Source of the DNA: Streptomyces lomondensis
GTDB taxonomy: Bacteria; Actinomycetota; Actinomycetes; Streptomycetales; Streptomycetaceae
DNA length: 64,000 nt
Direction of reading: 5' to 3'
Assembly (NCBI RefSeq): GCF_014651035.1
Contig: NZ_BMWC01000002.1
Span: forward strand, 186,001 to 250,000
The translations under genes and the position numbers were made by a program. Of the stretch, positions 1 to 64,000 are shown one piece after another (positions within the stretch are counted from its first letter, which is position 1; every line of letters begins with the position of its first letter). The notes beneath the pieces were generated by a model. The model ran no database searches. It saw only the letters and a list, made by a program, of their open reading frames with translations, and was not told the origin of the DNA.

Positions 1-1322
1 TCGCGACCGGCGGCATCGGCAAGTCCTTCAAGGTGACGTCGAACTCGTGGGAGTACACCGGCGACGGCCACGCGCTGGCGCTCCTCGCGGGCGCTCCCCT
101 GCTGAACATGGAGTTCGTGCAGTTCCACCCGACCGGCATGGTCTGGCCGCCGTCGGTGAAGGGCATCCTCGTCACCGAGTCGGTGCGCGGCGACGGCGGG
201 GTGCTGCGCAACTCCGAGGGCAAGCGGTTCATGTTCGACTACATCCCCGACGTCTTCAAGGACAAGTACGCCGAGACCGAGGACGAGGCCGACCGCTGGT
301 ACGACGACCCGGACCACAACCGGCGTCCCCCCGAGCTGCTCCCCCGGGACGAGGTCGCGCGGGCGATCAACGCCGAGGTGAAGGAGGGGCGCGGCTCCCC
401 GCACGGAGGCGTGTTCCTCGACGTGTCGACCCGGATGCCCGCCGAGGTCATCAAGCGGCGGCTGCCGTCGATGTACCACCAGTTCAAGGAGCTGGCGGAC
501 GTCGACATCACGGCCGAGGCGATGGAGGTCGGGCCCACCTGCCACTACGTGATGGGCGGGATCGCGGTCGCGTCCGACACGGCGGCGGCGCGCGGGGTGC
601 CCGGTCTGTACGCGGCCGGTGAGGTGGCCGGCGGCATGCACGGCTCCAACCGGCTCGGCGGCAACTCGCTGTCCGACCTGCTGGTGTTCGGCCGCCGGGC
701 GGGCTGGCACGCGGCCGAGTACGCGGCGGGGCTGAGCGGGGGGCGGCCCGTCGTGGACGAGGTCCAGATCGACTCCGCCGCCGCCGAGGCCCTGCGGCCC
801 TTCTCCGCCGAGGCCGAGATCGAGGAACCGGCCGGGGGCCCGCCGGAGAACCCGTACACCCTGCACCAGGAACTCCAGCAGACCATGAACGACCTGGTCG
901 GCATCATCCGCCGCGAGACGGAGATGAAGCAGGCCCTGGAGAAGCTGGCCGAGCTGCGGGGCCGGGCGCGCCGGGCCGGGGTCGAGGGGCACCGGCAGTT
1001 CAACCCCGGCTGGCACCTCGCGCTGGACCTCAGGAACATGCTGCTGGTCAGCGAGTGCGTGGCGCGGGCCGCGCTGGAGCGCACCGAGTCGCGCGGCGGT
1101 CACACGCGGGAGGACCACCCGGGCATGGACCGCAAGTGGCGGCGGATCAACCTGCTGTGCGCGCTCACCGACCCGACGGGCGGGCTGGCGGCGACGGACC
1201 CGGTCCGCGGCCAGATCACCCTCACCCGCGAGACCACCGAACCCGTCCGTGCCGACCTGCTCGCCCTGTTCGACAAGGAGGAGCTGGTCAAGTACCTCGC
1301 CGAAGAGGAGCTGTACGAATGA
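1..1322 (+). CDS. sdhA: Succinate dehydrogenase / fumarate reductase flavoprotein subunit (5' end cut by window)
   Basis: This is the catalytic FAD subunit of a succinate dehydrogenase, which oxidises succinate to fumarate at the membrane for the TCA cycle and respiration. The frame is open from the first bases (codon phase starts at 3), so the N-terminal FAD-binding part lies outside the window. Visible family marks are the ATGGIG segment, the substrate region MEFVQFHPTG, the helical HGSNRLGGNSLSDLLVFG stretch that lines FAD, and a C-terminal cap domain ending in KYLAEEELYE. The stop codon overlaps the sdhB start (ATGA), so the two are translationally coupled. About 440 residues remain of a protein of roughly 640. 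Confidence 0.95.
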   Translation, partial: ATGGIGKSFKVTSNSWEYTGDGHALALLAGAPLLNMEFVQFHPTGMVWPPSVKGILVTESVRGDGGVLRNSEGKRFMFDYIPDVFKDKYAETEDEADRWYDDPDHNRRPPELLPRDEVARAINAEVKEGRGSPHGGVFLDVSTRMPAEVIKRRLPSMYHQFKELADVDITAEAMEVGPTCHYVMGGIAVASDTAAARGVPGLYAAGEVAGGMHGSNRLGGNSLSDLLVFGRRAGWHAAEYAAGLSGGRPVVDEVQIDSAAAEALRPFSAEAEIEEPAGGPPENPYTLHQELQQTMNDLVGIIRRETEMKQALEKLAELRGRARRAGVEGHRQFNPGWHLALDLRNMLLVSECVARAALERTESRGGHTREDHPGMDRKWRRINLLCALTDPTGGLAATDPVRGQITLTRETTEPVRADLLALFDKEELVKYLAEEELYE

Positions 1323-2095
1323 GCGGCTACACGGCCCACTTCAAGGTGTGGCGCGGGGACGTGAGCGGCGGCGGCCTGGAGGACTTCGAGGTCGAGGTCA
1401 ACGAGGGCGAGGTGGTGCTCGACATCATCCACCGCCTCCAGGCCACCCAGGCCCCTGATCTCGCCGTGCGCTGGAACTGCAAGGCGGGCAAGTGCGGTTC
1501 CTGCTCGGCGGAGATCAACGGCCGGCCGCGGCTGATGTGCATGACGCGCATGTCGGTGTTCGGCCGGGAGGAGACGATCACGGTGACGCCGCTGCGGGCG
1601 TTCCCGGTCGTCCGCGATCTCGTCACCGACGTCGGCTTCAACTACGAGAAGGCGAGGGAGGTCCCGGCCTTCGTGCCGCCGGCCGGTCTCGCCCCCGGCG
1701 AGTACCGCATGATGCAGGAGGACGTGGACCGGCCGCAGGAGTTCCGCAAGTGCATCGAGTGCTTCCTGTGCCAGGACACCTGCCATGTGGTCCGCGACCA
1801 CGAGGAGAACAAGCAGGCGTTCGCCGGGCCCCGGTTCCTGATGCGGATCGCGGAGCTGGACATGCACCCGCTGGACGCGGCGGCGGAGACGGGCCTCGAC
1901 CGCAAGACCACCGCCCAGGACGAGCACGGCCTGGGCTACTGCAACATCACCAAGTGCTGCACGGAGGTCTGCCCCGAGGGCATCAAGATCACGGACAACG
2001 CGCTGATCCCGCTGAAGGAGCGGGCGATCGACCGCAAGTACGACCCCCTGGTGTGGCTCGGCTCGAAGATCAGGAGGCGCTCTTCAGCAGGCTGA
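1319..2095 (+). CDS. sdhB: Succinate dehydrogenase / fumarate reductase iron-sulfur subunit
   Basis: This 258-residue protein passes electrons from the SdhA flavin to the quinone site. It has an N-terminal ferredoxin domain with the 2Fe-2S cysteines in CKAGKCGSCS and a following RLMC, and a C-terminal ferredoxin domain with two cysteine clusters (CIECFLCQDTCH and CNITKCCTEVCP) for the 4Fe-4S and 3Fe-4S centres. The ATG at 1319 overlaps the sdhA stop as ATGA; longer in-frame starts upstream lie inside sdhA. The last 26 bases overlap the 3' end of the convergent phosphotransferase gene. Confidence 0.96.
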   Translation: MSGYTAHFKVWRGDVSGGGLEDFEVEVNEGEVVLDIIHRLQATQAPDLAVRWNCKAGKCGSCSAEINGRPRLMCMTRMSVFGREETITVTPLRAFPVVRDLVTDVGFNYEKAREVPAFVPPAGLAPGEYRMMQEDVDRPQEFRKCIECFLCQDTCHVVRDHEENKQAFAGPRFLMRIAELDMHPLDAAAETGLDRKTTAQDEHGLGYCNITKCCTEVCPEGIKITDNALIPLKERAIDRKYDPLVWLGSKIRRRSSAG

Positions 2096-3065
2096 GCGCC
2101 TCCCGGAGGTTGTGTTCCGCGATCTCCCGCATCCGCTCCGGGTACGGGAAGTCGCCCTCGATCAGCGTCAGCGGGCCCGAGACCAGGCCGAGGTGCATCG
2201 CCAGGCGGTACAGGCGCAGGCGTGTCTCGTCCAGACCCGGGGCGCGCAGGGCGTCGTAGTGGGGGCCGAAGCGGAGCCGGAGGAAGACGTGCTCCTGCTC
2301 CACGTCGAAGTACATCAGGCCTTCGATGTCGATGAGGGCCGGCTGCCCGTCGGGCGTGAGCAGGACGTGGTCCGGGCCGAGTTCGCCGTGGACGAGGGTG
2401 TGGCGGCTCCTGGGGCGGACCTCGGCGGCCAGGGCGTGGACGGTGTCCTCCAGCTCCCGGCGTGCGGCGGCGGCGCGGGGGTCGCGGGCGGCGGCTTCGG
2501 CGATGGAGCGCAACGCCCCCTCGGTGACGCGCTGTTCGCACGACCGGGCGTGGGAGGAGCCGCCGGCGTCGACCAGGGCGACCTTGCCCAGGCGGGGGCC
2601 GCCGTGGGCGTGCAGGGTGGCGAGCAGTTCGGCCATCCGGTCCATGAGCCGAGGTGCCTCTCGGGGGTCCCGGGCGAGGGCCTCCTCCAGGCTGCCGCCG
2701 GTCAGGTCCTCCACGACGGCCGCGTCGGCCGGGAGGTGCGTGTGCGTGGCGTCGGCGTACAGGAGGCGGGTGGTGCGGACGCCGGCGGCGGCCAGGCGGT
2801 CGTGGGCCGCCGTGAACAGGTCGAGGCCGGTGCCGTGGGAGAAGGGGTCGCGGGGGTCGGGGTCCGGCTGGTCCCAGTAGTCCTCGTCGGCCGACCAGAC
2901 GTAGGCGACGGCCGTGGAGTCGTCGTCGAGGAAGAGCCGGTAGGCGCCCTTCTTGCTGCCGCCGCGCAGCCGCTCGACGCCGGTGAGGGTTCGGCCGGGG
3001 CCCAGGGCGGCGCGGGTGAGGGGGGCGAGGTCGGTGCGGGTGAGGGGGCGTCGGGTCGTCGTCAC
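2070..3065 (-). CDS. Phosphotransferase family protein (aminoglycoside-phosphotransferase / protein-kinase-like fold)
   Basis: The 331-residue protein has the kinase-like fold of the APH family. Visible marks are a glycine-rich start (RLRGGSKKGAYRLFL), the catalytic loop HTLVHGELGPDHVLL with His, Glu-for-Asp and a conserved Asp/His pair, and the metal-binding IDIEG (usual form DxD/DxE). It probably phosphorylates a small molecule; the substrate cannot be told. The GTG start at 3065 overlaps the stop of the upstream GH18-like gene as GTGA, implying coupled translation. The catalytic Asp of the usual HGD/HxDxxxxN loop is Glu here, so activity is uncertain. It converges on sdhB and overlaps it by 26 bases. 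Confidence 0.85.
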   Translation of the reverse strand: MTTTRRPLTRTDLAPLTRAALGPGRTLTGVERLRGGSKKGAYRLFLDDDSTAVAYVWSADEDYWDQPDPDPRDPFSHGTGLDLFTAAHDRLAAAGVRTTRLLYADATHTHLPADAAVVEDLTGGSLEEALARDPREAPRLMDRMAELLATLHAHGGPRLGKVALVDAGGSSHARSCEQRVTEGALRSIAEAAARDPRAAAARRELEDTVHALAAEVRPRSRHTLVHGELGPDHVLLTPDGQPALIDIEGLMYFDVEQEHVFLRLRFGPHYDALRAPGLDETRLRLYRLAMHLGLVSGPLTLIEGDFPYPERMREIAEHNLREALSLLKSAS

Positions 3066-4168
3066 CGCACCCAGTCTTCCTTGTACGCCCGCCAGTCCGC
3101 CTCGCTCGCGGCGAAGTCGATGTACAGCGCGACGCCGAAGCGGGCCCGGTCCGCGTCCGTGCGGGACAGGCCCAGGCGGACGCCCCGGACGGCGGCGGGC
3201 ACGGTCTCGGCGTGGCCCCAGTGGTCGAAGTTGCTCTCCCAGTAGAAGGGCAGGCCCATCAGCAGGTCGGTGGAGGGCGGGGTGACCTCCAGGGCGAGGG
3301 AGGTCTGCTGGGCGACGTAGCCGCCGTAGGTGCTCTCCAGTGGCTGCGCGGTGTCGTACGACATGACGGCGATCTGGTCGACGCGGCGGGCGACCTGGCC
3401 GAAGAACTCCTGGGACCACCACTTGGGGTGCTCGGTGAACGTCCCGGCGACGGAGTGAAGAGCCGGGAGCGGGTCGATCTGGTGGGCGGCGACGGAGAGG
3501 AGGGCGTCCCGGGAGCGGGTCTCGCGGCGCAGGGCGTCGAGGAGGCCGAGGTAGTCGCGGTCGCCGGAGTGCAGGGGCTCCAGGTCGAGGTGGATGCCGT
3601 CGTAGCCGGTGTCCAGGACCTGGCGGGCGGAGCGGACGACGGCGGCTCGGGTGTCCGGGTTCTCCAGACGCATGCCGTCCGGGCCCTCGGTGGCGAGGAC
3701 GTCGCCCAGGAAGGCCTGGACGCGGACGCCGGGGAGTTTCTCGTGCACGGCGTCTATGAACCAACGGGCCCTCGGATAGACCGACTTAGGGAGCGTGCCG
3801 TCGTGTTCCAGCGGCCCCGAGTGCACATACAGATCACGGATGCCGGTGTCCTGGAGGCGGCGGGCCAGGGCGGTGACGTCGGCGTCCTTCTTACGGCCGT
3901 CGACCCAGGCGTGGCCGAGCCAGAGGGCGTCGCGGTCGCGGGTGTGGGTGCCCTCTGCGGGGTCGCCCTGGTAGTTGATGTAGAGGGCTGTTTCGGCGGT
4001 CAGGAGGGGAAGGAGGGCGATGAGCAGGGTTAAGGCCGCGCGTCTGAGCCAGCGGCGGCGGGGGCGTCCGGCCTCGGCTTCGCCTTCGGCCGGGTTGTTC
4101 CCACCCGGGGTGTCCTCGCCGTCTGCGACCGCGGGTTCTTTCGGCTCCGTGCGTTCCCTGTGGTCCAT
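3062..4168 (-). CDS. Membrane-anchored GH18-like (chitinase-fold) hypothetical protein
   Basis: About 368 residues. An acidic N-terminal tail is followed by an Arg-rich stretch and one transmembrane helix (about residues 43-60, LTLLIALLPLLTAETALYI), so the rest should lie outside the cell. The extracellular part resembles the GH18 TIM barrel: GYDGIHLDLEPL matches the DxxDxDxE catalytic strand with Glu as candidate acid, and QIAVMSYD and ALYIDF fit later strands. A polysaccharide or cell-wall target is an inference. ATG 4168 is preferred because a GAGGGAGA ribosome site precedes it; ATG 4189 is possible. Codon TTA (4031-4033) is rare in Streptomyces and suggests bldA dependence. Coupled to the downstream phosphotransferase (GTGA). 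Confidence 0.8.
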   Translation of the reverse strand: MDHRERTEPKEPAVADGEDTPGGNNPAEGEAEAGRPRRRWLRRAALTLLIALLPLLTAETALYINYQGDPAEGTHTRDRDALWLGHAWVDGRKKDADVTALARRLQDTGIRDLYVHSGPLEHDGTLPKSVYPRARWFIDAVHEKLPGVRVQAFLGDVLATEGPDGMRLENPDTRAAVVRSARQVLDTGYDGIHLDLEPLHSGDRDYLGLLDALRRETRSRDALLSVAAHQIDPLPALHSVAGTFTEHPKWWSQEFFGQVARRVDQIAVMSYDTAQPLESTYGGYVAQQTSLALEVTPPSTDLLMGLPFYWESNFDHWGHAETVPAAVRGVRLGLSRTDADRARFGVALYIDFAASEADWRAYKEDWVR

Positions 4169-4283
4169 GTCCGGGTCTCCCTCACACATCGGTCTGCCCC
4201 GCGGGCCGCCAGGGGCCCGCAGGGCAGGTGGTGCCAGGGATGACGATCAGTAGGGATACCTCGGTTGCGGCCGGGCCGGTCTG

Positions 4284-4664
4284 TCAGGGGGCGAGGAGGA
4301 TGGAGTTGTACGGCGTGTAGTTGTAGTCGGCGTACGTACCGGCGCGCTGGATCCCGCCGCAGTCCTTGCCGGCGGAGTCGTAGCAGTTGCGCGCGATGGC
4401 GCCGCCGGTCTGGTTGTTGAAGATCCTCTTCATGCCGTACTGGTTGTAGATCTTGTGGGCGCCGTAACTGTAGAACTTGTAGGTGGGCTTGTCGCCGCTC
4501 CAGCTGTCGTCCGGATACAGGCAGACGGCACCGCTCGGGCAGCCGTGGATCGTTGCCGCCGCCTGCGTCGCGTTGGCGGAACCGCCGATCGAGAGGACCA
4601 GGCCTGCGGCGAGCGCGGTGGCCACCGTCGCCGTCTTGGTGATCGTGCTTCGAATCTGGCGCAT
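4284..4664 (-). CDS. Secreted peptidase inhibitor family I36-like protein
   Basis: A 126-residue small secreted protein. Residues 1-32 form a signal peptide with a hydrophobic core and an ANA-type cleavage site. The mature part holds four cysteines and the motif CPSGAVCLYPDDSW, typical of the I36 (SMI-like, crystallin-type) inhibitor proteins of Streptomyces that target metalloproteases or are of unknown role. A strong GGGGGAACG ribosome site sits before ATG 4664. It stands alone and is divergent from the ArsR-like gene at 4801. Confidence 0.85.
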   Translation of the reverse strand: MRQIRSTITKTATVATALAAGLVLSIGGSANATQAAATIHGCPSGAVCLYPDDSWSGDKPTYKFYSYGAHKIYNQYGMKRIFNNQTGGAIARNCYDSAGKDCGGIQRAGTYADYNYTPYNSILLAP

Positions 4665-4800
4665 TTTCCGTTCCCCCTTGGTCTCGTTGAGCGCTCGTTT
4701 ATGAGCTACTCAGATGATGGGGGCGCCCTCGACCGCGGGGCCAAGAGTTTGCAGCAGAGGGAAAACACACCGCATCACTGCCACTCGGGGGATTGCCGGC

Positions 4801-5772
4801 ATGGCACTGCGCATCCACTTCACAGCGGACGACTTGGCACGCACGACGGTGGCCGTCGGCCCCGACATCATGTGGGAGCTGGTCAACAGCCTCCATGTCC
4901 TGCAGTCCCGGCGAGCCGCTTCCGAGTACGCGCCGTGGCTGCGCCATGTCCGGGACCGGTTCACCAGGCGGGATCTCAGAGGGCCGGTGCGGCTGCTGAC
5001 CGCTCTCGTCCCGCCCAAGGGAGGCTTCCCCGACTTCCTCACCCCACCCGGAGGGGACAGCATCGGCACCTCGCTCGACCTCATCCGCGCCACCCCGGCG
5101 GCCCGGCTTCGCACCGAGCTCGACAGGCACTTCGGGCCGCGCACGCCTCCCCCGTGGTTCCGTCGGCTCGCGGAGGGTGACCGCGCCGCCCGACAGGAGC
5201 TCGACAACGCCGTCGGCACGTACTTCCGGGAATTGCTCGCACCGCAACTGTCCCTGATCAACGATTCGGTCCACACTGATCGCGCCCATTACAGCCGGGA
5301 CGTTCTGGACGGTGGAACCGAACGGCTCTTGAACACCGTGTCGCCGTCGATCACCTGGGAGTACCCGACGCTGACCGCCGACTATCCGCGCGACCGGGAT
5401 CTCCATTTACGCGGCCGGGGCATTTCCCTGGTCCCGTCCTTCTTCTGCACGAGCCGCCCGGTCACCCTCATCGATCCAGGCCTCCCCCCGGTGCTCGTCC
5501 ACCCCGCTGCCCGCCACCCCGGCCCGCTGGACACACCTGCGTCTCTGCCCGAACTACTGGGGCGGACACGAGCCATGGCACTCTCCGCACTCACCACCCC
5601 GTGTTCCACGGGGGAACTGGCGCTGCGCATAGGCGTGTCCATCGGCACCGCGAGCAAGCACGCGTCCGTTCTGCGCGGCACAGGGCTCATCACCAGTACG
5701 CGGAGGGGTCACACCGTGCTGCACGCCCTGACACCGCTCGGCCGCGAACTGCTCGGGGGCCGCAGGCGTTGA
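4801..5772 (+). CDS. ArsR-like winged-helix transcriptional regulator
   Basis: A 323-residue protein of a class common in Streptomyces. It has a long N-terminal domain of unknown ligand (FTADDLARTTVAVGPDIMWELVNSLHV at the start in most members) and a C-terminal ArsR-type helix-turn-helix (about residues 265-320; LRIGVSIGTASKHASVLRGT is the recognition region). ATG 4801 begins MALRIHF, the usual start of the family, with GGGGGA eight bases upstream; an earlier in-frame ATG at 4714 would add an untypical N-terminus. It is divergent from the I36 gene and convergent with the PP2C protein, ending only four bases before it. Confidence 0.85.
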   Translation: MALRIHFTADDLARTTVAVGPDIMWELVNSLHVLQSRRAASEYAPWLRHVRDRFTRRDLRGPVRLLTALVPPKGGFPDFLTPPGGDSIGTSLDLIRATPAARLRTELDRHFGPRTPPPWFRRLAEGDRAARQELDNAVGTYFRELLAPQLSLINDSVHTDRAHYSRDVLDGGTERLLNTVSPSITWEYPTLTADYPRDRDLHLRGRGISLVPSFFCTSRPVTLIDPGLPPVLVHPAARHPGPLDTPASLPELLGRTRAMALSALTTPCSTGELALRIGVSIGTASKHASVLRGTGLITSTRRGHTVLHALTPLGRELLGGRRR

Positions 5773-5776
5773 CTGC

Positions 5777-8425
5777 TCAGAACAGGCTCAGCAGCGCCTC
5801 CGCCGGATCCGTCAGGCCCGTTTCGCCGCCCGGCAGGGGCAGTTCGAACCAGACCGTCTTCCCCCGGGGCGTGCGGCGGGAGCCCCACGCCGCGCTGAGG
5901 AGGCCGACGAGCTGGAGGCCGCGGCCGCCCTCGTCGGTGTCGCGGGCGCGGCGGCGACGCGGCTGGACCAGGCCGGAGTCCCACACCTCGCACACCAGGG
6001 TGCGGTCGAGCAGGAGACGGAGCCGGATCTCGCCCTCGCCGTAGCGCAGGGCGTTGGTGACCAGCTCACTGACCAGCAGCTCCGTGGTGTCGACCAGGGG
6101 CTCCAGGTCCCAGCTGAGCAGCTGGGCGCGCGCGTACTCGCGGGCCCGGCCCACGCTGCGCGGCTCCCGGGGCAGGGTCCAGTCGCCGACGGACTCGGTG
6201 GGCAGGCCCTGGACACGTGCCATCAGCAGCGCGATGTCGTCCTCGCCGTGATGGGTGTCGAGCGTGTTGAGGACGTGGTCGCAGACGTCCTCCAGCGGCT
6301 GGGAGGGGTCGGCGAGGGCGCTGACGAAGGCCTGGAGGCCCTCGTCGAGAGGGTGGTCGCGGCTCTCGACCAGGCCGTCCGTGTAGAGCGCGAGCAGGGC
6401 GCCCTCGGGCAGTTCGACCTCGACCTCCTCGAAGGGCTCGCCGCCGACGCCGAGCGGCATGCCCGGCGGCACGTCCAGCATCAGGGCCGCCTCGCCCGGT
6501 TCGACCAGCACGGGCGGCAGATGACCCGCGTTGGCGAAGGTGCAGCGCCGGGTGACGGAGTCGTAGACGGCGTAGACGCAGGTGGCGAGGTACACCTCCG
6601 ACAGGTCGGCCTCGCGGGGCCGGCGGGCCGCCCGGGTCGCCTGCTGGACCCCGCCGGGGGCGCCGGGGGCGCCGAGGCCGCGGGCGATCTCGTCCAACTG
6701 GGAGAGCACCTCGGCCGGTTCGAGGTCGAGCTGCGCCAGGGTCCGGACCGCCGTGCGGAGTTCGCCCATGGCGACGGCGGCACGCAGGCCGCGCCCCATG
6801 ACGTCGCCGACGACGAGCGCCGTGCGGTGCCCGGGGAGTTCGATGACGTCGAACCAGTCGCCGCCGACCTCGCTGGGCCGGCCCGTGTTGGCGTTGCCGG
6901 GCAGGTAGCGGCAGGCGATGTCGAGGCCGGAGGCCTCCGGGTCGCCGGGCGGGAGCAGGGACCGTTGCAGTATCAACGCGCGCTCGTGCTCGCGCCGGTA
7001 CAGGCGGGCGTTGTCGATGCAGACGGCGGCGCGGGCCGCCAGCTCCACCGCGAGATCGCGGTCCCGGTCGCCGAAGGGCTCGCTGCCCTTCGTCCGGGCG
7101 AACTGCACGAGCCCGACGACGGTGTCGTGGGCGACCATCGGCACGGCCAGCGTGGACTGCACGAGGCCGCCGTCCTCGCCCGGGACGGTCTGCGGACGGG
7201 CCGTGCGCAGGGCGTCCGCGCAGGGCGAGTTGAACGGGTAATGGTGGACCGCGCCGACCGCGACGGGCACGCCGGTGCCGGCGAAGGGCGCGTCGGAGAC
7301 GGCACTGGCGAAGGCCACGCGGCGCAGCTCCGCGCTGCCGTCGGCGAGCCCGGGCGGGGTCTCGTCGCCGACCAGCAGGCCCTGGTAGAGGTCGACGGTG
7401 GCCAGGTCGCAGAAGCCGGGCACGACCACGTCGAGGAGCTGGCGGGCCGTGGTCTCCAGGTCCAGGGAGTTGCCGATGCGGGCGCCGGCCTCGTTCAGCA
7501 GGGCGAGGTTGCGCCGGGCGGCCGCGGCCTCGCGGGCGGCGGCGCGGCGCGAGGTGATGTCCGTGCCGAGCCAGGCGATGCCGATGGGGCGGCCCGAACC
7601 GCTGTGCACGCGGTAGAGGTTGACGGACCAGTGGCGGCGCTCGTCGGAGCCGGGCACGAAGCCCGTGACATGCATGTCGGTGATGGAGTTGCCGGTCTCC
7701 AGCACGCGGCGCAGCGTCGCGGCGACCCGCTCGGCCTCGCCGCGCTGGAGGTAGTCGTGGACGCCCTTGCCGCGGTGGTCGTCGGGCGCGCCGCCGAAGA
7801 TGGACGCGAACCGCTGGTTGGCGCGGCGGACCCGCAGGTCCGGGTCGATCAGCAGGAAGCCGAACGGGGATTGACTGAATATCGCCTGTGAGGCGGCGAG
7901 GTCGGTCTCGATGCTGCGCAGCGTGCGGACGTCGACGACGATGCAGACGGCGGCCTTCTCGCCGTCCTCGGTGCGCGTCGGCATGACGTAGACCTCGGCG
8001 AGCCCTTCGTGGCCGCACTCCCCCTCGCCCGCGTCCTTCGGCATCCGGAAGGGCACCACGCCGGTCCACTCGCGGCCGTCGAGGATCTCGGCCATCTTGC
8101 GCATGCCCCGCTCGCGATGGCGCGGGTCGATGAAGGTCTCGATGGGGTCCATGCCGACGGCGCGGCCGGCGGGGATGCCGAAGAGGTGCTCGGCGCGCAG
8201 GCTCCACTGGTCGACGAGCCCGTCGGGGCCGATGGAGAAGGAGGCGACCTTGATGTAGTCGTAGATGGATCCCGGGGGACTGCTCTGCCACATGGCGTCC
8301 CCGGGCTGCACCCCGTCGGCCGCGAGCGCACCTCCCACCGCGGAGGCCAGGCCGTCCGCGGCCCTCGCCCTCGCGCCCTCCGACGGGTCCTCGGACTCCG
8401 TGGCCTTCGCTGGTATCTCGCTCAC
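5777..8425 (-). CDS. PAS-PAS-GAF-PP2C(SpoIIE)-HATPase signalling phosphatase
   Basis: An 882-residue cytoplasmic signalling protein. Domains in order: PAS at about 45-165, PAS at 180-295, GAF at 315-475, SpoIIE/PP2C phosphatase at 515-735 (GGDWFDV, VVGDVMGRG, YTDGLVESR and GEDDIALLMAR carry the metal Asp residues), and a C-terminal anti-sigma-type HATPase at 750-865 (ELVTNALRYG and DEGGRGLQLV boxes). Such proteins dephosphorylate anti-anti-sigma factors and may also phosphorylate them, linking a sensed signal to sigma-factor release. GTG 8425 follows a GGAGGGG ribosome site; ATG 8620 would add an untypical N-terminus. Confidence 0.93.
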   Translation of the reverse strand: MSEIPAKATESEDPSEGARARAADGLASAVGGALAADGVQPGDAMWQSSPPGSIYDYIKVASFSIGPDGLVDQWSLRAEHLFGIPAGRAVGMDPIETFIDPRHRERGMRKMAEILDGREWTGVVPFRMPKDAGEGECGHEGLAEVYVMPTRTEDGEKAAVCIVVDVRTLRSIETDLAASQAIFSQSPFGFLLIDPDLRVRRANQRFASIFGGAPDDHRGKGVHDYLQRGEAERVAATLRRVLETGNSITDMHVTGFVPGSDERRHWSVNLYRVHSGSGRPIGIAWLGTDITSRRAAAREAAAARRNLALLNEAGARIGNSLDLETTARQLLDVVVPGFCDLATVDLYQGLLVGDETPPGLADGSAELRRVAFASAVSDAPFAGTGVPVAVGAVHHYPFNSPCADALRTARPQTVPGEDGGLVQSTLAVPMVAHDTVVGLVQFARTKGSEPFGDRDRDLAVELAARAAVCIDNARLYRREHERALILQRSLLPPGDPEASGLDIACRYLPGNANTGRPSEVGGDWFDVIELPGHRTALVVGDVMGRGLRAAVAMGELRTAVRTLAQLDLEPAEVLSQLDEIARGLGAPGAPGGVQQATRAARRPREADLSEVYLATCVYAVYDSVTRRCTFANAGHLPPVLVEPGEAALMLDVPPGMPLGVGGEPFEEVEVELPEGALLALYTDGLVESRDHPLDEGLQAFVSALADPSQPLEDVCDHVLNTLDTHHGEDDIALLMARVQGLPTESVGDWTLPREPRSVGRAREYARAQLLSWDLEPLVDTTELLVSELVTNALRYGEGEIRLRLLLDRTLVCEVWDSGLVQPRRRRARDTDEGGRGLQLVGLLSAAWGSRRTPRGKTVWFELPLPGGETGLTDPAEALLSLF

Positions 8426-8677
8426 GCGAACCGTCCCCTCCAGCTCACCGCGTCCGGCACCGGTCACCGGGGGCGGCTGCCCGCAGTATCCAGCACTACG
8501 GTGCCGCACAACACGGTGTTCACGATCACAGCACGGTCCCGATGGTTTTTGGACCGTACCGTGAGAACACTTCCAGTCTTCTAACCAGGGGACACGTCGT
8601 CGAATCACATGTGCGGGCAACCGCCACTGGCCTGAACCAATCGCTCGACAGCGGTAAGGCGTACGTACACCGATTTT

Positions 8678-9121
8678 TCACTCCGGGACCGCGAGTTCGA
8701 ACCACACGGTCTTGCCCGCGGCGCCGGGCCGGGTGCCCCAGCGGCGGCTGGCGGAGGCCACGAGGTGGAGTCCGCGGCCGCTCTCGTCCTCGGGCCGGGC
8801 GGCGCGTTCGCGGGGCGGGTCCGGGAGCGGGTCGGAGACCTCGACCCGCAGGACGCCGTCCAGGTCGGAGGGGCGGACCAGGCGGACGCCGATGGGGCCC
8901 GTGGCGTGCCGGAGGGCGTTGGTGACCAACTCGCTGACCAGCAGCGCCGCGAGGTCGGCGAGGATGTCGAGGTCCCAGCCGCGGAGTTGGCCGCGGACGG
9001 CCTGGCGGGCGGTGCGCACGGCGCCCGGCTCGGCGGGAAAGGTCCACTCGGCGCGGTCACCTGCGGTGTCGATCACGCCGATCACTTCCCAGCCAGCGGG
9101 CCCGCCCATGTCCGGTTTCAT
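8678..9121 (-). CDS. Anti-sigma-like ATP-binding regulatory protein (HATPase_c_2, RsbW-type)
   Basis: A small single-domain GHKL ATPase of about 147 residues with the N box LLVSELVTNALRHA and the G boxes DESGRGLHLV and GKTVWFEL. Streptomyces encode dozens of these; they act as serine kinases that bind sigma factors or STAS-domain antagonists, but the partner cannot be read from sequence. ATG 9121 (MKPDMGG) is chosen; ATG 9109 is as likely, and a longer frame to 9280 exists without a good ribosome site. It lies 252 bases upstream of the PP2C protein on the same strand, so the two may be functionally paired though probably not one operon. Confidence 0.85.
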   Translation of the reverse strand: MKPDMGGPAGWEVIGVIDTAGDRAEWTFPAEPGAVRTARQAVRGQLRGWDLDILADLAALLVSELVTNALRHATGPIGVRLVRPSDLDGVLRVEVSDPLPDPPRERAARPEDESGRGLHLVASASRRWGTRPGAAGKTVWFELAVPE

Positions 9122-9245
9122 GGGGTTAATGGGCACATACCCGATATCCGGGGCGGGGTACCGCGCGGCGCGGCGCACTGTGGCACGAAAGGCGTACGCG
9201 GCGCCCGCACTGCGGTCACGCCGCTCTGCGCGCCCTCGGCATGCC

Positions 9246-9680
9246 TCAGGCGCCGGGCACTTCCCCCGCGTCGGCTCCAAGGTCTCCCAGGTGTGCGAGG
9301 GTCTGCCGCACGGCCGGGACGTCCTGGTCGAGCCAGTCCACGTCCCAGATCTCGCCGGGGCCGAGCCAGCGCAGGTCGTCGTGGTCCTCCAGGGCCTTGG
9401 GGGCCGGGGAGCCGGGCCGCAGCCGTGCGGTCCACACCTGGAGGACGTACGGGGGCTTCAGCGGCCACTCCCCCGGGACCCGCCCGCCGGCCTCGGCGTC
9501 GACGCCGAGCTCCTCGCGCAGTTCCCGCACGAGCGCCGCGTCGACGGCCTCGCCCGGCTCGACCTTGCCGCCGGGCAACTCCCAGCGCCCGGCCAGCTCG
9601 ACGGGCGCGCTGCGCCGGGCGGCCAGCAACCGCCCGCCGTCGACCAGCGCGGCACCCACGACGACGATCCGCTCACTCAT
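9246..9680 (-). CDS. Nudix hydrolase (MutT-like nucleoside triphosphate pyrophosphohydrolase)
   Basis: 144 residues with a complete Nudix box (GGKVEPGE ... RELREELG) that binds Mg2+ at the Glu cluster. The short length and the LLAARRSAPVELAGRWELPGG lead resemble MutT-type enzymes that sanitise oxidised dNTPs such as 8-oxo-dGTP; this substrate is inferred from similarity. ATG 9680 begins MSERIVVVGAAL, a typical first strand. Confidence 0.88.
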   Translation of the reverse strand: MSERIVVVGAALVDGGRLLAARRSAPVELAGRWELPGGKVEPGEAVDAALVRELREELGVDAEAGGRVPGEWPLKPPYVLQVWTARLRPGSPAPKALEDHDDLRWLGPGEIWDVDWLDQDVPAVRQTLAHLGDLGADAGEVPGA

Positions 9681-9776
9681 GCGGGGAGCCTACGGGAGCG
9701 CGGCCGGAGGACGGCTCCGTCCGCGGGTACACCGGCCCCGGGGCCCCACCCCCAGCTCCTCACGACGGTCGGACGG

Positions 9777-9974
9777 TCAGTCGTGCGCCGCCGCGGCCGG
9801 TCCGTTCTGGCCGAGCCGCTCGACCCAGTACAGCTGCTTGTGGCCGCGGCCGTCGAGACTGTCCGCGATCTTCTGGGCCTCGGCCCGGGTCGCGTACCGG
9901 CCCACTCGGTACCGGTTGCCGTTGTCGTCCTCGCGTATCACGAGCCAGGGCAGAGTGACCGTGCTGTCGTTCAT
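9777..9974 (-). CDS. SPOR-domain mini-protein
   Basis: A 65-residue cytoplasmic protein that is essentially one SPOR-like fold: PWLVIREDDNGNRYRVGRY followed by ATRAEAQKIADSL. SPOR domains bind denuded peptidoglycan in secreted proteins, but this one has no signal peptide, so its role is unknown. It is a conserved small protein in Streptomyces as far as I recall. ATG 9974 is preceded by GAGGGGCGC. Confidence 0.75.
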   Translation of the reverse strand: MNDSTVTLPWLVIREDDNGNRYRVGRYATRAEAQKIADSLDGRGHKQLYWVERLGQNGPAAAAHD

Positions 9975-10315
9975 CGCGCCCCTCCACTTCCCACCCGCGG
10001 CCTGTGCCGTGCCCCACCCGATAAGGAAACCGCAATGCGCATATGCCCGAGCCTACGCCTAACCTTCACGCAGCGAATACGGCTTTTCACAAAGAGGTAC
10101 GCAACCAGCCAGAACGCAGGGGGCGCACGACACAGAACGCGCCGTCCGCGCACCCCCGCGCATCCGGCCGCGGGCATACCGCAGACGCCACGGGCGACCT
10201 GCGGGGACGGCGACCGGCCACGGACCACGGACCGCCTCGGGGGGCGACGGTCCGCACCACGATCGTGTGAGCGGGGCGCGCGGGGGGCGCGCCGCGGGGC
10301 GGATGTGAGCGTTCG
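9975..10315. other. Intergenic stretch, no gene supported
   Basis: These 341 bases separate the SPOR mini-protein from the GntR gene on the same strand. The part near 10030-10100 is AT-richer (ATGCGCATATG and GAATACGGCTTTTCAC) and could hold the promoter of the downstream gene. A GC-only inverted stretch near 10275-10302 could be a weak terminator for the GntR gene. No open frame has convincing codon bias. Confidence 0.4.
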
Positions 10316-11068
10316 CTACTTGACCGGAAGGTGGTAGGCGACCCGGTACCGATCGGCCGGGATGACCACGTCGGCCGTCTCGACCGGGCGGCCGGAGGCG
10401 TAGAACGTGCGCTGGATAACCAGGACGACATGGCCCGGGACGCCGCCCAGGACGAGCAGTTCCTCGGCGAGGCCGGGGCGGGCGCCGACCTCCTCCGTGA
10501 CGTTGTCCACGATCACGTCGATGGCGCGCATGCGCTCGACGACGCCCATGCCGCCGAGCGGGCCCTCTTCGGGCAGCATCACGGGCGTCCGGCCCGTCAC
10601 GGCGAGCGGCTCCCAGGACGTGGAGAGCATCATCGGCTCGCCGCTCTCGCGGTAGAGGTACTTCGTGCACATCACCCGGTCGCCCGGGTCGATGCCCAGC
10701 CGCTCGGCGACCGCGACACTCGCCTCGGACTGCTCGCTGCTGGACTCCCAGGTCCCGCACCCCTCGCCGTCGGCCTGCTCCTGGCGGAACGGCGTGGCCC
10801 CGCCGGTCGGGCGGTAGCCGGAGCGGGAGATGCGCCGGGGCACGGGCCGCTCCCGCACATACGTCCCCGAGCCGGAGCGGCCCTCGACCAGGCCCTCCGC
10901 CATGAGCACCTTGCGGGCCTCCAGGGCGACGGTGTCCGAGACGCCGTACTCCTGGCGGATTCTGGCCTGGGAGGGGAGGCGGGTGTGCGGTGGCAGCTGA
11001 CCGTCGACGATCTTCTTGCGGAGATCACCCGCGACACGCAAGTACGCCGGCTGCTCACCGAATGTCAC
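10316..11068 (-). CDS. GntR/HutC-family transcriptional regulator with UTRA effector domain
   Basis: 250 residues. The N-terminal winged helix (about 8-72) shows the GntR signature (LRKKIVDGQLPPHTRLPSQA, then VSDTVALEARKVLMAEGLVEGRSGSGTYV), and the C-terminal UTRA domain (about 105-245) would bind a small effector. About 30 residues between the domains are Gly/Ser/Glu-rich. The target operon and ligand are not evident. Such regulators often control their own promoter, here in the 147-base gap upstream. Confidence 0.92.
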   Translation of the reverse strand: MTFGEQPAYLRVAGDLRKKIVDGQLPPHTRLPSQARIRQEYGVSDTVALEARKVLMAEGLVEGRSGSGTYVRERPVPRRISRSGYRPTGGATPFRQEQADGEGCGTWESSSEQSEASVAVAERLGIDPGDRVMCTKYLYRESGEPMMLSTSWEPLAVTGRTPVMLPEEGPLGGMGVVERMRAIDVIVDNVTEEVGARPGLAEELLVLGGVPGHVVLVIQRTFYASGRPVETADVVIPADRYRVAYHLPVK

Positions 11069-11215
11069 TGGCCGCTCCCATCAGGTTGTACAGACAGCGA
11101 CAGCGTGGCAACCGTAGGTTGTGCCGCGCAAGCAAAGGCCAGAGAATCACTCGATGTGATGACGTAGTGGCCCTGAGGGCTTTACGCAGGCACTTTCTCC
11201 CCGCTATAGCCGCCG

Positions 11216-12364
11216 TCACACCTCGGCTGCGGAGTCCCCGCTCCCGCTCTCCTCGTACGACGGCGGGGTGGTGGCGAGCCCGAGGGCCTTGCGCGCCGTG
11301 ACGGTCGCCGGGCCGTCCACGTACGTGTAGGCCTTGTCGTAGTGCGCGTAGTACGAGTCGGGGTCGTCGGCCCTGCTCGCCCGCGCCCACTCGTCCCGGG
11401 CGTCCTCCAGGTCCCCGACCAGGGCGGCGACCGGCTTTCGGGCTCCCGCGGGCCAGGAGTGCCGCCGCAGCGCCCCGATCTGCTCGCCGAGCACGTCGTG
11501 CACCTGGGTGGCCCAGGCCCGATGGCCGGCGAGGTCGTCCTCGGGGGTGTCCTCCGGCTCCTCGTACAGCGCCGCGTCGACGGCGTTGGCCGCCGACAGG
11601 AACGCCGCCTGGTCGGTGTCGAGCGTCGTGCGGTCGCCGCGCAGGGAGCCGGTGAGCTTGGCCTTCGCGTCGGTGTTGCCGAAGACGCAGCTGATCACGC
11701 GGTCGCCGTAGCGCCAGCTGTCCCGGGACGGCATGAGGTAGTACACGTCGACGTCGGCGGGCATCGCCCAGGTGTCCATCGCGTACTGGTCCTGGAGCGC
11801 GTAGCACCGCTCGTCGGCGATGTCGGTGATCTCGGCATCGCCCGGGAAGGCGCCGCCCGGCAGCGTGACGACCGCGAAGACCTCGCCGTCGTGCCTGCCC
11901 TCGCACGGCACCCTGTCGACGTCGTAGGTGTCGCCCTCCAGGCCGCCCGGCGCGTCGAAGCAGTCGCCCTTGCGCAGCACCAGGCTCTCGTTGCCCTGCG
12001 CGCCGTCCTTGAACTTCTCCCAGGCGTCGGACGCGGCGCCCGTGGCCAGGACCGCCGTCCACAGCACGATCCCGACGGTGGACAGCACCGACCCGGCGAT
12101 CGCCAGGCCCCGGCCGCTCTGGCCGGACCGCCTGATCTGCCGCAGCGCGATCAGGCCCAGGACGAGCCCCGCGGCGGGCAGGAAGCAGAGCACGCCGAGC
12201 ACGAGGGCGGCGACGGCGAGGGCGTTGACGGAGACCGGGGCGCCGTACGGGCGCCCGCCAGGGCCGTACGGCCCGTAACCCTGGGGCCCCTGGGGCCAGT
12301 TCGCCGACGGCGGGCCGTACGGGTCCGGGGGCTGCTGGTTCCCAGGGGGCGGGGGTATCGACAC
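11216..12364 (-). CDS. DUF4190 and septum-formation-domain membrane protein
   Basis: 382 residues. The first 45 are Pro/Gly/Tyr-rich and cytoplasmic; a DUF4190 two-helix membrane hairpin follows (about 47-110, NALAVAALVLGVLCFLPAAG and the second helix AIAGSVLSTVGIVLWTAVL); then comes an extracellular septum-formation domain (about 130-370) with paired cysteines (GDCFDAPG, VPCEGRHDGEVF, ERCYAL, ISCVF). The term septum formation is a family label; a direct role in division is not established. Divergent from the serpin gene. Confidence 0.88.
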   Translation of the reverse strand: MSIPPPPGNQQPPDPYGPPSANWPQGPQGYGPYGPGGRPYGAPVSVNALAVAALVLGVLCFLPAAGLVLGLIALRQIRRSGQSGRGLAIAGSVLSTVGIVLWTAVLATGAASDAWEKFKDGAQGNESLVLRKGDCFDAPGGLEGDTYDVDRVPCEGRHDGEVFAVVTLPGGAFPGDAEITDIADERCYALQDQYAMDTWAMPADVDVYYLMPSRDSWRYGDRVISCVFGNTDAKAKLTGSLRGDRTTLDTDQAAFLSAANAVDAALYEEPEDTPEDDLAGHRAWATQVHDVLGEQIGALRRHSWPAGARKPVAALVGDLEDARDEWARASRADDPDSYYAHYDKAYTYVDGPATVTARKALGLATTPPSYEESGSGDSAAEV

Positions 12365-12459
12365 GGGTACGGTGCTCCTGGCTGGGGCGGTGGGCGGGGG
12401 TGCGCGGGGGTCCGTCGTACGGCTGCGCGCATCGTAAGCGGCGGAGGGACGGGGGCGGA

Positions 12460-13677
12460 ATGCGGGCGGCGAACACGGCGATACGGGCGGTGAACGGCCT
12501 CACGGCACGCTGGGCGCCGGAGACCGGCGACGGCACGGTGTTCTCGGCGGCGGGGGTCTGGCCGCTGCTGGCTCTCCTCGCGGACGGTGCGGCGGGCGCG
12601 GCGCGCGAGGAGTTGTCCGAGGCGCTCGGGCTGCCGGCGGACCGGGCGGGGGCGGCGGGGCGGGAGGTGCTCGCGGTGCTGGCGGAAATCGACGGGCTGG
12701 CCTCCGCGCTGGGGCTGTGGACGGCACGGACGGTGGAACTGCGCCCGGAGTGGGCGGCGGGGCTGCCCGTGGCGGCGCACGGCGTGCTCACGGGGGATCC
12801 GCTGGCCGACGGGCGGGCGCTGGACGCGTGGGCCGCGCGGCGGACGGGCGGGGCCATCGGGCGAATGCCCGTCGAGCTCACGCCGCTCACGGAGTTGGTG
12901 CTGGCCAGTGCGCTGGAGCTGCGGACGGACTGGGAGGTGCCGTTCGAGGGGCACTTCGGCGGCTGGCTGGGCCGCCACGACCGGGCGGGGCTGGTGCGGG
13001 AGGTGCCGGACCTCGACGGCGTCGCGCTGGCGCGGACCGGCGCGGGAGCCGTCACGCTGGTGGTCGTGCGCGGAGTCACGGGAGTCGACGTCCATCTGCT
13101 GCTCGGCGCGCAGGGGATGGCGCCGGGTCAGGTGCTGGGCGCCGGGACGGACCTGCTGGCGGGCACGCTCGACGCGGTGCCCGGGAGCCGCCTCCCGGAG
13201 GGCGCCGTCGGTCCGGGCCTGTCCGTCTTCAAGCGGCGCACCCACACTCCCGAGCCGCCGTCCCTCACGCTGTTCACCGTGGAGTTCACGCTGCGGGCCG
13301 CGCACGACCTGCTGGCGTCGCGCGCGCTCTTCGGCCTGACCACGGCCGCCCGCCGCACCCGGGGTGCCGTTCCCTTCCCGGGCATGAGCCCCGCGCCGGT
13401 CGCCCTGCACTCCGCACGCCAGGACATGACGGCCACGTTCGGCGCGCAGGGCTTCAAGGCGACGGCGGTGACCACGCTGAGCGCGGTCTACCAGGGCAAG
13501 TCGCCGGAGGAGCCGCCGTACGAGACGACCAGGGCGATGGCGGTCTTCGACCGCCCCTTCGGGTTTCTCGCCGTTCACCGTGAGACGCGCCTCGTCCTCG
13601 CGGCGGGCTGGGTCACCGACCCGAAGCCCTTCCCGGAGGACGAGGACGCCTACGTGCTGGACACGTCAGGAGACTGA
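12460..13677 (+). CDS. Serpin-family protein
   Basis: A 405-residue serpin-fold protein: N-terminal helices (TVFSAAGVWPLLALLADGA), a strand region with LVLASALELRTDWEVPF (serpin NAxYFKxxW-like), the PSLTLFTVEF strand, and the C-terminal FDRPFGFLAVHRET signature (serpin FxxDRPFxFxI). No signal peptide is seen, so it may be cytoplasmic. The reactive-centre region (about 355-375) lacks a classical hinge of small residues, so protease inhibition is uncertain. ATG 12460 follows GGAGGGACGGG. It faces the subtilase gene convergently with 19 bases between them. Confidence 0.85.
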   Translation: MRAANTAIRAVNGLTARWAPETGDGTVFSAAGVWPLLALLADGAAGAAREELSEALGLPADRAGAAGREVLAVLAEIDGLASALGLWTARTVELRPEWAAGLPVAAHGVLTGDPLADGRALDAWAARRTGGAIGRMPVELTPLTELVLASALELRTDWEVPFEGHFGGWLGRHDRAGLVREVPDLDGVALARTGAGAVTLVVVRGVTGVDVHLLLGAQGMAPGQVLGAGTDLLAGTLDAVPGSRLPEGAVGPGLSVFKRRTHTPEPPSLTLFTVEFTLRAAHDLLASRALFGLTTAARRTRGAVPFPGMSPAPVALHSARQDMTATFGAQGFKATAVTTLSAVYQGKSPEEPPYETTRAMAVFDRPFGFLAVHRETRLVLAAGWVTDPKPFPEDEDAYVLDTSGD

Positions 13678-13696
13678 CGGTCGGTCAGGGGCCAGG

Positions 13697-15274
13697 TCAG
13701 AACTGGAGCGCCCAGGCGTCGATCCGCCCGGTGTCGTAGCGGGCGTTGTCGCTCACGCGCAGCTTCCATGTGCCGTTCGCCGCCTCCGAGGAGGCGTTCA
13801 CGGAGTACGTGGTGTCGATGTTGTCCGCGCTGCCCCCGGTGCCGTACGCCTTCAGCGTGTACGCCGTACCGTCGGGGGCGATCAGCTGGACCTGGAGGTC
13901 GCCGATGTAGGTGTGGACGATGTGGACCTCGACGCCCAGGGTCGAGGGCGCGTTGCCGGAGACGCCGGAGACCGTCACCGGGGACTCGGCGGTGGCGTTG
14001 TCGGCGATGGCCTGGTCGGCGGTGTTCTCGAAGCGCGGGCCGGGCGGGGTGGTGGTACCGCCGCCGACGTTCAGGAGGCGGTTGGGCGAGCCGGTGCCGG
14101 GGCTGGTGACGACGCCGGTGGTGGCGGCGGCCGTCAGCGCGGCGGAGACCTGCGCCGGGGTGGCCGCGGGGTTGTCGGCCAGGTGCAGGGCGGCGGCTCC
14201 GGCGACGTGCGGGCTCGCCATCGACGTACCGGAGATGGTGTTGGTCGCCGAGTCGCTCGTGCTCCAGGCCGAGGTGATGGACGAGCCGGGCGCGAACACG
14301 TCCAGGACCGAACCGTAGTTTGAGTAGCTCGCCTTGGCGTCGCTCGACGTCGTGGCGCCGACCGTGACGGCCTCGGTGACGCGGGCCGGGGACCGGGTGG
14401 AGGCGTTGGTGGTCTCGTTGCCGGCCGCGACGACGAAAGTGACGCCGGAGGTGATGGCGTTGCGCACGGCCGTGTCGATGGCCGTGTCACCGGGCCCGCC
14501 GAGGGACATGTTGGCGACGGCCGGCTTGGCGGCGTTCCGGGCGACCCAGTCGATGCCGGCGACGACCTGGGCGGTGGTGCCCTGGCCGGAGTTGTTGAGC
14601 ACGCGGACGCCGACGACCTTGGCCTTCTTGGCGACGCCGTAGGCGCTCCCGGCGACGGTGCCGGCGACGTGCGTGCCGTGGCCGTGGCCGTCCTGGGCGG
14701 TGTTGTCGTTGTCGACGGCGTCGTAGCCGTAGGAGGCGCGGCCGCCGAAGTCGCTGTGCGTGATGCGGACGCCGGTGTCGATGACGTACGCGGTGACGCC
14801 CTCACCCGCCTTGTCCGGATAGGTGTACGAGCTGTTCAGCGGCAGGTTCTTCTGGTCGATGCGGTCCAGGCCCCAGGACGGCGGGCTGGGCTGCGTCGCG
14901 GTGATGGAGAACGTCCGGTTCTGGACGACGGACGCGACGGCCGGGTCGGCGGCGAGACGTTTCGCCTCGGCCTCGGAGGCCTCGACCTCGTAGCCGTTCA
15001 GGGCCTTGGTGTACGTCCGCTCGATGTCGGCGCCGTACTTGTGCGCGAGGGCACGGCCCTCGGCGGAACCCGCCTTCTCGGTCTTCAGGGTGACGACGTA
15101 GCTGCCGGCGACGGCGTTCGCGGCGCCCTGGTACTGGATGCGCCCTTCGGCGGCCGGGGCCGCGCCGGCGGGGAGGGCGGAGACGAGGCTCGCGACGAGC
15201 GCCGCGGTGGCCGTCGCGCCGAGCGCGGCCAGTCTTCGCCGGGTCGGTCTCTGGGGAGTACGCATCACTGCCAT
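13697..15274 (-). CDS. Secreted S8 subtilisin-family protease with C-terminal P-domain
   Basis: About 525 residues: signal peptide (1-40, ending ALPAGA), I9 inhibitor propeptide (about 55-115), subtilase domain (about 135-390) with the triad in AYVIDTGV (Asp), DGHGHGTHVAG (His) and GTSMASPHVAG (Ser), and a proprotein-convertase P-domain (about 400-525). It is an extracellular protease that matures by removal of its propeptide. ATG 15274 has the ribosome site GAGGAGGACC ten bases upstream; other ATGs lie at 15292 and 15265. The neighbouring serpin gene suggests a possible protease-inhibitor pairing, though one appears cytoplasmic and the other secreted. Confidence 0.95.
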   Translation of the reverse strand: MAVMRTPQRPTRRRLAALGATATAALVASLVSALPAGAAPAAEGRIQYQGAANAVAGSYVVTLKTEKAGSAEGRALAHKYGADIERTYTKALNGYEVEASEAEAKRLAADPAVASVVQNRTFSITATQPSPPSWGLDRIDQKNLPLNSSYTYPDKAGEGVTAYVIDTGVRITHSDFGGRASYGYDAVDNDNTAQDGHGHGTHVAGTVAGSAYGVAKKAKVVGVRVLNNSGQGTTAQVVAGIDWVARNAAKPAVANMSLGGPGDTAIDTAVRNAITSGVTFVVAAGNETTNASTRSPARVTEAVTVGATTSSDAKASYSNYGSVLDVFAPGSSITSAWSTSDSATNTISGTSMASPHVAGAAALHLADNPAATPAQVSAALTAAATTGVVTSPGTGSPNRLLNVGGGTTTPPGPRFENTADQAIADNATAESPVTVSGVSGNAPSTLGVEVHIVHTYIGDLQVQLIAPDGTAYTLKAYGTGGSADNIDTTYSVNASSEAANGTWKLRVSDNARYDTGRIDAWALQF

Positions 15275-15448
15275 CTGAGGGGTCCTCCTCAATCGGTGGT
15301 GCGCTGTGGGGTGTGGTGCACGCCCGTCGAAGCCACCCGTGGAGTCATGGTCATGTCAACCTTGGGTGACTCCTGTGCGTCAGCCGAAAGATTGAGGCCT
15401 CCACAGGAATTGCACAAGGGCCCTGCACGCACGGGCCGGGGCAACACA

Positions 15449-15481
15449 GGGGGGCGAGGGACGCCACGTCCCTCGCCCCCC
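15449..15481 (-). terminator. Strong hairpin terminator after the VOC gene
   Basis: A perfect 14-bp inverted repeat (arm GGGGGGCGAGGGAC, loop of five bases) lies 16 bases beyond the stop of the VOC gene on the minus strand. Streptomyces terminators often lack a U-tract, as here. Confidence 0.8.
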
Positions 15482-15496
15482 GGTCGCCCCGGATGC

Positions 15497-15835
15497 CTAC
15501 TCGTTGACCGTCTGGAAGATGCTGAACTCGACCCCCTGGTCATCGACGCAGTTGGCGAACACTCCAGCGGGGATGGTCACCGGCTCCCCCGCCGTGCCGC
15601 CGAGTTCACGGACGCGCTCAATGGCCGCGTTCACGTCGTCGACGCTGAAGTAGACGCGCGGGAACTGCGACGTGTCCCCGTGCGAGGTGCCGCCCATCGG
15701 GTTCGGGCCGTGAATCATCGAGTAGCCCGGGAAGTTCCCCTCCTTGAACTCCCACCCGAACAGCGACTGCCAGAACTTCGCCGTCGCCTCGGCGTCCTTT
15801 CCAGGCAGGTCGAAGAAGACGATGTCTCCACTCAT
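15497..15835 (-). CDS. VOC-family (glyoxalase/bleomycin-resistance fold) protein
   Basis: 112 residues with the beta-alpha-beta-beta-beta VOC repeat twice: FFDLPGKDAEATAKFWQSLFGWEF, then RVYFSVDDVNAAIERVRELGG and a closing GVEFSIF strand. Members bind metals and catalyse isomerisation or oxygenation, or sequester drugs; the role here is open. ATG 15835 follows GAGGAGAGCGCC; a longer frame to 15865 has no such site. It borders the polyketide cluster and may be part of it or the last core gene. Confidence 0.85.
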   Translation of the reverse strand: MSGDIVFFDLPGKDAEATAKFWQSLFGWEFKEGNFPGYSMIHGPNPMGGTSHGDTSQFPRVYFSVDDVNAAIERVRELGGTAGEPVTIPAGVFANCVDDQGVEFSIFQTVNE

Positions 15836-16446
15836 GGCGCTCTCCTCATACGTGGTGATGTGCACTGATATGGATCGGCCGACGGTTGCGTCACTTCACA
15901 ACGGGGCCTCGACCTGGCGCGGTCGGCTTCGACGGCCGGCACGAATCGGGCCACCGTCGTCGGGAAGTCCTCGGGAACGTCGATGGCGCACGCCCGCAAT
16001 GCGGCAACGCGACCGGACGGGCGTCCGACATCACGCGCATCGGAACAGCGACTCGCCCCGGCCCGGCCGGCGTGGAACCTCGGCCCCGGGGGCGCGGGTG
16101 CTCGACATCGAACAATATCCTCATATATGCTGACGGTCGCTGGCTTCCACTATCCATACTGTAGTTGATCAGGCGTCTTGTCAATCAGGACTATAGACGA
16201 TTAGCGGCCATGCCAGAGGACCACGTGAGCTGTTCGCGGGGGTTACGACTCTGACAAGTGCCGACGCATACTGAGGGAGTCGGGATCAAGCCGGTCATGG
16301 CCAGTCGCGGCACCGCGGCCCGGACGACCCAAGACCAAGCGAGGGACGCAACGGGCTCGTCAAAGCAGGTAGACGCTACGCTCGTTCCGGTGGCTGAAAG
16401 TCGCGGCCTACCACAATCAAGCAACTGAGCGTAGACAGAGCTGACG
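15836..16446. other. Divergent regulatory gap between VOC and marR genes
   Basis: These 611 bases hold no convincing gene. The stretch near 16090-16200 is AT-richer than its surroundings and contains a promoter-like element on the minus strand (given separately). CATACTGA occurs at 16267-16274 upstream of the marR gene; the same 8-mer occurs in the P450 promoter of the cluster. Confidence 0.5.
16156..16184 (-). promoter_or_regulatory. Promoter-like element TTGACA-N17-CAGTAT
   Basis: On the minus strand a consensus -35 TTGACA (16184-16179) is followed after 17 bases by CAGTAT. It would read toward the VOC gene with a leader of about 300 bases. The 7-mer ATTGACA is shared with the two promoters at 32.8 and 33.1 kb. 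Activity is inferred from sequence only. Confidence 0.4.
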
Positions 16447-16944
16447 ATGGGTGACATGAACCGACCGGACACCAACCCCGACGGATCTCCGACCTTGCCT
16501 CCGAACTTCGCGAAATCCATCGGATTTCTGCTGAACAAGGCCGGGCAGCTGCTCACGGCGCAGTTCGAGAGCGAGCTCGCTCCGTACGGCCTCAGCGCGC
16601 GGAACTGGGGAGTCCTCCGGTTCATCGACGTCAACGGCAACCAGTCGCAGCAGTCCATCGGTGAGCAGTTGCGTATCGACCGGTCGACGATGGTGAACCT
16701 GGTCGACGAGCTGGAGCGGATGGGCTACGTCGTCAGGCTGCGCGACCCGCACGACCGCCGGCGCTACGCCGTGACGCTGACCGAGTACGGGCGGCGCCAG
16801 CTCCGCAGTGGCCTCGACTCGGTGGAGGACAAGGTGACGGACCGGTTCCTCGAACGCATCAGCGAACAGGACCGCGAGCGCTTGGTCTCGATCTTGATCT
16901 CATTGGTCGCACCTGACGGCATCACGCCGCCGGGCGCCGGCTGA
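16447..16944 (+). CDS. MarR-family transcriptional regulator
   Basis: 165 residues with a central winged helix (about 45-120): QSQQSIGEQLRIDRSTMVNLVDELER is the recognition helix and RDPHDRRRYAVTLTEYGRR the wing. MarR proteins are usually ligand-released repressors that sense aromatic compounds. It is the only transcription factor clearly associated with the polyketide cluster, so it is the first candidate for its cluster-specific regulator. A start at 16456 (second Met) is also possible. Confidence 0.93.
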   Translation: MGDMNRPDTNPDGSPTLPPNFAKSIGFLLNKAGQLLTAQFESELAPYGLSARNWGVLRFIDVNGNQSQQSIGEQLRIDRSTMVNLVDELERMGYVVRLRDPHDRRRYAVTLTEYGRRQLRSGLDSVEDKVTDRFLERISEQDRERLVSILISLVAPDGITPPGAG

Positions 16945-17139
16945 CGGACCGATCCGCGTCGGCACGCCCGACGCGGGCTCAGCCACCGGCGCCCGGGGTT
17001 GCGGCGAGCCAGTCAGGCAGGCCGCCGGCGCGGGAAAGCCCCGCCCATCGCACCGCCTCAAGCATCGACGGCGAGCGCAGCGATGTCGGTCCGCCGGGAC
17101 ACTTCGGACGGCGATGCGCGCACGGTGACGCACAGCGTG

Positions 17140-18471
17140 TCATCGCCTCGTCTCAGGCGGCTTCGGGCCCACGGGCCGGGCGAGCTTGGTGTGCTTCGGC
17201 TCCCCCATCCACTCCTCGGCCAGCTCGCGCAGATCCGCGTCGATCATCTGGCTCGGATAGGCCCAGCGCAGCAGCGGTGCGGTCATGGCCGTGGTGACGA
17301 GGGCCATGACCACCATCAGCGAGTACAGGTCCGTGTCGAGCAGCCCCAGTTGCAGGCCGATGCCAAGGATGATCAGTTCGGTGAGGCCGCGGGTGTTCAT
17401 GAGGATGCCCAGCGTCGTGGCCGATCGCCCGGACTGGCCGGCGACCCGTGCTCCGAGATAGGCGCCGCCGAACTTGCCGCCGATCGCCACGAGAAGGATC
17501 AGCCCCAGCTCGCCGAGTCCGTCGCCGCCCACCGTGGACAGGTCCACCTTCAGCCCTGCCACGGCGAAATACGCCGGCAGCAGCATCCAGGTGATCGTCG
17601 CAAACCGGTCCCTGATCGCCGCGCGCAGCCTCTCCGTGCCACGCCGTGGCACGATCGCGCCGGCGAGGAACGCACCGAAGATGAAGTGCAGTCCCAACCA
17701 CTCACTCAGCGCGCCGGAGACAAGCAGCAGCACCGTCAGCGCACCGAGCGCCCTGGTTCCGTTCCCGTGCTCCCCAGCCCCACGTTCGAGGTCTCCTCGG
17801 GCCCGCGCCGACGCGGCCAGGAGCCTGCCGAGCAACGGCCGTACCACCGCCACCATGGCCAGGGCGTACGGCACGACCAGCAGGACCTGCCAGGAGTTCT
17901 GGCTCCCGGTGAAGGTGAGCACGGCGGCGAGCAGGAGCCAGGCGGCGACGTCCCCGACGGCCGCACTCGCCATAGCCAGCGCGCCGATCCTGGTGTGCTG
18001 GATACCCCGGTCGGTGAGGATGCGGGCCAGTACCGGGAACGCGGTGATGGACATGGCCGCGCCGATGAACAGCAGGAAGCCGAGCCGGTGTCCGACCGGG
18101 TGGTCATTCCACAGGTGCAGCGCGAGCAGGACACCGAGTCCGAACGCGCAGACGATCGACCCGATGGACACCCCGGCCGTGGCACGCCCGTTCCCGCGCA
18201 GGAGCCGGTAGTCGAGTTCGAGGCCGACGAGGAACATGAAGAGCGCGACTCCGAGGTTGCCGAGCGTGGTGAGCATCGGCCGGATGTCCAGAGGTAAGAG
18301 CGTTTCGGACAGGGCGCCGTGGAACAGGGTCGGACCGAGCAGGATGCCGGCGAGGATCTCGCCGATGACCGCCGGCTGACCGCACCACCGCGCGAGGCGC
18401 CCGAGCACATGCGCGAGCGCGAGTATCGACGCCAAACCGACCATGATCATGGCTGTTTGGTGGGTGGTCAT
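17140..18471 (-). CDS. Cation:proton antiporter (CPA2 family)
   Basis: 443 residues and about 12-13 transmembrane helices of the Na+/H+ or K+/H+ exchanger domain (VIGEILAGILLGPTLF near residue 40; ILMNTRGLTELIILGIG near 365). Antiporters of this type often sit beside polyketide clusters and may serve pH/ion homeostasis or self-protection. ATG 18471 follows AAGGAGTG. Codon 59 is TTA (18295-18297), which suggests bldA-dependent translation. The C-terminal tail is basic and proline-rich. Confidence 0.92.
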   Translation of the reverse strand: MTTHQTAMIMVGLASILALAHVLGRLARWCGQPAVIGEILAGILLGPTLFHGALSETLLPLDIRPMLTTLGNLGVALFMFLVGLELDYRLLRGNGRATAGVSIGSIVCAFGLGVLLALHLWNDHPVGHRLGFLLFIGAAMSITAFPVLARILTDRGIQHTRIGALAMASAAVGDVAAWLLLAAVLTFTGSQNSWQVLLVVPYALAMVAVVRPLLGRLLAASARARGDLERGAGEHGNGTRALGALTVLLLVSGALSEWLGLHFIFGAFLAGAIVPRRGTERLRAAIRDRFATITWMLLPAYFAVAGLKVDLSTVGGDGLGELGLILLVAIGGKFGGAYLGARVAGQSGRSATTLGILMNTRGLTELIILGIGLQLGLLDTDLYSLMVVMALVTTAMTAPLLRWAYPSQMIDADLRELAEEWMGEPKHTKLARPVGPKPPETRR

Positions 18472-18788
18472 GGGCACTCCTTCTGCACAGGTGCCGTCCT
18501 TCGCGTGGGCGAGAAAAGAGCAGCTCCGGCAGCCGGGCACCGCGTCCTGGTCATCGGTCGAGTGCGGCGCGCGAAGAACGGAGAGTTTCTTGGCGAAGGA
18601 CAGCGCCGCGTGTTCCCCCGGCACGCGGCCTGCGCCCGGATGCGCCGTTCCTGACCCGCGGTGCGGATCTCACCACCTACCACCGAGTGCGGCGAACCGG
18701 GCCCGGTCGCGCGGGACGGCGCGGACGGGACTGTCCTCCCCGCACCGGCCCACGCCACCTGTGCGAGGCCGGTGCGGGAACGACCCGA
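18472..18788. other. Intergenic gap between antiporter and methyltransferase genes
   Basis: These 317 bases lie between two minus-strand genes. They hold the terminator of the biosynthetic operon (18739-18778) and presumably the antiporter promoter. No gene is supported in them. Confidence 0.5.
18739..18778 (-). terminator. Hairpin ending the biosynthetic operon
   Basis: A perfect 12-bp inverted repeat (arm CCCGCACCGGCC, 16-base loop) lies just past the stop of the methyltransferase gene, the last gene of the long minus-strand operon. Confidence 0.65.
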
Positions 18789-19448
18789 CTACCGCTTGTG
18801 TGCGACGAGCAGCAGCGCCGGGACCAGTACCCGGCCCTTCTCATCGGTCCCGAGAGCCGCCTCGCTGAGTTCCGGGGCCAGCCGCGCCGAAATGGTGGAC
18901 GCCTCCAGCCGGTCGATCGCCCAGTCCTTCTCCACGAGCGTCCCCAGTTCGTCGGCGCTGAAGAGGGTCGGCCCCTTCGGCATCACCGACCGCGCGTCCC
19001 GGGAGAAGGTGAGGATCGAGAGCGTCGCGTCGTCGGTGGTGGATCGGGCGAGGCACGCCAGGTAGTCCGCACGCTTGTCGTCCGAGATGGCCGGTATCGT
19101 CCCCGAGTCGACGACCGCGCGGAAGCGCCGCTCGTAGCCCTGCAGCGTGGTCAGGTCGGCCACGTCGAACGTGACCGGAAGGTCGTGGTCCGCCGCCGCT
19201 TGTTTCGCAGTCGCGATGGCCGACGGCGCCGAGTCGAGCCCGACGACCGTGTACCCCCGCCGGGCCAGGAACAGGCTCGTGTCCCCGATGCCGCAGCCGG
19301 CGTCCAGGACATCGCTGCGGAACACCCCCTGCGGCTCGAGCTCGGCGAGCTTGGGCTGGGGCTCCCCGATGTTCCACGGCACCCAGGGCACGTTCTGTGC
19401 GGACTCCCGGCCCTGGTAGACGGCGTCGAAGTTGGTCTTGTGCTGCAT
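18789..19448 (-). CDS. Class I SAM-dependent methyltransferase
   Basis: 219 residues of the small TehB/TPMT-like Rossmann methyltransferase type: SAM motif I is VLDAGCGIGDTSLFLARRG (about 47-65) followed by the acidic VGLDSAPSA. It probably methylates an O, N or S of the polyketide. ATG 19448 follows ACAGGAGAATC. It is the last gene of the operon, 58 bases after the FAD oxidoreductase. Confidence 0.9.
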   Translation of the reverse strand: MQHKTNFDAVYQGRESAQNVPWVPWNIGEPQPKLAELEPQGVFRSDVLDAGCGIGDTSLFLARRGYTVVGLDSAPSAIATAKQAAADHDLPVTFDVADLTTLQGYERRFRAVVDSGTIPAISDDKRADYLACLARSTTDDATLSILTFSRDARSVMPKGPTLFSADELGTLVEKDWAIDRLEASTISARLAPELSEAALGTDEKGRVLVPALLLVAHKR

Positions 19449-19506
19449 GACGGATTCTCCTGTCGGTTGTCGGCGCGAGTCGCCTCGGACGTGGGTGGGG
19501 CGTCGA

Positions 19507-21069
19507 TCAGCTCGGTCGGAGCACCGGGCCCGGGTCGATGCCGAGGTCGGCGAGGATCGCCTGGACCCCGGCGCGTGCTCCGCAGTTCGCCCCGCCGCCC
19601 GGGTGGGTCGACGGTCCGACGAGGAAGAAACCGTCGGCCGGCAGCCGGTACCCCATGTTCGGCATCGGCCGGTTCCCCAGGTACTGGTGGATCTGCTGCC
19701 CGAGGTGGCTCGCATCGCCGCTGGGCCAGGACGCGTTGAACCGGGCCGCGTCGAGCGGTGACTCGATGCTGCGGGACAGAACCTTCGTCGAGTCCATATT
19801 CGTGGTCAGCTCGCAGAACGTCTTGAAGATCTCGTCAAAGATCTCTTCCTTGCGGTCGTCCCAGCTCTGCCCGTCCAACTCCATGGGGGCGTACCCGAGG
19901 AGGTACAGGGTGTGCCGGCCGTCGGGGGCACGTGTCGGGTCCCAGACGCTCGCGACGACGGCGCTCGGCATGCCGACCGCCGGCGTGCCGTACTTCAGCC
20001 CGTCGAACGCCTGGCGCAGCTCCGGAAGCGGCAGCGCGAACTCCTGGATCCCGGCGCGGGTCACCTCCTCGCCGGCGGCGAACACCGGAGCCTCGCTCAG
20101 CGCGAGGTGGCCGACCAGACAGCTGAAGGCGGTCCGTTTGCCGCGCAAGGCCTTCGCGTCCCACTCGCGTCCGAACCTGTGGTCGACCATCGCCGGGATC
20201 TGGCTGATGTTGAGGTCCGCCACGACGGCCCGGGCCGCGGTGACCTCCTTGCCCGTGTCCAACCGCACGCCGGTCACCCGCTCGCCGTCGAACAGGAAGC
20301 GGTCCACCGGGACGCCGGTGCGGATCGTCCCGCCCAGGTCGACGAAGGCCCTGGCCAGAACCGAGGAGAGGGCGCCGGACCCACCGACCGGGAACCCCAC
20401 GCCGTGACGGTGCAACGTCGGCACCATCGCCAGCAGGAACGCGCCCGTGCCGCCCTCCTCCGGAGCGCAGATGAGCTCGGACACCCACCGCGCGAGCGCG
20501 GCCTTGATCTTCGGGTGTTCGAACCACTCGTCGATGACGTCGAGGTAGCTCATCATCAGCAGGCGCGTCATCTCCCGCCCGGCCTCCGTCCGGCCCAGCA
20601 GGGCGAAGAACTCGCCCATCGGCAGCGGTGGCGAGAACATCGCGTCGACCAGCATGTCCAGCAGGCTGTCGGCGAACTTGTGGAAGCGCAGGTAGTTCTC
20701 CGCGTCGGCGGGCGAGATCGTGGCGATGGTCTCCGCGGTCCGGGCGGGGTCCCGGTAGAACGCGATGTGGTCGCCGTCCGGGAAGGCCACGGCGATGGCC
20801 GGGTCCGGGAAGACGTACTCGAGTCCGTACCGCGAGCGCAGGCCCAGTTCGTCGTCCCGGATCAGCGGGTTGAGCTGCACGAACACATGGGCGATGGCGT
20901 GCAGGTCGTGCTTGAACCCGGGCAGGGTGACCTCCTTGGTCACCACCCCTCCGCCGACCTCGTCGGTCGCCTCCAGCACGACGACGTCGAGCCCGGCCTT
21001 GGCCAGGTAGGCACCGGCCGTCAGCCCGTTGTGGCCGCCGCCGACGACGATCACATCATGGTCTGGCAT
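19507..21069 (-). CDS. FAD-dependent oxidoreductase of the phytoene-desaturase (CrtI/PYROXD2) type
   Basis: 520 residues. The N-terminal dinucleotide fold VIVVGGGHNGLTAGAYLAKA (about 6-25) binds FAD and the C-terminal THPGGGANCGARAGV (about 490-505) completes the flavin site, as in CrtI-like desaturases and PYROXD2-type enzymes. In the cluster it could dehydrogenate a ring or an amine side chain. ATG 21069 follows AAGGAGCG. It lies 178 bases after the aminotransferase fusion gene, a gap longer than the others in the operon. Confidence 0.9.
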   Translation of the reverse strand: MPDHDVIVVGGGHNGLTAGAYLAKAGLDVVVLEATDEVGGGVVTKEVTLPGFKHDLHAIAHVFVQLNPLIRDDELGLRSRYGLEYVFPDPAIAVAFPDGDHIAFYRDPARTAETIATISPADAENYLRFHKFADSLLDMLVDAMFSPPLPMGEFFALLGRTEAGREMTRLLMMSYLDVIDEWFEHPKIKAALARWVSELICAPEEGGTGAFLLAMVPTLHRHGVGFPVGGSGALSSVLARAFVDLGGTIRTGVPVDRFLFDGERVTGVRLDTGKEVTAARAVVADLNISQIPAMVDHRFGREWDAKALRGKRTAFSCLVGHLALSEAPVFAAGEEVTRAGIQEFALPLPELRQAFDGLKYGTPAVGMPSAVVASVWDPTRAPDGRHTLYLLGYAPMELDGQSWDDRKEEIFDEIFKTFCELTTNMDSTKVLSRSIESPLDAARFNASWPSGDASHLGQQIHQYLGNRPMPNMGYRLPADGFFLVGPSTHPGGGANCGARAGVQAILADLGIDPGPVLRPS

Positions 21070-21247
21070 CGATCGCTCCTTCTCGAGTGGGGTCGTTCCG
21101 GCCGGACCGACGGGATCCCGGTCCAGCAGCGCGGGGTTCGACATCTCCGGCGACGAGCGGGGACGGCGTCGGCATCCCGGCGGCCGGCCGCGCAGGCCAC
21201 CGCCGAACGCGGGCGCAACGGCGGAACCGCGTGTTCGTCGGACATAC

Positions 21248-23248
21248 CTAGTGCTGTGGCTGTTTCGGGTCCGCCCCGACGCTTGCGGCGGCGACCATCG
21301 CGGCGCAGATCTGGGCGATGTCATCGTCCGTGCAGAGGTAGGGCGGCAGGCAGTAGATCAGGTTCCGGAAGGGACGCAGCCACACGCCTTCGCTGATTGC
21401 CGCGTCGGCCGTCCGCGGGTCGACGGGGTGGTCGAGTTCGATCACCCCGATGGCGCCGAGAACCCGGACGTCGGCGACACCGTCGACATTGACTGCCGCC
21501 CGCAGTCCCTGGCGAAGCGCCCTCTCGATCCGGGTCACGTCACTCCGCCAGTCGCCGGCGGCGAGCAGACCCAACGAGGCGTTGGCCACGGCCGCCGTCA
21601 GCGGGTTGCCCATGAAGGTCTGGCTGTGCGCCAGCACCGGCGGATCCCCCTGGCGGATCCCGGCCGCGACGCGCGGCGTGCACAGCGTCGCGGCCATGGA
21701 CATGTAGCCGCCGGTGAGCGCTTTGCCGAGGCACATCACGTCGGGCGTGACGCCGACGTGGTCGGCGGCGAACATGGCACCGGTGTGGCCGAATCCGGTG
21801 GCCATCTCGTCGAAGACCAGAAGCACGTCGTGCTCGTCGGCAAGGTCGCGGAGCACCCGCAGGTATCCGGGATCGTGGAAGCGCATCCCCCCGGCGCTCT
21901 GCACGACCGGTTCCACGATGATTGCCGCCAGCTCGTCGGCATGCTCCGCGATGGCCCGCGCCATGGTGTCGACATAGGCCGAGTCGAGCTGCTCGTTGTC
22001 GGTCCCTGCCGGGTCGGTGGCGTTCAGCAGGCTCGTGGACGACGACGCGGGCGGCGCCGGAAGGAATACCTGCTCGGGCAGGAGGCCCCGCCACGACGCG
22101 TGCCTCCCGTCGTCCGGGTCGCACACGCTCATCGCGTGGAAAGTAGCGCCGTGGTACCCACGGCGCCAGGTCAGTATCCGTCGTTTCTCGCTGCGGCCTG
22201 ACGCACTCCAGTACTGGAGGCACATCTTCAGCGCGACCTCGACCGACACCGCCCCGGAGTCGCAGAAGAACACGTGCTCCAGGCCGTCAGGCGTCAGCTC
22301 CACCAGCGTCCTCGCGAGCCGGATCGCCGGCTCGTGGGTCAGGCCACCGAACATCACGTGCGCGAATCGACTCGCCTGATCGGCCAGTGCCTTGTCCAGC
22401 ACCGGGTTGCGGTAGCCATGGATGGCAGCCCAGAACGACGACATCCCGTCGATGAGTTCCCGGCCGTCGGCGAGTGTCAGCCGGACACCTTCAGCTCCGG
22501 CGACCAGCAGCGGTTCGTCCACGCCCGGCATGGGGCGCAAGGGATGCCACACGTGGGCGCGGTCCAGGGCGAGCAGGTCGGCGGAGTCCGTTCCCGCGGC
22601 CCGGCTCGCGTGAGTCCTGGCGTCGCCCGGAGTCGCCCACCGTTGGGTGTCCCGGCCGAGCCAGGCCATCATCCGCGTGGTGTCCTCGGCTCCGGCCGCC
22701 GGCGGCAGCGCCTCACCGATCCGCCCTGGACCGCGCAGCGCCGCCTCCGGTACCTGCGCGCAGGTGTGCGCGATGTGGGCGAGCAGGGTGTCTGGCAGCC
22801 GGATCTGCCGGCCGGTCGCGGCCGCGATGTCCCAGGCGTGTACGGCGACATCCGCGACCGGGAACGCCAGCGCCCTGGCCAGGTTCTGGCGCCCGGTCGG
22901 CGTGTCGACCTTCAGATCCGGATCGGCCGCGGAGACGGCCGTGCGCGCCGCCGCCGCCGCGTCCCGCCACGCCGTCGCCGGATCAACCGCGGCCGCATCA
23001 CCGGGCTGTGACGGCGCGGGGGGCGTGGGCTCGCCACGCGCGATCAGGACGATCTTGCCCAGGGTGCCGATCACGTGTCCCACGACGTCCCGGACGGACC
23101 AGTCGGAGCACGGGGACTCGGTGTCCCATGCGTCGTCCGGAACTCCCGTCAGCGTCGCGTCGAACAGACTCACCGCCTCTGCGAGTGCCGTGACGATGTC
23201 TGGCGGCGCACCGGTCCGGACGGGCGCGGAAGCTGCGGCGTTGCTCAT
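21248..23248 (-). CDS. DinB-like (TIGR03086) domain fused to BioA-type PLP aminotransferase
   Basis: 666 residues. Residues 1-215 match the mycothiol-dependent maleylpyruvate isomerase/DinB-like class ([28 protein letters not shown] with metal-site His and Asp). Residues 222-660 match adenosylmethionine:8-amino-7-oxononanoate aminotransferase (BioA): [35 protein letters not shown] (Asp480), CLGKALTGG (PLP Lys509) and [13 protein letters not shown]. The BioA substrate Tyr in the WHPY motif is Leu (WHPL) and the Asp in GYHGDT is Ala, so a different amino acceptor than in biotin synthesis is likely. It may aminate a polyketide carbonyl. ATG 23248 follows AAGGAG. No stop or frame change lies between the domains. 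Confidence 0.9.
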
Positions 23249-23321
23249 GGATTCGACTCCTTCTCGTGGTGCGCAACCCTTACGTGGCGTCATACGAATC
23301 GGGCGGCCCGGGGCCGGGCCG

Positions 23322-24089
23322 TCACCGGTCGGACTCGACGAACCTGCCGGTCACCGCCACGACCCGGGTCCACCCGGCCCCGGCGTTCGCCACCGGTATC
23401 GGGAAGCACATGACGGTGAATCCCGTCGGACCGGGCAGCCGGTCGAGGTTGGCCAGCTTCTCCAGCTGCAGGTACTCGCGCTCCCGCCCATACACGTGCG
23501 CCGGCCAGAGCGTTCGCGGGTCCCCGTTGCGCCGGTAGTCCGCGATCATGCTCGCCATCGGCCGGTCCAGCCCCCACGCGTCGATGCCGATCACCCGGAC
23601 GCCCCGCTCCACCAGGAACCGCGTGGCGCCACCCGACAGGCCGGGATAGGTGGTCAGGTACTCGCTGCTTCCCCACAACCGGTCGGCGCCGGTCCACAGC
23701 AGCACGATGTCCCCGTCGCCGAGCGTGTGTTCGGCGACGCCCAGTGCCTCGGTCACATCGTCCTCGCTGATCTCCTCACCGGCTCCGACGTGTCGCAGAT
23801 CGAGCCGGACACCCGGACCGATGCACCACTCCAGGGGAACCTTGTCGATGCTCCGGGCCGGTTTGCCGCCACTGAGCGGGCCGTAGTGCAACGGCGCGTC
23901 CATGTGGGTCCCTGTGTGCGTCGTCAGCGTGATCGTCTCGTTCGAAATGGCGATGCCGTCCGGGAAGTCGGACGGGCTCAGTCCGAGGACCTTCGGCCCC
24001 TCCTCGTGCGTGAGGGTGTCGATGTGCACCGGAGTCGCTTCGCTCGCGGCCGGGCCGGTCGGCACGCTGAGGTCGATCAACGTGGCCAT
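23322..24089 (-). CDS. HxGTHxD cyclase-family protein (kynurenine-formamidase-like fold)
   Basis: 255 residues with the metal-binding signature [11 protein letters not shown] (58-68). The family includes formamidases and the aromatic-polyketide ring cyclases related to OxyN. In this setting a late ring-closing role is most likely. The ATG at 24089 overlaps the aromatase stop (TGATG), and a GTG one codon earlier is also usable, so the two are coupled. Downstream of it lies the aminotransferase fusion after 73 bases. Confidence 0.88.
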
Positions 24090-24586
24090 CACACGACCCT
24101 CTTGGCCTTCGCGGCACGGCGCTCCGCCTCGTCGCGGACGGCGGCCAGATGCGCCGTACTGTTGCGCTCGATGGCCCCGGCGAGCATCTCGTGGGCCTCG
24201 GCATGGGTGTACTGGCCGGCCACCTTTCCGTCCGCCCCCTCCGCGCGGGCGGCGAAGTCATGGGTCAGCACGATCTGGGTGCGGTCCGGTCCGTACGGCA
24301 GCGCCCGCCATTCCCCGCTCATGTGTTCCACGATCGGCGCGGTCTCCAGCTGGCGGTAAGCGACGACGCCCAGTTCCGGGTCCAGGTCGCGGCGGGTGGT
24401 CCACGCCTGGAGCTGCCCGCTGACGTCCACCTCGAGCCGTGCGATCTCGTAGCCGTCCCCTCGCTCTGTGATGACGGCGGACTTGGTGGCCTCGAAGAGG
24501 TTCGGGTAGTTCTCGATGTCGGCCAGCACCTCCCAGACGACACTCTGCGGCGCCTGCGCGGTCACGGTGTGCTCGGTGTGCTCCAT
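24089..24586 (-). CDS. Polyketide aromatase/cyclase (SRPBCC, single domain)
   Basis: 165 residues of the START/SRPBCC helix-grip fold used by TcmN/WhiE-type aromatase/cyclases: an N-terminal VVWEVLADIENYPNLF, a central DLDPELGVVAYRQL strand and a C-terminal long helix (about 135-160). It should catalyse first-ring cyclisation and aromatisation of the nascent poly-beta-ketone on the ACP. It follows the ACP gene after 29 bases. Confidence 0.92.
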   Translation of the reverse strand: MEHTEHTVTAQAPQSVVWEVLADIENYPNLFEATKSAVITERGDGYEIARLEVDVSGQLQAWTTRRDLDPELGVVAYRQLETAPIVEHMSGEWRALPYGPDRTQIVLTHDFAARAEGADGKVAGQYTHAEAHEMLAGAIERNSTAHLAAVRDEAERRAAKAKRVV

Positions 24587-24615
24587 GGGGCTCCCTCGTG
24601 AGATGTTCGGCTCGT

Positions 24616-24846
24616 TCAGGCCAGGTTTTCCAGGAAGGCGACCAGGTCGGCGACGGTCTCCACGGACTTCAGCGCCTTTCCGTCCGCCTTGCCCGGGGCG
24701 AGCTGGTTGACGATCTCGACGAGCTCGGCCGAGTCCACACCCAGGTCGCCGCGGAGCACAGCCCCGCTGGTGATCTCCGACGGCTCCAGGCCGACCTCGA
24801 CAAGGACGTCGAACACCTGGTCGTATGTGCTCTTGGTGGTGGCCAT
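24616..24846 (-). CDS. Type II PKS acyl carrier protein
   Basis: 76 residues, the usual length. The phosphopantetheine site is DLGVDSAELVEI with Ser39. It carries malonyl units and the growing chain for KS-alpha/CLF. ATG 24846 begins MATTKSTYDQVFDVL, preceded by GAAGAAGGTG. No phosphopantetheinyl transferase is encoded nearby, so one from elsewhere in the genome must activate it. Confidence 0.95.
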   Translation of the reverse strand: MATTKSTYDQVFDVLVEVGLEPSEITSGAVLRGDLGVDSAELVEIVNQLAPGKADGKALKSVETVADLVAFLENLA

Positions 24847-24872
24847 GACACCTTCTTCAAACGGCGAATGGA

Positions 24873-26069
24873 TCAGATGGCCCGCAGCACGCTCGCGGCG
24901 ATCGTGCCGTCGGCGCCCCTGGCGAGCAGGGCGACGGTGCGGACGGGCGTCTCCAGGGGCGTGCTGACGACGATGTCCGCGTCCCGCGGGTGCCGGCAGC
25001 CCGCCACCGGCGGGATCGTTCCGTGTCGCAGGCACAGCAGGGCGACCGCCGCGTCCACCGCGGGCGCCGCGCCGAGCAGGTTGCCGGTCACCGGCTTGGC
25101 CGTGGTGAGCGGTACCGGCCCGAGCACCGAGCGGATCGCGGACAGCTCGGATTCGTCCGCGTCGGAGGTTCCCTGTGCATCGAGAGCAACGCAGTCGACG
25201 CGGTCGGTGCCGGCCTCGTCGAGCGCTGCCGTGAGGACCGCGGCGAGCGCCGACGAGCCGGACGGCCCGAACACCTCGTCCTCCGGTACGTGCCGGACGG
25301 CGAAGCCGGCCAGCCGGGCCAGCGGGACCGCGCCGCGTGCCCGGGCCGTCTCGTCGCGCTCGAGGACGAGCATCACGGCACCCTCACCGACGCAGAACCC
25401 GTCCGCCTGATCGTCCCCCGGGCGGTAGGTCCCGGTGGGCGACAGCCGGCCCGAGGTGGTACAGAACGTGTACGTGTACGGCGTGACGGGCGCCTCGGCG
25501 CCGCCCGCGAGCAGCACGTCGGCCCGCCCTTCCGCCACCGCCCGGGCCCCGTAGCCGATGGCCAGCGCGGCACTCGCGCTGTCCGCCACGAGGGTCTTGC
25601 TGAAGCCGGTCAGACCGTTTCCGATGGTGATCTGACCCTGCGGCGCCGTCGGGAACCACGCCGACGCTATGTGCGGGCTGACCGCGGTGTAGCCCCGCTG
25701 CTGCAAGCCTCGCAGGCTCGGTTCGGTGATCTCCCAGCCACCGAACATGTTGCCCATGTACACGCCGGTCCGATCGGCGTCCGCGCTCGGGGCGAGCCCG
25801 GCGTCGCCCTTGGCGGATCGGGCGGCGGAGAGCGCCAGCTGGCAGAAGCGGTCCATCCGCTTGCGCACCCTGGGGGTGAACGTGCCGATGGTCTCCCGCT
25901 CGGTCTCCTCGGCCAGGAAGCCGGCGTTCGGGCAGGGGTAGGAGTCCGTGGCGAATCGCTCGATGGGCCGCACGGCGCTCCGGCCCTCGGTCACCGAACG
26001 CCAGAGCTGGTCGGCGTCCGAGGCACCGGGCAGGGCGAGCCCGATTCCGGTGATCACCGTGCCGGTCAT
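24873..26069 (-). CDS. Type II PKS ketosynthase beta subunit / chain length factor
   Basis: 398 residues with the thiolase fold of KS-beta. It pairs with KS-alpha and sets chain length. The position of the catalytic Cys is Ser164 (VADSASAALAIG), where most CLFs have Gln, and the first catalytic His region is DAQGTSD with no His. ATG 26069 overlaps the KS-alpha stop (ATGA), as in most type II clusters. It should form a heterodimer that cannot itself do Claisen condensation. The chain length cannot be read from the sequence by eye. Confidence 0.95.
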   Translation of the reverse strand: MTGTVITGIGLALPGASDADQLWRSVTEGRSAVRPIERFATDSYPCPNAGFLAEETERETIGTFTPRVRKRMDRFCQLALSAARSAKGDAGLAPSADADRTGVYMGNMFGGWEITEPSLRGLQQRGYTAVSPHIASAWFPTAPQGQITIGNGLTGFSKTLVADSASAALAIGYGARAVAEGRADVLLAGGAEAPVTPYTYTFCTTSGRLSPTGTYRPGDDQADGFCVGEGAVMLVLERDETARARGAVPLARLAGFAVRHVPEDEVFGPSGSSALAAVLTAALDEAGTDRVDCVALDAQGTSDADESELSAIRSVLGPVPLTTAKPVTGNLLGAAPAVDAAVALLCLRHGTIPPVAGCRHPRDADIVVSTPLETPVRTVALLARGADGTIAASVLRAI

Positions 26070-27340
26070 CGTCCGCTCTCCCCGGAGCCGGTCCTGCGCG
26101 GGCTGCCGAGTACGACCGTGGAGTGGATTCCCCCGAAGCCGCTGGACAGGCTGGCGATGACCTCTACCGGTTCTTCCCGTGCCTCATTGGGCACGTAGTC
26201 GAGGTCGCAGGCATCGCCGGGAGTGTGGTGGTTGATCGTCGGTGGGATCACGCCGTCGCCCAGGGCCAGCACGCACGCCACGAGCTCCAGCGCGTTCGCC
26301 GCTGCCAGCGCGTGGCCGACCATCGACTTGATCGAGCTGACCGGGACCCGGTAGGCGTGTGCCCCGAGCACCGTCTTGATCGCGTTGGTCTCGCACACGT
26401 CGTTCTGCGGTGTCGAGCTGCCGTGTGCGTTGACGTAGTCGACGCTCGTGGCGGGAAGCCGGGCGTCGTCCAGCGCGAGCTGGAAGGAACGGGCGAGGTG
26501 CGTTCCGTCACTGGCCAGATCGGTCATGTGGAACGCGTTCGACGTGCTCCCGAAGCCGAGGACCTCGGCGAGGATCGGCGCCCCTCGGCGGCGGGCGTGC
26601 TCCCATTCCTCGAGCACGGCCACACCGGCACCCTCGCCGAGTACGAACCCGTCCCGATCGGCGTCGAACGGCCGGGAGGCGCCCTCCGGATCGTCGTTGC
26701 GCGTGGACAGGGCACCGATCACGTCGAAGCAGGCGACGACGAACGGGGTCAGCGGAGCTTCGGCGGCGCCGGTGACCATCACGTCCGCCTCGCCGCGGCG
26801 GATCGTGTCGAGCGCGAAACCGACCGCGTCGTTGCCCCCGGTGCATCCGGTGGCCGGGGTCGTCACCGGGCCGCGCATCCCGTGCGCGTCGGCGATCGCC
26901 GCCGCGGGCCGGTTGAACGTGGCCGCGACGTGCAGGCGTGGGTGGGCCGCGGCCACGTCGATCGCGGACGTGCCGCCGCCGGTGATCCGCGGGAAGTGCT
27001 CGGTCATGAACTTCGTTCCGCCGATCGCGTTGGCCATGACGACACCGACCCGTTCCGGGGCGATGTCGTCGTCGAGCAGGCCGGCCGAGGCGATGGCCTC
27101 CTGGGCAGCTCGCATGGCGATCCGGACGACCCGGTCGTCGCCGGCGCTGTGATCGACGGAGAGGCCGGGCAGATCGCACTCGGGCAGCGTCCCGTAGATC
27201 CGGGAGGCCAGCCCGGACGTGTCGAACTCGCGGGCGGCGATCACCCCGGAGCGGCCGGCGCAGAGCCCGGCCATGAAGTCCTTGGTCCCGATGCCGTTGG
27301 GGGACAGGACTCCGAGCCCGGTCACGGCGACCCGCCTCAC
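26066..27340 (-). CDS. Type II PKS ketosynthase alpha subunit
   Basis: 424 residues, the catalytic condensing enzyme. The catalytic triad is visible: Cys166 (TTPATGCTGGNDAVG), His306 (VNAHGSSTP) and His343 (SMVGHALAAAN). The residues after Cys (TGGND) differ from the TSGLD common in aromatic KS-alphas. It has the usual FGSTSNAFHMTD region. The GTG start at 27340 overlaps the methyltransferase stop (GTGA), while the stop overlaps the CLF start, so three genes are coupled in a row. Confidence 0.96.
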   Translation of the reverse strand: MRRVAVTGLGVLSPNGIGTKDFMAGLCAGRSGVIAAREFDTSGLASRIYGTLPECDLPGLSVDHSAGDDRVVRIAMRAAQEAIASAGLLDDDIAPERVGVVMANAIGGTKFMTEHFPRITGGGTSAIDVAAAHPRLHVAATFNRPAAAIADAHGMRGPVTTPATGCTGGNDAVGFALDTIRRGEADVMVTGAAEAPLTPFVVACFDVIGALSTRNDDPEGASRPFDADRDGFVLGEGAGVAVLEEWEHARRRGAPILAEVLGFGSTSNAFHMTDLASDGTHLARSFQLALDDARLPATSVDYVNAHGSSTPQNDVCETNAIKTVLGAHAYRVPVSSIKSMVGHALAAANALELVACVLALGDGVIPPTINHHTPGDACDLDYVPNEAREEPVEVIASLSSGFGGIHSTVVLGSPRRTGSGESGR

Positions 27341-28350
27341 GACACAGCCCCACGCGTAGCGGCCACGAGCGTGCCCGGCCCGGTCGGCGACCGTAGCTGT
27401 CGGCGGACCGGCAGGCCCGCCTCGGCGAGCCACTGGCCGTAGTCGTCGAGGCTGTGTGCCGAGCCCTCACTCGTCATCAGCATCTGGAGGGAGAAGAACG
27501 CGCCGACGGGATCGGTCTCCGTGTCGTCCGGGACGATCTCGTAGAGCAGCAGCACGCCGTCGTCCGCCAGCGCCGCCGCGGACAGCCGCAGAATCTCGCG
27601 CACCTGCGCGGGCGGGTACCCGTGCAGCAGATTGCCCAGCAGCACCACGTCGTAGGGCCCGCCCCAGGGCTCGGTGAACAGGTCCCCGGACCGGTACTCG
27701 GCCCGGTCCCCCAACCCCGCGTCACGGGCGAGCCTACGGGCCTCGGACACCGAGATCTCCCGGTCGATGCCGACGACCGTGCCACCCCAGCTCTCCGTCA
27801 GAGCGCGGCCGGTGCCGCCGTACCCGCACCCCACGTCGAGGATCCGGGGCCGGGGCCGGACCAGGCCCTCGACGGCGCCGGCGATCCATCGCCCGGCGCC
27901 CACCCCGAGTGCGTCCAGATAGGGCGTGATCTTGCCCCAGACATCGTCCGCCCGGTCGGCGAAGATCTCCTTGCACGGAATGCCGCTGCGCACCGCTTCG
28001 GTGAGCTGGGGCCAGATCCGGTAGTTCAGCTCCCGGTGGATGTGCCGCATGTCCCCGAGGTAGGCACGCGAGCCGCGGACCAGGTACGTCGCGACGTCGT
28101 CGGCCAGTCGGTAGCGGTCGCCCTCGCGATGCACGAACTCCGACGCGTGCAGCGCGGTGAGCAGCGCGTGCAGGCCCCGCCTGCTCGCACCGGTGCGGCG
28201 GCCCAGATCCTCCAGCGTGTCGTTGCCCTCGGCGATGGCCGTGAAGACGTCCAGGTCGAGCGCCGTGACCAGGGTGGCCGTACGCCCCAGCCCCCAGGCG
28301 AAATCGTGGATACGGGCTGGTGTGGGTGTGGTGACGGACTGCTCAGACAA
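27337..28350 (-). CDS. O-methyltransferase (dimerising polyketide/caffeate type)
   Basis: 337 residues. The N-terminal winged dimerisation domain (about 10-100; TLEDLGRRTGASRRGLHALL) precedes a Rossmann SAM domain with ILDVGCGYGGTGRAL (about 170) and YDVVLLGNLLHGYPPAQV (usual form LHDW). Such enzymes methylate phenolic hydroxyls of aromatic polyketides. The acidic partner that normally follows the LH pair is absent (LHGY), which may alter the catalytic mechanism or site. It overlaps the SDR stop by eight bases and KS-alpha by four. Confidence 0.92.
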   Translation of the reverse strand: MSEQSVTTPTPARIHDFAWGLGRTATLVTALDLDVFTAIAEGNDTLEDLGRRTGASRRGLHALLTALHASEFVHREGDRYRLADDVATYLVRGSRAYLGDMRHIHRELNYRIWPQLTEAVRSGIPCKEIFADRADDVWGKITPYLDALGVGAGRWIAGAVEGLVRPRPRILDVGCGYGGTGRALTESWGGTVVGIDREISVSEARRLARDAGLGDRAEYRSGDLFTEPWGGPYDVVLLGNLLHGYPPAQVREILRLSAAALADDGVLLLYEIVPDDTETDPVGAFFSLQMLMTSEGSAHSLDDYGQWLAEAGLPVRRQLRSPTGPGTLVAATRGAVS

Positions 28351-29086
28351 GGCTCAGCCCTCCGTCCACGACGAGCGTGGCGCCGGTTACGTAGGAGGAC
28401 GCGTCGGACACGAGGAAGCGGGCGACGTCCGCGACCTCGTGCGCGGTGCCGAGTCGGCGCAGCGGAATGCGTCCCCGCTCCGCCTCGGCCTGCTCCTCGT
28501 GTCCCCGCACCAGCTTCCGGGACATCGGGGTGTCGATGAATCCCGGGATGATCGTGTTGACCCGGATCCCCGCCGGACCGTAGGCGACGGCGAGATCCCG
28601 GGTGTGCGCGACGATCCCGGCCTTGGCCGCGGTGTACGGCGCCCGGGACGGGCTCGGCTTGAGCCCGCCCGCGATGCTTGAGCAGGTCACGATCGATCCG
28701 CCCGCGGACATCGAGGGCAGTACCGCGCGGCACACGCCCGTGGTCCCTCGTAGGTTGACGTCGAGCACCCTCGTCCACAGCTCGTCGTCGAGCTCGGCCG
28801 GTGGTCCCCAGTTGTCGACGACGGCGGCGAACGTCAGGCACGCGTGGATCCGGCCGGCCCGCGCGACGACCTCGGAGACCGCGTCGCGCACCGCGTCGGA
28901 GTCGGCCACGTCGAGATGGCGGACGCCGAGAAGGGTGGTCTCCTCGGCGAGGGACTTCAGGCCCACGTCGTCCACGTCGAGGGCCATCACCGACGCTCCG
29001 GCGTCCGCGAGAACGCGGGCGGTCGCCCGGCCGATCCCGGATGCGGCGCCGGTGACGAGGCAGACCCTGTCTGTTAAGACTGTCAT
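28343..29086 (-). CDS. Short-chain dehydrogenase/reductase
   Basis: 247 residues of the classical FabG-like SDR: NAD(P) motif TGAASGIGRA (about 12-21), catalytic Ser in CSSIAG and YTAAK (Tyr/Lys). It may be a polyketide ketoreductase or a tailoring reductase; there is no other candidate KR in the cluster. Codon 4 is TTA (29075-29077), an early position, so a lack of charged leu-tRNA(UUA) should hit it strongly. Start ATG 29086 overlaps the Dabb stop (ATGA). Confidence 0.92.
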   Translation of the reverse strand: MTVLTDRVCLVTGAASGIGRATARVLADAGASVMALDVDDVGLKSLAEETTLLGVRHLDVADSDAVRDAVSEVVARAGRIHACLTFAAVVDNWGPPAELDDELWTRVLDVNLRGTTGVCRAVLPSMSAGGSIVTCSSIAGGLKPSPSRAPYTAAKAGIVAHTRDLAVAYGPAGIRVNTIIPGFIDTPMSRKLVRGHEEQAEAERGRIPLRRLGTAHEVADVARFLVSDASSYVTGATLVVDGGLSLV

Positions 29087-29412
29087 GTTCGTATTTCCTG
29101 TTCGTCTGCGGTGTTGGCGAAAGCGACGCCGATGCCGAGACGGCGGACCCAGACGTCCACCACGTCGCTCATGGCGGGGTGCACGGAGAAGGCGCGCAAC
29201 TGCTCGAGATCGGTGAACTCCCACCGTGCGGCCACCGAGTACAGCGACTCGGTCGCCGCGTCGTCGGCCGGCAGCGGGACGTGCCGACCCGCCGTGAACC
29301 GTTCGACCACGCCCGTCCTCCGGGTGGCCTCGGCGAGCTCGTCGCGGAACCGGGCCCGATCCGTCTCGGACATCGATTCCGGATATCGGTAGAGGACGAC
29401 ATGCGCGATCAT
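29083..29412 (-). CDS. Dabb-domain (stress-responsive A/B barrel) protein, possible TcmI-like cyclase
   Basis: 109 residues forming one ferredoxin-like alpha/beta barrel: HVVLYRYPESM at the start, FTAGRHVPLP and LRAFSVHPAMSDVVDVW at the end. In type II PKS clusters, small dimeric barrels of this kind act as later-ring cyclases or anthrone-type oxygenases. It is sandwiched between overlapping genes (ATGA on both sides), so its stoichiometry is coupled to the amidohydrolase and SDR. Confidence 0.82.
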   Translation of the reverse strand: MIAHVVLYRYPESMSETDRARFRDELAEATRRTGVVERFTAGRHVPLPADDAATESLYSVAARWEFTDLEQLRAFSVHPAMSDVVDVWVRRLGIGVAFANTADEQEIRT

Positions 29413-30482
29413 GCTGCTCCCTTGTCGCGGACGGTCAGCGGCTCACCCAGCCCGAGTAACGCCCGGGCGTTGCCGGATTCGATGGCGTGGAGCGTCGCCG
29501 TCGGGAGTGAGGCCCCCCGCAGCACCTCCAGCGCGCCGGCGCGCCCGAGCTCGCCGGGCGTCACCGGGAAGTCGCTGCCGAACAGGATCCGCTCCTCCCC
29601 GAGCGCCTCGAGGGCGCACCGCAGCCCGGTGGCGTCGGCGGAGTGCGTGTCCGCGTAGATGTTGCCGGCGTAGTCGCGCAGGTGGCGCAACGCGCCGGAG
29701 GCCCGCGCGGCGTCAGCGTCCGCACCGGCGAGGAGCCGGTGGATCAGGTCGAACCGGCCGAGCGCGATCGGCAGCACACCACCGAGCTGGCCGAACACCA
29801 GCCGCAGCCCGGAGTGCTGCTCGAGCCTGCCACTCAGCACCAGGCGGGTGATGCAGAGGGTCGTCTCGACCAGCATGGACAGGGCGCCGGTCAGCAGATG
29901 TTCGGCGCGTCCGGGCAGCGGCGGCTCGGACCCGAGGTGGAACTTCGCCGAGGGATGGACGAACAGGACGACGCCGCTCGCCTCGGCGGCGGCCAGCACC
30001 GGGGCGAACGCCGGGTCGTCGAGGAACCGCAGCCGGCCGGTCGAGGGCTCCAGGTAAGCGCTGTTCATCGAGATCGCGGGGATGCCTCCGTCCGTGGCCG
30101 CCCGCTCGATCTCGGTCTCGGCCGAGTCGACGAACCGGGGGTCCACCCAACGCGCGGCCTGCAGACGCCCACCGGTCCGCGTGGCCCACGCCCGCATCTC
30201 GTCGTTGACCGTGGCGATGGTGTCGGCCGGCCCTCGCCGCCGCTCGCCGCGCAGTGCGGCCGCGTGCAGCGCTGCCACGGCGTTCGAGCTGTGCGTCAGT
30301 ACGGTGGTCTCGATCCCGTGCAGATCGGCGTCGGCCACCTGCCGCTCCGGGCCGTCGAACGCCGGGGACGACCAGAGCCCCGGGGGCCCTTCGGCCGTCG
30401 AACCCGACTCGGCGAGCCACTCCAGGAACGCCGACTGGACCCACGGTGGTAACCCGTGCGCGTGCGCGTCGACGACCGTCAT
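29409..30482 (-). CDS. Amidohydrolase-2 (ACMSD-like) family protein
   Basis: 357 residues of the TIM-barrel amidohydrolase family that includes ACMSD and salicylate/resorcylate decarboxylases. Metal ligands are visible: HAH (His7, His9), LFVHPSAKFH (His176) and FGSDFP (Asp304). The segment equivalent to the catalytic HGGG/HLGG is FGQLGG, so the usual His is Gln. It could decarboxylate a phenolic acid intermediate, but the missing His makes this uncertain. Codons 11 and 342 are TTA. ATG 30482 overlaps the halogenase stop (ATGA). Confidence 0.85.
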   Translation of the reverse strand: MTVVDAHAHGLPPWVQSAFLEWLAESGSTAEGPPGLWSSPAFDGPERQVADADLHGIETTVLTHSSNAVAALHAAALRGERRRGPADTIATVNDEMRAWATRTGGRLQAARWVDPRFVDSAETEIERAATDGGIPAISMNSAYLEPSTGRLRFLDDPAFAPVLAAAEASGVVLFVHPSAKFHLGSEPPLPGRAEHLLTGALSMLVETTLCITRLVLSGRLEQHSGLRLVFGQLGGVLPIALGRFDLIHRLLAGADADAARASGALRHLRDYAGNIYADTHSADATGLRCALEALGEERILFGSDFPVTPGELGRAGALEVLRGASLPTATLHAIESGNARALLGLGEPLTVRDKGAA

Positions 30483-31780
30483 CGTTTCACTGTCTCGACG
30501 TGGGCCCACGGCATGCCCATGTTGCGGCTCGTGGCCAGGCGGCCCTCCGCGACGCCGTCCGGTGCCGCGTCGTGGTGCGGCTGCATCACGGCCAGCTCGG
30601 CGTTGAGGCCGGAGACCATGATGATGAAGTCGTCCCGGGCGGTCATCCGGCCGATCGGGTCGATCAGATCCTTCGCCTTGGCCCAGTACGCCTCGACGTC
30701 CTTGCTGGCGTCGTAGAAGAAGCGCACGAAGGACAGCACGGTGCCGAGGAAGTCGCGCAGGCCCTCGTCGTAGGCCTGCGCGAACTCGTCCTCGCGGGCA
30801 GGCTCGTGCAGCATCGCGGAGATGGTGGCCGCGGCCGAGCTGGCGCCCTTCATCGCGAGCGTGACCCCGGTGGAGAACAGCGGGTCGATGAAGGCCGCGG
30901 CGTCGCCGACCATCAGGTAGCCGGGTCCGTAGAACCGGGAGCAGGTGTAGGACCAGTCCTTCGCCGTGCGGCATCCCGCCACCTGGGTGGCGTCCCGCAG
31001 CAGCTGCTTGGCCTCGCGCGACGTGGCGATCTTGCTTTCGAGCAGCTCCAGATTCGGCCGTGTGTCCTCGGCGATCTGGTCGTTCGGGCCTACGAATCCC
31101 ACGCTCTGGGTGCCGTCGGACAGCGGGATGACCCAGAGCCAGCCGTCCGGGTGGTTCTCGACGAGGATGTTGCCGGACAGCTCGTCCGGAAGCCGCCGGC
31201 CACCCTGGTAGTAGGTCCACACGGCCAGGTTCTTCAGGTCGTCGTGCATTTCGACCAGCCCGAACTCCCGGCCGAGAATCTTGGCCTGGCCGGAGGCGTC
31301 GACGATGTAGCGGGCCTCCGCCCGGATCGGCTCCGTCCCGCGGCCGACCGTGTACGTCACGCCGGTGGCCCGGCCATCGCTGGTCAGTACCTCGCGCACC
31401 GACGCATGCTCGACGACCATGGCTCCGAGCTTGCGTGCGTGCTCAAGTAATATGAGGTCGAAATCAGCGCGCTTGACCTGCCACGTGTAGTCGTAGGGGC
31501 CGCTCTCCCCGAACGCGATGCTCCACAGCTTGCCCTCGGCTCCCCAGAGCAGCGAGATACCCGCCTTGCGGGTGAAACCGGCGGCATCGACGGCGTCCCG
31601 GACGCCGAGCTCGTCGATGACGGTGTTCAGGCCAGGTATGAGCGACTCACCTATGTGGTAGCGGGGGAACTGTTCCTTCTCCAGGACCAGCACGTCGTGC
31701 CCGGCCTTGGCCAACAGTCCGGCCGTGGTGGCTCCGGAGGGGCCTCCACCGATGACGATGGCGTCGTAAGTACGGGTCAT
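30479..31780 (-). CDS. FAD-dependent halogenase (phenolic, tryptophan-halogenase-like family)
   Basis: 433 residues. The FAD fold GGGPSGATTAGLLA (11-24) leads. The halogenase marks are WLWVIP (214-219, WxWxIP motif), the FIDPLFSTG region (Fx.Px.SxG) and a Lys72 in RKAGISLLWG that aligns with the catalytic Lys carrying the hypohalous species. It should chlorinate or brominate an electron-rich ring, using FADH2 from a separate reductase not encoded here. The family also contains hydroxylases, so biochemical proof is needed. Codon 111 is TTA (31448-31450). It follows the malonyltransferase after 42 bases. Confidence 0.87.
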   Translation of the reverse strand: MTRTYDAIVIGGGPSGATTAGLLAKAGHDVLVLEKEQFPRYHIGESLIPGLNTVIDELGVRDAVDAAGFTRKAGISLLWGAEGKLWSIAFGESGPYDYTWQVKRADFDLILLEHARKLGAMVVEHASVREVLTSDGRATGVTYTVGRGTEPIRAEARYIVDASGQAKILGREFGLVEMHDDLKNLAVWTYYQGGRRLPDELSGNILVENHPDGWLWVIPLSDGTQSVGFVGPNDQIAEDTRPNLELLESKIATSREAKQLLRDATQVAGCRTAKDWSYTCSRFYGPGYLMVGDAAAFIDPLFSTGVTLAMKGASSAAATISAMLHEPAREDEFAQAYDEGLRDFLGTVLSFVRFFYDASKDVEAYWAKAKDLIDPIGRMTARDDFIIMVSGLNAELAVMQPHHDAAPDGVAEGRLATSRNMGMPWAHVETVKR

Positions 31781-31822
31781 GTCGGACGTCTCCTTCTGTT
31801 CCGTGGAACTTCCGGTCGTGTC

Positions 31823-32776
31823 TCAGCCGCGCGTGCCGGTGAGGGCACGCAGGTGGGTCGTGTCGCCGCAGGGATGGATCTCCTGTCCGCGATCGACCTT
31901 GCGGATCAAGCTGCGCAATGTGGTTCCGGGGCCGACCTCGACGATCCGGCTCGGCCGGTGGGCGACGATCCGACGGGCCGTCCGCGTCCAGTGCACGGGT
32001 GCGGTGATCTGGTGGGCCAGGACGTCGCGGTAGCGCTCGAGGTCGGTGACCAGCTCGCCGGTGACGCTGCTGATCATCGGCGTGTGACCACGGCGCAGCG
32101 GCAGGGCGGCGATCGTGGCCCTGAGCTCGTCCTCGGCGGGCCGCATGAGCGGCGAGTGGAACGCGCCTGCTACGGGCAGGGGCCGAGAGACGGCGATCGA
32201 CTCCGCACGGATCGCCTCCCTGATCTCCTCGACGGTCGCGGCGTCGCCGGAGATGACGGTCTGCCGAGGAGAGTTGTAGTTGGCGATGACGGCGGTGCCC
32301 GGGCGCCCGTCGTCGCGTCGCCCGGGGTGCTGCGCCAGGACCCGGGCGACCTCGTCCGAGTCGATGCCCAGCACCGCCGCCATCGCACCGGGCCGCTCCT
32401 GGCAGCAGCGGGCCATGGCGTGAGCGCGCCGCACCACGGTCGCGGCGGCCTCGTCCAGATCGAGCCAGCCGCCGGCGACGAGGGCGGTGAACTCGCCGAG
32501 GCTGTGACCCGCGACCAGCTGGGGTACGACGCCTTCCTCGGTGAGGGCCCGGGTCATTGCGACACCGAAGGTGAACAGGACGAGCTGGGCCGTCCCCGTC
32601 TCGCGTAGCCGGTCCTCCGGACCGTGCACCATCGGCTCGATCACAGGACGACCCGTGACGGCCTCGACGTGCTCGAACACCTCTGTCATCCGAGGCCGGT
32701 CGTGCATCAGGTCGGCCCCCATCCCGACGACCTGACTCCCCTGGCCGGGATAGACGAATGCGGTCTGGATCGACAT
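31823..32776 (-). CDS. Acyl-carrier-protein S-malonyltransferase (cluster-encoded)
   Basis: 317 residues of the FabD fold: GQGSQ (11-15), nucleophile GHSLG (Ser92) and GAFHS (204-208), the form linked to malonyl rather than methylmalonyl substrates. Most type II PKSs borrow FabD from fatty-acid synthesis, so a dedicated copy is notable. It is the first gene of the operon, about 30 bases downstream of a strong promoter-like element. It may load malonyl or a special starter on the ACP. Confidence 0.94.
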   Translation of the reverse strand: MSIQTAFVYPGQGSQVVGMGADLMHDRPRMTEVFEHVEAVTGRPVIEPMVHGPEDRLRETGTAQLVLFTFGVAMTRALTEEGVVPQLVAGHSLGEFTALVAGGWLDLDEAAATVVRRAHAMARCCQERPGAMAAVLGIDSDEVARVLAQHPGRRDDGRPGTAVIANYNSPRQTVISGDAATVEEIREAIRAESIAVSRPLPVAGAFHSPLMRPAEDELRATIAALPLRRGHTPMISSVTGELVTDLERYRDVLAHQITAPVHWTRTARRIVAHRPSRIVEVGPGTTLRSLIRKVDRGQEIHPCGDTTHLRALTGTRG

Positions 32777-32813
32777 CTGAGTTCTCCCCCGTTAACTCCT
32801 GATGCGTCGATCA

Positions 32814-32842
32814 TCTTTACAGATTATCTTTTATCCTGTCAA
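32814..32842 (-). promoter_or_regulatory. Promoter of the biosynthetic operon (TTGACA-N17-TAAAGA)
   Basis: On the minus strand a perfect -35 TTGACA (32842-32837), a 17-base spacer and TAAAGA (32819-32814) give a near-consensus vegetative promoter. The malonyltransferase ATG lies 38 bases beyond the -10 box. No other equally good promoter was seen further into the operon. Confidence 0.7.
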
Positions 32843-32850
32843 TAGGCATT

Positions 32851-32863
32851 ACTGATGATCAGT
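32851..32863. promoter_or_regulatory. Inverted repeat next to the operon promoter
   Basis: ACTGATGATCAGT is a perfect 6+1+6 inverted repeat eight bases upstream of the -35 box of the operon promoter. It shares the ATCAGT half-site with the repeat in the divergent P450 promoter. It could bind the MarR protein or another regulator; this is an inference. Confidence 0.5.
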
Positions 32864-33173
32864 GGCAGATACGATTGAGCCAGCCCGCCGCCGCCGCGGC
32901 GGCCGCCCCCGCGGGGAGCCGGCACCGGCGCGCCGGCCGGAGGCCTCGGACTGCCGGACGCCGCCTGACCTGGTCTTCCTGATGAACCCGACACCTGAAC
33001 GGACCGACCCGGTCCGGGATCGGAGCCTCGGACTCAGCCCGCTCGAGGACGATTTCCAGCCCGGGCCCGCGAGCTGCTGCACGCCGCCGGGGCGCTGCAC
33101 ACACCATCACCTTCCGCCGGATCCATCATCGCCATCCAAGATTGACAACAACGCAAATCATCAGTCATACTGA
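32862..33173 (+). pseudogene. Possible remnant of a TetR-type regulator
   Basis: The frame starts GTG 32862 and reads MADTIEPARRRRGGRPRGEP, a typical first segment of TetR regulators, but the expected helix-turn-helix does not follow. A stretch resembling the first TetR helix (ARELLHAAGALHT) appears in another frame near 33068. The start also lies inside the inverted repeat of the operon promoter. It may be a decayed regulator or a chance open frame; the reading is weak. Confidence 0.2.
33142..33173 (+). promoter_or_regulatory. P450 promoter (TTGACA-N18-CATACT) with overlapping inverted repeat
   Basis: TTGACA (33142-33147) and CATACT (33166-33171) are spaced by 18 bases. The -10 box lies within TCAGTCATACTGA (33161-33173), a perfect 5+3+5 inverted repeat, so a bound regulator would block the promoter. 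The leader to the P450 start would be about 230 bases. Confidence 0.55.
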
Positions 33174-33214
33174 CTAAGCGGCAATGCCGCGCCCCCGAGG
33201 TGTTCGGACGACGC

Positions 33215-33236
33215 AGGAGGGCCCGGTGTGACCTAG
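33215..33236 (+). other. Strong ribosome site followed by a start-stop microframe
   Basis: AGGAGG (33215-33220) is followed after five bases by GTG TGA, with a second option GTG ACC TAG two bases on. Either would be a one- or two-codon reading frame in the P450 leader. It could be a remnant of a lost gene or a small translational control element. Confidence 0.25.
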
Positions 33237-33408
33237 CCGCGCGACGCCAACGTCAAAGACCCGGCTGTACCGGTCGAGCGGACTTCATCGAGTTGCTCGC
33301 GGTCACCGGGGCGGGACGAGGGCTTGAGGGCGTTTCTCGATCCGTCGGAACTGAACCGCCACGTGGTGAGTACGTGATCGTGCGGCTTGGTTCACGAGTC
33401 ATGAGGAA

Positions 33409-34656
33409 ATGATGAGTTCCTACACCCAGCAGGCGTCGGCGGCCGAAGTCGACAGCATACTCGGCGAGTTGTTCACGAACCCGGCGTGCGCCGCCGACCC
33501 GTATCCGACCTATCATCGCCTGCGCGAAGTCGCGCCGGTGGCTCGCAGCCAAGCTGGTCACTGGGTCTTGAGCGGGTACGCCCAGGTCGTCGATGTTCTT
33601 CGATCGACCGAGGTCGGCAAAGACGTGCAGAGTTTCATCCGCGCTCAAGGCGTCGAGGACTGGGCGGACCACCCGTCTTACACACGCGTACTAGAGCACC
33701 TCATATGGTCGAATCCCCCGAAGCACACGCGGCAGCGAAAGCTGATCAGCAAGGGTTTTACAGCTCACTCCATCGCCAAGCTGGAGCCGAAGATCGAGCA
33801 ACTGGTCGACGAGCTCTTGACGCCTCTCGCCGAGAACGCGGGAGAGGTGGACATTCTCCGTGAGTTCGCCTTCCCGCTGCCGGCCTCGGTGATCAGCGAG
33901 ATCATCGGAGTGCCCCGGGAAGACTGGCCTCGATTCCAGCAGCTCTTCCGGGACGTGACGCTCGCGATGGAGCCGCGTCCGAGCCCGGCGCAGCTGGCCA
34001 CCGCAGACAGCGCGGCAATAGCGATCGACGACTACTTCGAAGAGTTGATCGCCAAGCGGCGCAAGCGCCCGGAGGACGACCTCGTCTCGACACTGCTCGC
34101 GGCGGAGGACGATGGTGAACAGTTGAGTCACCGTGAGCTCATGAGCTTGGTTCAGTTCCTGTTCGGTGCCGGCTTCGAAAGCACGACGAACCTGATCGGC
34201 AACGGCCTCCTGGCCCTGCTTCGCAACCCCGATCAGATGCTCGCCCTGCGTCGCGAACCGGACCTGGCGGCAGGGGCCGTGGAGGAGCTCTTGAGGTATG
34301 ACGCCTCAGTGCAGCTCAGTCCCCGGACAGCGCGCAACGATCTCCAGCTCGGCGACGTCACGATCCCGGCCGGCGAATCGATCGTGGCGTTGCTCGGCGC
34401 AGCGAATCGTGATCCGAGCCGATACCGCGACCCCGATCGCCTGGACGTGCGCCGGACCGATGTCAAGCCGGTTTCCTTCGGGGGCGGCATACATTTCTGC
34501 CTGGGAGCAGCCCTTGCCCGGCTCGAAGGTCGTTTTGCCCTACAGGGACTGACACGCAAGTTCTCCCGAATCGAACTCGCCGCGGAACCGGTGTGGAAGC
34601 AGTCCTTGACCCTGCACGGGCTCCAGGGGCTTCGAGTCCACCTGACGCCTGCCTAG
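33409..34656 (+). CDS. Cytochrome P450
   Basis: 415 residues of the soluble bacterial type. The heme loop is FGGGIHFCLG with Cys364; the I-helix oxygen-activation motif is AGFEST (254-259) with Ser at the position of the usual Thr and Thr next to it; the ExxR pair is in ELLR (293-296). It likely hydroxylates or couples the polyketide; electron donors are not encoded here. ATG 33409 and 33412 are tandem starts after GAGGAA. It is the first gene of the plus-strand arm and reads toward the MFS exporter after 137 bases. Confidence 0.96.
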   Translation: MMSSYTQQASAAEVDSILGELFTNPACAADPYPTYHRLREVAPVARSQAGHWVLSGYAQVVDVLRSTEVGKDVQSFIRAQGVEDWADHPSYTRVLEHLIWSNPPKHTRQRKLISKGFTAHSIAKLEPKIEQLVDELLTPLAENAGEVDILREFAFPLPASVISEIIGVPREDWPRFQQLFRDVTLAMEPRPSPAQLATADSAAIAIDDYFEELIAKRRKRPEDDLVSTLLAAEDDGEQLSHRELMSLVQFLFGAGFESTTNLIGNGLLALLRNPDQMLALRREPDLAAGAVEELLRYDASVQLSPRTARNDLQLGDVTIPAGESIVALLGAANRDPSRYRDPDRLDVRRTDVKPVSFGGGIHFCLGAALARLEGRFALQGLTRKFSRIELAAEPVWKQSLTLHGLQGLRVHLTPA

Positions 34657-34793
34657 TGTGACGCGCACGAAAAAGAACGCTCCAGCAGACACCGACAGCC
34701 ACCGAGAGACTCAAGACCGGGACTTCCGGCGCATCACACCAGACCACGGCGCGCGAAGTTCAGTCTGATCGCCACACAGGAACGAGGACAAGA

Positions 34794-36014
34794 GTGAATC
34801 CCACAGAGGTCAGTGAACCCGGACGGAAGGCTTCCGGCCAGTTCATGAAGCCCCTACTTCCCCTTGCCCTGGCCACCTTCGCGGTCGGCACCGACGCGTT
34901 CGTCATCGCCGGCCTGCTACCCGCCATTGCTGCCGATTTCGACGTCAGCATCGCGGCTGCCGGCCAGTTAGTGACAGCATTTGCCCTGACGTTCGCTGTT
35001 ACCGCACCGGTTCTTGGTTGGTTACTGAGCCCGCTGGACCGTCGCACAGCACTTCAGCTGGCACTGGTCGTGTTCACCGTGGGCAACGCGGTTACCGCGC
35101 TGAGTCCCAACTACGAACTGGCGTTGTTCTCCCGTGTCCTCACAGCTGTCGGGGCAGCCACCATTACGGCCACGGCTTCCAGCGCCGCGGTGGCGGTCAC
35201 GCCGGAGGAACGGCGAGGGCGTGCGATGGCGTTTGTCATCGGCGGACTCACCGTCTCCACAGCACTGGGTATGCCGTTCGGCAACATGATCGGCCATGTC
35301 GACTGGCGCCTTACGCTCTGGGCAGTGGCTGCTCTCGGAGTCATCGCAGCAATCGGGACATCGGTGGGTCTGCCCAAAATCACGCTGCCCGCCACGAGCC
35401 TCGGCGCGCGCCTGGCGCCGCTCCGTCAGCCCAGGATGATCGTCACCTTGTTGGCGACCCTGCTGGTGATGGGCGGACACTATATGGTCTACACCTACAT
35501 CGGAGCGGTGACGGCGGATGCCACCGCCGGGACGTTCACCCAGGCACTGACCCTGATTCTGCTGGCGTGGGGTATCGGCGCGGTGGTCGGCAATCTGCTC
35601 GCCGGTTACCTCGTGGACAGTCTTCCCACGATTCGCGTCGCGGTTGCGGCACTCGCTGCCGCGACAGTCCTGCTCGCCATCAGCCCTCTCGCGGTCAACA
35701 ACCTGGCCGTCGTCATCGTGTGGGCCGCAATCTGGGGCGTAACAGACGGAGCCCCATCAGTGATCCAACAATATCGGCTGGTCAGCTTTGCTCCCGCCTC
35801 AGCGCCAGTCCTGTTCGGCCTCAACTCCTCCGCAGTCTTCCTGGGCGTGGCTCTGGGCGGCGGACTCGGCGGCATCGCACAGGACTGGCTGCCGGTGACG
35901 TCGCTCGGTCTTCCCGCAGCCGTCCTGGCTCTGGTCGCCACCACGCTCACCGTCGTCCACGGGAAGAGGGCCAGGACGGAAACCTCGCCGGAAGCAGCAC
36001 CGGCCGGCCGATGA
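34794..36014 (+). CDS. MFS transporter (DHA1-type drug exporter)
   Basis: 406 residues with about 12 transmembrane helices and the motif A-like loop (LLSPLDRRTALQLA; GRAMAFVIGGLTVSTALGMPFG contains the motif C-like GPxxGG/PFG turn). It is probably the exporter and self-resistance pump for the cluster product. GTG 34794 follows AACGAGGAC. Codons 59 and 77 are TTA (34968-34970, 35022-35024), suggesting bldA dependence. Its third codon positions are visibly less GC-rich than in neighbouring core genes, a sign of transfer. Confidence 0.93.
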   Translation: MNPTEVSEPGRKASGQFMKPLLPLALATFAVGTDAFVIAGLLPAIAADFDVSIAAAGQLVTAFALTFAVTAPVLGWLLSPLDRRTALQLALVVFTVGNAVTALSPNYELALFSRVLTAVGAATITATASSAAVAVTPEERRGRAMAFVIGGLTVSTALGMPFGNMIGHVDWRLTLWAVAALGVIAAIGTSVGLPKITLPATSLGARLAPLRQPRMIVTLLATLLVMGGHYMVYTYIGAVTADATAGTFTQALTLILLAWGIGAVVGNLLAGYLVDSLPTIRVAVAALAAATVLLAISPLAVNNLAVVIVWAAIWGVTDGAPSVIQQYRLVSFAPASAPVLFGLNSSAVFLGVALGGGLGGIAQDWLPVTSLGLPAAVLALVATTLTVVHGKRARTETSPEAAPAGR

Positions 36015-36047
36015 CCCGACGTTGATGCGACGTCAGGGGGCCAGGGG

Positions 36048-36071
36048 GGCGGCCTCGTTCTCGAGGCCGCC
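36048..36071. terminator. Bidirectional hairpin between the MFS gene and ychF
   Basis: A perfect 10-bp inverted repeat (arm GGCGGCCTCG, loop TTCT) lies between the two convergent genes and marks the right edge of the cluster. Confidence 0.75.
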
Positions 36072-36126
36072 GCAGAGGCGACAGTGATCGGCCGGCGCCC
36101 GCTGAACCAACCCGGCGCCGCCGGCC

Positions 36127-37215
<1,089 letters not shown>

Positions 37216-37385
37216 GTTGCGACTTCCCGTGAGTGGAGAGGGCCAGGGGGCCAGGAGACCGGCCGATCCACCAGTCTACGGCGTGCCCCCGATCGCCCCG
37301 GCGGCATATCGAACGCTTGGCCAAGCCTCGGCCCACGGCGTGTCTGAGGGGCGATTCTGCATATTGAACGACCTAAGTTGGTGCA

Positions 37386-37970
37386 GTGGAGCAATACAGG
37401 ACGCGACCTGCCCAGTACGCACCGCGACGCGACCGGCCGAGGCCGCCCCTGCCGCCCCAGGCGAAACGGGGAGCGGGCGGCGGGCCCGTACGGACGGCCC
37501 GGCCGCCGGGGCCGCAGCGCCGTCCGGCGCCGGTCCGGCGGCCCGCGCCCGTGCCGGCGCCCACCGCGGGGCGGCTGCCGAACCCGCGGCTGACCGGGCT
37601 GGGCAGCGGGCTGTTCTGCGCGGTGGTGATGTTTCTGCTCGGCGCGCTGTGCGCGGCGCTGTTCGGGGCGTCGCTGACGGCGTACGGCGTGCTGTTCCTG
37701 CCGGTGTGCGTGCTGACCGCCCTCTGGGTGCGCCGGGGCGACCTGATGACCGCGCCCGTGGTCGTGCCGATCGCCTTCGCCGTGGGTCTGCTGCCGGTGG
37801 CCGAGGGCGACGGAGGGGTCGGCGGCAAGCTGATGGGGCTGGTGACCGCGCTCGCCACGCAGGCCGGGTGGCTGTACGGCGGGACCCTGATCGCCGGGCT
37901 GATCGTGATCGTCCGGCGGATCAGGCTGGTGCACCGGCGGCGCACGGCAGGAGCCCGCACGCCGGCGTGA
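37386..37970 (+). CDS. DUF6542-type small membrane protein
   Basis: 194 residues. The first 70 are Pro/Arg-rich and cytoplasmic; then come about four transmembrane helices (72-180), with a short C-terminal basic tail. GTG 37386 begins MEQYRTRPAQY; no strong ribosome site precedes it. The family occurs next to ispH and xseA in Streptomyces as far as I recall; no function is known. Confidence 0.75.
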   Translation: MEQYRTRPAQYAPRRDRPRPPLPPQAKRGAGGGPVRTARPPGPQRRPAPVRRPAPVPAPTAGRLPNPRLTGLGSGLFCAVVMFLLGALCAALFGASLTAYGVLFLPVCVLTALWVRRGDLMTAPVVVPIAFAVGLLPVAEGDGGVGGKLMGLVTALATQAGWLYGGTLIAGLIVIVRRIRLVHRRRTAGARTPA

Positions 37971-38035
37971 CAGGCACCGGGGCCCGCACGCCGGTGTAAC
38001 ACGCGCTGGGCCCTCGGGGCGCCGGCAGACACCCC

Positions 38036-38782
38036 CTAGTGTCCGGCCGCCCGCATCGCCGCGCCCACGATGCCCGCGTTGTTCTGGAGCTGCGCCGGGA
38101 CGATCTCCGCCTTGATGCCCTCGATGTGGGGCAGGAACTTGTGGGACTTGCGGCTGACGCCGCCGCCGATGATGAACAGGTCAGGCGAGAACAGCATCTC
38201 GACATGGGCGAGGTACCTGCGCACGCGGTGCGCCGCCCAGTGCTCCCACGTCATCTCGTGGTCCTCGCGGGCCTTGCTGGAGGCCCGCTTCTCCGCGTCG
38301 TGCCCGTCCAGCTCCAGGTGGCCCAGCTCGGTGTTGGGGACGAGGACGCCGTCGGTGAAGACCGCGCTGCCGATGCCCGTGCCGAACGTCAGCACGATGA
38401 CCGTGCCCCGGCGGCCGCGGCCGGCGCCGAAGTGCATCTCGGCGACGCCCGCCGCGTCCGCGTCGTTCACCACCGTCACGGGCAGCCCGCCCAGCCGCTC
38501 GCCGAGCAGGGCGCGCGCGTCGGTGTCGATCCAGCTGTCGTCGACGTTCGCCGCCGTACGGATCATGGCTCCGTCGGTGACCACGCCCGGGAACGTGACC
38601 CCGACCGGGCCCGTCCAGCCGAAGTGGTCGACGACCTGCCTGACGCCGTCGGCCACCCCGTCGGGCGTGGCCGGGTGCGGGGTGAGGACCTTGTGGCGCT
38701 CCTGCGCGAGGTCGCCCTTGTCCAGGTCGACCGGGGCGCCCTTGATCCCGGATCCGCCGATGTCCACGCCGAAGATCTGCAT
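38036..38782 (-). CDS. ppgK: Polyphosphate glucokinase (ROK family)
   Basis: 248 residues. Actinobacterial PpgK enzymes phosphorylate glucose with polyphosphate or ATP. Visible are the N-terminal phosphate motif [17 protein letters not shown], the sugar-binding [14 protein letters not shown], the [12 protein letters not shown] loop and the C-terminal IIGGGVSRK. The length and the [17 protein letters not shown] region match PpgK rather than larger ROK repressors. Confidence 0.95.
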
Positions 38783-38829
38783 GGCCCTACGTTACGACGT
38801 ACGACTGACAGTCATAGCCTGCCGGGAGG

Positions 38830-39846
38830 TCACTCCCCGGAATCCTCACCGGTCCCGGCCCCGCCACGCTCGGCGACCAGCGCCGCCGCCTCCTCGCGCA
38901 GGTCGCGGCGCAGCTCCTTGGGCAGGGAGAACGTGATGGACTCCTCGGCCGCCTTGACGATCTCGACGTCCTCGAAGCCGCGCTGGGAGAGCCACTCCAG
39001 GACCTGCTCGACCAGGACCTCCGGGACGGAGGCGCCCGAGGTGACGCCGACGGTGGTCACGCCCTCCAGCCAGGCCTCGTCGATCTCGTCGGCGAAGTCC
39101 ACGAGGTAGGCCGCGCGGGCGCCCGCGAGCTTGGCGACCTCCACGAGCCGCTTGGAGTTGGAGGAGTTGCGGGAGCCGACCACGATCACCAGGTCCGACT
39201 CGGCGCCCATCTGCTTCACGGCCAGCTGGCGGTTCTGCGTGGCGTAGCAGATGTCGTCGCTGGGCGGGGAGATGAGCTGCGGGAACTTCTCCTTCAGTGC
39301 GTCGACGGTCTCCATGGTCTCGTCGACGGACAGCGTGGTCTGGGAGAGCCAGACGACCTTGGACGGGTCGCGGACCTCGACCTTCTCGACGTCGCCCGGC
39401 CCGTCGACGAGCTGGATGTGGTCGGGGGCCTCGCCGGAGGTGCCGATGACCTCCTCGTGGCCCTCGTGGCCGATCAGGAGGATGTCGTAGTCGTCGTTCG
39501 CGAAGCGGACGGCTTCCTTGTGGACCTTGGTGACCAGCGGGCAGGTGGCGTCGATGGTGGCGAGGCGGCCGCGCTCGGCCTCCTCGTGGACGACGGGGGC
39601 GACCCCGTGCGCCGAGAACATGACGATGTTGCCCGGAGGGACCTCTTCCGTCTGCTCGACGAAGATCGCGCCCTTCTTCTCCAGGGTCTGCACGACGTAC
39701 TTGTTGTGGACGATCTCGTGGCGGACGTAGACCGGAGCGCCGTACTGCTCCAGCGCTTTCTCGACGGCGATCACGGCGCGGTCCACACCCGCGCAGTAGC
39801 CACGGGGGGCGGCGAGCAGGACACGGCGGCCAGGCGAAGCAGACAT
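38830..39846 (-). CDS. ispH: 4-hydroxy-3-methylbut-2-enyl diphosphate reductase
   Basis: 338 residues. Final step of the MEP pathway to IPP and DMAPP. It has the three 4Fe-4S cysteines in [17 protein letters not shown] and the DICYATQNR region, plus [15 protein letters not shown] 39846 ([17 protein letters not shown]) is the usual start; ATG 39855 is an alternative. A C-terminal extension of about 30 residues is rich in Glu, Gly and Ala. Divergent from xseA. Confidence 0.97.
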
Positions 39847-40015
39847 GCGTCCCATCGTAAGGCCGCGTTCGGCGGGTCGGAGATCACGCCGCTGTGGAGT
39901 CCCTGGGAAGACTGACAGGGCGTGACGTGAGTGACGGGACGCGGGAGCGGAGGCGCGACGGCCAGGGCCGGGACGGCGGCCCCCGATGTCGGCGGCGCCC
40001 ACTACGCTCGCGGGC

Positions 40016-41224
40016 ATGGCTGTGAACACGTCCGCGGAATCCCCGCTGCCCGTCGGTGAGGTGTCGCGGCTCATCGGGGGGTGGATCGACCGGCTCGGGG
40101 CCGTGTGGGTCGAGGGGCAGATCACGCAGTTGTCGCGGCGGCCGGGCGCGGGTGTCGTGTTCCTGACGCTGCGGGACCCGTCGTACGACATCTCCGTCAG
40201 CGTCACCTGCTACCGGCAGGTGTTCGACGCCGTCGCGGACGTGGTGAGCGAGGGCGCCCGGGTCGTCGTCCTCGCGAAGCCCGAGTGGTACGCCCCGCGC
40301 GGGCAGCTGTCGCTGCGGGCCGCCGAGATAAGGCCGGTCGGCGTCGGTGAGCTGCTCGCGCGCCTGGAGCAGCTGAAGAAGGCCCTGGCGCGGGAGGGCC
40401 TGTTCGCGCCGGAGCGCAAGAAGCCGCTGCCGTTCCTGCCGCAGTTGATCGGCCTGGTCTGCGGGCGGGCCTCGGCCGCCGAGCGGGACGTGCTGGAGAA
40501 CGCCCGGCACCGCTGGCCCGCCGTCCGCTTCGAGGTGCGCAACGTCGCGGTGCAGGGCGTGCACGCCGTGCCGCAGGTCGTGCAGGCCGTGAAGGAGCTC
40601 GACGCGATCGACGACGTGGACGTGATCATCGTCGCCCGGGGCGGCGGCAGTGTGGAGGACCTGCTGCCGTTCTCCGACGAGCAGCTGATCCGCACGGTCG
40701 CCCAGTGCCGTACGCCCGTGGTGTCCGCGATCGGGCACGAGCCCGACAACCCGCTGCTGGACCATGTCGCCGACCTGCGCGCCTCCACGCCGACCGACGC
40801 CGCCAAGAAGGTCGTGCCGGACGTCGGCGAGGAGTACGAGCGGGTGCGGCTGCTGCGGGACCGGGCGCGGCGGTGCGTGGCGGCGCTGGTCGAGCGGGAG
40901 GAGCGCGGGCTGGCCCACGCGCTCGCCCGGCCCTCGATAGAGGATCCGCACCGGATGATCGACGAGCGCGCCGACCAGGTGGCGGACCTGCTCGACCGGG
41001 GCCGGCGCTGTCTGCGGCACCAGCTCGACCGGGCCGACTCCGAGCTGACGCACACACACGCGCGCGTGGTGGCCCTCTCCCCCGCCGCGACCCTGAAGCG
41101 CGGGTACGCCGTGCTCCAGAAGGCGGACGGGCACGCCGTCCGCGACCCCGGCGAGGTGACGGCCGGCGAGGCCCTGCGCGCCCGGGTCTCCGAGGGTGAG
41201 TTCTCCGTACGAGTGGACACATAG
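40016..41224 (+). CDS. xseA: Exodeoxyribonuclease VII large subunit
   Basis: 402 residues. N-terminal OB-fold ([25 protein letters not shown]), catalytic core with [18 protein letters not shown] and the [26 protein letters not shown] motif, and a long helical C-terminus. It acts with XseB to degrade single-stranded DNA in repair. ATG 40016 begins [13 protein letters not shown]. Confidence 0.97.
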
Positions 41225-41233
41225 GGTGAGTGG

Positions 41234-41491
41234 ATGACCAGCGAGGTTGATGAGACGCCGGGCCGGACCGAGGCGCTCGGGTACGAGCAGGCGCGGGACG
41301 AGCTGATCGAGGTCGTCCGGCACCTGGAGGCGGGCGGTACGACGCTGGAGGAGTCGCTGGCGCTCTGGGAGCGGGGCGAGGAGCTGGCCAAGGTGTGCCG
41401 GCGCTGGCTGGAGGGGGCCCGGGCGCGGCTCGACGCGGCGCTGGCGGAGGAGGCCGCGGAGGAGTCCGGGGACCGAGCGGACGCGGAGTAG
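41234..41491 (+). CDS. xseB: Exodeoxyribonuclease VII small subunit
   Basis: 85 residues, nearly all helical: [35 protein letters not shown] is the family signature. It starts nine bases after xseA, forming a two-gene operon. The acidic tail ([14 protein letters not shown]) is typical of actinobacterial XseB. Confidence 0.96.
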
Positions 41492-41536
41492 CACGGACGG
41501 TTCACTGTGAGGTGCGACACGACACGCCAGATTTGA

Positions 41537-41555
41537 TTGAACGTTGAACTTCATT
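41537..41555 (+). promoter_or_regulatory. Repeated TTGAAC motif upstream of the nitroreductase gene
   Basis: TTGAAC occurs twice in direct order with one base between (41537-41549), and TGAACTTCA (41545-41553) is a small inverted repeat. The block is AT-richer than its surroundings and could hold the promoter and a redox or MarR-type regulator site for the gene at 41604. Confidence 0.35.
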
Positions 41556-41603
41556 CCCGTACGGTCGAAGACATCAGCCGTACCCGCTCGAGAAGGTTCC
41601 TTC

Positions 41604-42194
41604 ATGTCTCTCGTCCTTGACCCCGCCGCCCAGGACCTGCTCTTCCGCGAGGCCCGCACCGCCAACACGTTCACCGACGAGCCGGTGACCGACGAGCAGG
41701 TGCAGGCGATCTACGACCTGGTCAAGTACGGCCCGACCTCGATGAACCAGTCGCCGCTGCGCGTCACGCTGGTCCGCTCCGCCGAGGCCCGCGAGCGCCT
41801 GGTGCAGCACCTGGCCGAGGGCAACCAGGCCAAGACCGCCGCCGCCCCGCTGGTCGCGATCCTCTCCGCGGACAACGAGTTCCACGAGGAGCTGCCCGCG
41901 CTCTTCCCGCACTTCCCGCAGGCCAAGGACGCCTTCTTCGGCGAGCGGGCCGTCCGCGAGAACAGCGCCGCGCTGAACGCCACCCTCCAGGCCGCCTACT
42001 TCATCATCGGCGTCCGCGCGGCCGGTCTGGCCGCCGGTCCCATGACGGGCGCCGACCTGGAGGGCATCCGCAAGGAGTTCCTGGACGACGACCACACCCC
42101 GCTGATGGTCGTCAACATCGGCCGGCCGGGCCCGGACGCCTGGTTCCCGCGCTCCCCGCGCCTGGAGTTCGACCAGGTCGTCACGACCGTCTGA
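41604..42194 (+). CDS. Nitroreductase-family protein, malonic semialdehyde reductase (RutE)-like
   Basis: 196 residues of the FMN-dependent nitroreductase fold. FREARTANTFTDEPVTDEQVQAIYDLVKYGPTSMNQSPLRV near the N-terminus and the C-terminal GLAAGPMTGAD and VNIGRPGPDAWFPRSPRL match the RutE/HadB branch, which reduces malonic semialdehyde to 3-hydroxypropionate. A general quinone or nitro reductase role is also possible. ATG 41604 follows GAGAAGG. Confidence 0.88.
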   Translation: MSLVLDPAAQDLLFREARTANTFTDEPVTDEQVQAIYDLVKYGPTSMNQSPLRVTLVRSAEARERLVQHLAEGNQAKTAAAPLVAILSADNEFHEELPALFPHFPQAKDAFFGERAVRENSAALNATLQAAYFIIGVRAAGLAAGPMTGADLEGIRKEFLDDDHTPLMVVNIGRPGPDAWFPRSPRLEFDQVVTTV

Positions 42195-42224
42195 CCGACG
42201 CGCACGGTCTGACCGACGCGCACG
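42189..42224 (+). repeat. Two perfect tandem copies of an 18-bp unit spanning a stop codon
   Basis: GTCTGACCGACGCGCACG is present twice without a gap. The first copy contains the last codon and stop of the nitroreductase gene. It looks like a recent slippage duplication just before the terminator. Confidence 0.85.
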
Positions 42225-42227
42225 AGA

Positions 42228-42255
42228 AAGGCCCCCGGTACACGCCGGGGGCCTT
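42228..42255. terminator. Bidirectional hairpin between nitroreductase and DUF4245 genes
   Basis: A perfect 11-bp inverted repeat (arm AAGGCCCCCGG, loop TACACG) lies between convergent genes. Confidence 0.85.
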
Positions 42256-42285
42256 CTCCATGGGTACCTCCATGGGTACGGGGTC

Positions 42286-42810
42286 TCACTCCGTCTTCAG
42301 CGCGTCCGCCATCTTCGTCAGCTGCGCGAACGACGCGGTGCCCGTGACGACCGTCGTCGAGCCCTCGGTGCCCTCCAGGACCAGCGCGTCGTACCGGCCG
42401 CCCTCCCAGCGGGTCCACGTCCTGCCGTCGATCTTCTCGGTCTTCCCGGTCTCCCGCGCGCCCTGTGTGGCCTCGTCGATGAAGACCGGGCGCCGCTGAG
42501 TGGACTGCTCGACCGCCACGTACTCCCCCTCGGGGTCGTGGAAGCCGAGGTGCCAGGCGTCGAAGTCGTCGCCCTGGAAGCGGACGGAGGTGGCCTTCCA
42601 GGTGTCGGGCAGGCCCTGGGGCGCGGCGATGGGGTACGAGGCGGCGCGGCGTGCCGTGAGCAGCTCGACCCGGTAGTCGACGCGCTTGAGGTCGGGCGGG
42701 CTGTCGTCGTGCGGGATGAAGAGGTATATGACGCCCGCCACGAGGACGATGACCCCCATCGAGAGGATCATGTCCCGCGCCGTCTTCTGCTTGCCGTTCG
42801 TACCTGCCAC
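42286..42810 (-). CDS. DUF4245 membrane-anchored protein
   Basis: 174 residues. A basic N-terminus and a single transmembrane helix (about 14-31, [19 protein letters not shown]) place the rest outside. The C-terminal two thirds are beta-rich ([32 protein letters not shown]). The family sits beside glpX in many actinobacteria and has no known function. Divergent from glpX. Confidence 0.88.
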
Positions 42811-42938
42811 GCCCCCTATCGTCGCAGGTCTCCGCCGCGCTCATCCGTGGGGGCCCCTGCTCATTTTGCCGCCTCGGCGATAGAGTCGGTCGAACAACAC
42901 CCTCATCCGGCCGTCGTCGTACAGAAAGGTGCGCTCCG

Positions 42939-43973
42939 ATGACCGAGCATCATCACTTGCCGTCCGAACTCGATGTGCCCTCCGAGGCCCCCGACCGCAA
43001 CCTCGCCCTGGAACTGGTCCGGGTGACCGAGGCGGCGGCGATGGCCGCGGGCCGCTGGGTCGGACGCGGTGACAAGAACGGCGCCGACGGTGCCGCGGTG
43101 CGTGCCATGCGGACCCTCGTCTCCACCGTCTCGATGAACGGCGTCGTCGTCATCGGCGAGGGCGAGAAGGACGAGGCCCCGATGCTGTTCAACGGGGAGC
43201 GCGTGGGCGACGGGACCGGGCCCGAGTGCGACATCGCCGTCGACCCGATCGACGGCACCACGCTGACCGCGAAGGGCATGACCAACGCGATCGCGGTGCT
43301 GGCCGCCGCCGAGCGTGGGTCCATGTTCGACCCGTCCGCCGTGTTCTACATGGACAAGCTCGTCACCGGGCCCGAGGCGGCCGACTTCGTCGACATCAAC
43401 GCGCCGGTGTCGGTGAACATCCGCCGGGTCGCCAAGGCCAAGCGGTCCGCGCCGGAGGACGTGACGGTGGTGATCCTCGACCGGCCGCGGCACGAGGGCA
43501 TCATCAACGAGATCCGGGAGACCGGTGCGCGCATCAAGCTGATCTCCGACGGCGATGTGGCCGGCTCGATCCTGGCGCTGCGCGAGGGCACGGGTGTCGA
43601 TCTGCTGCTCGGCATCGGCGGTACGCCGGAGGGCATCATCTCGGCCTGTGCGGTGAAGTGCCTGGGCGGCACGATCCAGGGCAAGCTGTGGCCCAAGGAC
43701 GACGAGGAGCGGCAGCGGGCGATCGACGCGGGGCATGATCTCGACCGGGTGCTGACGACGGAGGACCTGGTCACCGGGGAGAACGTGTTCTTCGTGGCGA
43801 CGGGGATCACGGACGGGGAGTTGCTGCGGGGGGTCCGGTACCGGGCCGAGACCGCTACGACCGACTCGATCGTGATGCGGTCCCGGTCGGGCACGGTGCG
43901 GAGGATCGATTCCGAGCATCGGCTGAGCAAGCTGCGGGCTTACAGCGCGATCGACTTCGACAAGGGGAAGTAG
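42939..43973 (+). CDS. glpX: Fructose-1,6-bisphosphatase class II
   Basis: 344 residues. Gluconeogenic hydrolysis of fructose 1,6-bisphosphate. Metal-binding motifs are [12 protein letters not shown] and [16 protein letters not shown] and the DGDVAGSI segment are typical of GlpX. ATG 42939 begins [33 protein letters not shown], full length for the family. Confidence 0.97.
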
Positions 43974-44007
43974 CGCCTGTCGGGCGGGGGGTGCGGGTTG
44001 TCGGGCG

Positions 44008-44096
44008 GCTGCGGGCACGATGTGGCTGGTCGCGCCCACGCGGCGGAGCCGCAAATCCAACACAGTCCCGCGCCCCTGAAGGTGCGGCCCCTGAAG
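44008..44096 (+). repeat. Streptomyces-type intergenic repeat (GGCTGGTCGCGCCC family)
   Basis: The block with GGCTGGTCGCGCCC, CGGCGGAGCCGC and CGCGCCCCTGAA resembles an intergenic element that I recall as widespread in Streptomyces genomes after gene ends. It contains the palindrome CGGCGGAGCCGC-like core and lies just after glpX. No coding function is seen. Confidence 0.5.
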
Positions 44097-44109
44097 TCTG
44101 CTGAAAAGT

Positions 44110-44143
44110 AAAGGGCGTCCCCGGTGCGGTGGGGACGCCCTTT
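44110..44143. terminator. Bidirectional hairpin between glpX and the WhiB gene
   Basis: A perfect 13-bp inverted repeat (arm AAAGGGCGTCCCC, 8-base loop) with T-rich flanks lies between convergent genes. Confidence 0.9.
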
Positions 44144-44158
44144 CGTGCTGCTCGGCTG

Positions 44159-44536
44159 TCAGCCCGCTGCTGCTATGCGGTCTGTCGCTCGGGCCGCCTT
44201 CTTCAGTTCCAGGTCGCGGCGGCGGCGTCGGGCCAGGACCACGCGGCGTTCGGCGGCGGTGAGGCCGCCCCAGACGCCGTAGGGCTCGGGCTGGAGCAGG
44301 GCGTGTTCGCGGCATTCGACCATGACCGGGCAGCGGGCGCAGACCCGTTTCGCCGCCTCCTCGCGGGAGAGCCGCGCGGCGGTGGGCTCCTTGGAGGGGG
44401 CGAAGAACAGGCCGGCCTCGTCACGACGGCACACCGCCTCGGTGTGCCACGGGGCGTCTTGGTCCCTGTCTCGCGCTGGCACCCGCGGGGCCGGAACGGC
44501 AGCTACCTGCAGGGACGAATGCGGCGGTTGCAGCAC
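44159..44536 (-). CDS. wblI: WhiB-family iron-sulfur transcription regulator
   Basis: 125 residues with the four Fe-S cysteines Cys36, Cys66, Cys69 and Cys75 (VCARCPVMVEC), the turn GVWGGLTAAERR and a basic C-terminal tail (ARRRRRDLELKKAA) for DNA contact. The position beside glpX and the fumarase genes matches what I recall for S. coelicolor wblI (SCO5046); the symbol rests on this context. WhiB proteins sense redox or NO and act with the principal sigma factor. Confidence 0.9.
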   Translation of the reverse strand: MLQPPHSSLQVAAVPAPRVPARDRDQDAPWHTEAVCRRDEAGLFFAPSKEPTAARLSREEAAKRVCARCPVMVECREHALLQPEPYGVWGGLTAAERRVVLARRRRRDLELKKAARATDRIAAAG

Positions 44537-44710
44537 GGTCTACTCCTGACGACGGCTTCGCGAGCGAGAGACGATGCAGCAAGGCCTACCCGCTGTGCGC
44601 GCGCCTATGCACTGAGTTCCGAACCGCTGGTTTCGCCCCCGTTTTCGGGGTCCGTGGGGTGGCGTCACCGGAGACCGATTTGCCCCGGGCCTCGGCCGGA
44701 TTCGCGACTG

Positions 44711-45406
44711 TCAATGGCCCAGGTGTTTGCGCAAACCCTTGTCGACCTTGCGTTGCACCCGGTCCAGGATGTCCGCGACGACCTTGCCGCGCCGGGGCCG
44801 CGCCTCGATGCTGCCCAGGAGGGCCCATCCGTCGATGTAGACGACCGGGGCCTCCGGTTCGCCCGAGTCGAGGGTGTCCACCTCGAAGCTGCCGAGCACG
44901 CCGCCGCCCATGCCGCGCAGCGACACGTTCTCCGGGACGCGGATCTCGACGCTGCCGAAGAGCGCGAACGACTTGACGACGACCTGCTGGTGGTCGAAGA
45001 GCGCCTCGCTGAGGTCGATCTCGACGCTGCCGAAGATCGCGTACGCGTGGATCCGGCGGCCCGCGCGCCAGCGGCCCTTGCGGACGGCGCTGCTGAAGAT
45101 CGCGACCACGTTGTCGTCCGGGTCGATCGGGATGGCGCCGGCCGTGGGGCGGTACGGGGCCGGAGCCGGGCCGGGGCCCTGGCGGTGGGCGGCGGGCAGG
45201 TCCCGTATGAAGACCTCCAGTTCGCCGACCGTCTTCGCGCGCAGCACCCCCTCGACGCGCTCGGCGTGCTCGTCGGCGGTGAGACGGCCCTCGGCGAGGG
45301 CGTCGTGCAGGAGGTCGGCGATGCGGTCGCGCTCGGCGTCGGAGGCGCGGAACTCGGAGACGGCGGGCGCGGCCTGCGGGTGAAGGTCCTGCTTCTGAAG
45401 GTCCAC
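44711..45406 (-). CDS. DUF1707 (SHOCT-like) protein with cell-wall-response C-terminal domain
   Basis: About 231 residues. The DUF1707 domain (about 20-65) reads RASDAERDRIADLLHDALAEGRLTADEHAERV; after a Pro-rich linker the C-terminal part has repeated strands (IFGSVEIDL, LFGSVEIRV, GVLGSFEV, LLGSIEA) as in LiaF-like cell-wall stress proteins. GTG 45406 (MDLQKQDLHP) is chosen by family habit; a GTG at 45442 would add 12 residues. No transmembrane helix is evident. Confidence 0.85.
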   Translation of the reverse strand: MDLQKQDLHPQAAPAVSEFRASDAERDRIADLLHDALAEGRLTADEHAERVEGVLRAKTVGELEVFIRDLPAAHRQGPGPAPAPYRPTAGAIPIDPDDNVVAIFSSAVRKGRWRAGRRIHAYAIFGSVEIDLSEALFDHQQVVVKSFALFGSVEIRVPENVSLRGMGGGVLGSFEVDTLDSGEPEAPVVYIDGWALLGSIEARPRRGKVVADILDRVQRKVDKGLRKHLGH

Positions 45407-45573
45407 GACAGCAGCGTACCCAAACACGATAGATCGCGACACCCCCTGTGTCGCGGCCGACCGTGACGAACTGAGCCTTACCTCACAAGGTCGCCGTCAG
45501 CGGCAGGTTCTAGTCTGGTGGGCGCTCGCCGAAGGAGGCGGGCCGCCGTCTGCCGAGTGAGGAATGGGCTGAG

Positions 45574-47244
<1,671 letters not shown>

Positions 47245-47321
47245 CGAGGGCGGTGACGAATCGCCTCCACGGGGAACAGTGGTCGCGGCGCGGACGCTGT
47301 GACACGTGGAGGTGATCGTCG

Positions 47322-48725
47322 ATGACCGACGAGCAGGACAGGACCGAGTACCGCACCGAGCACGACTCCATGGGCGAGGTGCGGGTGCCCGCCCACGCCA
47401 AGTGGCGTGCTCAGACCCAGCGCGCGGTGGAGAACTTCCCGGTCTCCGGGCAGCGCATCGAGCGCGCGCACATCGAGGCGCTGGCCCGGATCAAGGGCGC
47501 GGCGGCCAAGGTCAACGCCGAGCTGGGGGTCCTGGACAAGGACATCGCCGGGGCGATCCAGGAGGCGGCCGGGGAGGTCGCCGCGGGCAGGTGGGACGAG
47601 CACTTCCCCGTCGACGTGTTCCAGACGGGGTCCGGGACCTCGTCCAACATGAACACCAACGAGGTCATCGCCACCCTGGCCAGTGAGCGGCTCGGGCGCC
47701 CCGTGCACCCGAACGACCACGTCAACGCCTCCCAGTCGTCCAACGACGTCTTCCCCTCCTCCCTCCACATCGCCGCCACCGCCGCCGTGACGCGCGACCT
47801 GATCCCGGCCCTGGACCATCTCGCCGGCTCCCTGGAGCGCAAGGCCGAGGAGTTCGCCGACGTCGTGAAGTCCGGGCGGACGCACCTGATGGACGCCACG
47901 CCCGTGACGCTGGGGCAGGAGTTCGGCGGGTACGCGGCCCAGGTGCGGTACGGCATCGAGCGGCTGGAGGCGTCCCTTCCCCGGCTCGCCGAACTGCCCC
48001 TCGGCGGCACGGCCGTCGGCACCGGCATCAACACCCCGCCCGGTTTCTCGGCCGCCGTGATCGAGGAGGTCGCCCGGACGACCGGGCTGCCGCTGACCGA
48101 GGCGCGGAACCACTTCGAGGCGCAGGGCGCCCGGGACGGCGTCGTCGAGACCAGCGGGCAGCTGCGGACCATCGCGGTCGGGCTGACGAAGATCGCCAAC
48201 GACCTGCGCTGGATGTCCTCCGGGCCGCGCACGGGGCTCGCCGAGATCGCCCTGCCCGACCTCCAGCCCGGCTCCTCGATCATGCCGGGCAAGGTGAATC
48301 CGGTCATTCCGGAGGCCGTGCTCATGGTGTGCGCGCAGGTCGTCGGCAACGACGCCACCGTCGCCACCGCCGGCGCCGCCGGGAACTTCGAGCTCAACGT
48401 GATGCTGCCGGTCATCGCGAAGAACGTGCTGGAGTCGATCCGGCTGCTCGCCAACGCGACGCGGCTGCTCGCCGACCGCACCGTCGACGGCATCACCGCC
48501 AACCGCGAGCGGGCGCGGGAGTACGCCGAGTCCTCCCCCTCCGTCGTGACGCCGCTCAACAAGTACATCGGGTACGAGGAGGCCGCGAAGGTCGCCAAGA
48601 AGGCGCTGGCCGAGCGGAAGACGATCCGTCAGGTCGTCCTGGACAGCGGGTACGTGGAGCGCGGCGACCTGACCCTGGAGCAGCTCGACGAGGCGCTGGA
48701 TGTCCTGCGGATGACGCACCCGTGA
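47322..48725 (+). CDS. fumC: Fumarate hydratase class II
   Basis: 467 residues of the lyase superfamily with the signature [12 protein letters not shown], substrate loops [29 protein letters not shown] and [13 protein letters not shown]. It is the oxygen-stable iron-free fumarase. Having class I and II side by side lets the cell keep fumarase activity under oxidative or iron stress. ATG 47322 follows GGAGGTGATC. Confidence 0.97.
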
Positions 48726-48808
48726 CGTTTCGCGGAGCACGTACGCCCGGCGCGTGAACCGTGACACGCGCCGCAGCGTCGTATGCCTACGGCACCTAAT
48801 ATCTGTGC

Positions 48809-49501
48809 ATGGCAGAGGGCGGAGCGGTGAGACGCGTGGAAACGGGTGGTGCGGCGGGCTTCTGGGCCCCCGGGAGCCGGATCCTGTGGCGGTACCGGGA
48901 GAACGGCGGCGCGCACGTCCACATCGCGCGCCCCGTCACCGTCGTACGGGACGACGCGGAGCTGCTCGCCGTGTGGCTGGCGCCCGGCACCGAGTGCGTG
49001 AAGCCGGTGCTCGCCGACGGCACCCCCGTGCACCTGGAGCCGCTTCAGACGCGTTACACCAAGCCGCGGACCGTGCAGCGCGACCGCTGGTTCGGCACGG
49101 GGGTCCTCAAGCTCGCCCGGCCCGGCGAGCCCTGGTCGGTGTGGCTGTTCTGGGAGCCGGGCTGGCAGTTCAAGAACTGGTACGTGAACCTGGAGGCGCC
49201 GCTGTCCCGTTGGGCGGGCGGCGTCGACTCGGAGGACCATTTCCTGGACATCTCCGTGCATCCCGACCGCAGTTGGCACTGGCGCGACGAGGACGAGTTC
49301 GCCCAGGCCCGGAGGGACGGGCTGATGGACGACCAACAGGTCGAAAAGGTACGGGCGGCGGGGCGGGCCGCGGTGGAGGTGATCCGCGCCTGGAGGCCGC
49401 CGTTCTCGGAAGGCTGGCAGCACTGGCGCCCGGATCCGTCCTGGGGGGTACCGTCACTGCCGGAGGACTGGGACCGTACGCCCGCGCATCTGTCCTCATG
49501 A
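48809..49501 (+). CDS. DUF402-domain protein (FomD-like nucleotide hydrolase fold)
   Basis: 230 residues. The DUF402 part (about 85-190) has WSVWLFWEPGWQFKNWYVNLEAP and DHFLDISVHPD with DEDEF acidic residues, which bind metal in the related FomD cytidylyl hydrolase and in nucleoside phosphatases. It probably cleaves a nucleotide or diphosphate; substrate unknown. Confidence 0.87.
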   Translation: MAEGGAVRRVETGGAAGFWAPGSRILWRYRENGGAHVHIARPVTVVRDDAELLAVWLAPGTECVKPVLADGTPVHLEPLQTRYTKPRTVQRDRWFGTGVLKLARPGEPWSVWLFWEPGWQFKNWYVNLEAPLSRWAGGVDSEDHFLDISVHPDRSWHWRDEDEFAQARRDGLMDDQQVEKVRAAGRAAVEVIRAWRPPFSEGWQHWRPDPSWGVPSLPEDWDRTPAHLSS

Positions 49502-49617
49502 GACCCTTGATGCGACCCCGGGCAAGAAACGTAGGATCGTCCTCCGCAAGGGCGCGCGGCGGCAACTACCGGAGCACGCGCTGAGCTTGACCGATCGTCA
49601 CCGAGGGGCGGCAGGAC

Positions 49618-49821
49618 GTGAGCGAGGGGTACGAGGGCAACACCGGCAGGGCCTGCGGTACAGGCTCCGCGGGCCGCAGACGGTCCGCCGGTGGCACAGG
49701 AACAACCTCTGACCACGCGGGAATTCCGTTCCTGGGGCACGCATTCCGGGTATCGGAGTTTCGGCGGGACCAACTGCGCGCGCGGCGCGCAGCCCCGGAC
49801 GGATGGATTCGACACGCGTGA
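49618..49821 (+). CDS. Possible small protein coupled to the SpoIIE-type phosphatase
   Basis: A 67-residue frame. GTG 49618 follows GAGGGG at nine bases, and its stop TGA (49819-49821) overlaps a GTG start (49818) of the phosphatase frame as GTGA. The protein is Gly/Arg/Ser-rich with no recognised domain. Codon bias at third positions is only moderate, so it may not be real; the overlap and ribosome site are the main support. Confidence 0.35.
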   Translation: MSEGYEGNTGRACGTGSAGRRRSAGGTGTTSDHAGIPFLGHAFRVSEFRRDQLRARRAAPDGWIRHA

Positions 49822-51923
49822 CGGAGCAGCCGACCTCCTTCGAGCGCCCGCAGCCGGGCGTCGACCCCGCGGACCCCCGCGGGGCGCTCGTGCATACCTC
49901 GACACCGGCACGTGCGCCCGGCGCGGGCGCCTTACCGGCACAGAGCCGCTCCGGCGGCGAAGTCAACGCCCCGGGCACGTCGGAGCCGGGCACCTCCACG
50001 CCGTTCGGCAAGGGCAAGGACACCGTGAGCGACCCCGCCTCCGAGCACTCCCAGCCGGGTGCCGAGCAGACCGCCGAGCGCGAGACCCCTCGGCCGCGCC
50101 CGGCCCCCGAGCACATTCCGCTGCAGCCGGCCGACGAACAGGACCGGCCGGCGGCGGGCGCCGACGGGCAGGAGCGCCGTTCCGGCCAGGCCCTGCCGCC
50201 GGGCCGGCCCACGCCGATGCGGCGGGATGGCGACCGGCTCAGGTTCGTCGGTGCCGCCACCCGGCGGATCGCCCGCGGCATCGACCTCGACGAGATCGTG
50301 ATGGGGCTGTGCCGGGCCACCGTGCCCACCTTCTCCGACGCGATCCTGGTCTATCTGCGCGACCCGCTGCCGGTCGGCGACGAGCGGCCCACCGGCCCGC
50401 TGGTGCTGCGGCTGCGCCGCACCGACCGGATACCGGCGGAGCGCGACACGGAGAACGGCTTCCTGCCGGCCGCGCAGCCCGAGCCGAACGAGCTGGACAC
50501 GGTCGGCGCCGAGCTGTGCGAGGTACGGCCCGGCAGCGCGCTCGCCGAGGTCCTGCGGGGCGTGCGCCCGGTTTTCACCGACGCGCCCGCGGCCCGCGCG
50601 GCACTTCCCGAACTGCTCGGCGAGGGCGGCGAGTTCGCCGTACCGGACGGACAGCGCGCGATCCTCGCGCCGCTGCGCGGCCGGCGCCGGGTGATCGGTG
50701 CCGCCCTGTTCCTGCGCCGTCCCGAGCGCATCGCGTTCGAGCCGGACGACCTGCTGGTGGCCGCACAGCTCGCCACGCACAGCGCCCTGGGCATCGACAA
50801 GGCCGTGCTGTACGGCCGCGAGGCCTACATCGCGGACGAGCTGCAGCGCACCATGCTGCCCGAGACGCTGCCCCGCCCCACGGGCGTGCGGCTCGCCTCC
50901 CGCTATCTGCCGGCCGCGGAGACCGCCCGGGTCGGCGGCGACTGGTACGACGCGATCCCGCTGCCCGGCAGCCGGGTCGCCCTGGTCGTCGGTGACGTCA
51001 TGGGCCACTCCATGACGTCGGCCGCCATCATGGGCCAGCTGCGCACGACCGCCCAGACCCTCGCCGGTCTCGACCTGCCGCCGCAGGAGGTGCTGCACCA
51101 CCTCGACGAGCAGGCCCAGCGCCTCGGCGTGGACCGCATGGCGACCTGCCTCTACGCGGTCTACGACCCGGTCTCGCACCGCATCACCATCGCCAACGCC
51201 GGCCATCCGCCGCCCGTCCTGCTCCACCTGGGCGGCCGCGCGGAGGTGCTGCGCGTGCCGGCCGGTGCCCCCATCGGGGTCGGCGGCGTCGACTTCGAGG
51301 CCGTCGAGCTGGACGCGCCCGCCGGGGCGACCCTGCTGCTGTACACCGACGGCCTGGTCGAGTCCCGCCTCAGGGACGTGTGGACCGGCATCGAGCAGCT
51401 GCGGGAGAAGCTCGCCGCGACCGCGCAGCTCACCGGGCCGGACCATCCGCCGCCCCTGGAGGCGCTGTGCGACGAGGTGCTCGACATGCTCGGCCCGGGC
51501 GACCGGGACGACGACATCGCGCTGCTCGCCGCCCGCTTCGACGGCATCGCGCCGAGTGACGTGGCGTACTGGTTCCTGGAGCCGGAGGACGCGGCCCCCG
51601 GCCGGGCCCGCCGCCTGGCCCGGCGCGCCCTGCAGCGCTGGGGCCTTGAGGAGCTCAGCGACTCGGTCGAGCTGCTGGTCAGCGAGGTCGTGACGAACGC
51701 CGTGCGGTACGCCTCCCGGCCGGTCACGCTCCGACTGCTGCGGACGGACGTCCTGCGGTGCGAGGTGGGCGACGACGTCCCGCAGCTGCCGCGGCTGCGG
51801 CAGGCGCGCGCCACGGACGAGGGCGGACGCGGGCTGTACCTGGTGAACCGGCTGGCCCGGCGCTGGGGCGCGACCCGGCTCAGCACGGGCAAGGTCGTCT
51901 GGTTCGAGCTCAACCGCAGCTGA
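49818..51923 (+). CDS. GAF-PP2C(SpoIIE)-HATPase signalling phosphatase
   Basis: About 701 residues. A disordered Pro/Gly/Ala-rich N-terminus (1-130) is followed by a GAF-like sensor (about 140-330), a SpoIIE/PP2C phosphatase (about 355-575; GGDWYDAIPL, VVGDVMGHSM, YTDGLVESR, DRDDDIALLAARF) and a C-terminal HATPase (about 590-700; ELLVSEVVTNAVRYAS and DEGGRGLYLV). It would act on anti-sigma/anti-anti-sigma partners, like the protein at 5777. GTG 49818 overlaps the small upstream frame; ATG 49803 is the alternative start. Confidence 0.92.
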   Translation: MTEQPTSFERPQPGVDPADPRGALVHTSTPARAPGAGALPAQSRSGGEVNAPGTSEPGTSTPFGKGKDTVSDPASEHSQPGAEQTAERETPRPRPAPEHIPLQPADEQDRPAAGADGQERRSGQALPPGRPTPMRRDGDRLRFVGAATRRIARGIDLDEIVMGLCRATVPTFSDAILVYLRDPLPVGDERPTGPLVLRLRRTDRIPAERDTENGFLPAAQPEPNELDTVGAELCEVRPGSALAEVLRGVRPVFTDAPAARAALPELLGEGGEFAVPDGQRAILAPLRGRRRVIGAALFLRRPERIAFEPDDLLVAAQLATHSALGIDKAVLYGREAYIADELQRTMLPETLPRPTGVRLASRYLPAAETARVGGDWYDAIPLPGSRVALVVGDVMGHSMTSAAIMGQLRTTAQTLAGLDLPPQEVLHHLDEQAQRLGVDRMATCLYAVYDPVSHRITIANAGHPPPVLLHLGGRAEVLRVPAGAPIGVGGVDFEAVELDAPAGATLLLYTDGLVESRLRDVWTGIEQLREKLAATAQLTGPDHPPPLEALCDEVLDMLGPGDRDDDIALLAARFDGIAPSDVAYWFLEPEDAAPGRARRLARRALQRWGLEELSDSVELLVSEVVTNAVRYASRPVTLRLLRTDVLRCEVGDDVPQLPRLRQARATDEGGRGLYLVNRLARRWGATRLSTGKVVWFELNRS

Positions 51924-51955
51924 GAGCCGTACGCACACGTACGAACAAGCCGCAG

Positions 51956-51979
51956 GGCGCCCGGTGTTCACCGGGCGCC
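51956..51979. terminator. Bidirectional hairpin between phosphatase and PBP genes
   Basis: A perfect inverted repeat GGCGCCCGGTG / CACCGGGCGCC with a minimal loop lies 10 bases before the stop of the convergent PBP gene. Confidence 0.75.
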
Positions 51980-51988
51980 TGCGCGCTC

Positions 51989-54292
51989 CTACTCCTCGTC
52001 GCCCGGCTGGATCGGGTCGATCGGTCCTCCTCCTCCACCGCCGCCGCCGTCGGCCGGCGGTGTCGTCTCCGGGGCCGTGGGCGGTGTGAAGGTGGGCGGT
52101 GACGTCGTCGGGGTCGGCGGCGGGGACGACGAGGGCTTCTCCGACGTCGGCGGCGGGGACGACGACGGCTCCTTGGTCGTTGGCTCCTGCGTGGGCTCCC
52201 TGGTCGGCTCCTTCGTGGGCGTCGGCGTCCACGTCGGCTGGACGGCCGCGCCCTGCTGGGTCTCCAGGTCGAACTTGGTGACGTCGCCCATCACGCCGAA
52301 GGTGTACGCCGCCCAGATCTGCGCCGGGAAGCCACCGCCGTTGACCCGGGGTTCCCCGCCCGCCTTGTACATCGGTACCTGGGCGTGGGTCTTGTCGTCC
52401 TCGCCGAACAGGCCCACCGAGGTGACCAGGTTCGGCGTGTAGCCGGTGAACCAGGCCGACTTGTTGTTGTCGGACGTGCCGGTCTTGCCCGCGACCTGCT
52501 GGCCGTCGCGCTTGGGGTTGTTGCGTACGGATGCCTGGGCGGTGCCGTCGTCGACCACGCCGGTCAGCACCGAGGTCACCGAGTCGGCGGCCTCGCGGCC
52601 GATGGCCTGCTCGCCGACCGGGTCGGGCATGGTGACCGTCTTGTTCAGGTGCTCCGCGGACTTCACGAGGGCCGGGGTGACCTTCTTGCCGTGGTTGGCG
52701 AGGGTCGCGTAGACACCGGCCATCTCCAGGGGGCTCGCGCCCATGCTGCCCAGGGTCTGGGCGGGTACGGCCTCCATGTTCTCGGTGTCCATGCCCAGCT
52801 TGCCGGCGACCTCCACCACCTTGGACATGCCGACGTCGACGCCCATCTGCGCGAAGACGGAGTTGACGGACTTGTTCATCGCCGTCTGGACGGTGATCTT
52901 CCCGTAGTCCTCGTCGTCCTCGTTCTCGGGGGCGAAGCCGACCTTGCTGCCGTTGTCCACGACCTGGCGCTTGCTCGTGCCGTCGTAGATCGTGTTCGCG
53001 GTGATCGGCTTGCCGTCCTGCGTCTCGGCCTGCTCCTCCAGGGCGGCGGCCAGGATGACCGGCTTGAACGTGGAGGCGGGCTGGTAGTCGGAGCGGGTGG
53101 CGTTGTTGGTGTAGTGCTTGAAGTAGTCCACGCCGCCGTACATCGCGACCACGGCGCCCGTCTTCGGGTTCACGGACGCGGCACCGGCCTGGACGTCCCG
53201 GTCGACCTCGCGCTTCTCCGGGTCGAGCTTGCTGGTGAGCTGCTGCCGGACGGACTTCTCCAGCGCCGCCTGCTTCTTCTTGTCGATGTTGAGCGTGATG
53301 GTCCAGCCGCCGGCGTTGACCAACGCCTCGGCTTCCTTGGTGCTGCCGGCGATGCCCTCGGCGACGAGCTGCCTCTCCAGGGCCGCGTTGGCCGCGTTGA
53401 CCAGGTAGCCCTTCTGGCCCTCCATGCCGGGGGCCGGCTTGGGCTCCTTCGGCACCGGGAACTTCATGGAGTCGCGCTCGGACTGACTCAGCCAGCCCTC
53501 CTCGACCATGTTCTTCAGGACGTAGTTCCAGCGCGCCTGCACCAGCTTCTTGCCGGTCTCCGACGCCACGGCCCAGTCGTACTGGCTCGGGGCCTGGAGC
53601 AGCGCGGCGAGGTAGGCGCCCTGCGCGACCGTGAGGTTCTCGGCGTCGGTGCGGTAGTAGGCCTGGGCGGCGGCCTGGATGCCGTAGGCGTTGCGGCCGT
53701 AGTAACTGGTGTTGATGTAGCCGGCGAGGATGTAGTCCTTGGACTTCTCCCGGTCCAGCTTCAGCGAGATGACCAGTTCCTTCAGCTTGCGCGAGACGGT
53801 CTGTTCCTGCGTCAGGTAGTAGTTCTTGACGTACTGCTGGGTGATCGTCGAACCGCCCTGCGCGCCCCGGCCGGCGAGTGTGTTGAACAGGCCGCGCGCG
53901 GTGCCCTTGAGGTCGACGCCGGCGTCCTTGTAGAAGGTCTTGTTCTCGGCCGCGACGAAGGTCAGCCGCACGTCCTTGGGGACCCTGGACAGGTCGACGA
54001 CCTCGCGGTTGACCTTGCCATCGCGGGCCATGATCGCGCCGTCGCTGTACTTGTAGATGTTGCTCTGCCGCTTGGCGTCGGCGTTCCCCTCGGGGATGTC
54101 GATCACCATGTACAGCACGATGAAGGCCCCCATGCCGAGCAGGCACAGGCCGAAGAAGGTGCCGAGGATCTTCTTGAAGGTGAAGAGCCTGCGTATGCCG
54201 CTCTTCCCGGCCGCGCCCGACGAACGGCGGCGCTTGGGCGCCGCCCGGCGCCCACCGCGCTGTCGGGCGCGTCTCTCTTCCGCTCGTCCCAT
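51989..54292 (-). CDS. Class A penicillin-binding protein (transglycosylase/transpeptidase)
   Basis: 767 residues. A basic cytoplasmic N-terminus and a membrane helix (about 38-62) precede a GT51 glycosyltransferase (about 85-265; FVAAENKTFYKDAGVD and GGSTITQQYVKNYYL) and a transpeptidase domain (about 355-660; active-site Ser in ASTFKP, KSVNSVF as SxN, KTGTSDNNK as KTG). The tail of about 75 residues is Pro/Thr/Ser-rich, then poly-Gly and acidic. It polymerises and cross-links peptidoglycan and is a beta-lactam target. Divergent from the SPFH gene. Confidence 0.96.
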   Translation of the reverse strand: MGRAEERRARQRGGRRAAPKRRRSSGAAGKSGIRRLFTFKKILGTFFGLCLLGMGAFIVLYMVIDIPEGNADAKRQSNIYKYSDGAIMARDGKVNREVVDLSRVPKDVRLTFVAAENKTFYKDAGVDLKGTARGLFNTLAGRGAQGGSTITQQYVKNYYLTQEQTVSRKLKELVISLKLDREKSKDYILAGYINTSYYGRNAYGIQAAAQAYYRTDAENLTVAQGAYLAALLQAPSQYDWAVASETGKKLVQARWNYVLKNMVEEGWLSQSERDSMKFPVPKEPKPAPGMEGQKGYLVNAANAALERQLVAEGIAGSTKEAEALVNAGGWTITLNIDKKKQAALEKSVRQQLTSKLDPEKREVDRDVQAGAASVNPKTGAVVAMYGGVDYFKHYTNNATRSDYQPASTFKPVILAAALEEQAETQDGKPITANTIYDGTSKRQVVDNGSKVGFAPENEDDEDYGKITVQTAMNKSVNSVFAQMGVDVGMSKVVEVAGKLGMDTENMEAVPAQTLGSMGASPLEMAGVYATLANHGKKVTPALVKSAEHLNKTVTMPDPVGEQAIGREAADSVTSVLTGVVDDGTAQASVRNNPKRDGQQVAGKTGTSDNNKSAWFTGYTPNLVTSVGLFGEDDKTHAQVPMYKAGGEPRVNGGGFPAQIWAAYTFGVMGDVTKFDLETQQGAAVQPTWTPTPTKEPTREPTQEPTTKEPSSSPPPTSEKPSSSPPPTPTTSPPTFTPPTAPETTPPADGGGGGGGGPIDPIQPGDEE

Positions 54293-54485
54293 CGGTCCGA
54301 TCCGCTCCGCTTCGTTCGTGTGTGCTCACATGTCACACAGGTTCGCCGCTCAGGTCAGCTCAGAAAGCTAACACCGGGAGATAAGAGAAAGGGCTGCCGA
54401 TCCGGCCCTTTGCGGACGTGACAATCAGCACCCATCCCAACGGAACCGACGTACGAGACACGCGGAGGGTTGCCAGGACGCCGTA

Positions 54486-54499
54486 AAGTGATATCACTT
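54486..54499. promoter_or_regulatory. Perfect palindrome AAGTGATATCACTT
   Basis: A 14-bp palindrome lies 55 bases before the SPFH start, in an AT-richer stretch between the divergent PBP and SPFH genes. It has the look of a dimeric regulator site overlapping a promoter; no regulator is named. Confidence 0.6.
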
Positions 54500-54553
54500 A
54501 GATAGAAGGAAGCTAGGCAGGAGCGGCTTCCCATCGAGAACGGGGGATCACCC

Positions 54554-55489
54554 ATGACCACACAAGACACGCAGGTCACGGCCGACGTGCCCGAGATGCC
54601 GGTGCCACGCGTGCGGGAGTTCACCGCGCACAGCATCGGCGGCGGGCTCGCCCTGCTGCTCGGCCTGCTCGGACTGCTGGCCGGCGCCGGCCTGATCGCG
54701 GCCGCCACCTCGGTGGACGCGACCGGCGCGAAGGCCGGCCTGATCATCGGCGGCATCCTGGTCGCGCTCGCGGCGTTCCTCGCCATGTGCGGACTGAACA
54801 TGGTGGCGCCGGGCGAGGCCCGGGTCGTCCAGCTCTTCGGCCGGTACCGGGGCACGATCCGGCAGGACGGCCTGCGCTGGGTGAACCCGCTCACCTCGCG
54901 CACGAAGATCTCGACGCGCGTCCGCAACCACGAGACCGCCGTCCTGAAGGTCAACGACGCCTACGGCAACCCGATCGAGCTCGCCGCGGTCGTGGTGTGG
55001 CGCGTCGAGGACACCGCCCAGGCGGTCTTCGAGGTGGACGACTACATCGAGTTCGTCTCCACCCAGACCGAGGCGGCCGTGCGGCACATCGCCATCGAGT
55101 ACCCCTACGACGCCCACGAGGAGGACGGCCTCTCGCTGCGCGGCAACGCCGAGGAGATCACCGAGAAGCTCGCGGTCGAACTGCACGCGCGCGTGGAGGC
55201 GGCCGGGGTGCAGATCATCGAGTCACGCTTCACGCACCTCGCCTACGCCCCCGAGATCGCCTCGGCGATGCTCCAGCGGCAGCAGGCCGGAGCGGTGGTC
55301 GCCGCGCGGCGGCAGATCGTGGACGGGGCGGTCGGGATGGTCGAGGCCGCGATCGCCCGGATCACCGAGCGGGACATCGTGGAACTGGACTCCGAGCGCA
55401 AGGCGGCGATGGTCTCCAACCTGATGGTGGTGCTGTGCGGAGACCGCGCCGCGCAGCCGGTCCTCAACACCGGGTCCCTCTACCAGTGA
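54554..55489 (+). CDS. SPFH/Band-7 domain membrane protein
   Basis: 311 residues. Two adjacent hydrophobic segments (about 25-60 and 62-82) anchor the protein; the SPFH domain follows (about 88-280; [23 protein letters not shown], then [25 protein letters not shown]). Such proteins organise membrane microdomains and scaffold proteases. The C-terminal GTGA overlap couples it to the RHH mini-protein. Confidence 0.92.
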
Positions 55490-55755
55490 CCGCCCCTTCC
55501 GACGGTCCGGGCCCGCAGCGCCGGCCGCAGCAGCAGCGCAAGCAGGTGCTGCTGCGGCTGGACCCGGCGGTGTACGAGGCGCTGGCGCGGTGGGCCGGGG
55601 ACGAGTTGCGGTCCGCCAACGCGCAGATCGAGTTCCTGCTGCGGCGGGCGCTGGCGGAGGCGGGGCGGTTGCCGCGGGATGCGGGGCCGCTGCCTCGGCG
55701 GGGGCGGCCTCCCGGGTCTACCGGGGGCTCCGCCCCGGGACCCCCGTCGGCCTGA
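55486..55755 (+). CDS. Ribbon-helix-helix-like mini-protein (Arc/MetJ fold)
   Basis: 89 residues. QVLLRLDPAVYEALARWAGDELRSANAQIEFLLRRALAEAG is an Arc-type RHH segment (about 20-60) with a Pro/Arg/Gly tail. It may bind DNA, or serve as a partner of the SPFH protein. GTG 55486 overlaps the SPFH stop. The 3' end contains a GC-rich inverted stretch (GGGGGCTCCGCCCC) that may double as a terminator. Confidence 0.75.
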   Translation: MTAPSDGPGPQRRPQQQRKQVLLRLDPAVYEALARWAGDELRSANAQIEFLLRRALAEAGRLPRDAGPLPRRGRPPGSTGGSAPGPPSA

Positions 55756-55843
55756 TGTACCGGCGGGCCGGGGCGTTGCAGAACTGTGACAACCACGCCC
55801 GACCTGCGCTCCCACGCCCCCCGCCATGATCTACACACTCGGC

Positions 55844-55873
55844 GTATACATGCCGCGTATACACCACGTGTAC
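55844..55873 (+). promoter_or_regulatory. Triple GTATAC-type operator of padR
   Basis: GTATAC (55844-55849), GTATAC (55857-55862) and GTGTAC (55868-55873) are evenly spaced just before the padR ATG at 55884. Each hexamer is itself palindromic or nearly so. PadR regulators usually repress their own operon, so this is the likely autoregulatory site. Confidence 0.65.
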
Positions 55874-55883
55874 AGTCCTGGTC

Positions 55884-56408
55884 ATGTCCATCGGTCACAC
55901 TCTCCTGGGGCTCCTGGAGTCCGGCCCGCGGCACGGTTACGACCTGAAGCGGGCCTTCGACGAGAAGTTCGGTCACGACCGGCCGCTCCACTACGGCCAG
56001 GTCTACTCGACGATGTCCCGGCTGCTGAAGCACGGGCTCGTCGAGGTCGACGGCATCGAGGCGGGCGGCGGGCCCGAGCGCAAGCGGTACGCGATCACCG
56101 AGGCCGGCATCACCGACGTCGAGCGCTGGCTCGCCACGCCCGAGAAGCCGGAGCCGTACCTCCAGTCCACCCTCTACACCAAGGTCGTCCTCGCACTGCT
56201 CACGCACCGGGACGCCGCCGACATCCTCGACACCCAGCGCTCCGAGCACCTGCGCAGCATGCGGATCCTCACCGACCGCAAGCGCAAGGGCGACCTGGCC
56301 GACCAGCTCGTCTGCGACCACGCCCTGTTCCACCTGGAGGCGGACCTGCGCTGGCTGGAACTGACCGCGGCGCGCCTGGACAAGCTCCGCGAGGCGGTGA
56401 CCCGGTGA
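55884..56408 (+). CDS. PadR-family transcriptional regulator
   Basis: 174 residues. The N-terminal winged helix (MSIGHTLLGLLESGPRHGYDLKRAFDEKFG ... QVYSTMSRLLKHGLVEVDG) is diagnostic of PadR; a C-terminal helical dimerisation domain (about 95-170) follows. It should repress the coupled ABC transporter until a ligand or drug is bound. Its stop overlaps the ATPase start (GTGA). Confidence 0.95.
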   Translation: MSIGHTLLGLLESGPRHGYDLKRAFDEKFGHDRPLHYGQVYSTMSRLLKHGLVEVDGIEAGGGPERKRYAITEAGITDVERWLATPEKPEPYLQSTLYTKVVLALLTHRDAADILDTQRSEHLRSMRILTDRKRKGDLADQLVCDHALFHLEADLRWLELTAARLDKLREAVTR

Positions 56409-57094
56409 CGTTTCCCGCTGGTTCGCTGCTCACCGCCCGGGACCTGCGCAAGGCGTACGGGCCGACCACCGCGCTCGACGGCGCCGAGTTCTCCATCCAC
56501 CCGGGTGAGGTCGTCGCCGTGATGGGCCCCTCCGGGTCGGGCAAGTCGACGCTGCTGCACTGCCTCGCCGGGATCATCACGCCCGACTCGGGCTCGATCA
56601 CGTACGACGGGCGGGAGGTGACCTCGATGAGCGACGCCGCGCGCAGCGCGCTGCGGCGCTCCGAGTTCGGGTTCGTCTTCCAGTTCGGGCAGCTCGTGCC
56701 GGAACTCACCTGCGTGGAGAACGTCGCGCTCCCGCTGCGGCTGAGCGGATCGTCCCGCAAGGAGGCCGAGCGGACCGCCCTGGCGTGGATGGAGCGGCTG
56801 GAGGTCGACGAGCTGCGCGGGAAGCGGCCCGGGGAGGTGTCCGGCGGTCAGGGGCAGCGGGTCGCCGTCGCGCGGGCGCTGGTCACCAACCCGCGTGTGG
56901 TGTTCGCCGACGAGCCGACCGGCGCGCTCGACTCGCTCAACGGCGAGCGCGTGATGGAGCTGCTCACGGACGCCGCCCGGTCCGCCAACGCCGCCGTGGT
57001 GCTCGTCACGCACGAGGCCCGGGTGGCCGCCTACTCCGACCGCGAGATCGTCGTACGGGACGGGAAGTCCCGGGACATGGAGCGCGTCGTATGA
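56405..57094 (+). CDS. ABC transporter ATP-binding protein (LolD/MacB type)
   Basis: 229 residues. Walker A GPSGSGKST, signature SGGQGQRVAVARAL, Walker B VVFADEPTG and the H-loop VTHEARVAAYSD are complete. It powers the FtsX-like permease encoded next. GTG 56405 overlaps the padR stop, and the stop overlaps the permease ATG (ATGA), so the three form one coupled operon. Confidence 0.95.
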   Translation: MTFPAGSLLTARDLRKAYGPTTALDGAEFSIHPGEVVAVMGPSGSGKSTLLHCLAGIITPDSGSITYDGREVTSMSDAARSALRRSEFGFVFQFGQLVPELTCVENVALPLRLSGSSRKEAERTALAWMERLEVDELRGKRPGEVSGGQGQRVAVARALVTNPRVVFADEPTGALDSLNGERVMELLTDAARSANAAVVLVTHEARVAAYSDREIVVRDGKSRDMERVV

Positions 57095-59427
57095 GTGCCC
57101 GGCAGTGGCGCAGGGATCTGGCGATGGGAACGCGGTTCGCCTTCGCGGGCGGGCGCGAGGGATGGATCCGGGCGCTGCTCACGGCCGTCGGCGTGGGGCT
57201 CGGGGTGGTGCTGCTGCTGCTCACCACCGCCATCCCGAACGCGCTGGCGGAACGGCACCGGCGCGAGCAGGCGCGCAGCGACCACACCTTCAGCCAGCAG
57301 AAGATACCGAAGGCCGACGACACCCTGATCGTCCTGGACGCCGACACCGCCTTCCGCGACCGGGACATCCGCGGGCGCCTGTTGGAGGCGGAGGGCCCGA
57401 AGGCTCCGCTGCCGCCGGGGGTCTCGGCGTTCCCGGGGCCCGGCGAGATGGTCGTCTCCCCCGCCCTGAAGGAACTGCTCGCCTCCGACGACAGCAGGCT
57501 GCTGCGCGAGCGGCTGCCTTACCGGGTCACGGGCACCGTCGGCGAGCAGGGGCTCGTCGGCTCCCAGGAACTCGCCTACTTCGCGGGCGGCAAGGGGCTC
57601 GCCGACCGGCTGGATTCCGCTTCCGGGGCGCGCATCGACAGCTTCGGCAACCCAGACCTGGGGAGGTCCGACCCCTGGGACCCGGTGCTGCTCCTGCTGG
57701 TCCTGGTCGTCTTCGTGGTGCTGCTGATGCCGGTCGCCGTGTTCATCGCCGCGGCCGTGCGGTTCGGCGGCGAGCGGCGCGACCGCAGGCTCGCGGCGCT
57801 GCGGCTGGTCGGCTCCGACAGCCGGATGACCCGGCGGATCGCCGCCGGCGAGGCGCTGGCCGGCTCCGTCCTGGGGCTGGTCCTCGGCACCGGGTTCTTC
57901 CTGCTCGGACGTCAGCTGGCGGCCTCCTTCGAGGTGTTCCGCGTCAGCGTGTTCCCGAGCTACCTGAACCCCTCTCCCCTGCTGGCCGCCCTGGTCGCGG
58001 TGGCGGTGCCGACGGCCGCGGTGCTGGTGACGCTCCTCGCCCTGCGCGGGGTGGTCATCGAGCCGCTCGGCGTGGTGCGCACGGCCAAGCCCGCGCGGCG
58101 CCGGCTGTGGTGGCGGCTGCTGCTGCCGCTGGGCGGCCTCGCGCTGCTGTTCCCGATGGTCGGGCAGGGCAACGACGACGGGACCTTCAACCAGTACCTC
58201 GTCGTCGGCGGTGTCATGCTCCTGCTCGTCGGCGTCACGGCGCTGCTGCCCTGGGTCGTGGAGGCCGTCGTGTCCCGGCTCGGCTCCGGCGGGATCGCCT
58301 GGCAACTTGCCGTGCGCAGACTCCAGTTGAGCAGCGGTGCGGCGGCCCGCATGGTCAACGGCATCGCGGTGGCGGTGGCCGGGGCGATCGCGCTCCAGAT
58401 GCTGTTCGCCGGGGTGGAGGACGACTACACCGCGGCCTCGCCGTACGACGTCTCCCGGGCGCAGATGAGCGTGGACGTGGCGGACGGCGCCGACACCGCG
58501 TCCACCGTCGCGGAGTACCGCGACACCGAGGGCGTGCGCGAGGCCACCGCGTTGTCCGACGTCCACCTCGGCGACCGGCGCGGCGAGGCGGACACGTACG
58601 TCCAGATCACCGTGGCCGACTGCGCGTCGCTGGGCGAGGTGGCCACGCTGCGGTCCTGCCGCGACGGGGACGTCTTCGCCGTCCGGGGCTCGCAGTACGA
58701 GAGCGAGACCGCCCATCTGGCCAAGCCCGGCACGACCCTGTGGGCCGACCCGGACGGCCACCCGGGCTCCGGCGGCCGGTGGGTCTCCTGGACGGTGCCG
58801 CAGGACGTCCGGCAGGCCCGGTCCCGCGAGGACCCCACCGGGTACGAGCGCGGCGGCCTCCTGATCACCCCCGGCGCACTGCCGGAGAAGCTCGGGGCGT
58901 TCACCGCCACGCGGCTCTTCCTGAGCCTGGACCCCTCCGTGCCGGACGCGCACGAGTACGTGCGCAACACGGCCGCCCGGCTGGACCCGACGTCCCAGCC
59001 GATGACCTGGCAAGTCAGCGAGCGCAACGACCGCTACGACACCATCCGCACGGGCCTGTCCGTCGGTGCCGCGTGCGTGCTGGCGCTGATCGGGGCGAGC
59101 CTGCTGGTCTCGCAGTTGGAGCAGCTGCGCGAGCGCCGCAAGCTGCTGTCGTCGCTGGTCGCCTTCGGCACCCGGCGCCGCACCCTCAGCCTGTCGGTGC
59201 TGTGGCAGACGGCGATCCCGATCGGGCTGGGCCTGCTGCTCGCCGCGGCGGTGGGCATGACCCTGGGCGCGGTCCTGCTGCGGATGGCGAACACGTCCGT
59301 CCGGGTCGTCTGGCCGAGCGTGCTGTCGATGACCGGCATCGGCGCGGGGGTCGTCCTGGCGGTGACCCTCCTGAGCCTGCCACCGCTACTGAAGATGGCA
59401 CGACCGGACGGCCTACGGACCGAGTAG
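57091..59427 (+). CDS. FtsX-like ABC transporter permease
   Basis: 778 residues. Transmembrane helix near 25-47, three more in 190-330, two to four in 345-430 and a final set in 640-770 give the duplicated FtsX pattern with a large extracellular part (about 440-640). With the preceding ATPase it forms a MacB-type exporter, probably for peptides, lipids or an antibiotic stress response. Downstream is the tandem repeat array. Confidence 0.93.
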   Translation: MSARQWRRDLAMGTRFAFAGGREGWIRALLTAVGVGLGVVLLLLTTAIPNALAERHRREQARSDHTFSQQKIPKADDTLIVLDADTAFRDRDIRGRLLEAEGPKAPLPPGVSAFPGPGEMVVSPALKELLASDDSRLLRERLPYRVTGTVGEQGLVGSQELAYFAGGKGLADRLDSASGARIDSFGNPDLGRSDPWDPVLLLLVLVVFVVLLMPVAVFIAAAVRFGGERRDRRLAALRLVGSDSRMTRRIAAGEALAGSVLGLVLGTGFFLLGRQLAASFEVFRVSVFPSYLNPSPLLAALVAVAVPTAAVLVTLLALRGVVIEPLGVVRTAKPARRRLWWRLLLPLGGLALLFPMVGQGNDDGTFNQYLVVGGVMLLLVGVTALLPWVVEAVVSRLGSGGIAWQLAVRRLQLSSGAAARMVNGIAVAVAGAIALQMLFAGVEDDYTAASPYDVSRAQMSVDVADGADTASTVAEYRDTEGVREATALSDVHLGDRRGEADTYVQITVADCASLGEVATLRSCRDGDVFAVRGSQYESETAHLAKPGTTLWADPDGHPGSGGRWVSWTVPQDVRQARSREDPTGYERGGLLITPGALPEKLGAFTATRLFLSLDPSVPDAHEYVRNTAARLDPTSQPMTWQVSERNDRYDTIRTGLSVGAACVLALIGASLLVSQLEQLRERRKLLSSLVAFGTRRRTLSLSVLWQTAIPIGLGLLLAAAVGMTLGAVLLRMANTSVRVVWPSVLSMTGIGAGVVLAVTLLSLPPLLKMARPDGLRTE

Positions 59428-60243
59428 GACGACGGCCCGGCCAGGACTGCGATGGGGGCTTGGGCCAGGACCCGTACGACCTGCGTCCGCGTGGGCCCCG
59501 GCCAGGACCACGTCAGGGACCTGGGCCAGGACCCGTACGGGCAAGCGACCGCGTGGGCCCGGGTCAGGGCTCCGTCAGGGACCTGGGTCAAGACCCGTAC
59601 GGGCCTGCGACCGTGTAGGCCCCGGTCAGGGACTCCGTCAGGGACCTGGGTCAGGACCCATACGGGCACCGGCCGCGTGGGCCTCCGGGATTGGCCGCGT
59701 CAGGTGTCCTGGTCCAGGACCGGTACGGCCTGCGGCCGCGTGAGCCCCTGGTCGGACCGCGTCAGGGACCTGGGGGCCAGGACCCGTATGGCCTGCCTCC
59801 GCGTGGGCCCCGGTCAGGGCCCTGTCAGGCGCCTGGCCCGAGACCCGTACGGGCAACGCCGCGTGAACGGGGCCCGTCGGCGTCTCGGCCCAAGATCCAT
59901 ACAGGCTGCGGCCGCATGAGCGGGCCGCGTCAGGCGTCCCCGGTTCAGCCGGGCCCCGAAGCGGCTCGCCGCGTGCAGGCCGCGGCCGAGGCGGCGGCCG
60001 ACGCCTCCGGCGGGGACCTGCCGACCGGGTGGTGCAGGCGTCGGAGGCGACCCCGCTCCGACGTCCGCACCAGGCCCAAGACTCATGGGCCCCCGGCCAG
60101 GACCACGTCAGGGACCTGACCCAAGACCGTACGGGCCACGACAGCGCGGGCGGACCGCGCCAGACGCCCCGGTCCAAGACCCATACATGCCACGGCCGCG
60201 TGGCCGGACCGCGTCAGGCGTCCCGGTCCAGGACCCGTACGGG
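59428..60243. repeat. Degenerate tandem array, about 12 units of 52-63 bp, starting in the oxyR tail
   Basis: The palindrome CCCGTACGGG or a close variant recurs at about 59471, 59532, 59594, 59657, 59720, 59783, 59844 and 59896, then less regularly near 60081, 60126, 60179 and 60234. The inter-copy blocks contain GTCAGGGACCTGGGTC and CCGCGTGGGCCCCGGTC. A different 130-base block (about 59942-60070) interrupts it. The last copy lies inside the final codons of oxyR (encoding VRVLDRDA), so the array appears to have grown from the 3' end of that gene. It fills the whole gap between the permease and oxyR, and no gene in it is supported. Confidence 0.85.
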
Positions 60244-61164
60244 CAGGGGGCGGAGTGCCTGGCGCAGGGCCGTTGCGAGTTCCTCGTACTCGGCGCCGCG
60301 TGCGGCCCCCGCCCGCATCGCCAGGGCGATGCGGCGGGTGGGGGCCGGGTCGGCGAAGTACCCGGTGAGGAGCTGGTTGCTGCGGGAGGTCTCGACCTTG
60401 ACGGCGGTGCGCGGCAGCAGCGTGACGCCGAGGCCGCCCGCGACGAGCTGCACCAGCGTGGACAGCCCGGCGGCGGTCGTGGTGACCGGCACGTCGTCGC
60501 GGCCGGCCTCCCGGCAGATGTCGAGGGCCTGGTCGCGCAGGCAGTGCCCCTCGTCCAGCAGCAGCAGGTTCAGCTCGCGCAGCGCCTCGCGCGGAATGCC
60601 CTCGCGGCCGCCGAGCCAGTGGTCGAGCGGCGTGACGAGCACGAAGTCCTCGTCGAACAGCGGCAGTTCGGCCACGCCCGGCACACCCAGCGGCACGGCG
60701 AGCAGCAGCAGGTCGAGCCGCCCGCCGGCCAGGCCGTCGAGCAGGTTGGCGGTCTGCTCCTCGTGCACCTGGAGGTCGAGGTGCGGATACCGGTCGTGCA
60801 CGAGCCGCAGCACGGTGGGCAGCAGATAGGGCGCCACGGTCGGAATGACCCCCAGCCGCAGCACCCCCGTGAACGGGGCCCGGACCGCCTCGGCCTCCTC
60901 CATGAGCGCACCCACCTCGGCCAGCACCGCCTTGGCCCGTACGGCGATCCGCTCACCCTCGGGCGAGAGCAGCACCTTGCGCGTCGTACGCTCCAGGAGC
61001 GTCACTCCGAGTGTCTCCTCCAGCGCCGAGACGGCACCCGAGAGGGCGGGCTGGCTCATGCCGATCGCCCCCGCGGCGTCCCGGAAATGCAGGTGCTCGG
61101 CGACGGCCGCGAAGGCCCGCAGCTGGGCGAGGCTGGGCTGCCTGCGCTTACTACCCACAGTCAC
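60214..61164 (-). CDS. oxyR: Hydrogen-peroxide-sensing LysR regulator OxyR
   Basis: 316 residues. N-terminal LysR helix-turn-helix (about 10-68), C-terminal sensor with the redox pair Cys208 and Cys217 in DEGHCLRDQALDIC, the same nine-residue spacing as in E. coli OxyR. Oxidation to a disulfide activates ahpCD and its own promoter. GTG 61164 follows GGAGGTAG. The last ten residues (LPVRVLDRDA) lie within the first unit of the tandem array. Confidence 0.95.
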   Translation of the reverse strand: MTVGSKRRQPSLAQLRAFAAVAEHLHFRDAAGAIGMSQPALSGAVSALEETLGVTLLERTTRKVLLSPEGERIAVRAKAVLAEVGALMEEAEAVRAPFTGVLRLGVIPTVAPYLLPTVLRLVHDRYPHLDLQVHEEQTANLLDGLAGGRLDLLLLAVPLGVPGVAELPLFDEDFVLVTPLDHWLGGREGIPREALRELNLLLLDEGHCLRDQALDICREAGRDDVPVTTTAAGLSTLVQLVAGGLGVTLLPRTAVKVETSRSNQLLTGYFADPAPTRRIALAMRAGAARGAEYEELATALRQALRPLPVRVLDRDA

Positions 61165-61297
61165 TGATAACTACCTCCGATCAACTCGACCGAGTGTAGC
61201 TATTTCCGTAATCAATCGAGCCTGTGCCAACATCAACACCGTCCAACCCATGGGAAACGCCCGCAATCCGGGTATTTCTTCGCTGCAAGGAGAGCGT
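61165..61297. promoter_or_regulatory. Divergent oxyR-ahpC control region
   Basis: These 133 bases hold both promoters. Candidate OxyR half-sites GATAA (61166-61170) and GCTAT (61199-61203) sit near the middle at a spacing compatible with a tetramer site. The exact operator is not clear by eye. Confidence 0.45.
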
Positions 61298-61852
61298 GTG
61301 CTCACTGTCGGTGACAAGTTCCCCGAGTTCGAACTGACCGCCTGCGTCTCGCTGGAAAAGGGCAAGGAGTTCGAGAAGATCAACCACAAGACCTACGAGG
61401 GTAAGTGGAAGGTGATCTTCGCCTGGCCCAAGGACTTCACCTTCGTGTGCCCGACCGAGATCGCCGCCTTCGGCAAGCTGAACGAGGAGTTCGCCGACCG
61501 CGACGCCCAGGTCCTCGGCTTCTCCGGCGACTCCGAGTTCGTCCACCACGCCTGGCGCAAGGACCACGACGACCTGCGCGACCTGCCCTTCCCGATGATG
61601 GCCGACTCCAAGCACGAGCTGATGCGCGAGCTGGGCATCGAGGACGAGGACGGCTTCGCCAAGCGCGCGGTCTTCATCGTGGACCAGAACAACGAGATCC
61701 AGTTCTCGATGGTGACCGCGGGTTCGGTCGGCCGTAACCCGAAGGAGGTCCTGCGGGTCCTGGACGCGCTCCAGACGGACGAGCTGTGCCCCTGCAACTG
61801 GTCGAAGGGCGACGAGACCCTGGACCCGGTCGCGCTGCTCTCCGGAGAGTGA
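61298..61852 (+). CDS. ahpC: Alkyl hydroperoxide reductase AhpC (2-Cys peroxiredoxin)
   Basis: 184 residues. Peroxidatic Cys51 in FVCPTE and resolving cysteines in ELCPCNW near the C-terminus. It reduces H2O2, organic peroxides and peroxynitrite, with electrons from AhpD. GTG 61298 follows AAGGAG. It is divergent from oxyR and followed by ahpD after six bases. Confidence 0.97.
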   Translation: MLTVGDKFPEFELTACVSLEKGKEFEKINHKTYEGKWKVIFAWPKDFTFVCPTEIAAFGKLNEEFADRDAQVLGFSGDSEFVHHAWRKDHDDLRDLPFPMMADSKHELMRELGIEDEDGFAKRAVFIVDQNNEIQFSMVTAGSVGRNPKEVLRVLDALQTDELCPCNWSKGDETLDPVALLSGE

Positions 61853-61858
61853 TCTGAC

Positions 61859-62392
61859 ATGTCCCTCGACGCGCTCAAGTCCGCGATACCGGACTACGCC
61901 AAGGACCTGAAGCTCAATCTGGGCTCGGTCATCGGCAACTCGGACCTGCCGGCCCAGCAGCTGTGGGGCACGGTCCTGGCGACGGCGATCGCCTCGCGCT
62001 CCCCGATCGTGCTGCGCGAGCTGGAGCCGGAGGCGAAGGCGAACCTGTCGCCGGAGGCGTACACGGCCGCCAAGTCCGCCGCCGCGGTGATGGCGATGAA
62101 CAACGTCTTCTACCGCACGCGCCACCTGCTGTCGGACCACGAGTACGGCACCCTGCGCGCGGGCCTGCGGATGAACGTCATCGGCAACCCGGGCGTCGAC
62201 AAGGTCGACTTCGAGCTGTGGTCCTTCGCGGTCTCCGCGATCAACGGCTGCGGCATGTGCCTCGACTCCCACGAGCAGGTCCTGCGCAAGGCCGGCCTCG
62301 ACCGCGAGGTCATCCAGGAGGCGTTCAAGATCGCGTCCGTGATCCAGGCGGTCGGCGTGACGCTGGACGCCGAGGCGGTCCTGTCCGAGTAA
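61859..62392 (+). CDS. ahpD: Alkylhydroperoxidase AhpD
   Basis: 177 residues. The redox motif CGMC (Cys131, Cys134) with His138 is intact. It transfers electrons from lipoylated dihydrolipoamide-type donors to AhpC and has weak peroxidase activity of its own. It forms an operon with ahpC. Confidence 0.97.
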
Positions 62393-62414
62393 CCCTCGAC
62401 ACCGGCCTCACCGA

Positions 62415-62452
62415 GCAGGGCCCCGTCCACCAACAGGTGGGCGGGGCCCTGC
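62415..62452 (+). terminator. Hairpin terminator after ahpD
   Basis: A 17-bp inverted repeat with one G-T wobble (left arm GCAGGGCCCCGTCCACC, loop AACA) lies 23 bases past the ahpD stop. It also faces the convergent AI-2E permease gene. Confidence 0.85.
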
Positions 62453-62471
62453 TGTTCGCCTTTTCTCCCAC

Positions 62472-63779
62472 CTACTCCGAGGGCACTTCCGCAGCAGGCT
62501 CCCCACTCACCGCCGTAACCCCCCGCGGCCGCACCGCATGGCGATACGCGGACTGCCGCGAATACGCCCGCAGATACCCGGCCACCGTGTTCGTCACAGC
62601 CACCAGCGGCACGGCGACCACCGCGCCCCCGATCCCGGCCACCATTCCCCCGCAGGCCACGGACAGCACCACCGCCAGCGGATGCACCCGCACGGCCCGC
62701 CCCAGAATGAACGGCTGGAGGATGTGCCCCTCGATCTGCTGCACCGCCAGCACGACCACCAGCGTCATGACAGCCGTGAACACCCCCTGGGTGACAAGCG
62801 CGACGACCACCGCCAGCGCCCCGGACACCACCGCACCCACCAGCGGGATGAACGCGCCCAGGAAGATGAACACCGCCAGCGGCACGGCCATCGGCACATC
62901 GAGGAAGTAGATCCCGAGCCCGATGAAGATCGCGTCGATCAGCGCGACGATCACCGTGCCCCGCACATACGCCGTCAGCGTCCGCCACGCCGCCGGCCCG
63001 GCCCCCGCCACCCCCGGCCGCGCCGCCGCCGGCACCAGCTTCAGCGTCCACTGCCAGATCCGCTTGCCGTCGTAGAGCAGGAACAGCGTGCAGAACACGG
63101 CCAGCAGGATCCCGGTCAGGGCCTCCACGACGACCGTGACGCCCTCGAGCCCCGCCGAGGTGATCTGGTCGGTGTTCGCGCCGACCGCCTCGCGCAGGTT
63201 CTTGGCGATCTCGTTGATCTGCTTGTCCGTGACGTGGAACGGGCTGTTCAGCAGCCAGTTCCGCAACTCGTCGATGCCGTCCTGGATCTGGCCCGAGAGG
63301 TCGTCGATGTTCTCCATGACCTGCCAGGTCACGAACCAGCCGATCAGGCCCATCACGACGAACCCGAGGATCGCCGTCAGCACCGTGGCCGGCCCGCGCG
63401 GCACCCCGTGCCGCCGCAGCCGCGCCACGGTCGGCTGGAGCAGCGCCGTGATGAGCAGCGCGATGACGAACGAGAGCACCACCAGCTGGACGGCGCTGAT
63501 GACCCGCATCAGCACCCACAGCGTGCCCGCGAGGACCAGCAGCCGCCAGCCCGCCTCGGCCGCGACCCGCACCCCCCACGGCACGGCGAGCGCGGGATCG
63601 GGCCGCGCCGGGACGTCGGGCGCGTAGTCCGGGGGCGGCGGCACGTGCTCGTCGGACCGCGTCCTCGACTCGGTGTCGTCCCGCTCCCGTTCGGCCTCGG
63701 CGCGGCGTTCGTTCCACCGCTCGCTCATCTCGGTCAGTCCGGCACCGAGCCGGCCGAGCCACCCTGGCACTCGCGACAT
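62472..63779 (-). CDS. AI-2E family (PerM/TqsA-like) membrane permease
   Basis: 435 residues. A charged N-terminal tail with Arg/Glu-rich coiled stretch (about 15-45) precedes about eight transmembrane helices of the AI-2E transporter fold, including paired helices near 65-110, a central cytoplasmic part and the C-terminal GAFIPLVGAVVSGALAVVVAL and QQIEGHILQPFILGRAVRVHPLAV motifs. Substrates are unclear; the quorum-signal name need not apply. ATG 63779 follows AAAAGGACGG. Confidence 0.92.
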   Translation of the reverse strand: MSRVPGWLGRLGAGLTEMSERWNERRAEAERERDDTESRTRSDEHVPPPPDYAPDVPARPDPALAVPWGVRVAAEAGWRLLVLAGTLWVLMRVISAVQLVVLSFVIALLITALLQPTVARLRRHGVPRGPATVLTAILGFVVMGLIGWFVTWQVMENIDDLSGQIQDGIDELRNWLLNSPFHVTDKQINEIAKNLREAVGANTDQITSAGLEGVTVVVEALTGILLAVFCTLFLLYDGKRIWQWTLKLVPAAARPGVAGAGPAAWRTLTAYVRGTVIVALIDAIFIGLGIYFLDVPMAVPLAVFIFLGAFIPLVGAVVSGALAVVVALVTQGVFTAVMTLVVVLAVQQIEGHILQPFILGRAVRVHPLAVVLSVACGGMVAGIGGAVVAVPLVAVTNTVAGYLRAYSRQSAYRHAVRPRGVTAVSGEPAAEVPSE

Positions 63780-63848
63780 GATCCGTCCTTTTCCCCCGTC
63801 TCCGCGCACCACTTCCCCCGAAGTCGTCCGCGTCCGACCGTACATGGC

Positions 63849-63883
63849 GCGAGCCCCGCGCCGTGGAACGGTGCGGGGCTCGC
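63849..63883 (-). terminator. Hairpin terminator after the lytic-protein gene
   Basis: A perfect 11-bp inverted repeat (arm GCGAGCCCCGC) that can extend by a wobble pair and two more pairs lies 30 bases beyond the stop of the minus-strand gene at 63915. Confidence 0.85.
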
Positions 63884-63914
63884 GAAGGATGTGATCGGCC
63901 GTGGGCCGGTCGGC

Positions 63915-64000
63915 TCAGTACCAGTGGTTGGCCTGCCAGAAAGACCAGGCGTCACAGGGGCTGCCGTAGCGGTCGTTCATGTAGTTCAGGCCCCACTTGA
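63915..64000 (-). CDS. Secreted transglycosylase-like protein, C-terminal fragment (cut by window)
   Basis: Only the last 27 residues are in the window. They read KWGLNYMNDRYGSPCDAWSF and end NHWY, the typical C-terminus of Streptomyces SLT-type lytic transglycosylase/aggregation-promoting-factor-like secreted proteins. The start lies beyond the window, so signal peptide and other domains cannot be judged. Confidence 0.85.
   Translation of the reverse strand, partial: KWGLNYMNDRYGSPCDAWSFWQANHWY

Follow-up and report, generated by a model that had tools for sequence, protein, structure and literature searches.

The 64,000-nucleotide stretch analysed here (the window) holds a type II polyketide cluster at approximately 16447-36014: 18 genes, of which the minus strand carries 15, with a linked glyoxalase-like gene besides. 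The cluster is real, rare and uncharacterised. On balance, we favor the reading that this is a complete type II polyketide synthase cluster that brings along a MarR regulator of its own, and in which a chlorinated core product would undergo late, Streptomyces-specific oxidation, amination and methylation; the product is probably a chlorine- and nitrogen-bearing aromatic compound. Every gene named in a preliminary description of this DNA was found at the place given there, with a Pfam match to its family: MarR, KS-alpha, chain length factor (CLF), aromatase, PF04199 cyclase, Dabb, malonyltransferase, SDR, two methyltransferases, FAD halogenase, CrtI/CrtO-like oxidoreductase, BioA-type aminotransferase, Amidohydro_2, P450 and MFS exporter. 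The weakest family call is that of the acyl carrier protein (ACP), which is backed by its position and a DSxEL motif (8 rows). To that list we add a CPA2 antiporter, an MDMPI_N domain fused to the aminotransferase, and the glyoxalase-like gene that adjoins the MarR gene.

A search with the CLF as the one query gathered 10 related loci, all of which we compared with the window. The gene grouping is not a matter of chance, since four further Streptomyces clusters (L002, L003, G253 and G197) contain all 18 genes in unchanged order, with protein identities of 81-95%; for the L003 antiporter, the best match spans only 109/494 residues. Nine of these genes (halogenase, amidohydrolase, Dabb protein, SDR, KS, CLF, ACP, ZhuI-like aromatase and PF04199 cyclase) form a core with identical order in Thermosporothrix hazakensis (Chloroflexota; L005). 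The core order is also found in two MAGs, to the limits of their contigs: that of L006 stops inside the CLF gene, and that of L007 starts inside the amidohydrolase gene, which leaves the halogenase outside it. SDR and Dabb genes are present in all three loci. In the Ktedonobacteria L005 and L006 the identities are 38-63%, and the stretches compared show no match to the MDMPI-BioA fusion, the CrtI-like protein, the P450, the MFS exporter, either methyltransferase or the malonyl transferase (MAT; L006 ends in the CLF). Because the core order recurs in Chloroflexota, we assign the amidohydrolase to the core, and regard the aminotransferase, the CrtI-like oxidase and the small methyltransferase as additions. 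The O-methyltransferase and the P450 are not unique to the window, because both occur in a sister cluster from Streptomyces sp. LHD-70 (L004: KS 74%, CLF 55%, cyclase 72%, halogenase 57%, MAT 47%, O-methyltransferase 44%, P450 56% over 162/415 residues, MarR 48%). Unlike the window cluster, L004 has its own PPTase and another SRPBCC gene; in the 21 kb compared, nothing matches the Dabb protein, the SDR, the ZhuI-like aromatase or the fusion, and the amidohydrolases of that genome are remote only (best E 2.2e-14). An amidohydrolase orthologue was detected in at least 3/392 Streptomyces and at least 2/251 Chloroflexota genomes, counts that are lower bounds in that the genome searches scored few first-look candidates per genome (5 to 10). 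If our reading is right, these comparisons define a halogenating type II polyketide synthase core that spans two phyla, and the core product could be obtained from the compact Thermosporothrix locus for comparison with the elaborated Streptomyces product.

The assignment to type II rests on three proteins encoded on the minus strand. KS-alpha (26066..27343; Pfam; best PDB match the actinorhodin KS, 1tqy_A) keeps its catalytic Cys (TGCTGGN), the adjacent CLF (24873..26069; Pfam) has lost its active-site Cys (DSAS), and the stand-alone ACP (24616..24846) carries the phosphopantetheine Ser in VDSAEL, its PF00550 match (E 6.3e-4; 20.4 bits) falling just short of the cut-off of 20.8. Canonical actinomycete aromatic CLFs have Gln at the former Cys site, a residue tied to decarboxylation; the window CLF has Ser, and L002-L007, G197 and G253 have either Ser or Thr there. 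The CLF of L004 aside (55%), the nearest other CLF among the matches listed from 295 Streptomyces genomes is 43% identical. Bearing in mind both this distance and the missing Gln, chain length and folding cannot be transferred from other systems. The aromatase (24089..24586, minus strand) matches PDB 3tfz, which we take to be ZhuI of the R1128 (zhu) pathway, with 197.6 bits (E 1.2e-57), the next best in the PDB search being BexL (6.3e-18). We assign it as a ZhuI-like aromatase, with C7-C12 predicted as the most likely first-ring regiochemistry. The PF04199 protein (23322..24092, minus strand; Pfam 7.1e-34) is a candidate second-ring cyclase, and is accompanied by the core Dabb (dimeric alpha-beta barrel) protein (29083..29412, minus strand; Pfam 3.5e-6) and a FabD-like MAT (31823..32776, minus strand; Pfam Acyl_transf_1 5e-39). 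Of the aromatase we note separately that its likeness to 3tfz is no proof of C7-C12 closure.

Among the cluster proteins scanned, Pfam revealed no KSIII, extra priming acyltransferase, CoA ligase or thioesterase family. The lack of a CoA ligase or KSIII family speaks against the idea, in our view unlikely, that the aminotransferase provides a building block, such as a starter derived from an amino acid, instead of modifying the finished rings. A CLF without the decarboxylation Gln may hint at unusual priming, and the aminotransferase retains its anchor Arg; however, the L005 stretch (21 kb) encodes a CLF with this type of motif and has no aminotransferase match.

The core FAD-dependent halogenase (30479..31780, minus strand; Pfam Trp_halogenase 3.5e-40; best PDB match 8zop) contains GGGPSG, WLWVIP and FIDPLFSTG; GxGxxG, WxWxIP and FxDPxxSxG are motifs of FAD-dependent halogenases. 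L002-L006, G253 and G197 have orthologues that keep the latter two. In the more distant FAD proteins of L009-L011 WxWxIP is missing; FxDPxxSxG alone, which the L010 and L011 proteins also carry, is not specific. Against the QhpG monooxygenase model (NCBIfam) the halogenase scores 178 bits, below that model's cut-off. These motifs, together with the aromatase closest to 3tfz and the intact KS and ACP sites, agree with the earlier prediction of a halogenated, methylated aromatic type II polyketide. The halogenase fold also takes in monooxygenases, and chlorinating activity is a prediction here.

Further minus-strand tailoring genes encode the core short-chain dehydrogenase/reductase (SDR; 28343..29086; Pfam 2.2e-65), an O-methyltransferase (27337..28350; Pfam Dimerisation and Methyltransf_2), a SAM methyltransferase (18789..19448; Methyltransf_25) that resembles the heterocyclic toxin methyltransferase Rv0560c (best PDB match 7bgg, E 8.3e-36), and a CrtI/CrtO-like FAD oxidoreductase (19507..21069; Pfam Amino_oxidase) whose NCBIfam CrtO match (3.9e-72) lies far under the cut-off. 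The P450 gene (33409..34656; Pfam 3.3e-30) is on the plus strand. The cluster-linked glyoxalase/bleomycin-resistance-fold protein (15497..15865, minus strand; Pfam Glyoxalase_6) has its gene next to that of MarR in L002, L003, G253 and G197 as well.

The amidohydrolase (29409..30482, minus strand; Amidohydro_2, Pfam 3.2e-22) had been described as ACMSD-like and, by implication, as an unusual add-on, a view that did not hold: it belongs to the core common to Chloroflexota, and is not a regular ACMSD. The residues that we assign as metal ligands of ACMSD-type decarboxylases (HxH, H and D; here H7, H9, H176 and D304) are invariant in 5/5 orthologues, and Gln232 occupies, again in 5/5, the position of a presumably catalytic His in the five PDB chains aligned with it, three of which are human ACMSD. 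It is quite possible that this protein is instead an acyl-ACP thioesterase or hydrolase that frees the chain in the manner of PtmU3, a thioesterase: the metal ligands persist where the decarboxylase His does not, no thioesterase family was seen among the cluster proteins scanned, and PtmU3 itself (6omp) is weakly matched (E 5.5e-6). Nevertheless, aromatic decarboxylases and ACMSD come top in both sequence and fold searches; the AlphaFold model serves for fold class only, because its mean pLDDT is 57.4.

Another key observation concerns the aminotransferase (21248..23293, minus strand; 681 aa), which joins an N-terminal, mycothiol-enzyme-like MDMPI_N domain (Pfam) to a BioA-type class III enzyme, and is uninterrupted in 5/5 clusters. 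It passes the BioA family model (TIGR00508, 525.4 bits against a cut-off of 405); it is 62% identical to the organism's own housekeeping BioA, and shares with that DAPA synthase the PLP Lys and the anchor Arg. What sets the fusion apart, besides the added domain, is its pocket: the Y of WHPY, the first W of WW, the D of GYHGD, the R of GFGR and the P of HGPTF, all original in 19/19 housekeeping BioAs, are replaced by L/F, F, A, H and Q in 5/5 cluster copies. In a tree, these copies form one clade beside the Streptomyces bioAs, on a branch of 0.49. We set aside a plain biotin enzyme, as the genome's own bioA adjoins bioB on another contig. Relatives of the fused MDMPI domain (E <= 1e-25), in a search that scored 10 first-look candidates per genome, comprise among the matches listed 3 cluster-bearing genomes of 295 and G231, whose match (34% identity) contains a stop. 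The preliminary description was right to single out a BioA-type aminotransferase as unusual and understated how strange it is, given the remodelled pocket and the fused domain. The fusion is no ordinary BioA, and seems to be a vitamin-pathway enzyme rebuilt for a new job. Resistance through a duplicated target is a known pattern, and a product that inhibits BioA, and so biotin synthesis, might be answered by a tolerant cluster copy; the score above the BioA cut-off and the presence of a bioA-like gene alongside a housekeeping one fit such self-resistance. We consider it quite unlikely, for five invariant positions altered in 5/5 copies exceed what tolerance with retained function should require, and an additional domain has been fused. 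If recruitment for a new task is the right explanation, a vitamin-biosynthesis transaminase has been rebuilt for secondary metabolism. A bolder proposal, which we regard as rather doubtful, is that the fusion is a new kind of bifunctional tailoring enzyme, derived from a duplicated biotin gene, that would combine mycothiol-dependent chemistry with transamination on a chlorinated aromatic polyketide to give an unprecedented N (or S) heterocycle, on a scaffold passed between Chloroflexota and Streptomyces.

The MarR-family gene (16447..16944, plus strand; Pfam MarR_2 1e-14) is associated with two candidate regulator-site islands, GATTGACA, one upstream of it (16179..16186, minus strand) and one between the MAT and P450 genes (33140..33147, plus strand). 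The count is not significant alone (2 matches against 0.68 expected; at least 2 in 17/100 shuffles), and we retain the islands as candidates only, because the same two places are occupied in 5/5 clusters. Transport functions are represented by the Na+/H+ (CPA2) antiporter (17140..18624, minus strand; Pfam PF00999 9.5e-49), with homologues near KS/CLF in L004 (38%) and L005 (41%), and by a Cmx/CmrA-like MFS exporter (34794..36014, plus strand; Pfam 2.6e-40) that falls below the cut-off of the NCBIfam Cmx/CmrA model.

From the observed gene set, order, conservation and active-site letters, we infer the following reactions, as well as the role of the regulator. MAT, ACP, KS and CLF would make a poly-beta-ketone from malonyl units; family roles suggest first-ring closure by the ZhuI-like aromatase (most likely C7-C12) and second-ring closure by the PF04199 cyclase, while the Dabb protein may aid or police closure of the last ring. 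The amidohydrolase-fold protein would remove the end carboxylate, or release the chain, by metal-based chemistry without the usual His; chlorination of the phenolic ring system would fall to the halogenase, and reduction of a ketone to the SDR. This chlorinated, reduced compound may be the ancestral product common to Chloroflexota. In Streptomyces, the P450 and the CrtI-like oxidase would then introduce a carbonyl or quinone. The MDMPI-BioA fusion would convert a carbonyl to an amine, which might go on to close an N-heterocycle, the two methyltransferases would cap O or N, and the MFS protein and antiporter would serve export or protection. The most likely product is therefore, by this scheme, a chlorinated, methylated polycyclic polyketide with late amination and perhaps N-heterocycle closure. 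If right, the scheme provides a route, open to testing, by which an aromatic polyketide bearing chlorine and an amine could be obtained.

The literature searched, to which MIBiG is external, yielded no named product with this gene set. That the cluster makes a chlorinated polyketide already described, in MIBiG or in further literature, is somewhat unlikely. In its favor, the comparison drew on part of the literature, in which no study behind 8zop, the best-matching solved halogenase at 416.5 bits, was found; against it, that part held no match. DMAC and aloesaponarin II point to a reduced octaketide route. Taking that route as unlike the window's gene set, we set aside the oryzanthrone/chlororyzanthrone-type cluster, a judgement by compounds and not by sequences. 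The oryzanthrones and chlororyzanthrone B were obtained along with DMAC and aloesaponarin II (available part of PMC10608293), and their type of cluster is MIBiG BGC0002656 (available part of PMC12795557). A formicamycin-like cluster was also set aside: according to the part of the source available, the cyclases of the for cluster are TcmN, TcmI, cupin and ABM proteins, and it lacks an aminotransferase gene (PMC6689052), so that in both respects it differs from the window. The rishirilide (rsl) cluster is similar in its described gene content: besides a type II polyketide synthase, the available part of its report lists a MarR gene, a protein of the antibiotic-biosynthesis-monooxygenase type and a dispensable "amidohydrolase", rslH, and names no halogenase or aminotransferase; rslH may belong to another family, because the amidohydrolase cited for it there is a D-stereospecific one (PMC7221717).

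Laceyella sacchari L008, with a thermorubin-type KS/CLF, has KS (42%), CLF (34%) and PF04199 cyclase (45%) in one locus, and its CLF likewise lacks both Cys and Gln. We take L008 to be the thermorubin locus; it differs from the window in that the halogenase, the amidohydrolase, the Dabb protein and the aromatase all go unmatched there, and its genome contains no amidohydrolase match. R1128 (zhu) shares with the window a monodomain aromatase closest to 3tfz and a PF04199 cyclase, which in the window presumably resembles ZhuJ. The window cluster differs from R1128 in that no KSIII or extra priming acyltransferase family was seen among its proteins, and in its extra halogenase, amidohydrolase, Dabb protein and aminotransferase; the likeness between the two is drawn on the aromatase step.

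Among the strongest findings of this analysis, beside a remodelled BioA fusion, is a halogenase-containing core that the type II polyketide cluster has in common with a second phylum. Pfam and NCBIfam scans bore out the preliminary description in that all the genes it named are present in the window (G000:C2:186001-250000; genome of 8.78 Mb in 58 contigs). MarR (16447-16944), P450 (33409-34656) and MFS (34794-36014) genes lie on the plus strand. The minus strand carries a CPA2 antiporter (17140-18624), a small methyltransferase (18789-19448), a CrtI/CrtO-like oxidase (19507-21069), an MDMPI_N-BioA fusion (21248-23293), a PF04199 cyclase (23322-24092), a ZhuI-like aromatase (24089-24586), ACP (24616-24846), CLF (24873-26069), KS (26066-27343), OMT (27337-28350), SDR (28343-29086), Dabb (29083-29412), an amidohydrolase (29409-30482), a halogenase (30479-31780) and MAT (31823-32776). 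Stops and starts overlap by four bases at 30479/30482, 29409/29412, 29083/29086 and 26066/26069, given the gene starts that we chose, which suggests a 15-gene minus-strand operon with translational coupling. The YchF gene at 36127 is housekeeping. A glyoxalase/bleomycin-resistance-fold gene (15497-15865, minus strand) could have a resistance or tailoring role.

Ten related loci were obtained from one scan of genome contigs with the CLF as query. All 18 genes recur, in the same order and at 81-95% identity, in Streptomyces sp. B-S-A8 (L002), TRM68367 (L003) and genomes G253 and G197; in L003, 109 of the antiporter's 494 residues are covered by its best match. MarR has the glyoxalase gene as its neighbour in all four. 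On this comparison the genomic context is not the same, at least in G253 and G197, because the window's YchF and S8 protease find no match in the other clusters' flanks (332 to 1573 bases past MFS; 951 to about 3500 past glyoxalase). The 64-kb window holds two copies of a candidate regulator site, GATTGACA, one at 16179 and one at 33140, and each of the five clusters has it at both of these places (alignments of 5 and 3 rows); its count is unremarkable (0.68 expected; at least two in 17 of 100 shuffles). A further candidate is the palindrome CCACTATGAATAGTGG, which lies upstream of MarR (window 16100-16250) in L002, L003 and G253, and is imperfect in the window and G197.

The core order, halogenase-amidohydrolase-Dabb-SDR-KS-CLF-ACP-aromatase-cyclase, is kept at 45-63% identity in Thermosporothrix hazakensis (L005, Chloroflexota). 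Two MAGs show it as well: one of Ktedonobacteraceae (L006), as far as the contig end inside CLF, and one actinobacterial (L007), from the contig start inside the amidohydrolase. In the five clusters OMT separates SDR from KS, an arrangement that L005-L007 lack. The stretches of these three loci, two of which (L006, L007) are cut off inside the core, yielded no match to MDMPI-BioA, the CrtI-like oxidase, either methyltransferase, P450 or MFS; MAT was matched in L007 (43%). The T. hazakensis locus (L005:5220-15160) is a compact nine-gene core cluster with an antiporter nearby, and no product was found for it in the accessible parts of the literature. The accessible part of a survey of nine Ktedonobacteria strains counts eleven T2PKS clusters, without product name (PMC6497799).

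A sister cluster in Streptomyces sp. LHD-70 (L004) resembles the window's in KS (74%), CLF (55%), cyclase (72%) and halogenase (57%), and also has MAT, OMT, MarR and part of P450, so that OMT and P450 are not unique to this cluster. The fusion, the CrtI-like oxidase and the small methyltransferase are unmatched in L004-L007. No amidohydrolase, Dabb, SDR or aromatase match was found in the 21-kb L004 stretch, and the amidohydrolases of the LHD-70 genome are remote only. L004:1-19062 also holds PPTase and LuxR-type genes, without a close amidohydrolase or Dabb in that stretch.

The KS keeps TGCTGGN, with actinorhodin KS as its best solved relative. The CLF, about equally close to FabF (173.9 bits) and actinorhodin CLF (162.1 bits), has DSAS at the position of Cys in FabF-like enzymes; the site reads DTAS in L004-L007 and DRAS in Laceyella sacchari (L008). 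Canonical CLFs have Gln there. The ACP serine lies within VDSAEL, and 3tfz is the best match of the aromatase (E 1.2e-57). For the halogenase, 8zop is the best solved relative (416.5 bits), followed by 3e1t and CmlS. Its WxWxIP motif and a KxGIxLxWG segment are kept in the halogenases of L002-L006, G197 and G253; the more distant FAD proteins in L009-L011 lack both in our alignment. FxDPxxSxG occurs in the halogenase orthologues, and L010 and L011 have it as well. A type II PKS-like locus, with possible misbinning, lies on two contigs whose label is Chlamydiae MAG (L009:6406-11158, L011:6797-11119); there, KS, CLF and PF04199 cyclase genes accompany a FAD protein of halogenase fold that is remotely similar (27-28%). 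The small methyltransferase is closest to Rv0560c (E 8.3e-36), named a heterocyclic toxin / 2-heptyl-1-hydroxyquinolin-4(1H)-one methyltransferase, and methylation of a nitrogen heterocycle would therefore fit, short of proof.

The fusion reading frame is uninterrupted in all five clusters. A second, stronger BioA match in the same genome, on contig C4, directly adjoins bioB. When the five cluster copies were aligned with 19 BioAs, one per genome (21 genomes searched), five positions invariant in every BioA were altered in every cluster copy: WHPY to WHPL/F, the first Trp of M-WW to Phe, GYHGD to GYHGA, GFGR to GFGH, and HGPTF to H-QTF. Work on the BioA of E. coli and M. tuberculosis places these positions at the substrate pocket. 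The PLP lysine and the arginine of RPF are kept. In a 32-row tree, which carries a long-branch warning at the outgroup, the cluster copies form one clade (100/100; branch 0.49) nested in an 18-row group (96/96) with 13 bioAs, which themselves group at 87/88 (11 belong to the genus and two to a different family within the order). Relatives of the MDMPI domain (E <= 1e-25) were found in at least 4 of 295 genomes, namely the three that carry the cluster and G231, whose relative (34%) has one internal stop. The cluster aminotransferase is thus a duplicated, fused and remodelled BioA.

Within the genus, amidohydrolase orthologues (E <= 1e-60) were found in at least 3 of 392 genomes, the window's own included; in Chloroflexota, in at least 2 of 251 (that of L005, and G585, on a 12,686-base contig); and in a sample of 394 genomes from the class, in at least 1, the window's own. 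These are lower bounds, since few candidates are scored per genome. With the cluster's three copies left out, the best further CLF among the matches listed for 295 genus genomes is 43% identical. The cluster is real, complete, rare and apparently uncharacterised, with predicted reactions. Streptomyces genomes commonly carry clusters to which no product has been assigned. In the accessible literature, MIBiG lying outside its scope, no product with this gene set was found.

Among solved structures the amidohydrolase comes closest to aromatic and uracil-5-carboxylate decarboxylases and to ACMSD, and these also rank first (TM-scores about 0.5-0.6) against a weak model (pLDDT 57.4, pTM 0.64). H7, H9, H176 and D304 are invariant in all five orthologues. 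Decarboxylation is a possible reaction; all five orthologues have Gln232, whereas five aligned decarboxylase chains have His. Thioesterase-like release is also possible. A precedent is rishirilide rslH, which, going by the accessible part of the source, may belong to another family and is likewise called an amidohydrolase gene (PMC7221717).

What the first reader, a model, noticed from the sequence alone, without database searches (positions are those of the whole stretch)
21248..23248. In-frame fusion of a DinB/mycothiol-type domain with a BioA aminotransferase
Residues 1-215 look like a TIGR03086-type metal-binding DinB domain and 222-660 like BioA, in one open frame with one good ribosome site. 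The DinB part in free proteins uses mycothiol in isomerase or transferase reactions. Joining it to a PLP aminotransferase suggests a two-step activity on the same intermediate or a carrier role. I know of no characterised enzyme with this architecture.
Basis: partly seen in the sequence, partly recalled or inferred. Interest (0 to 1): 0.75.

Follow-up and report, generated by a model that had tools for sequence, protein, structure and literature searches.

The report
DinB-domain aminotransferase fusion in polyketide cluster
A Streptomyces gene joins a metal-binding mycothiol-enzyme-like domain to an altered copy of a biotin-pathway aminotransferase; the same joined gene sits in the same rare polyketide gene cluster in at least four species, so it is real and probably a dedicated amine-installing enzyme of an unknown natural product.

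Summary
One open frame on the minus strand (21248-23248, 666 aa) carries a TIGR03086/MDMPI_N domain (residues 23-199) and a class-III aminotransferase that scores above the BioA cut-offs (223-656). It is not an assembly artefact: three other Streptomyces encode the same 666-residue protein at 84-86% identity, in the same type II polyketide cluster. Both halves are under purifying selection and the linker is not. Samples of about 200-250 genomes of the order, genus and class show no further fusion. The aminotransferase half is probably not a DAPA synthase: the host has its own bioA beside bioB and bioF, and residues invariant in 20 BioA proteins are replaced at the substrate pocket (Mtb Y25, W64, D160, G172, R262), while the PLP lysine and other core residues are kept. 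The N-terminal domain keeps a His/Asp/His metal triad, and its predicted fold is closest to mycothiol-dependent maleylpyruvate isomerase (Z 14.7). Most likely this is a cluster-specific tailoring enzyme that transaminates a carbonyl of the polyketide. The DinB domain may act on the same intermediate, perhaps with mycothiol, but this is inference. New variant of known parts, in an orphan and very divergent type II PKS cluster.

The parts
21248..23248 (-). Fusion gene, 666 aa: TIGR03086/MDMPI_N domain plus BioA-derived class-III aminotransferase
   Evidence: full-length orthologues in three genomes
22652..23182 (-). N-terminal DinB/MDMPI_N domain, residues 23-199; putative metal ligands H58, D133, H137
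   Evidence: fold closest to 2nsf/2nsg, Z 14.6-14.7
22583..22633 (-). Linker, residues 206-222, the only long stretch without purifying selection
   Evidence: dN/dS about 0.85-1.2 against the window copy; halves 0.2-0.47
21281..22582 (-). Aminotransferase domain, residues 223-656; PLP lysine K509, D480, Y365, T544, R625 kept; L237, F272, A368, D380, H488 replace BioA-invariant residues
19507..21093 (-). CrtO/CrtI-like FAD oxidoreductase, next gene downstream (start uncertain)
   Evidence: conserved in all four clusters
23322..24092 (-). PF04199 putative cyclase
24089..24586 (-). SRPBCC polyketide cyclase/aromatase
24616..24861 (-). Acyl carrier protein (start uncertain)
24873..26069 (-). Chain-length-factor-like ketosynthase
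   Evidence: nearest non-fusion relative in 247 genomes 43% identical
26066..27433 (-). Ketosynthase alpha (start codon uncertain)
27337..28350 (-). O-methyltransferase (start uncertain)
28343..29086 (-). Short-chain dehydrogenase/ketoreductase (start uncertain)
29083..29412 (-). Dabb-domain protein
29409..30458 (-). PF04909 amidohydrolase (start uncertain)
30479..31780 (-). CmlS-like FAD enzyme with a GWLWVIP motif, candidate halogenase
31823..32776 (-). Malonyl-type acyltransferase
33409..34656 (+). Cytochrome P450
34794..36014 (+). MFS transporter
17140..18624 (-). Na/H exchanger family transporter, conserved beside the cluster
16447..16944 (+). MarR regulator, conserved beside the cluster

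Best explanation
A real two-domain tailoring enzyme of a rare type II polyketide cluster. Shown: one continuous protein, conserved as such in four Streptomyces, both halves selected, fixed position in a conserved cluster. Well supported: the C-terminal half is a working PLP aminotransferase that descends from BioA but has changed its substrate pocket, so it transfers an amino group to (or from) a substrate other than KAPA, most simply a ketone or aldehyde of the polyketide. Inferred: the N-terminal metal-binding DinB domain acts on the same intermediate just before or after transamination. For example, it could be a mycothiol-assisted isomerisation of an enone or ring-opening product (the chemistry of its nearest structural relative) or a thiol transfer, with the fusion keeping the intermediate local. 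The confidence given is for a cluster-specific aminotransferase with a new substrate; the specific joint chemistry is rated separately in the section on the most novel reading.
For: Full-length 666-aa orthologues in G097, Streptomyces sp. TRM68367 and B-S-A8. Both halves under purifying selection, linker not. Same gene order in all four, from acyltransferase to MarR. Separate bioA next to bioB and bioF in the host genome and a second bioA in G097. 27 columns that are invariant or nearly so in 20 BioA proteins differ in every fusion, including Mtb Y25, W64, D160, G172 and R262, while the K283, D254, Y157, T318 and R400 equivalents are kept; Trp64, Tyr25, Asp160 and the Gly172-Gly173 peptide line the BioA pockets in PMC12485673. 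Fusions form one clade on a branch of 0.7 outside Streptomyces BioA. TIGR03086 above cut-off; H58/D133/H137 match the zinc triad His52/Glu144/His148 of MDMPI given in PMC4351081, with the same i, i+4 spacing of the last two; nearest fold 2nsg/2nsf at Z 14.7/14.6 against 11.2 for the next.
Against: No substrate, product or metal is known. No mycothiol amidase-like gene was recognised in the cluster. TIGR03086 proteins are mostly uncharacterised, and a DinB fold does not imply mycothiol use. The predicted structure of the aminotransferase half was too poor to judge how the active sites face each other.
Confidence: 0.75

Rival explanations
1. The DinB domain is not catalytic: it is a docking or dimer-stabilising module (for the ACP or a partner enzyme), and the only reaction is transamination.
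For: The N-terminal half changes somewhat faster than the C-terminal half (dN/dS 0.38-0.47 against 0.26-0.32 versus the window copy). Glu144 of MDMPI is Asp here.
Against: The His/Asp/His triad is invariant in all four fusions and in the distant relatives L026 and L027, which is not expected of a pure scaffold.
Confidence: 0.3
2. The DinB domain is a self-protection or detoxification module (as ClbS or mycothiol S-transferase are) that quenches a reactive polyketide intermediate with mycothiol, next to an unrelated transaminase activity.
For: ClbS (Z 10.0) and M. tuberculosis mycothiol S-transferase (Z 8.6) are among the fold matches; ClbS is a DinB protein in a natural-product cluster.
Against: MDMPI matches far better (Z 14.7). 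A resistance function gives no reason for fusion to the aminotransferase.
Confidence: 0.15
3. The enzyme is simply a second DAPA synthase (BioA) that picked up an extra domain.
For: Scores above two BioA equivalog cut-offs.
Against: Pocket residues invariant in all BioA compared are replaced; host has a biotin locus with its own bioA; the gene sits in a polyketide operon in all four genomes.
Confidence: 0.05
4. Assembly or annotation artefact joining two separate genes.
For: None found.
Against: Three independent genomes carry the same 666-aa frame.
Confidence: 0.01

Closest known systems
BioA, adenosylmethionine-8-amino-7-oxononanoate aminotransferase (M. tuberculosis 3tft; host's own bioA)
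   Same: Same fold family and length; 62% identity to the host's BioA; PLP lysine and the Asp254, Tyr157, Thr318 and Arg400 equivalents kept
   Different: Carries an extra N-terminal domain; Y25, W64, D160, G172, R262 replaced; lies in a polyketide cluster, not a biotin locus
Mycothiol-dependent maleylpyruvate isomerase (2nsf)
   Same: Nearest solved fold of the N-terminal domain (Z 14.6-14.7, 175 residues, 13-14% identity); metal triad kept
   Different: Glu144 is Asp133; fused to an aminotransferase; substrate unknown
TIGR03086 family metal-binding proteins
   Same: 119 bits against a cut-off of 83
   Different: The family is, to my knowledge, usually stand-alone and mostly uncharacterised; best relatives found outside the fusions are about 28-36% identical
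LmbV/CcbV with LmbF/CcbF of lincosamide biosynthesis
   Same: A DinB-type protein with the MDMPI zinc triad and a separate PLP enzyme used in one natural-product pathway (PMC4351081, PMC5518657)
   Different: Separate proteins; the lincosamide PLP enzymes act on an S-cysteinyl residue; no LmbE-like amidase recognised here
EgtB/OvoA and ClbS
   Same: DinB-fold domains in thiol chemistry or natural-product clusters; EgtB and OvoA show that DinB domains occur fused to catalytic domains (fold hits)
   Different: No aminotransferase; different chemistry

Membership tests
BioA (DAPA synthase) | Curated HMM score over cut-off | tested here: met
   TIGR00508 525.5 vs 405; NF004624 539 vs 494
BioA (DAPA synthase) | PLP lysine and core catalytic residues | tested here: met
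   K509, D480, Y365, T544, R625 in all four fusions
BioA (DAPA synthase) | Substrate-pocket residues invariant in BioA (Mtb Y25, W64, D160, G172, R262) | tested here: not met
   L/F237, F272, A368, D380, H488; all 20 BioA compared keep the original residue
BioA (DAPA synthase) | Location with biotin genes | tested here: not met
   Polyketide operon; the host's biotin locus is elsewhere
BioA (DAPA synthase) | KAPA to DAPA activity with SAM | not testable with these tools
   needs enzyme assay or bioA complementation
TIGR03086 / MDMPI_N domain | Curated HMM score over cut-off | tested here: met
   119.4 vs 83; PF11716 53.6 vs 24.2
TIGR03086 / MDMPI_N domain | His, Glu/Asp, His metal triad | tested here: met
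   H58, D133, H137 in all four fusions; MDMPI triad from PMC4351081
Mycothiol-dependent maleylpyruvate isomerase | Overall fold | tested here: met
   Z 14.7, rmsd 3.0, 175 residues, model pLDDT 81; a shared fold does not show function
Mycothiol-dependent maleylpyruvate isomerase | Mycothiol dependence and isomerase activity | not testable with these tools
   needs enzyme assay
Type II PKS cluster | KS alpha, chain length factor and ACP adjacent | tested here: met
   24616-27433; closest solved KS alpha is that of actinorhodin

The most novel reading that the evidence does not exclude
A single bifunctional enzyme that first isomerises (or thiol-activates) an oxidatively opened or enone polyketide intermediate with mycothiol in its DinB domain and then aminates it in its BioA-derived domain, in an uncharacterised, possibly chlorinated, amine-bearing product from a very divergent type II PKS.
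Probability: 0.3. Interest if true: 0.7.

Novelty: new variant of a known kind. Interest (0 to 1): 0.5.

Why it matters
Automatic annotation would call this gene biotin aminotransferase because it passes the BioA cut-offs; the residues say otherwise. It gives a natural case of a housekeeping aminotransferase recruited to polyketide tailoring, with a metal-binding thiol-enzyme-like domain attached, in a cluster whose chain length factor is at most 43% identical to any other seen in a sample of 247 Streptomyces genomes. The cluster is a good target for product discovery, and the fusion is a clear test of whether DinB domains act in sequence with PLP chemistry.

Tried and rejected
Frameshift or chimeric assembly: rejected by three independent genomes. 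Internal start making two proteins: candidate start codons at residues 193, 194, 233 and 240 are conserved, but no ribosome site stands out near the linker; not excluded experimentally. Sequence search of the N-terminal domain against the PDB, alone and as a profile, found nothing; only the fold comparison did. AlphaFold2 of the full length with five sequences gave a poor C-terminal half (mean pLDDT 49), so nothing is said about how the domains face each other. A scan of viral contigs for the aminotransferase half gave nothing. Plasmid records hold no fusion. The nearest other KS/chain-length-factor clusters (L051, L052; about 40-47% identical) share a PF04199 cyclase, methyltransferases and an acyltransferase, but show no match to the fusion in the 20 kb taken around them. 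Literature searches for a DinB or maleylpyruvate-isomerase fusion with an aminotransferase in polyketide clusters gave nothing useful. Searches of 400 genomes failed on the server and were replaced by samples of about 200-250. The compound made by the cluster was not identified.

Full report
Observation. The frame 21248-23248 on the minus strand encodes 666 residues without a stop. The N-terminal part matches MDMPI_N (23-142) and TIGR03086 (23-199), both over their curated cut-offs. The C-terminal part matches Aminotran_3 and two BioA equivalog models over their cut-offs. AAGGAG precedes the ATG and is conserved.

Is the fusion real? Yes. Of 198 sampled genomes of the order, only the host and G097 have a full-length copy; the latter is 84% identical. 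A scan of the 84,980-species genome collection with N-terminal patterns found two more, Streptomyces sp. TRM68367 and B-S-A8. All four proteins are exactly 666 residues and align without gaps. Samples of 247 genomes of the genus and 247 of the class gave no further one. The samples overlap with each other, and the scan used exact short patterns, so more copies may exist. The fusion is therefore fixed but rare.

Selection. Across the six pairs, dN/dS is 0.20-0.47 for residues 21-205 and 0.20-0.32 for 223-666. For the linker 206-222 it is 0.85-1.2 against the window copy; among the other three it rests on too few silent sites to use. Both halves are thus maintained; the linker is free.

Context. 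The gene lies in an operon-like run on the minus strand: acyltransferase, CmlS-like FAD enzyme with a GWLWVIP motif, PF04909 amidohydrolase, Dabb protein, SDR, O-methyltransferase, KS alpha, chain length factor, ACP, SRPBCC cyclase, PF04199 cyclase, fusion, CrtO-like FAD oxidoreductase. A Na/H exchanger, MarR, a glyoxalase-fold protein, P450 and MFS transporter flank it. These are found in the same order at 80-95% identity in the other three genomes, as far as the DNA held reaches. The chain length factor has no relative above 43% in 247 Streptomyces genomes apart from G097, so the cluster is an isolated lineage of type II PKS. The GWLWVIP motif suggests a halogenase, but this is not proven.

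The aminotransferase half. It is 62-63% identical to the stand-alone BioA of the host and of G097. The host's stand-alone gene sits with bioB and bioF. In an alignment with 20 BioA proteins, 27 positions that are invariant or nearly so in the BioA set are never that residue in the fusions; a few of these merely match Mtb BioA, so the count overstates the change, but the pocket positions below do not. In M. tuberculosis numbering (offset 12 from the aligned segment, consistent with Tyr25, Trp64, Tyr157, Asp160, Phe402 and Arg403 of PMC12485673) they include Y25 to L or F, W64 to F, S125 to A, D160 to A, G172 to D, R262 to H and P317 to Q. The lysine that binds PLP (K509), D480, Y365, T544 and R625 are kept. 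From general knowledge of E. coli BioA, the equivalents Tyr17, Asp147 and Arg253 matter for DAPA synthase activity; that literature was not in the library and was not read. The fusions form one clade with full support on a long branch outside Streptomyces BioA; long-branch effects with the Mtb sequence mean the exact root is unsure. I conclude that the enzyme is very likely active in PLP chemistry but not a DAPA synthase.

The N-terminal half. A model of residues 1-221 has mean pLDDT 81 and pTM 0.82. Its best solved relatives are 2nsg and 2nsf, mycothiol-dependent maleylpyruvate isomerase (Z 14.7 and 14.6, 175 residues aligned); the next is Z 11.2. Foldseek agrees on the top hits but only at E about 1e-3. 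H58, D133 and H137 are invariant in the fusions and correspond to the zinc ligands His52, Glu144 and His148 quoted in PMC4351081, the last two with the same spacing of four. Asp at the middle ligand is also seen in the distant relatives L026 and L027. Metal binding is likely; mycothiol use is only suggested.

Mechanism. Shown: a single protein, two maintained domains, a polyketide cluster. Strongly inferred: transamination of a pathway carbonyl. Weakly inferred: metal and perhaps mycothiol chemistry by the DinB domain on the same intermediate. One coherent picture is an oxidised, possibly ring-opened polyketide whose enone is isomerised as maleylpyruvate is, then aminated. The PF04909 amidohydrolase and two FAD enzymes would fit but do not prove it. 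The lincosamide pathway shows that a DinB-type protein and a PLP enzyme can serve one natural product as separate proteins (PMC4351081; PMC5518657, abstract only).

Verdict. Observation confirmed; interpretation partly supported; a new variant built from known domain families. The combination was not found described in the open-access library, but absence there is weak evidence.

Noticed in passing
window 30479-31780 (-): FAD enzyme, best NCBIfam match the CmlS halogenase model (266 bits, below cut-off), with a GWLWVIP motif like the WxWxIP motif of flavin halogenases: the product may be chlorinated.
   Followed up: partly
window 24616-27433 (-): KS alpha/chain length factor pair of a very divergent type II PKS lineage; nearest other chain length factor among 247 Streptomyces genomes is 43% identical.
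   Followed up: partly
window 15497-15865 (-): Glyoxalase-fold protein (PF18029) near the MarR gene, conserved beside the cluster in all three other genomes: possible resistance gene.
   Followed up: no
window 12400-15292: A serpin-like gene lies next to a gene for a subtilisin-family protease with a P-domain, a possible inhibitor and protease pair.
   Followed up: no
L012: G197 has two bioA-like genes on one contig; the copy in L012 is on a longer branch than most, a possible second case of BioA recruitment, though its pocket residues are BioA-like.
   Followed up: no
window 45574-48725 (+): Class I and class II fumarase genes lie side by side.
   Followed up: no
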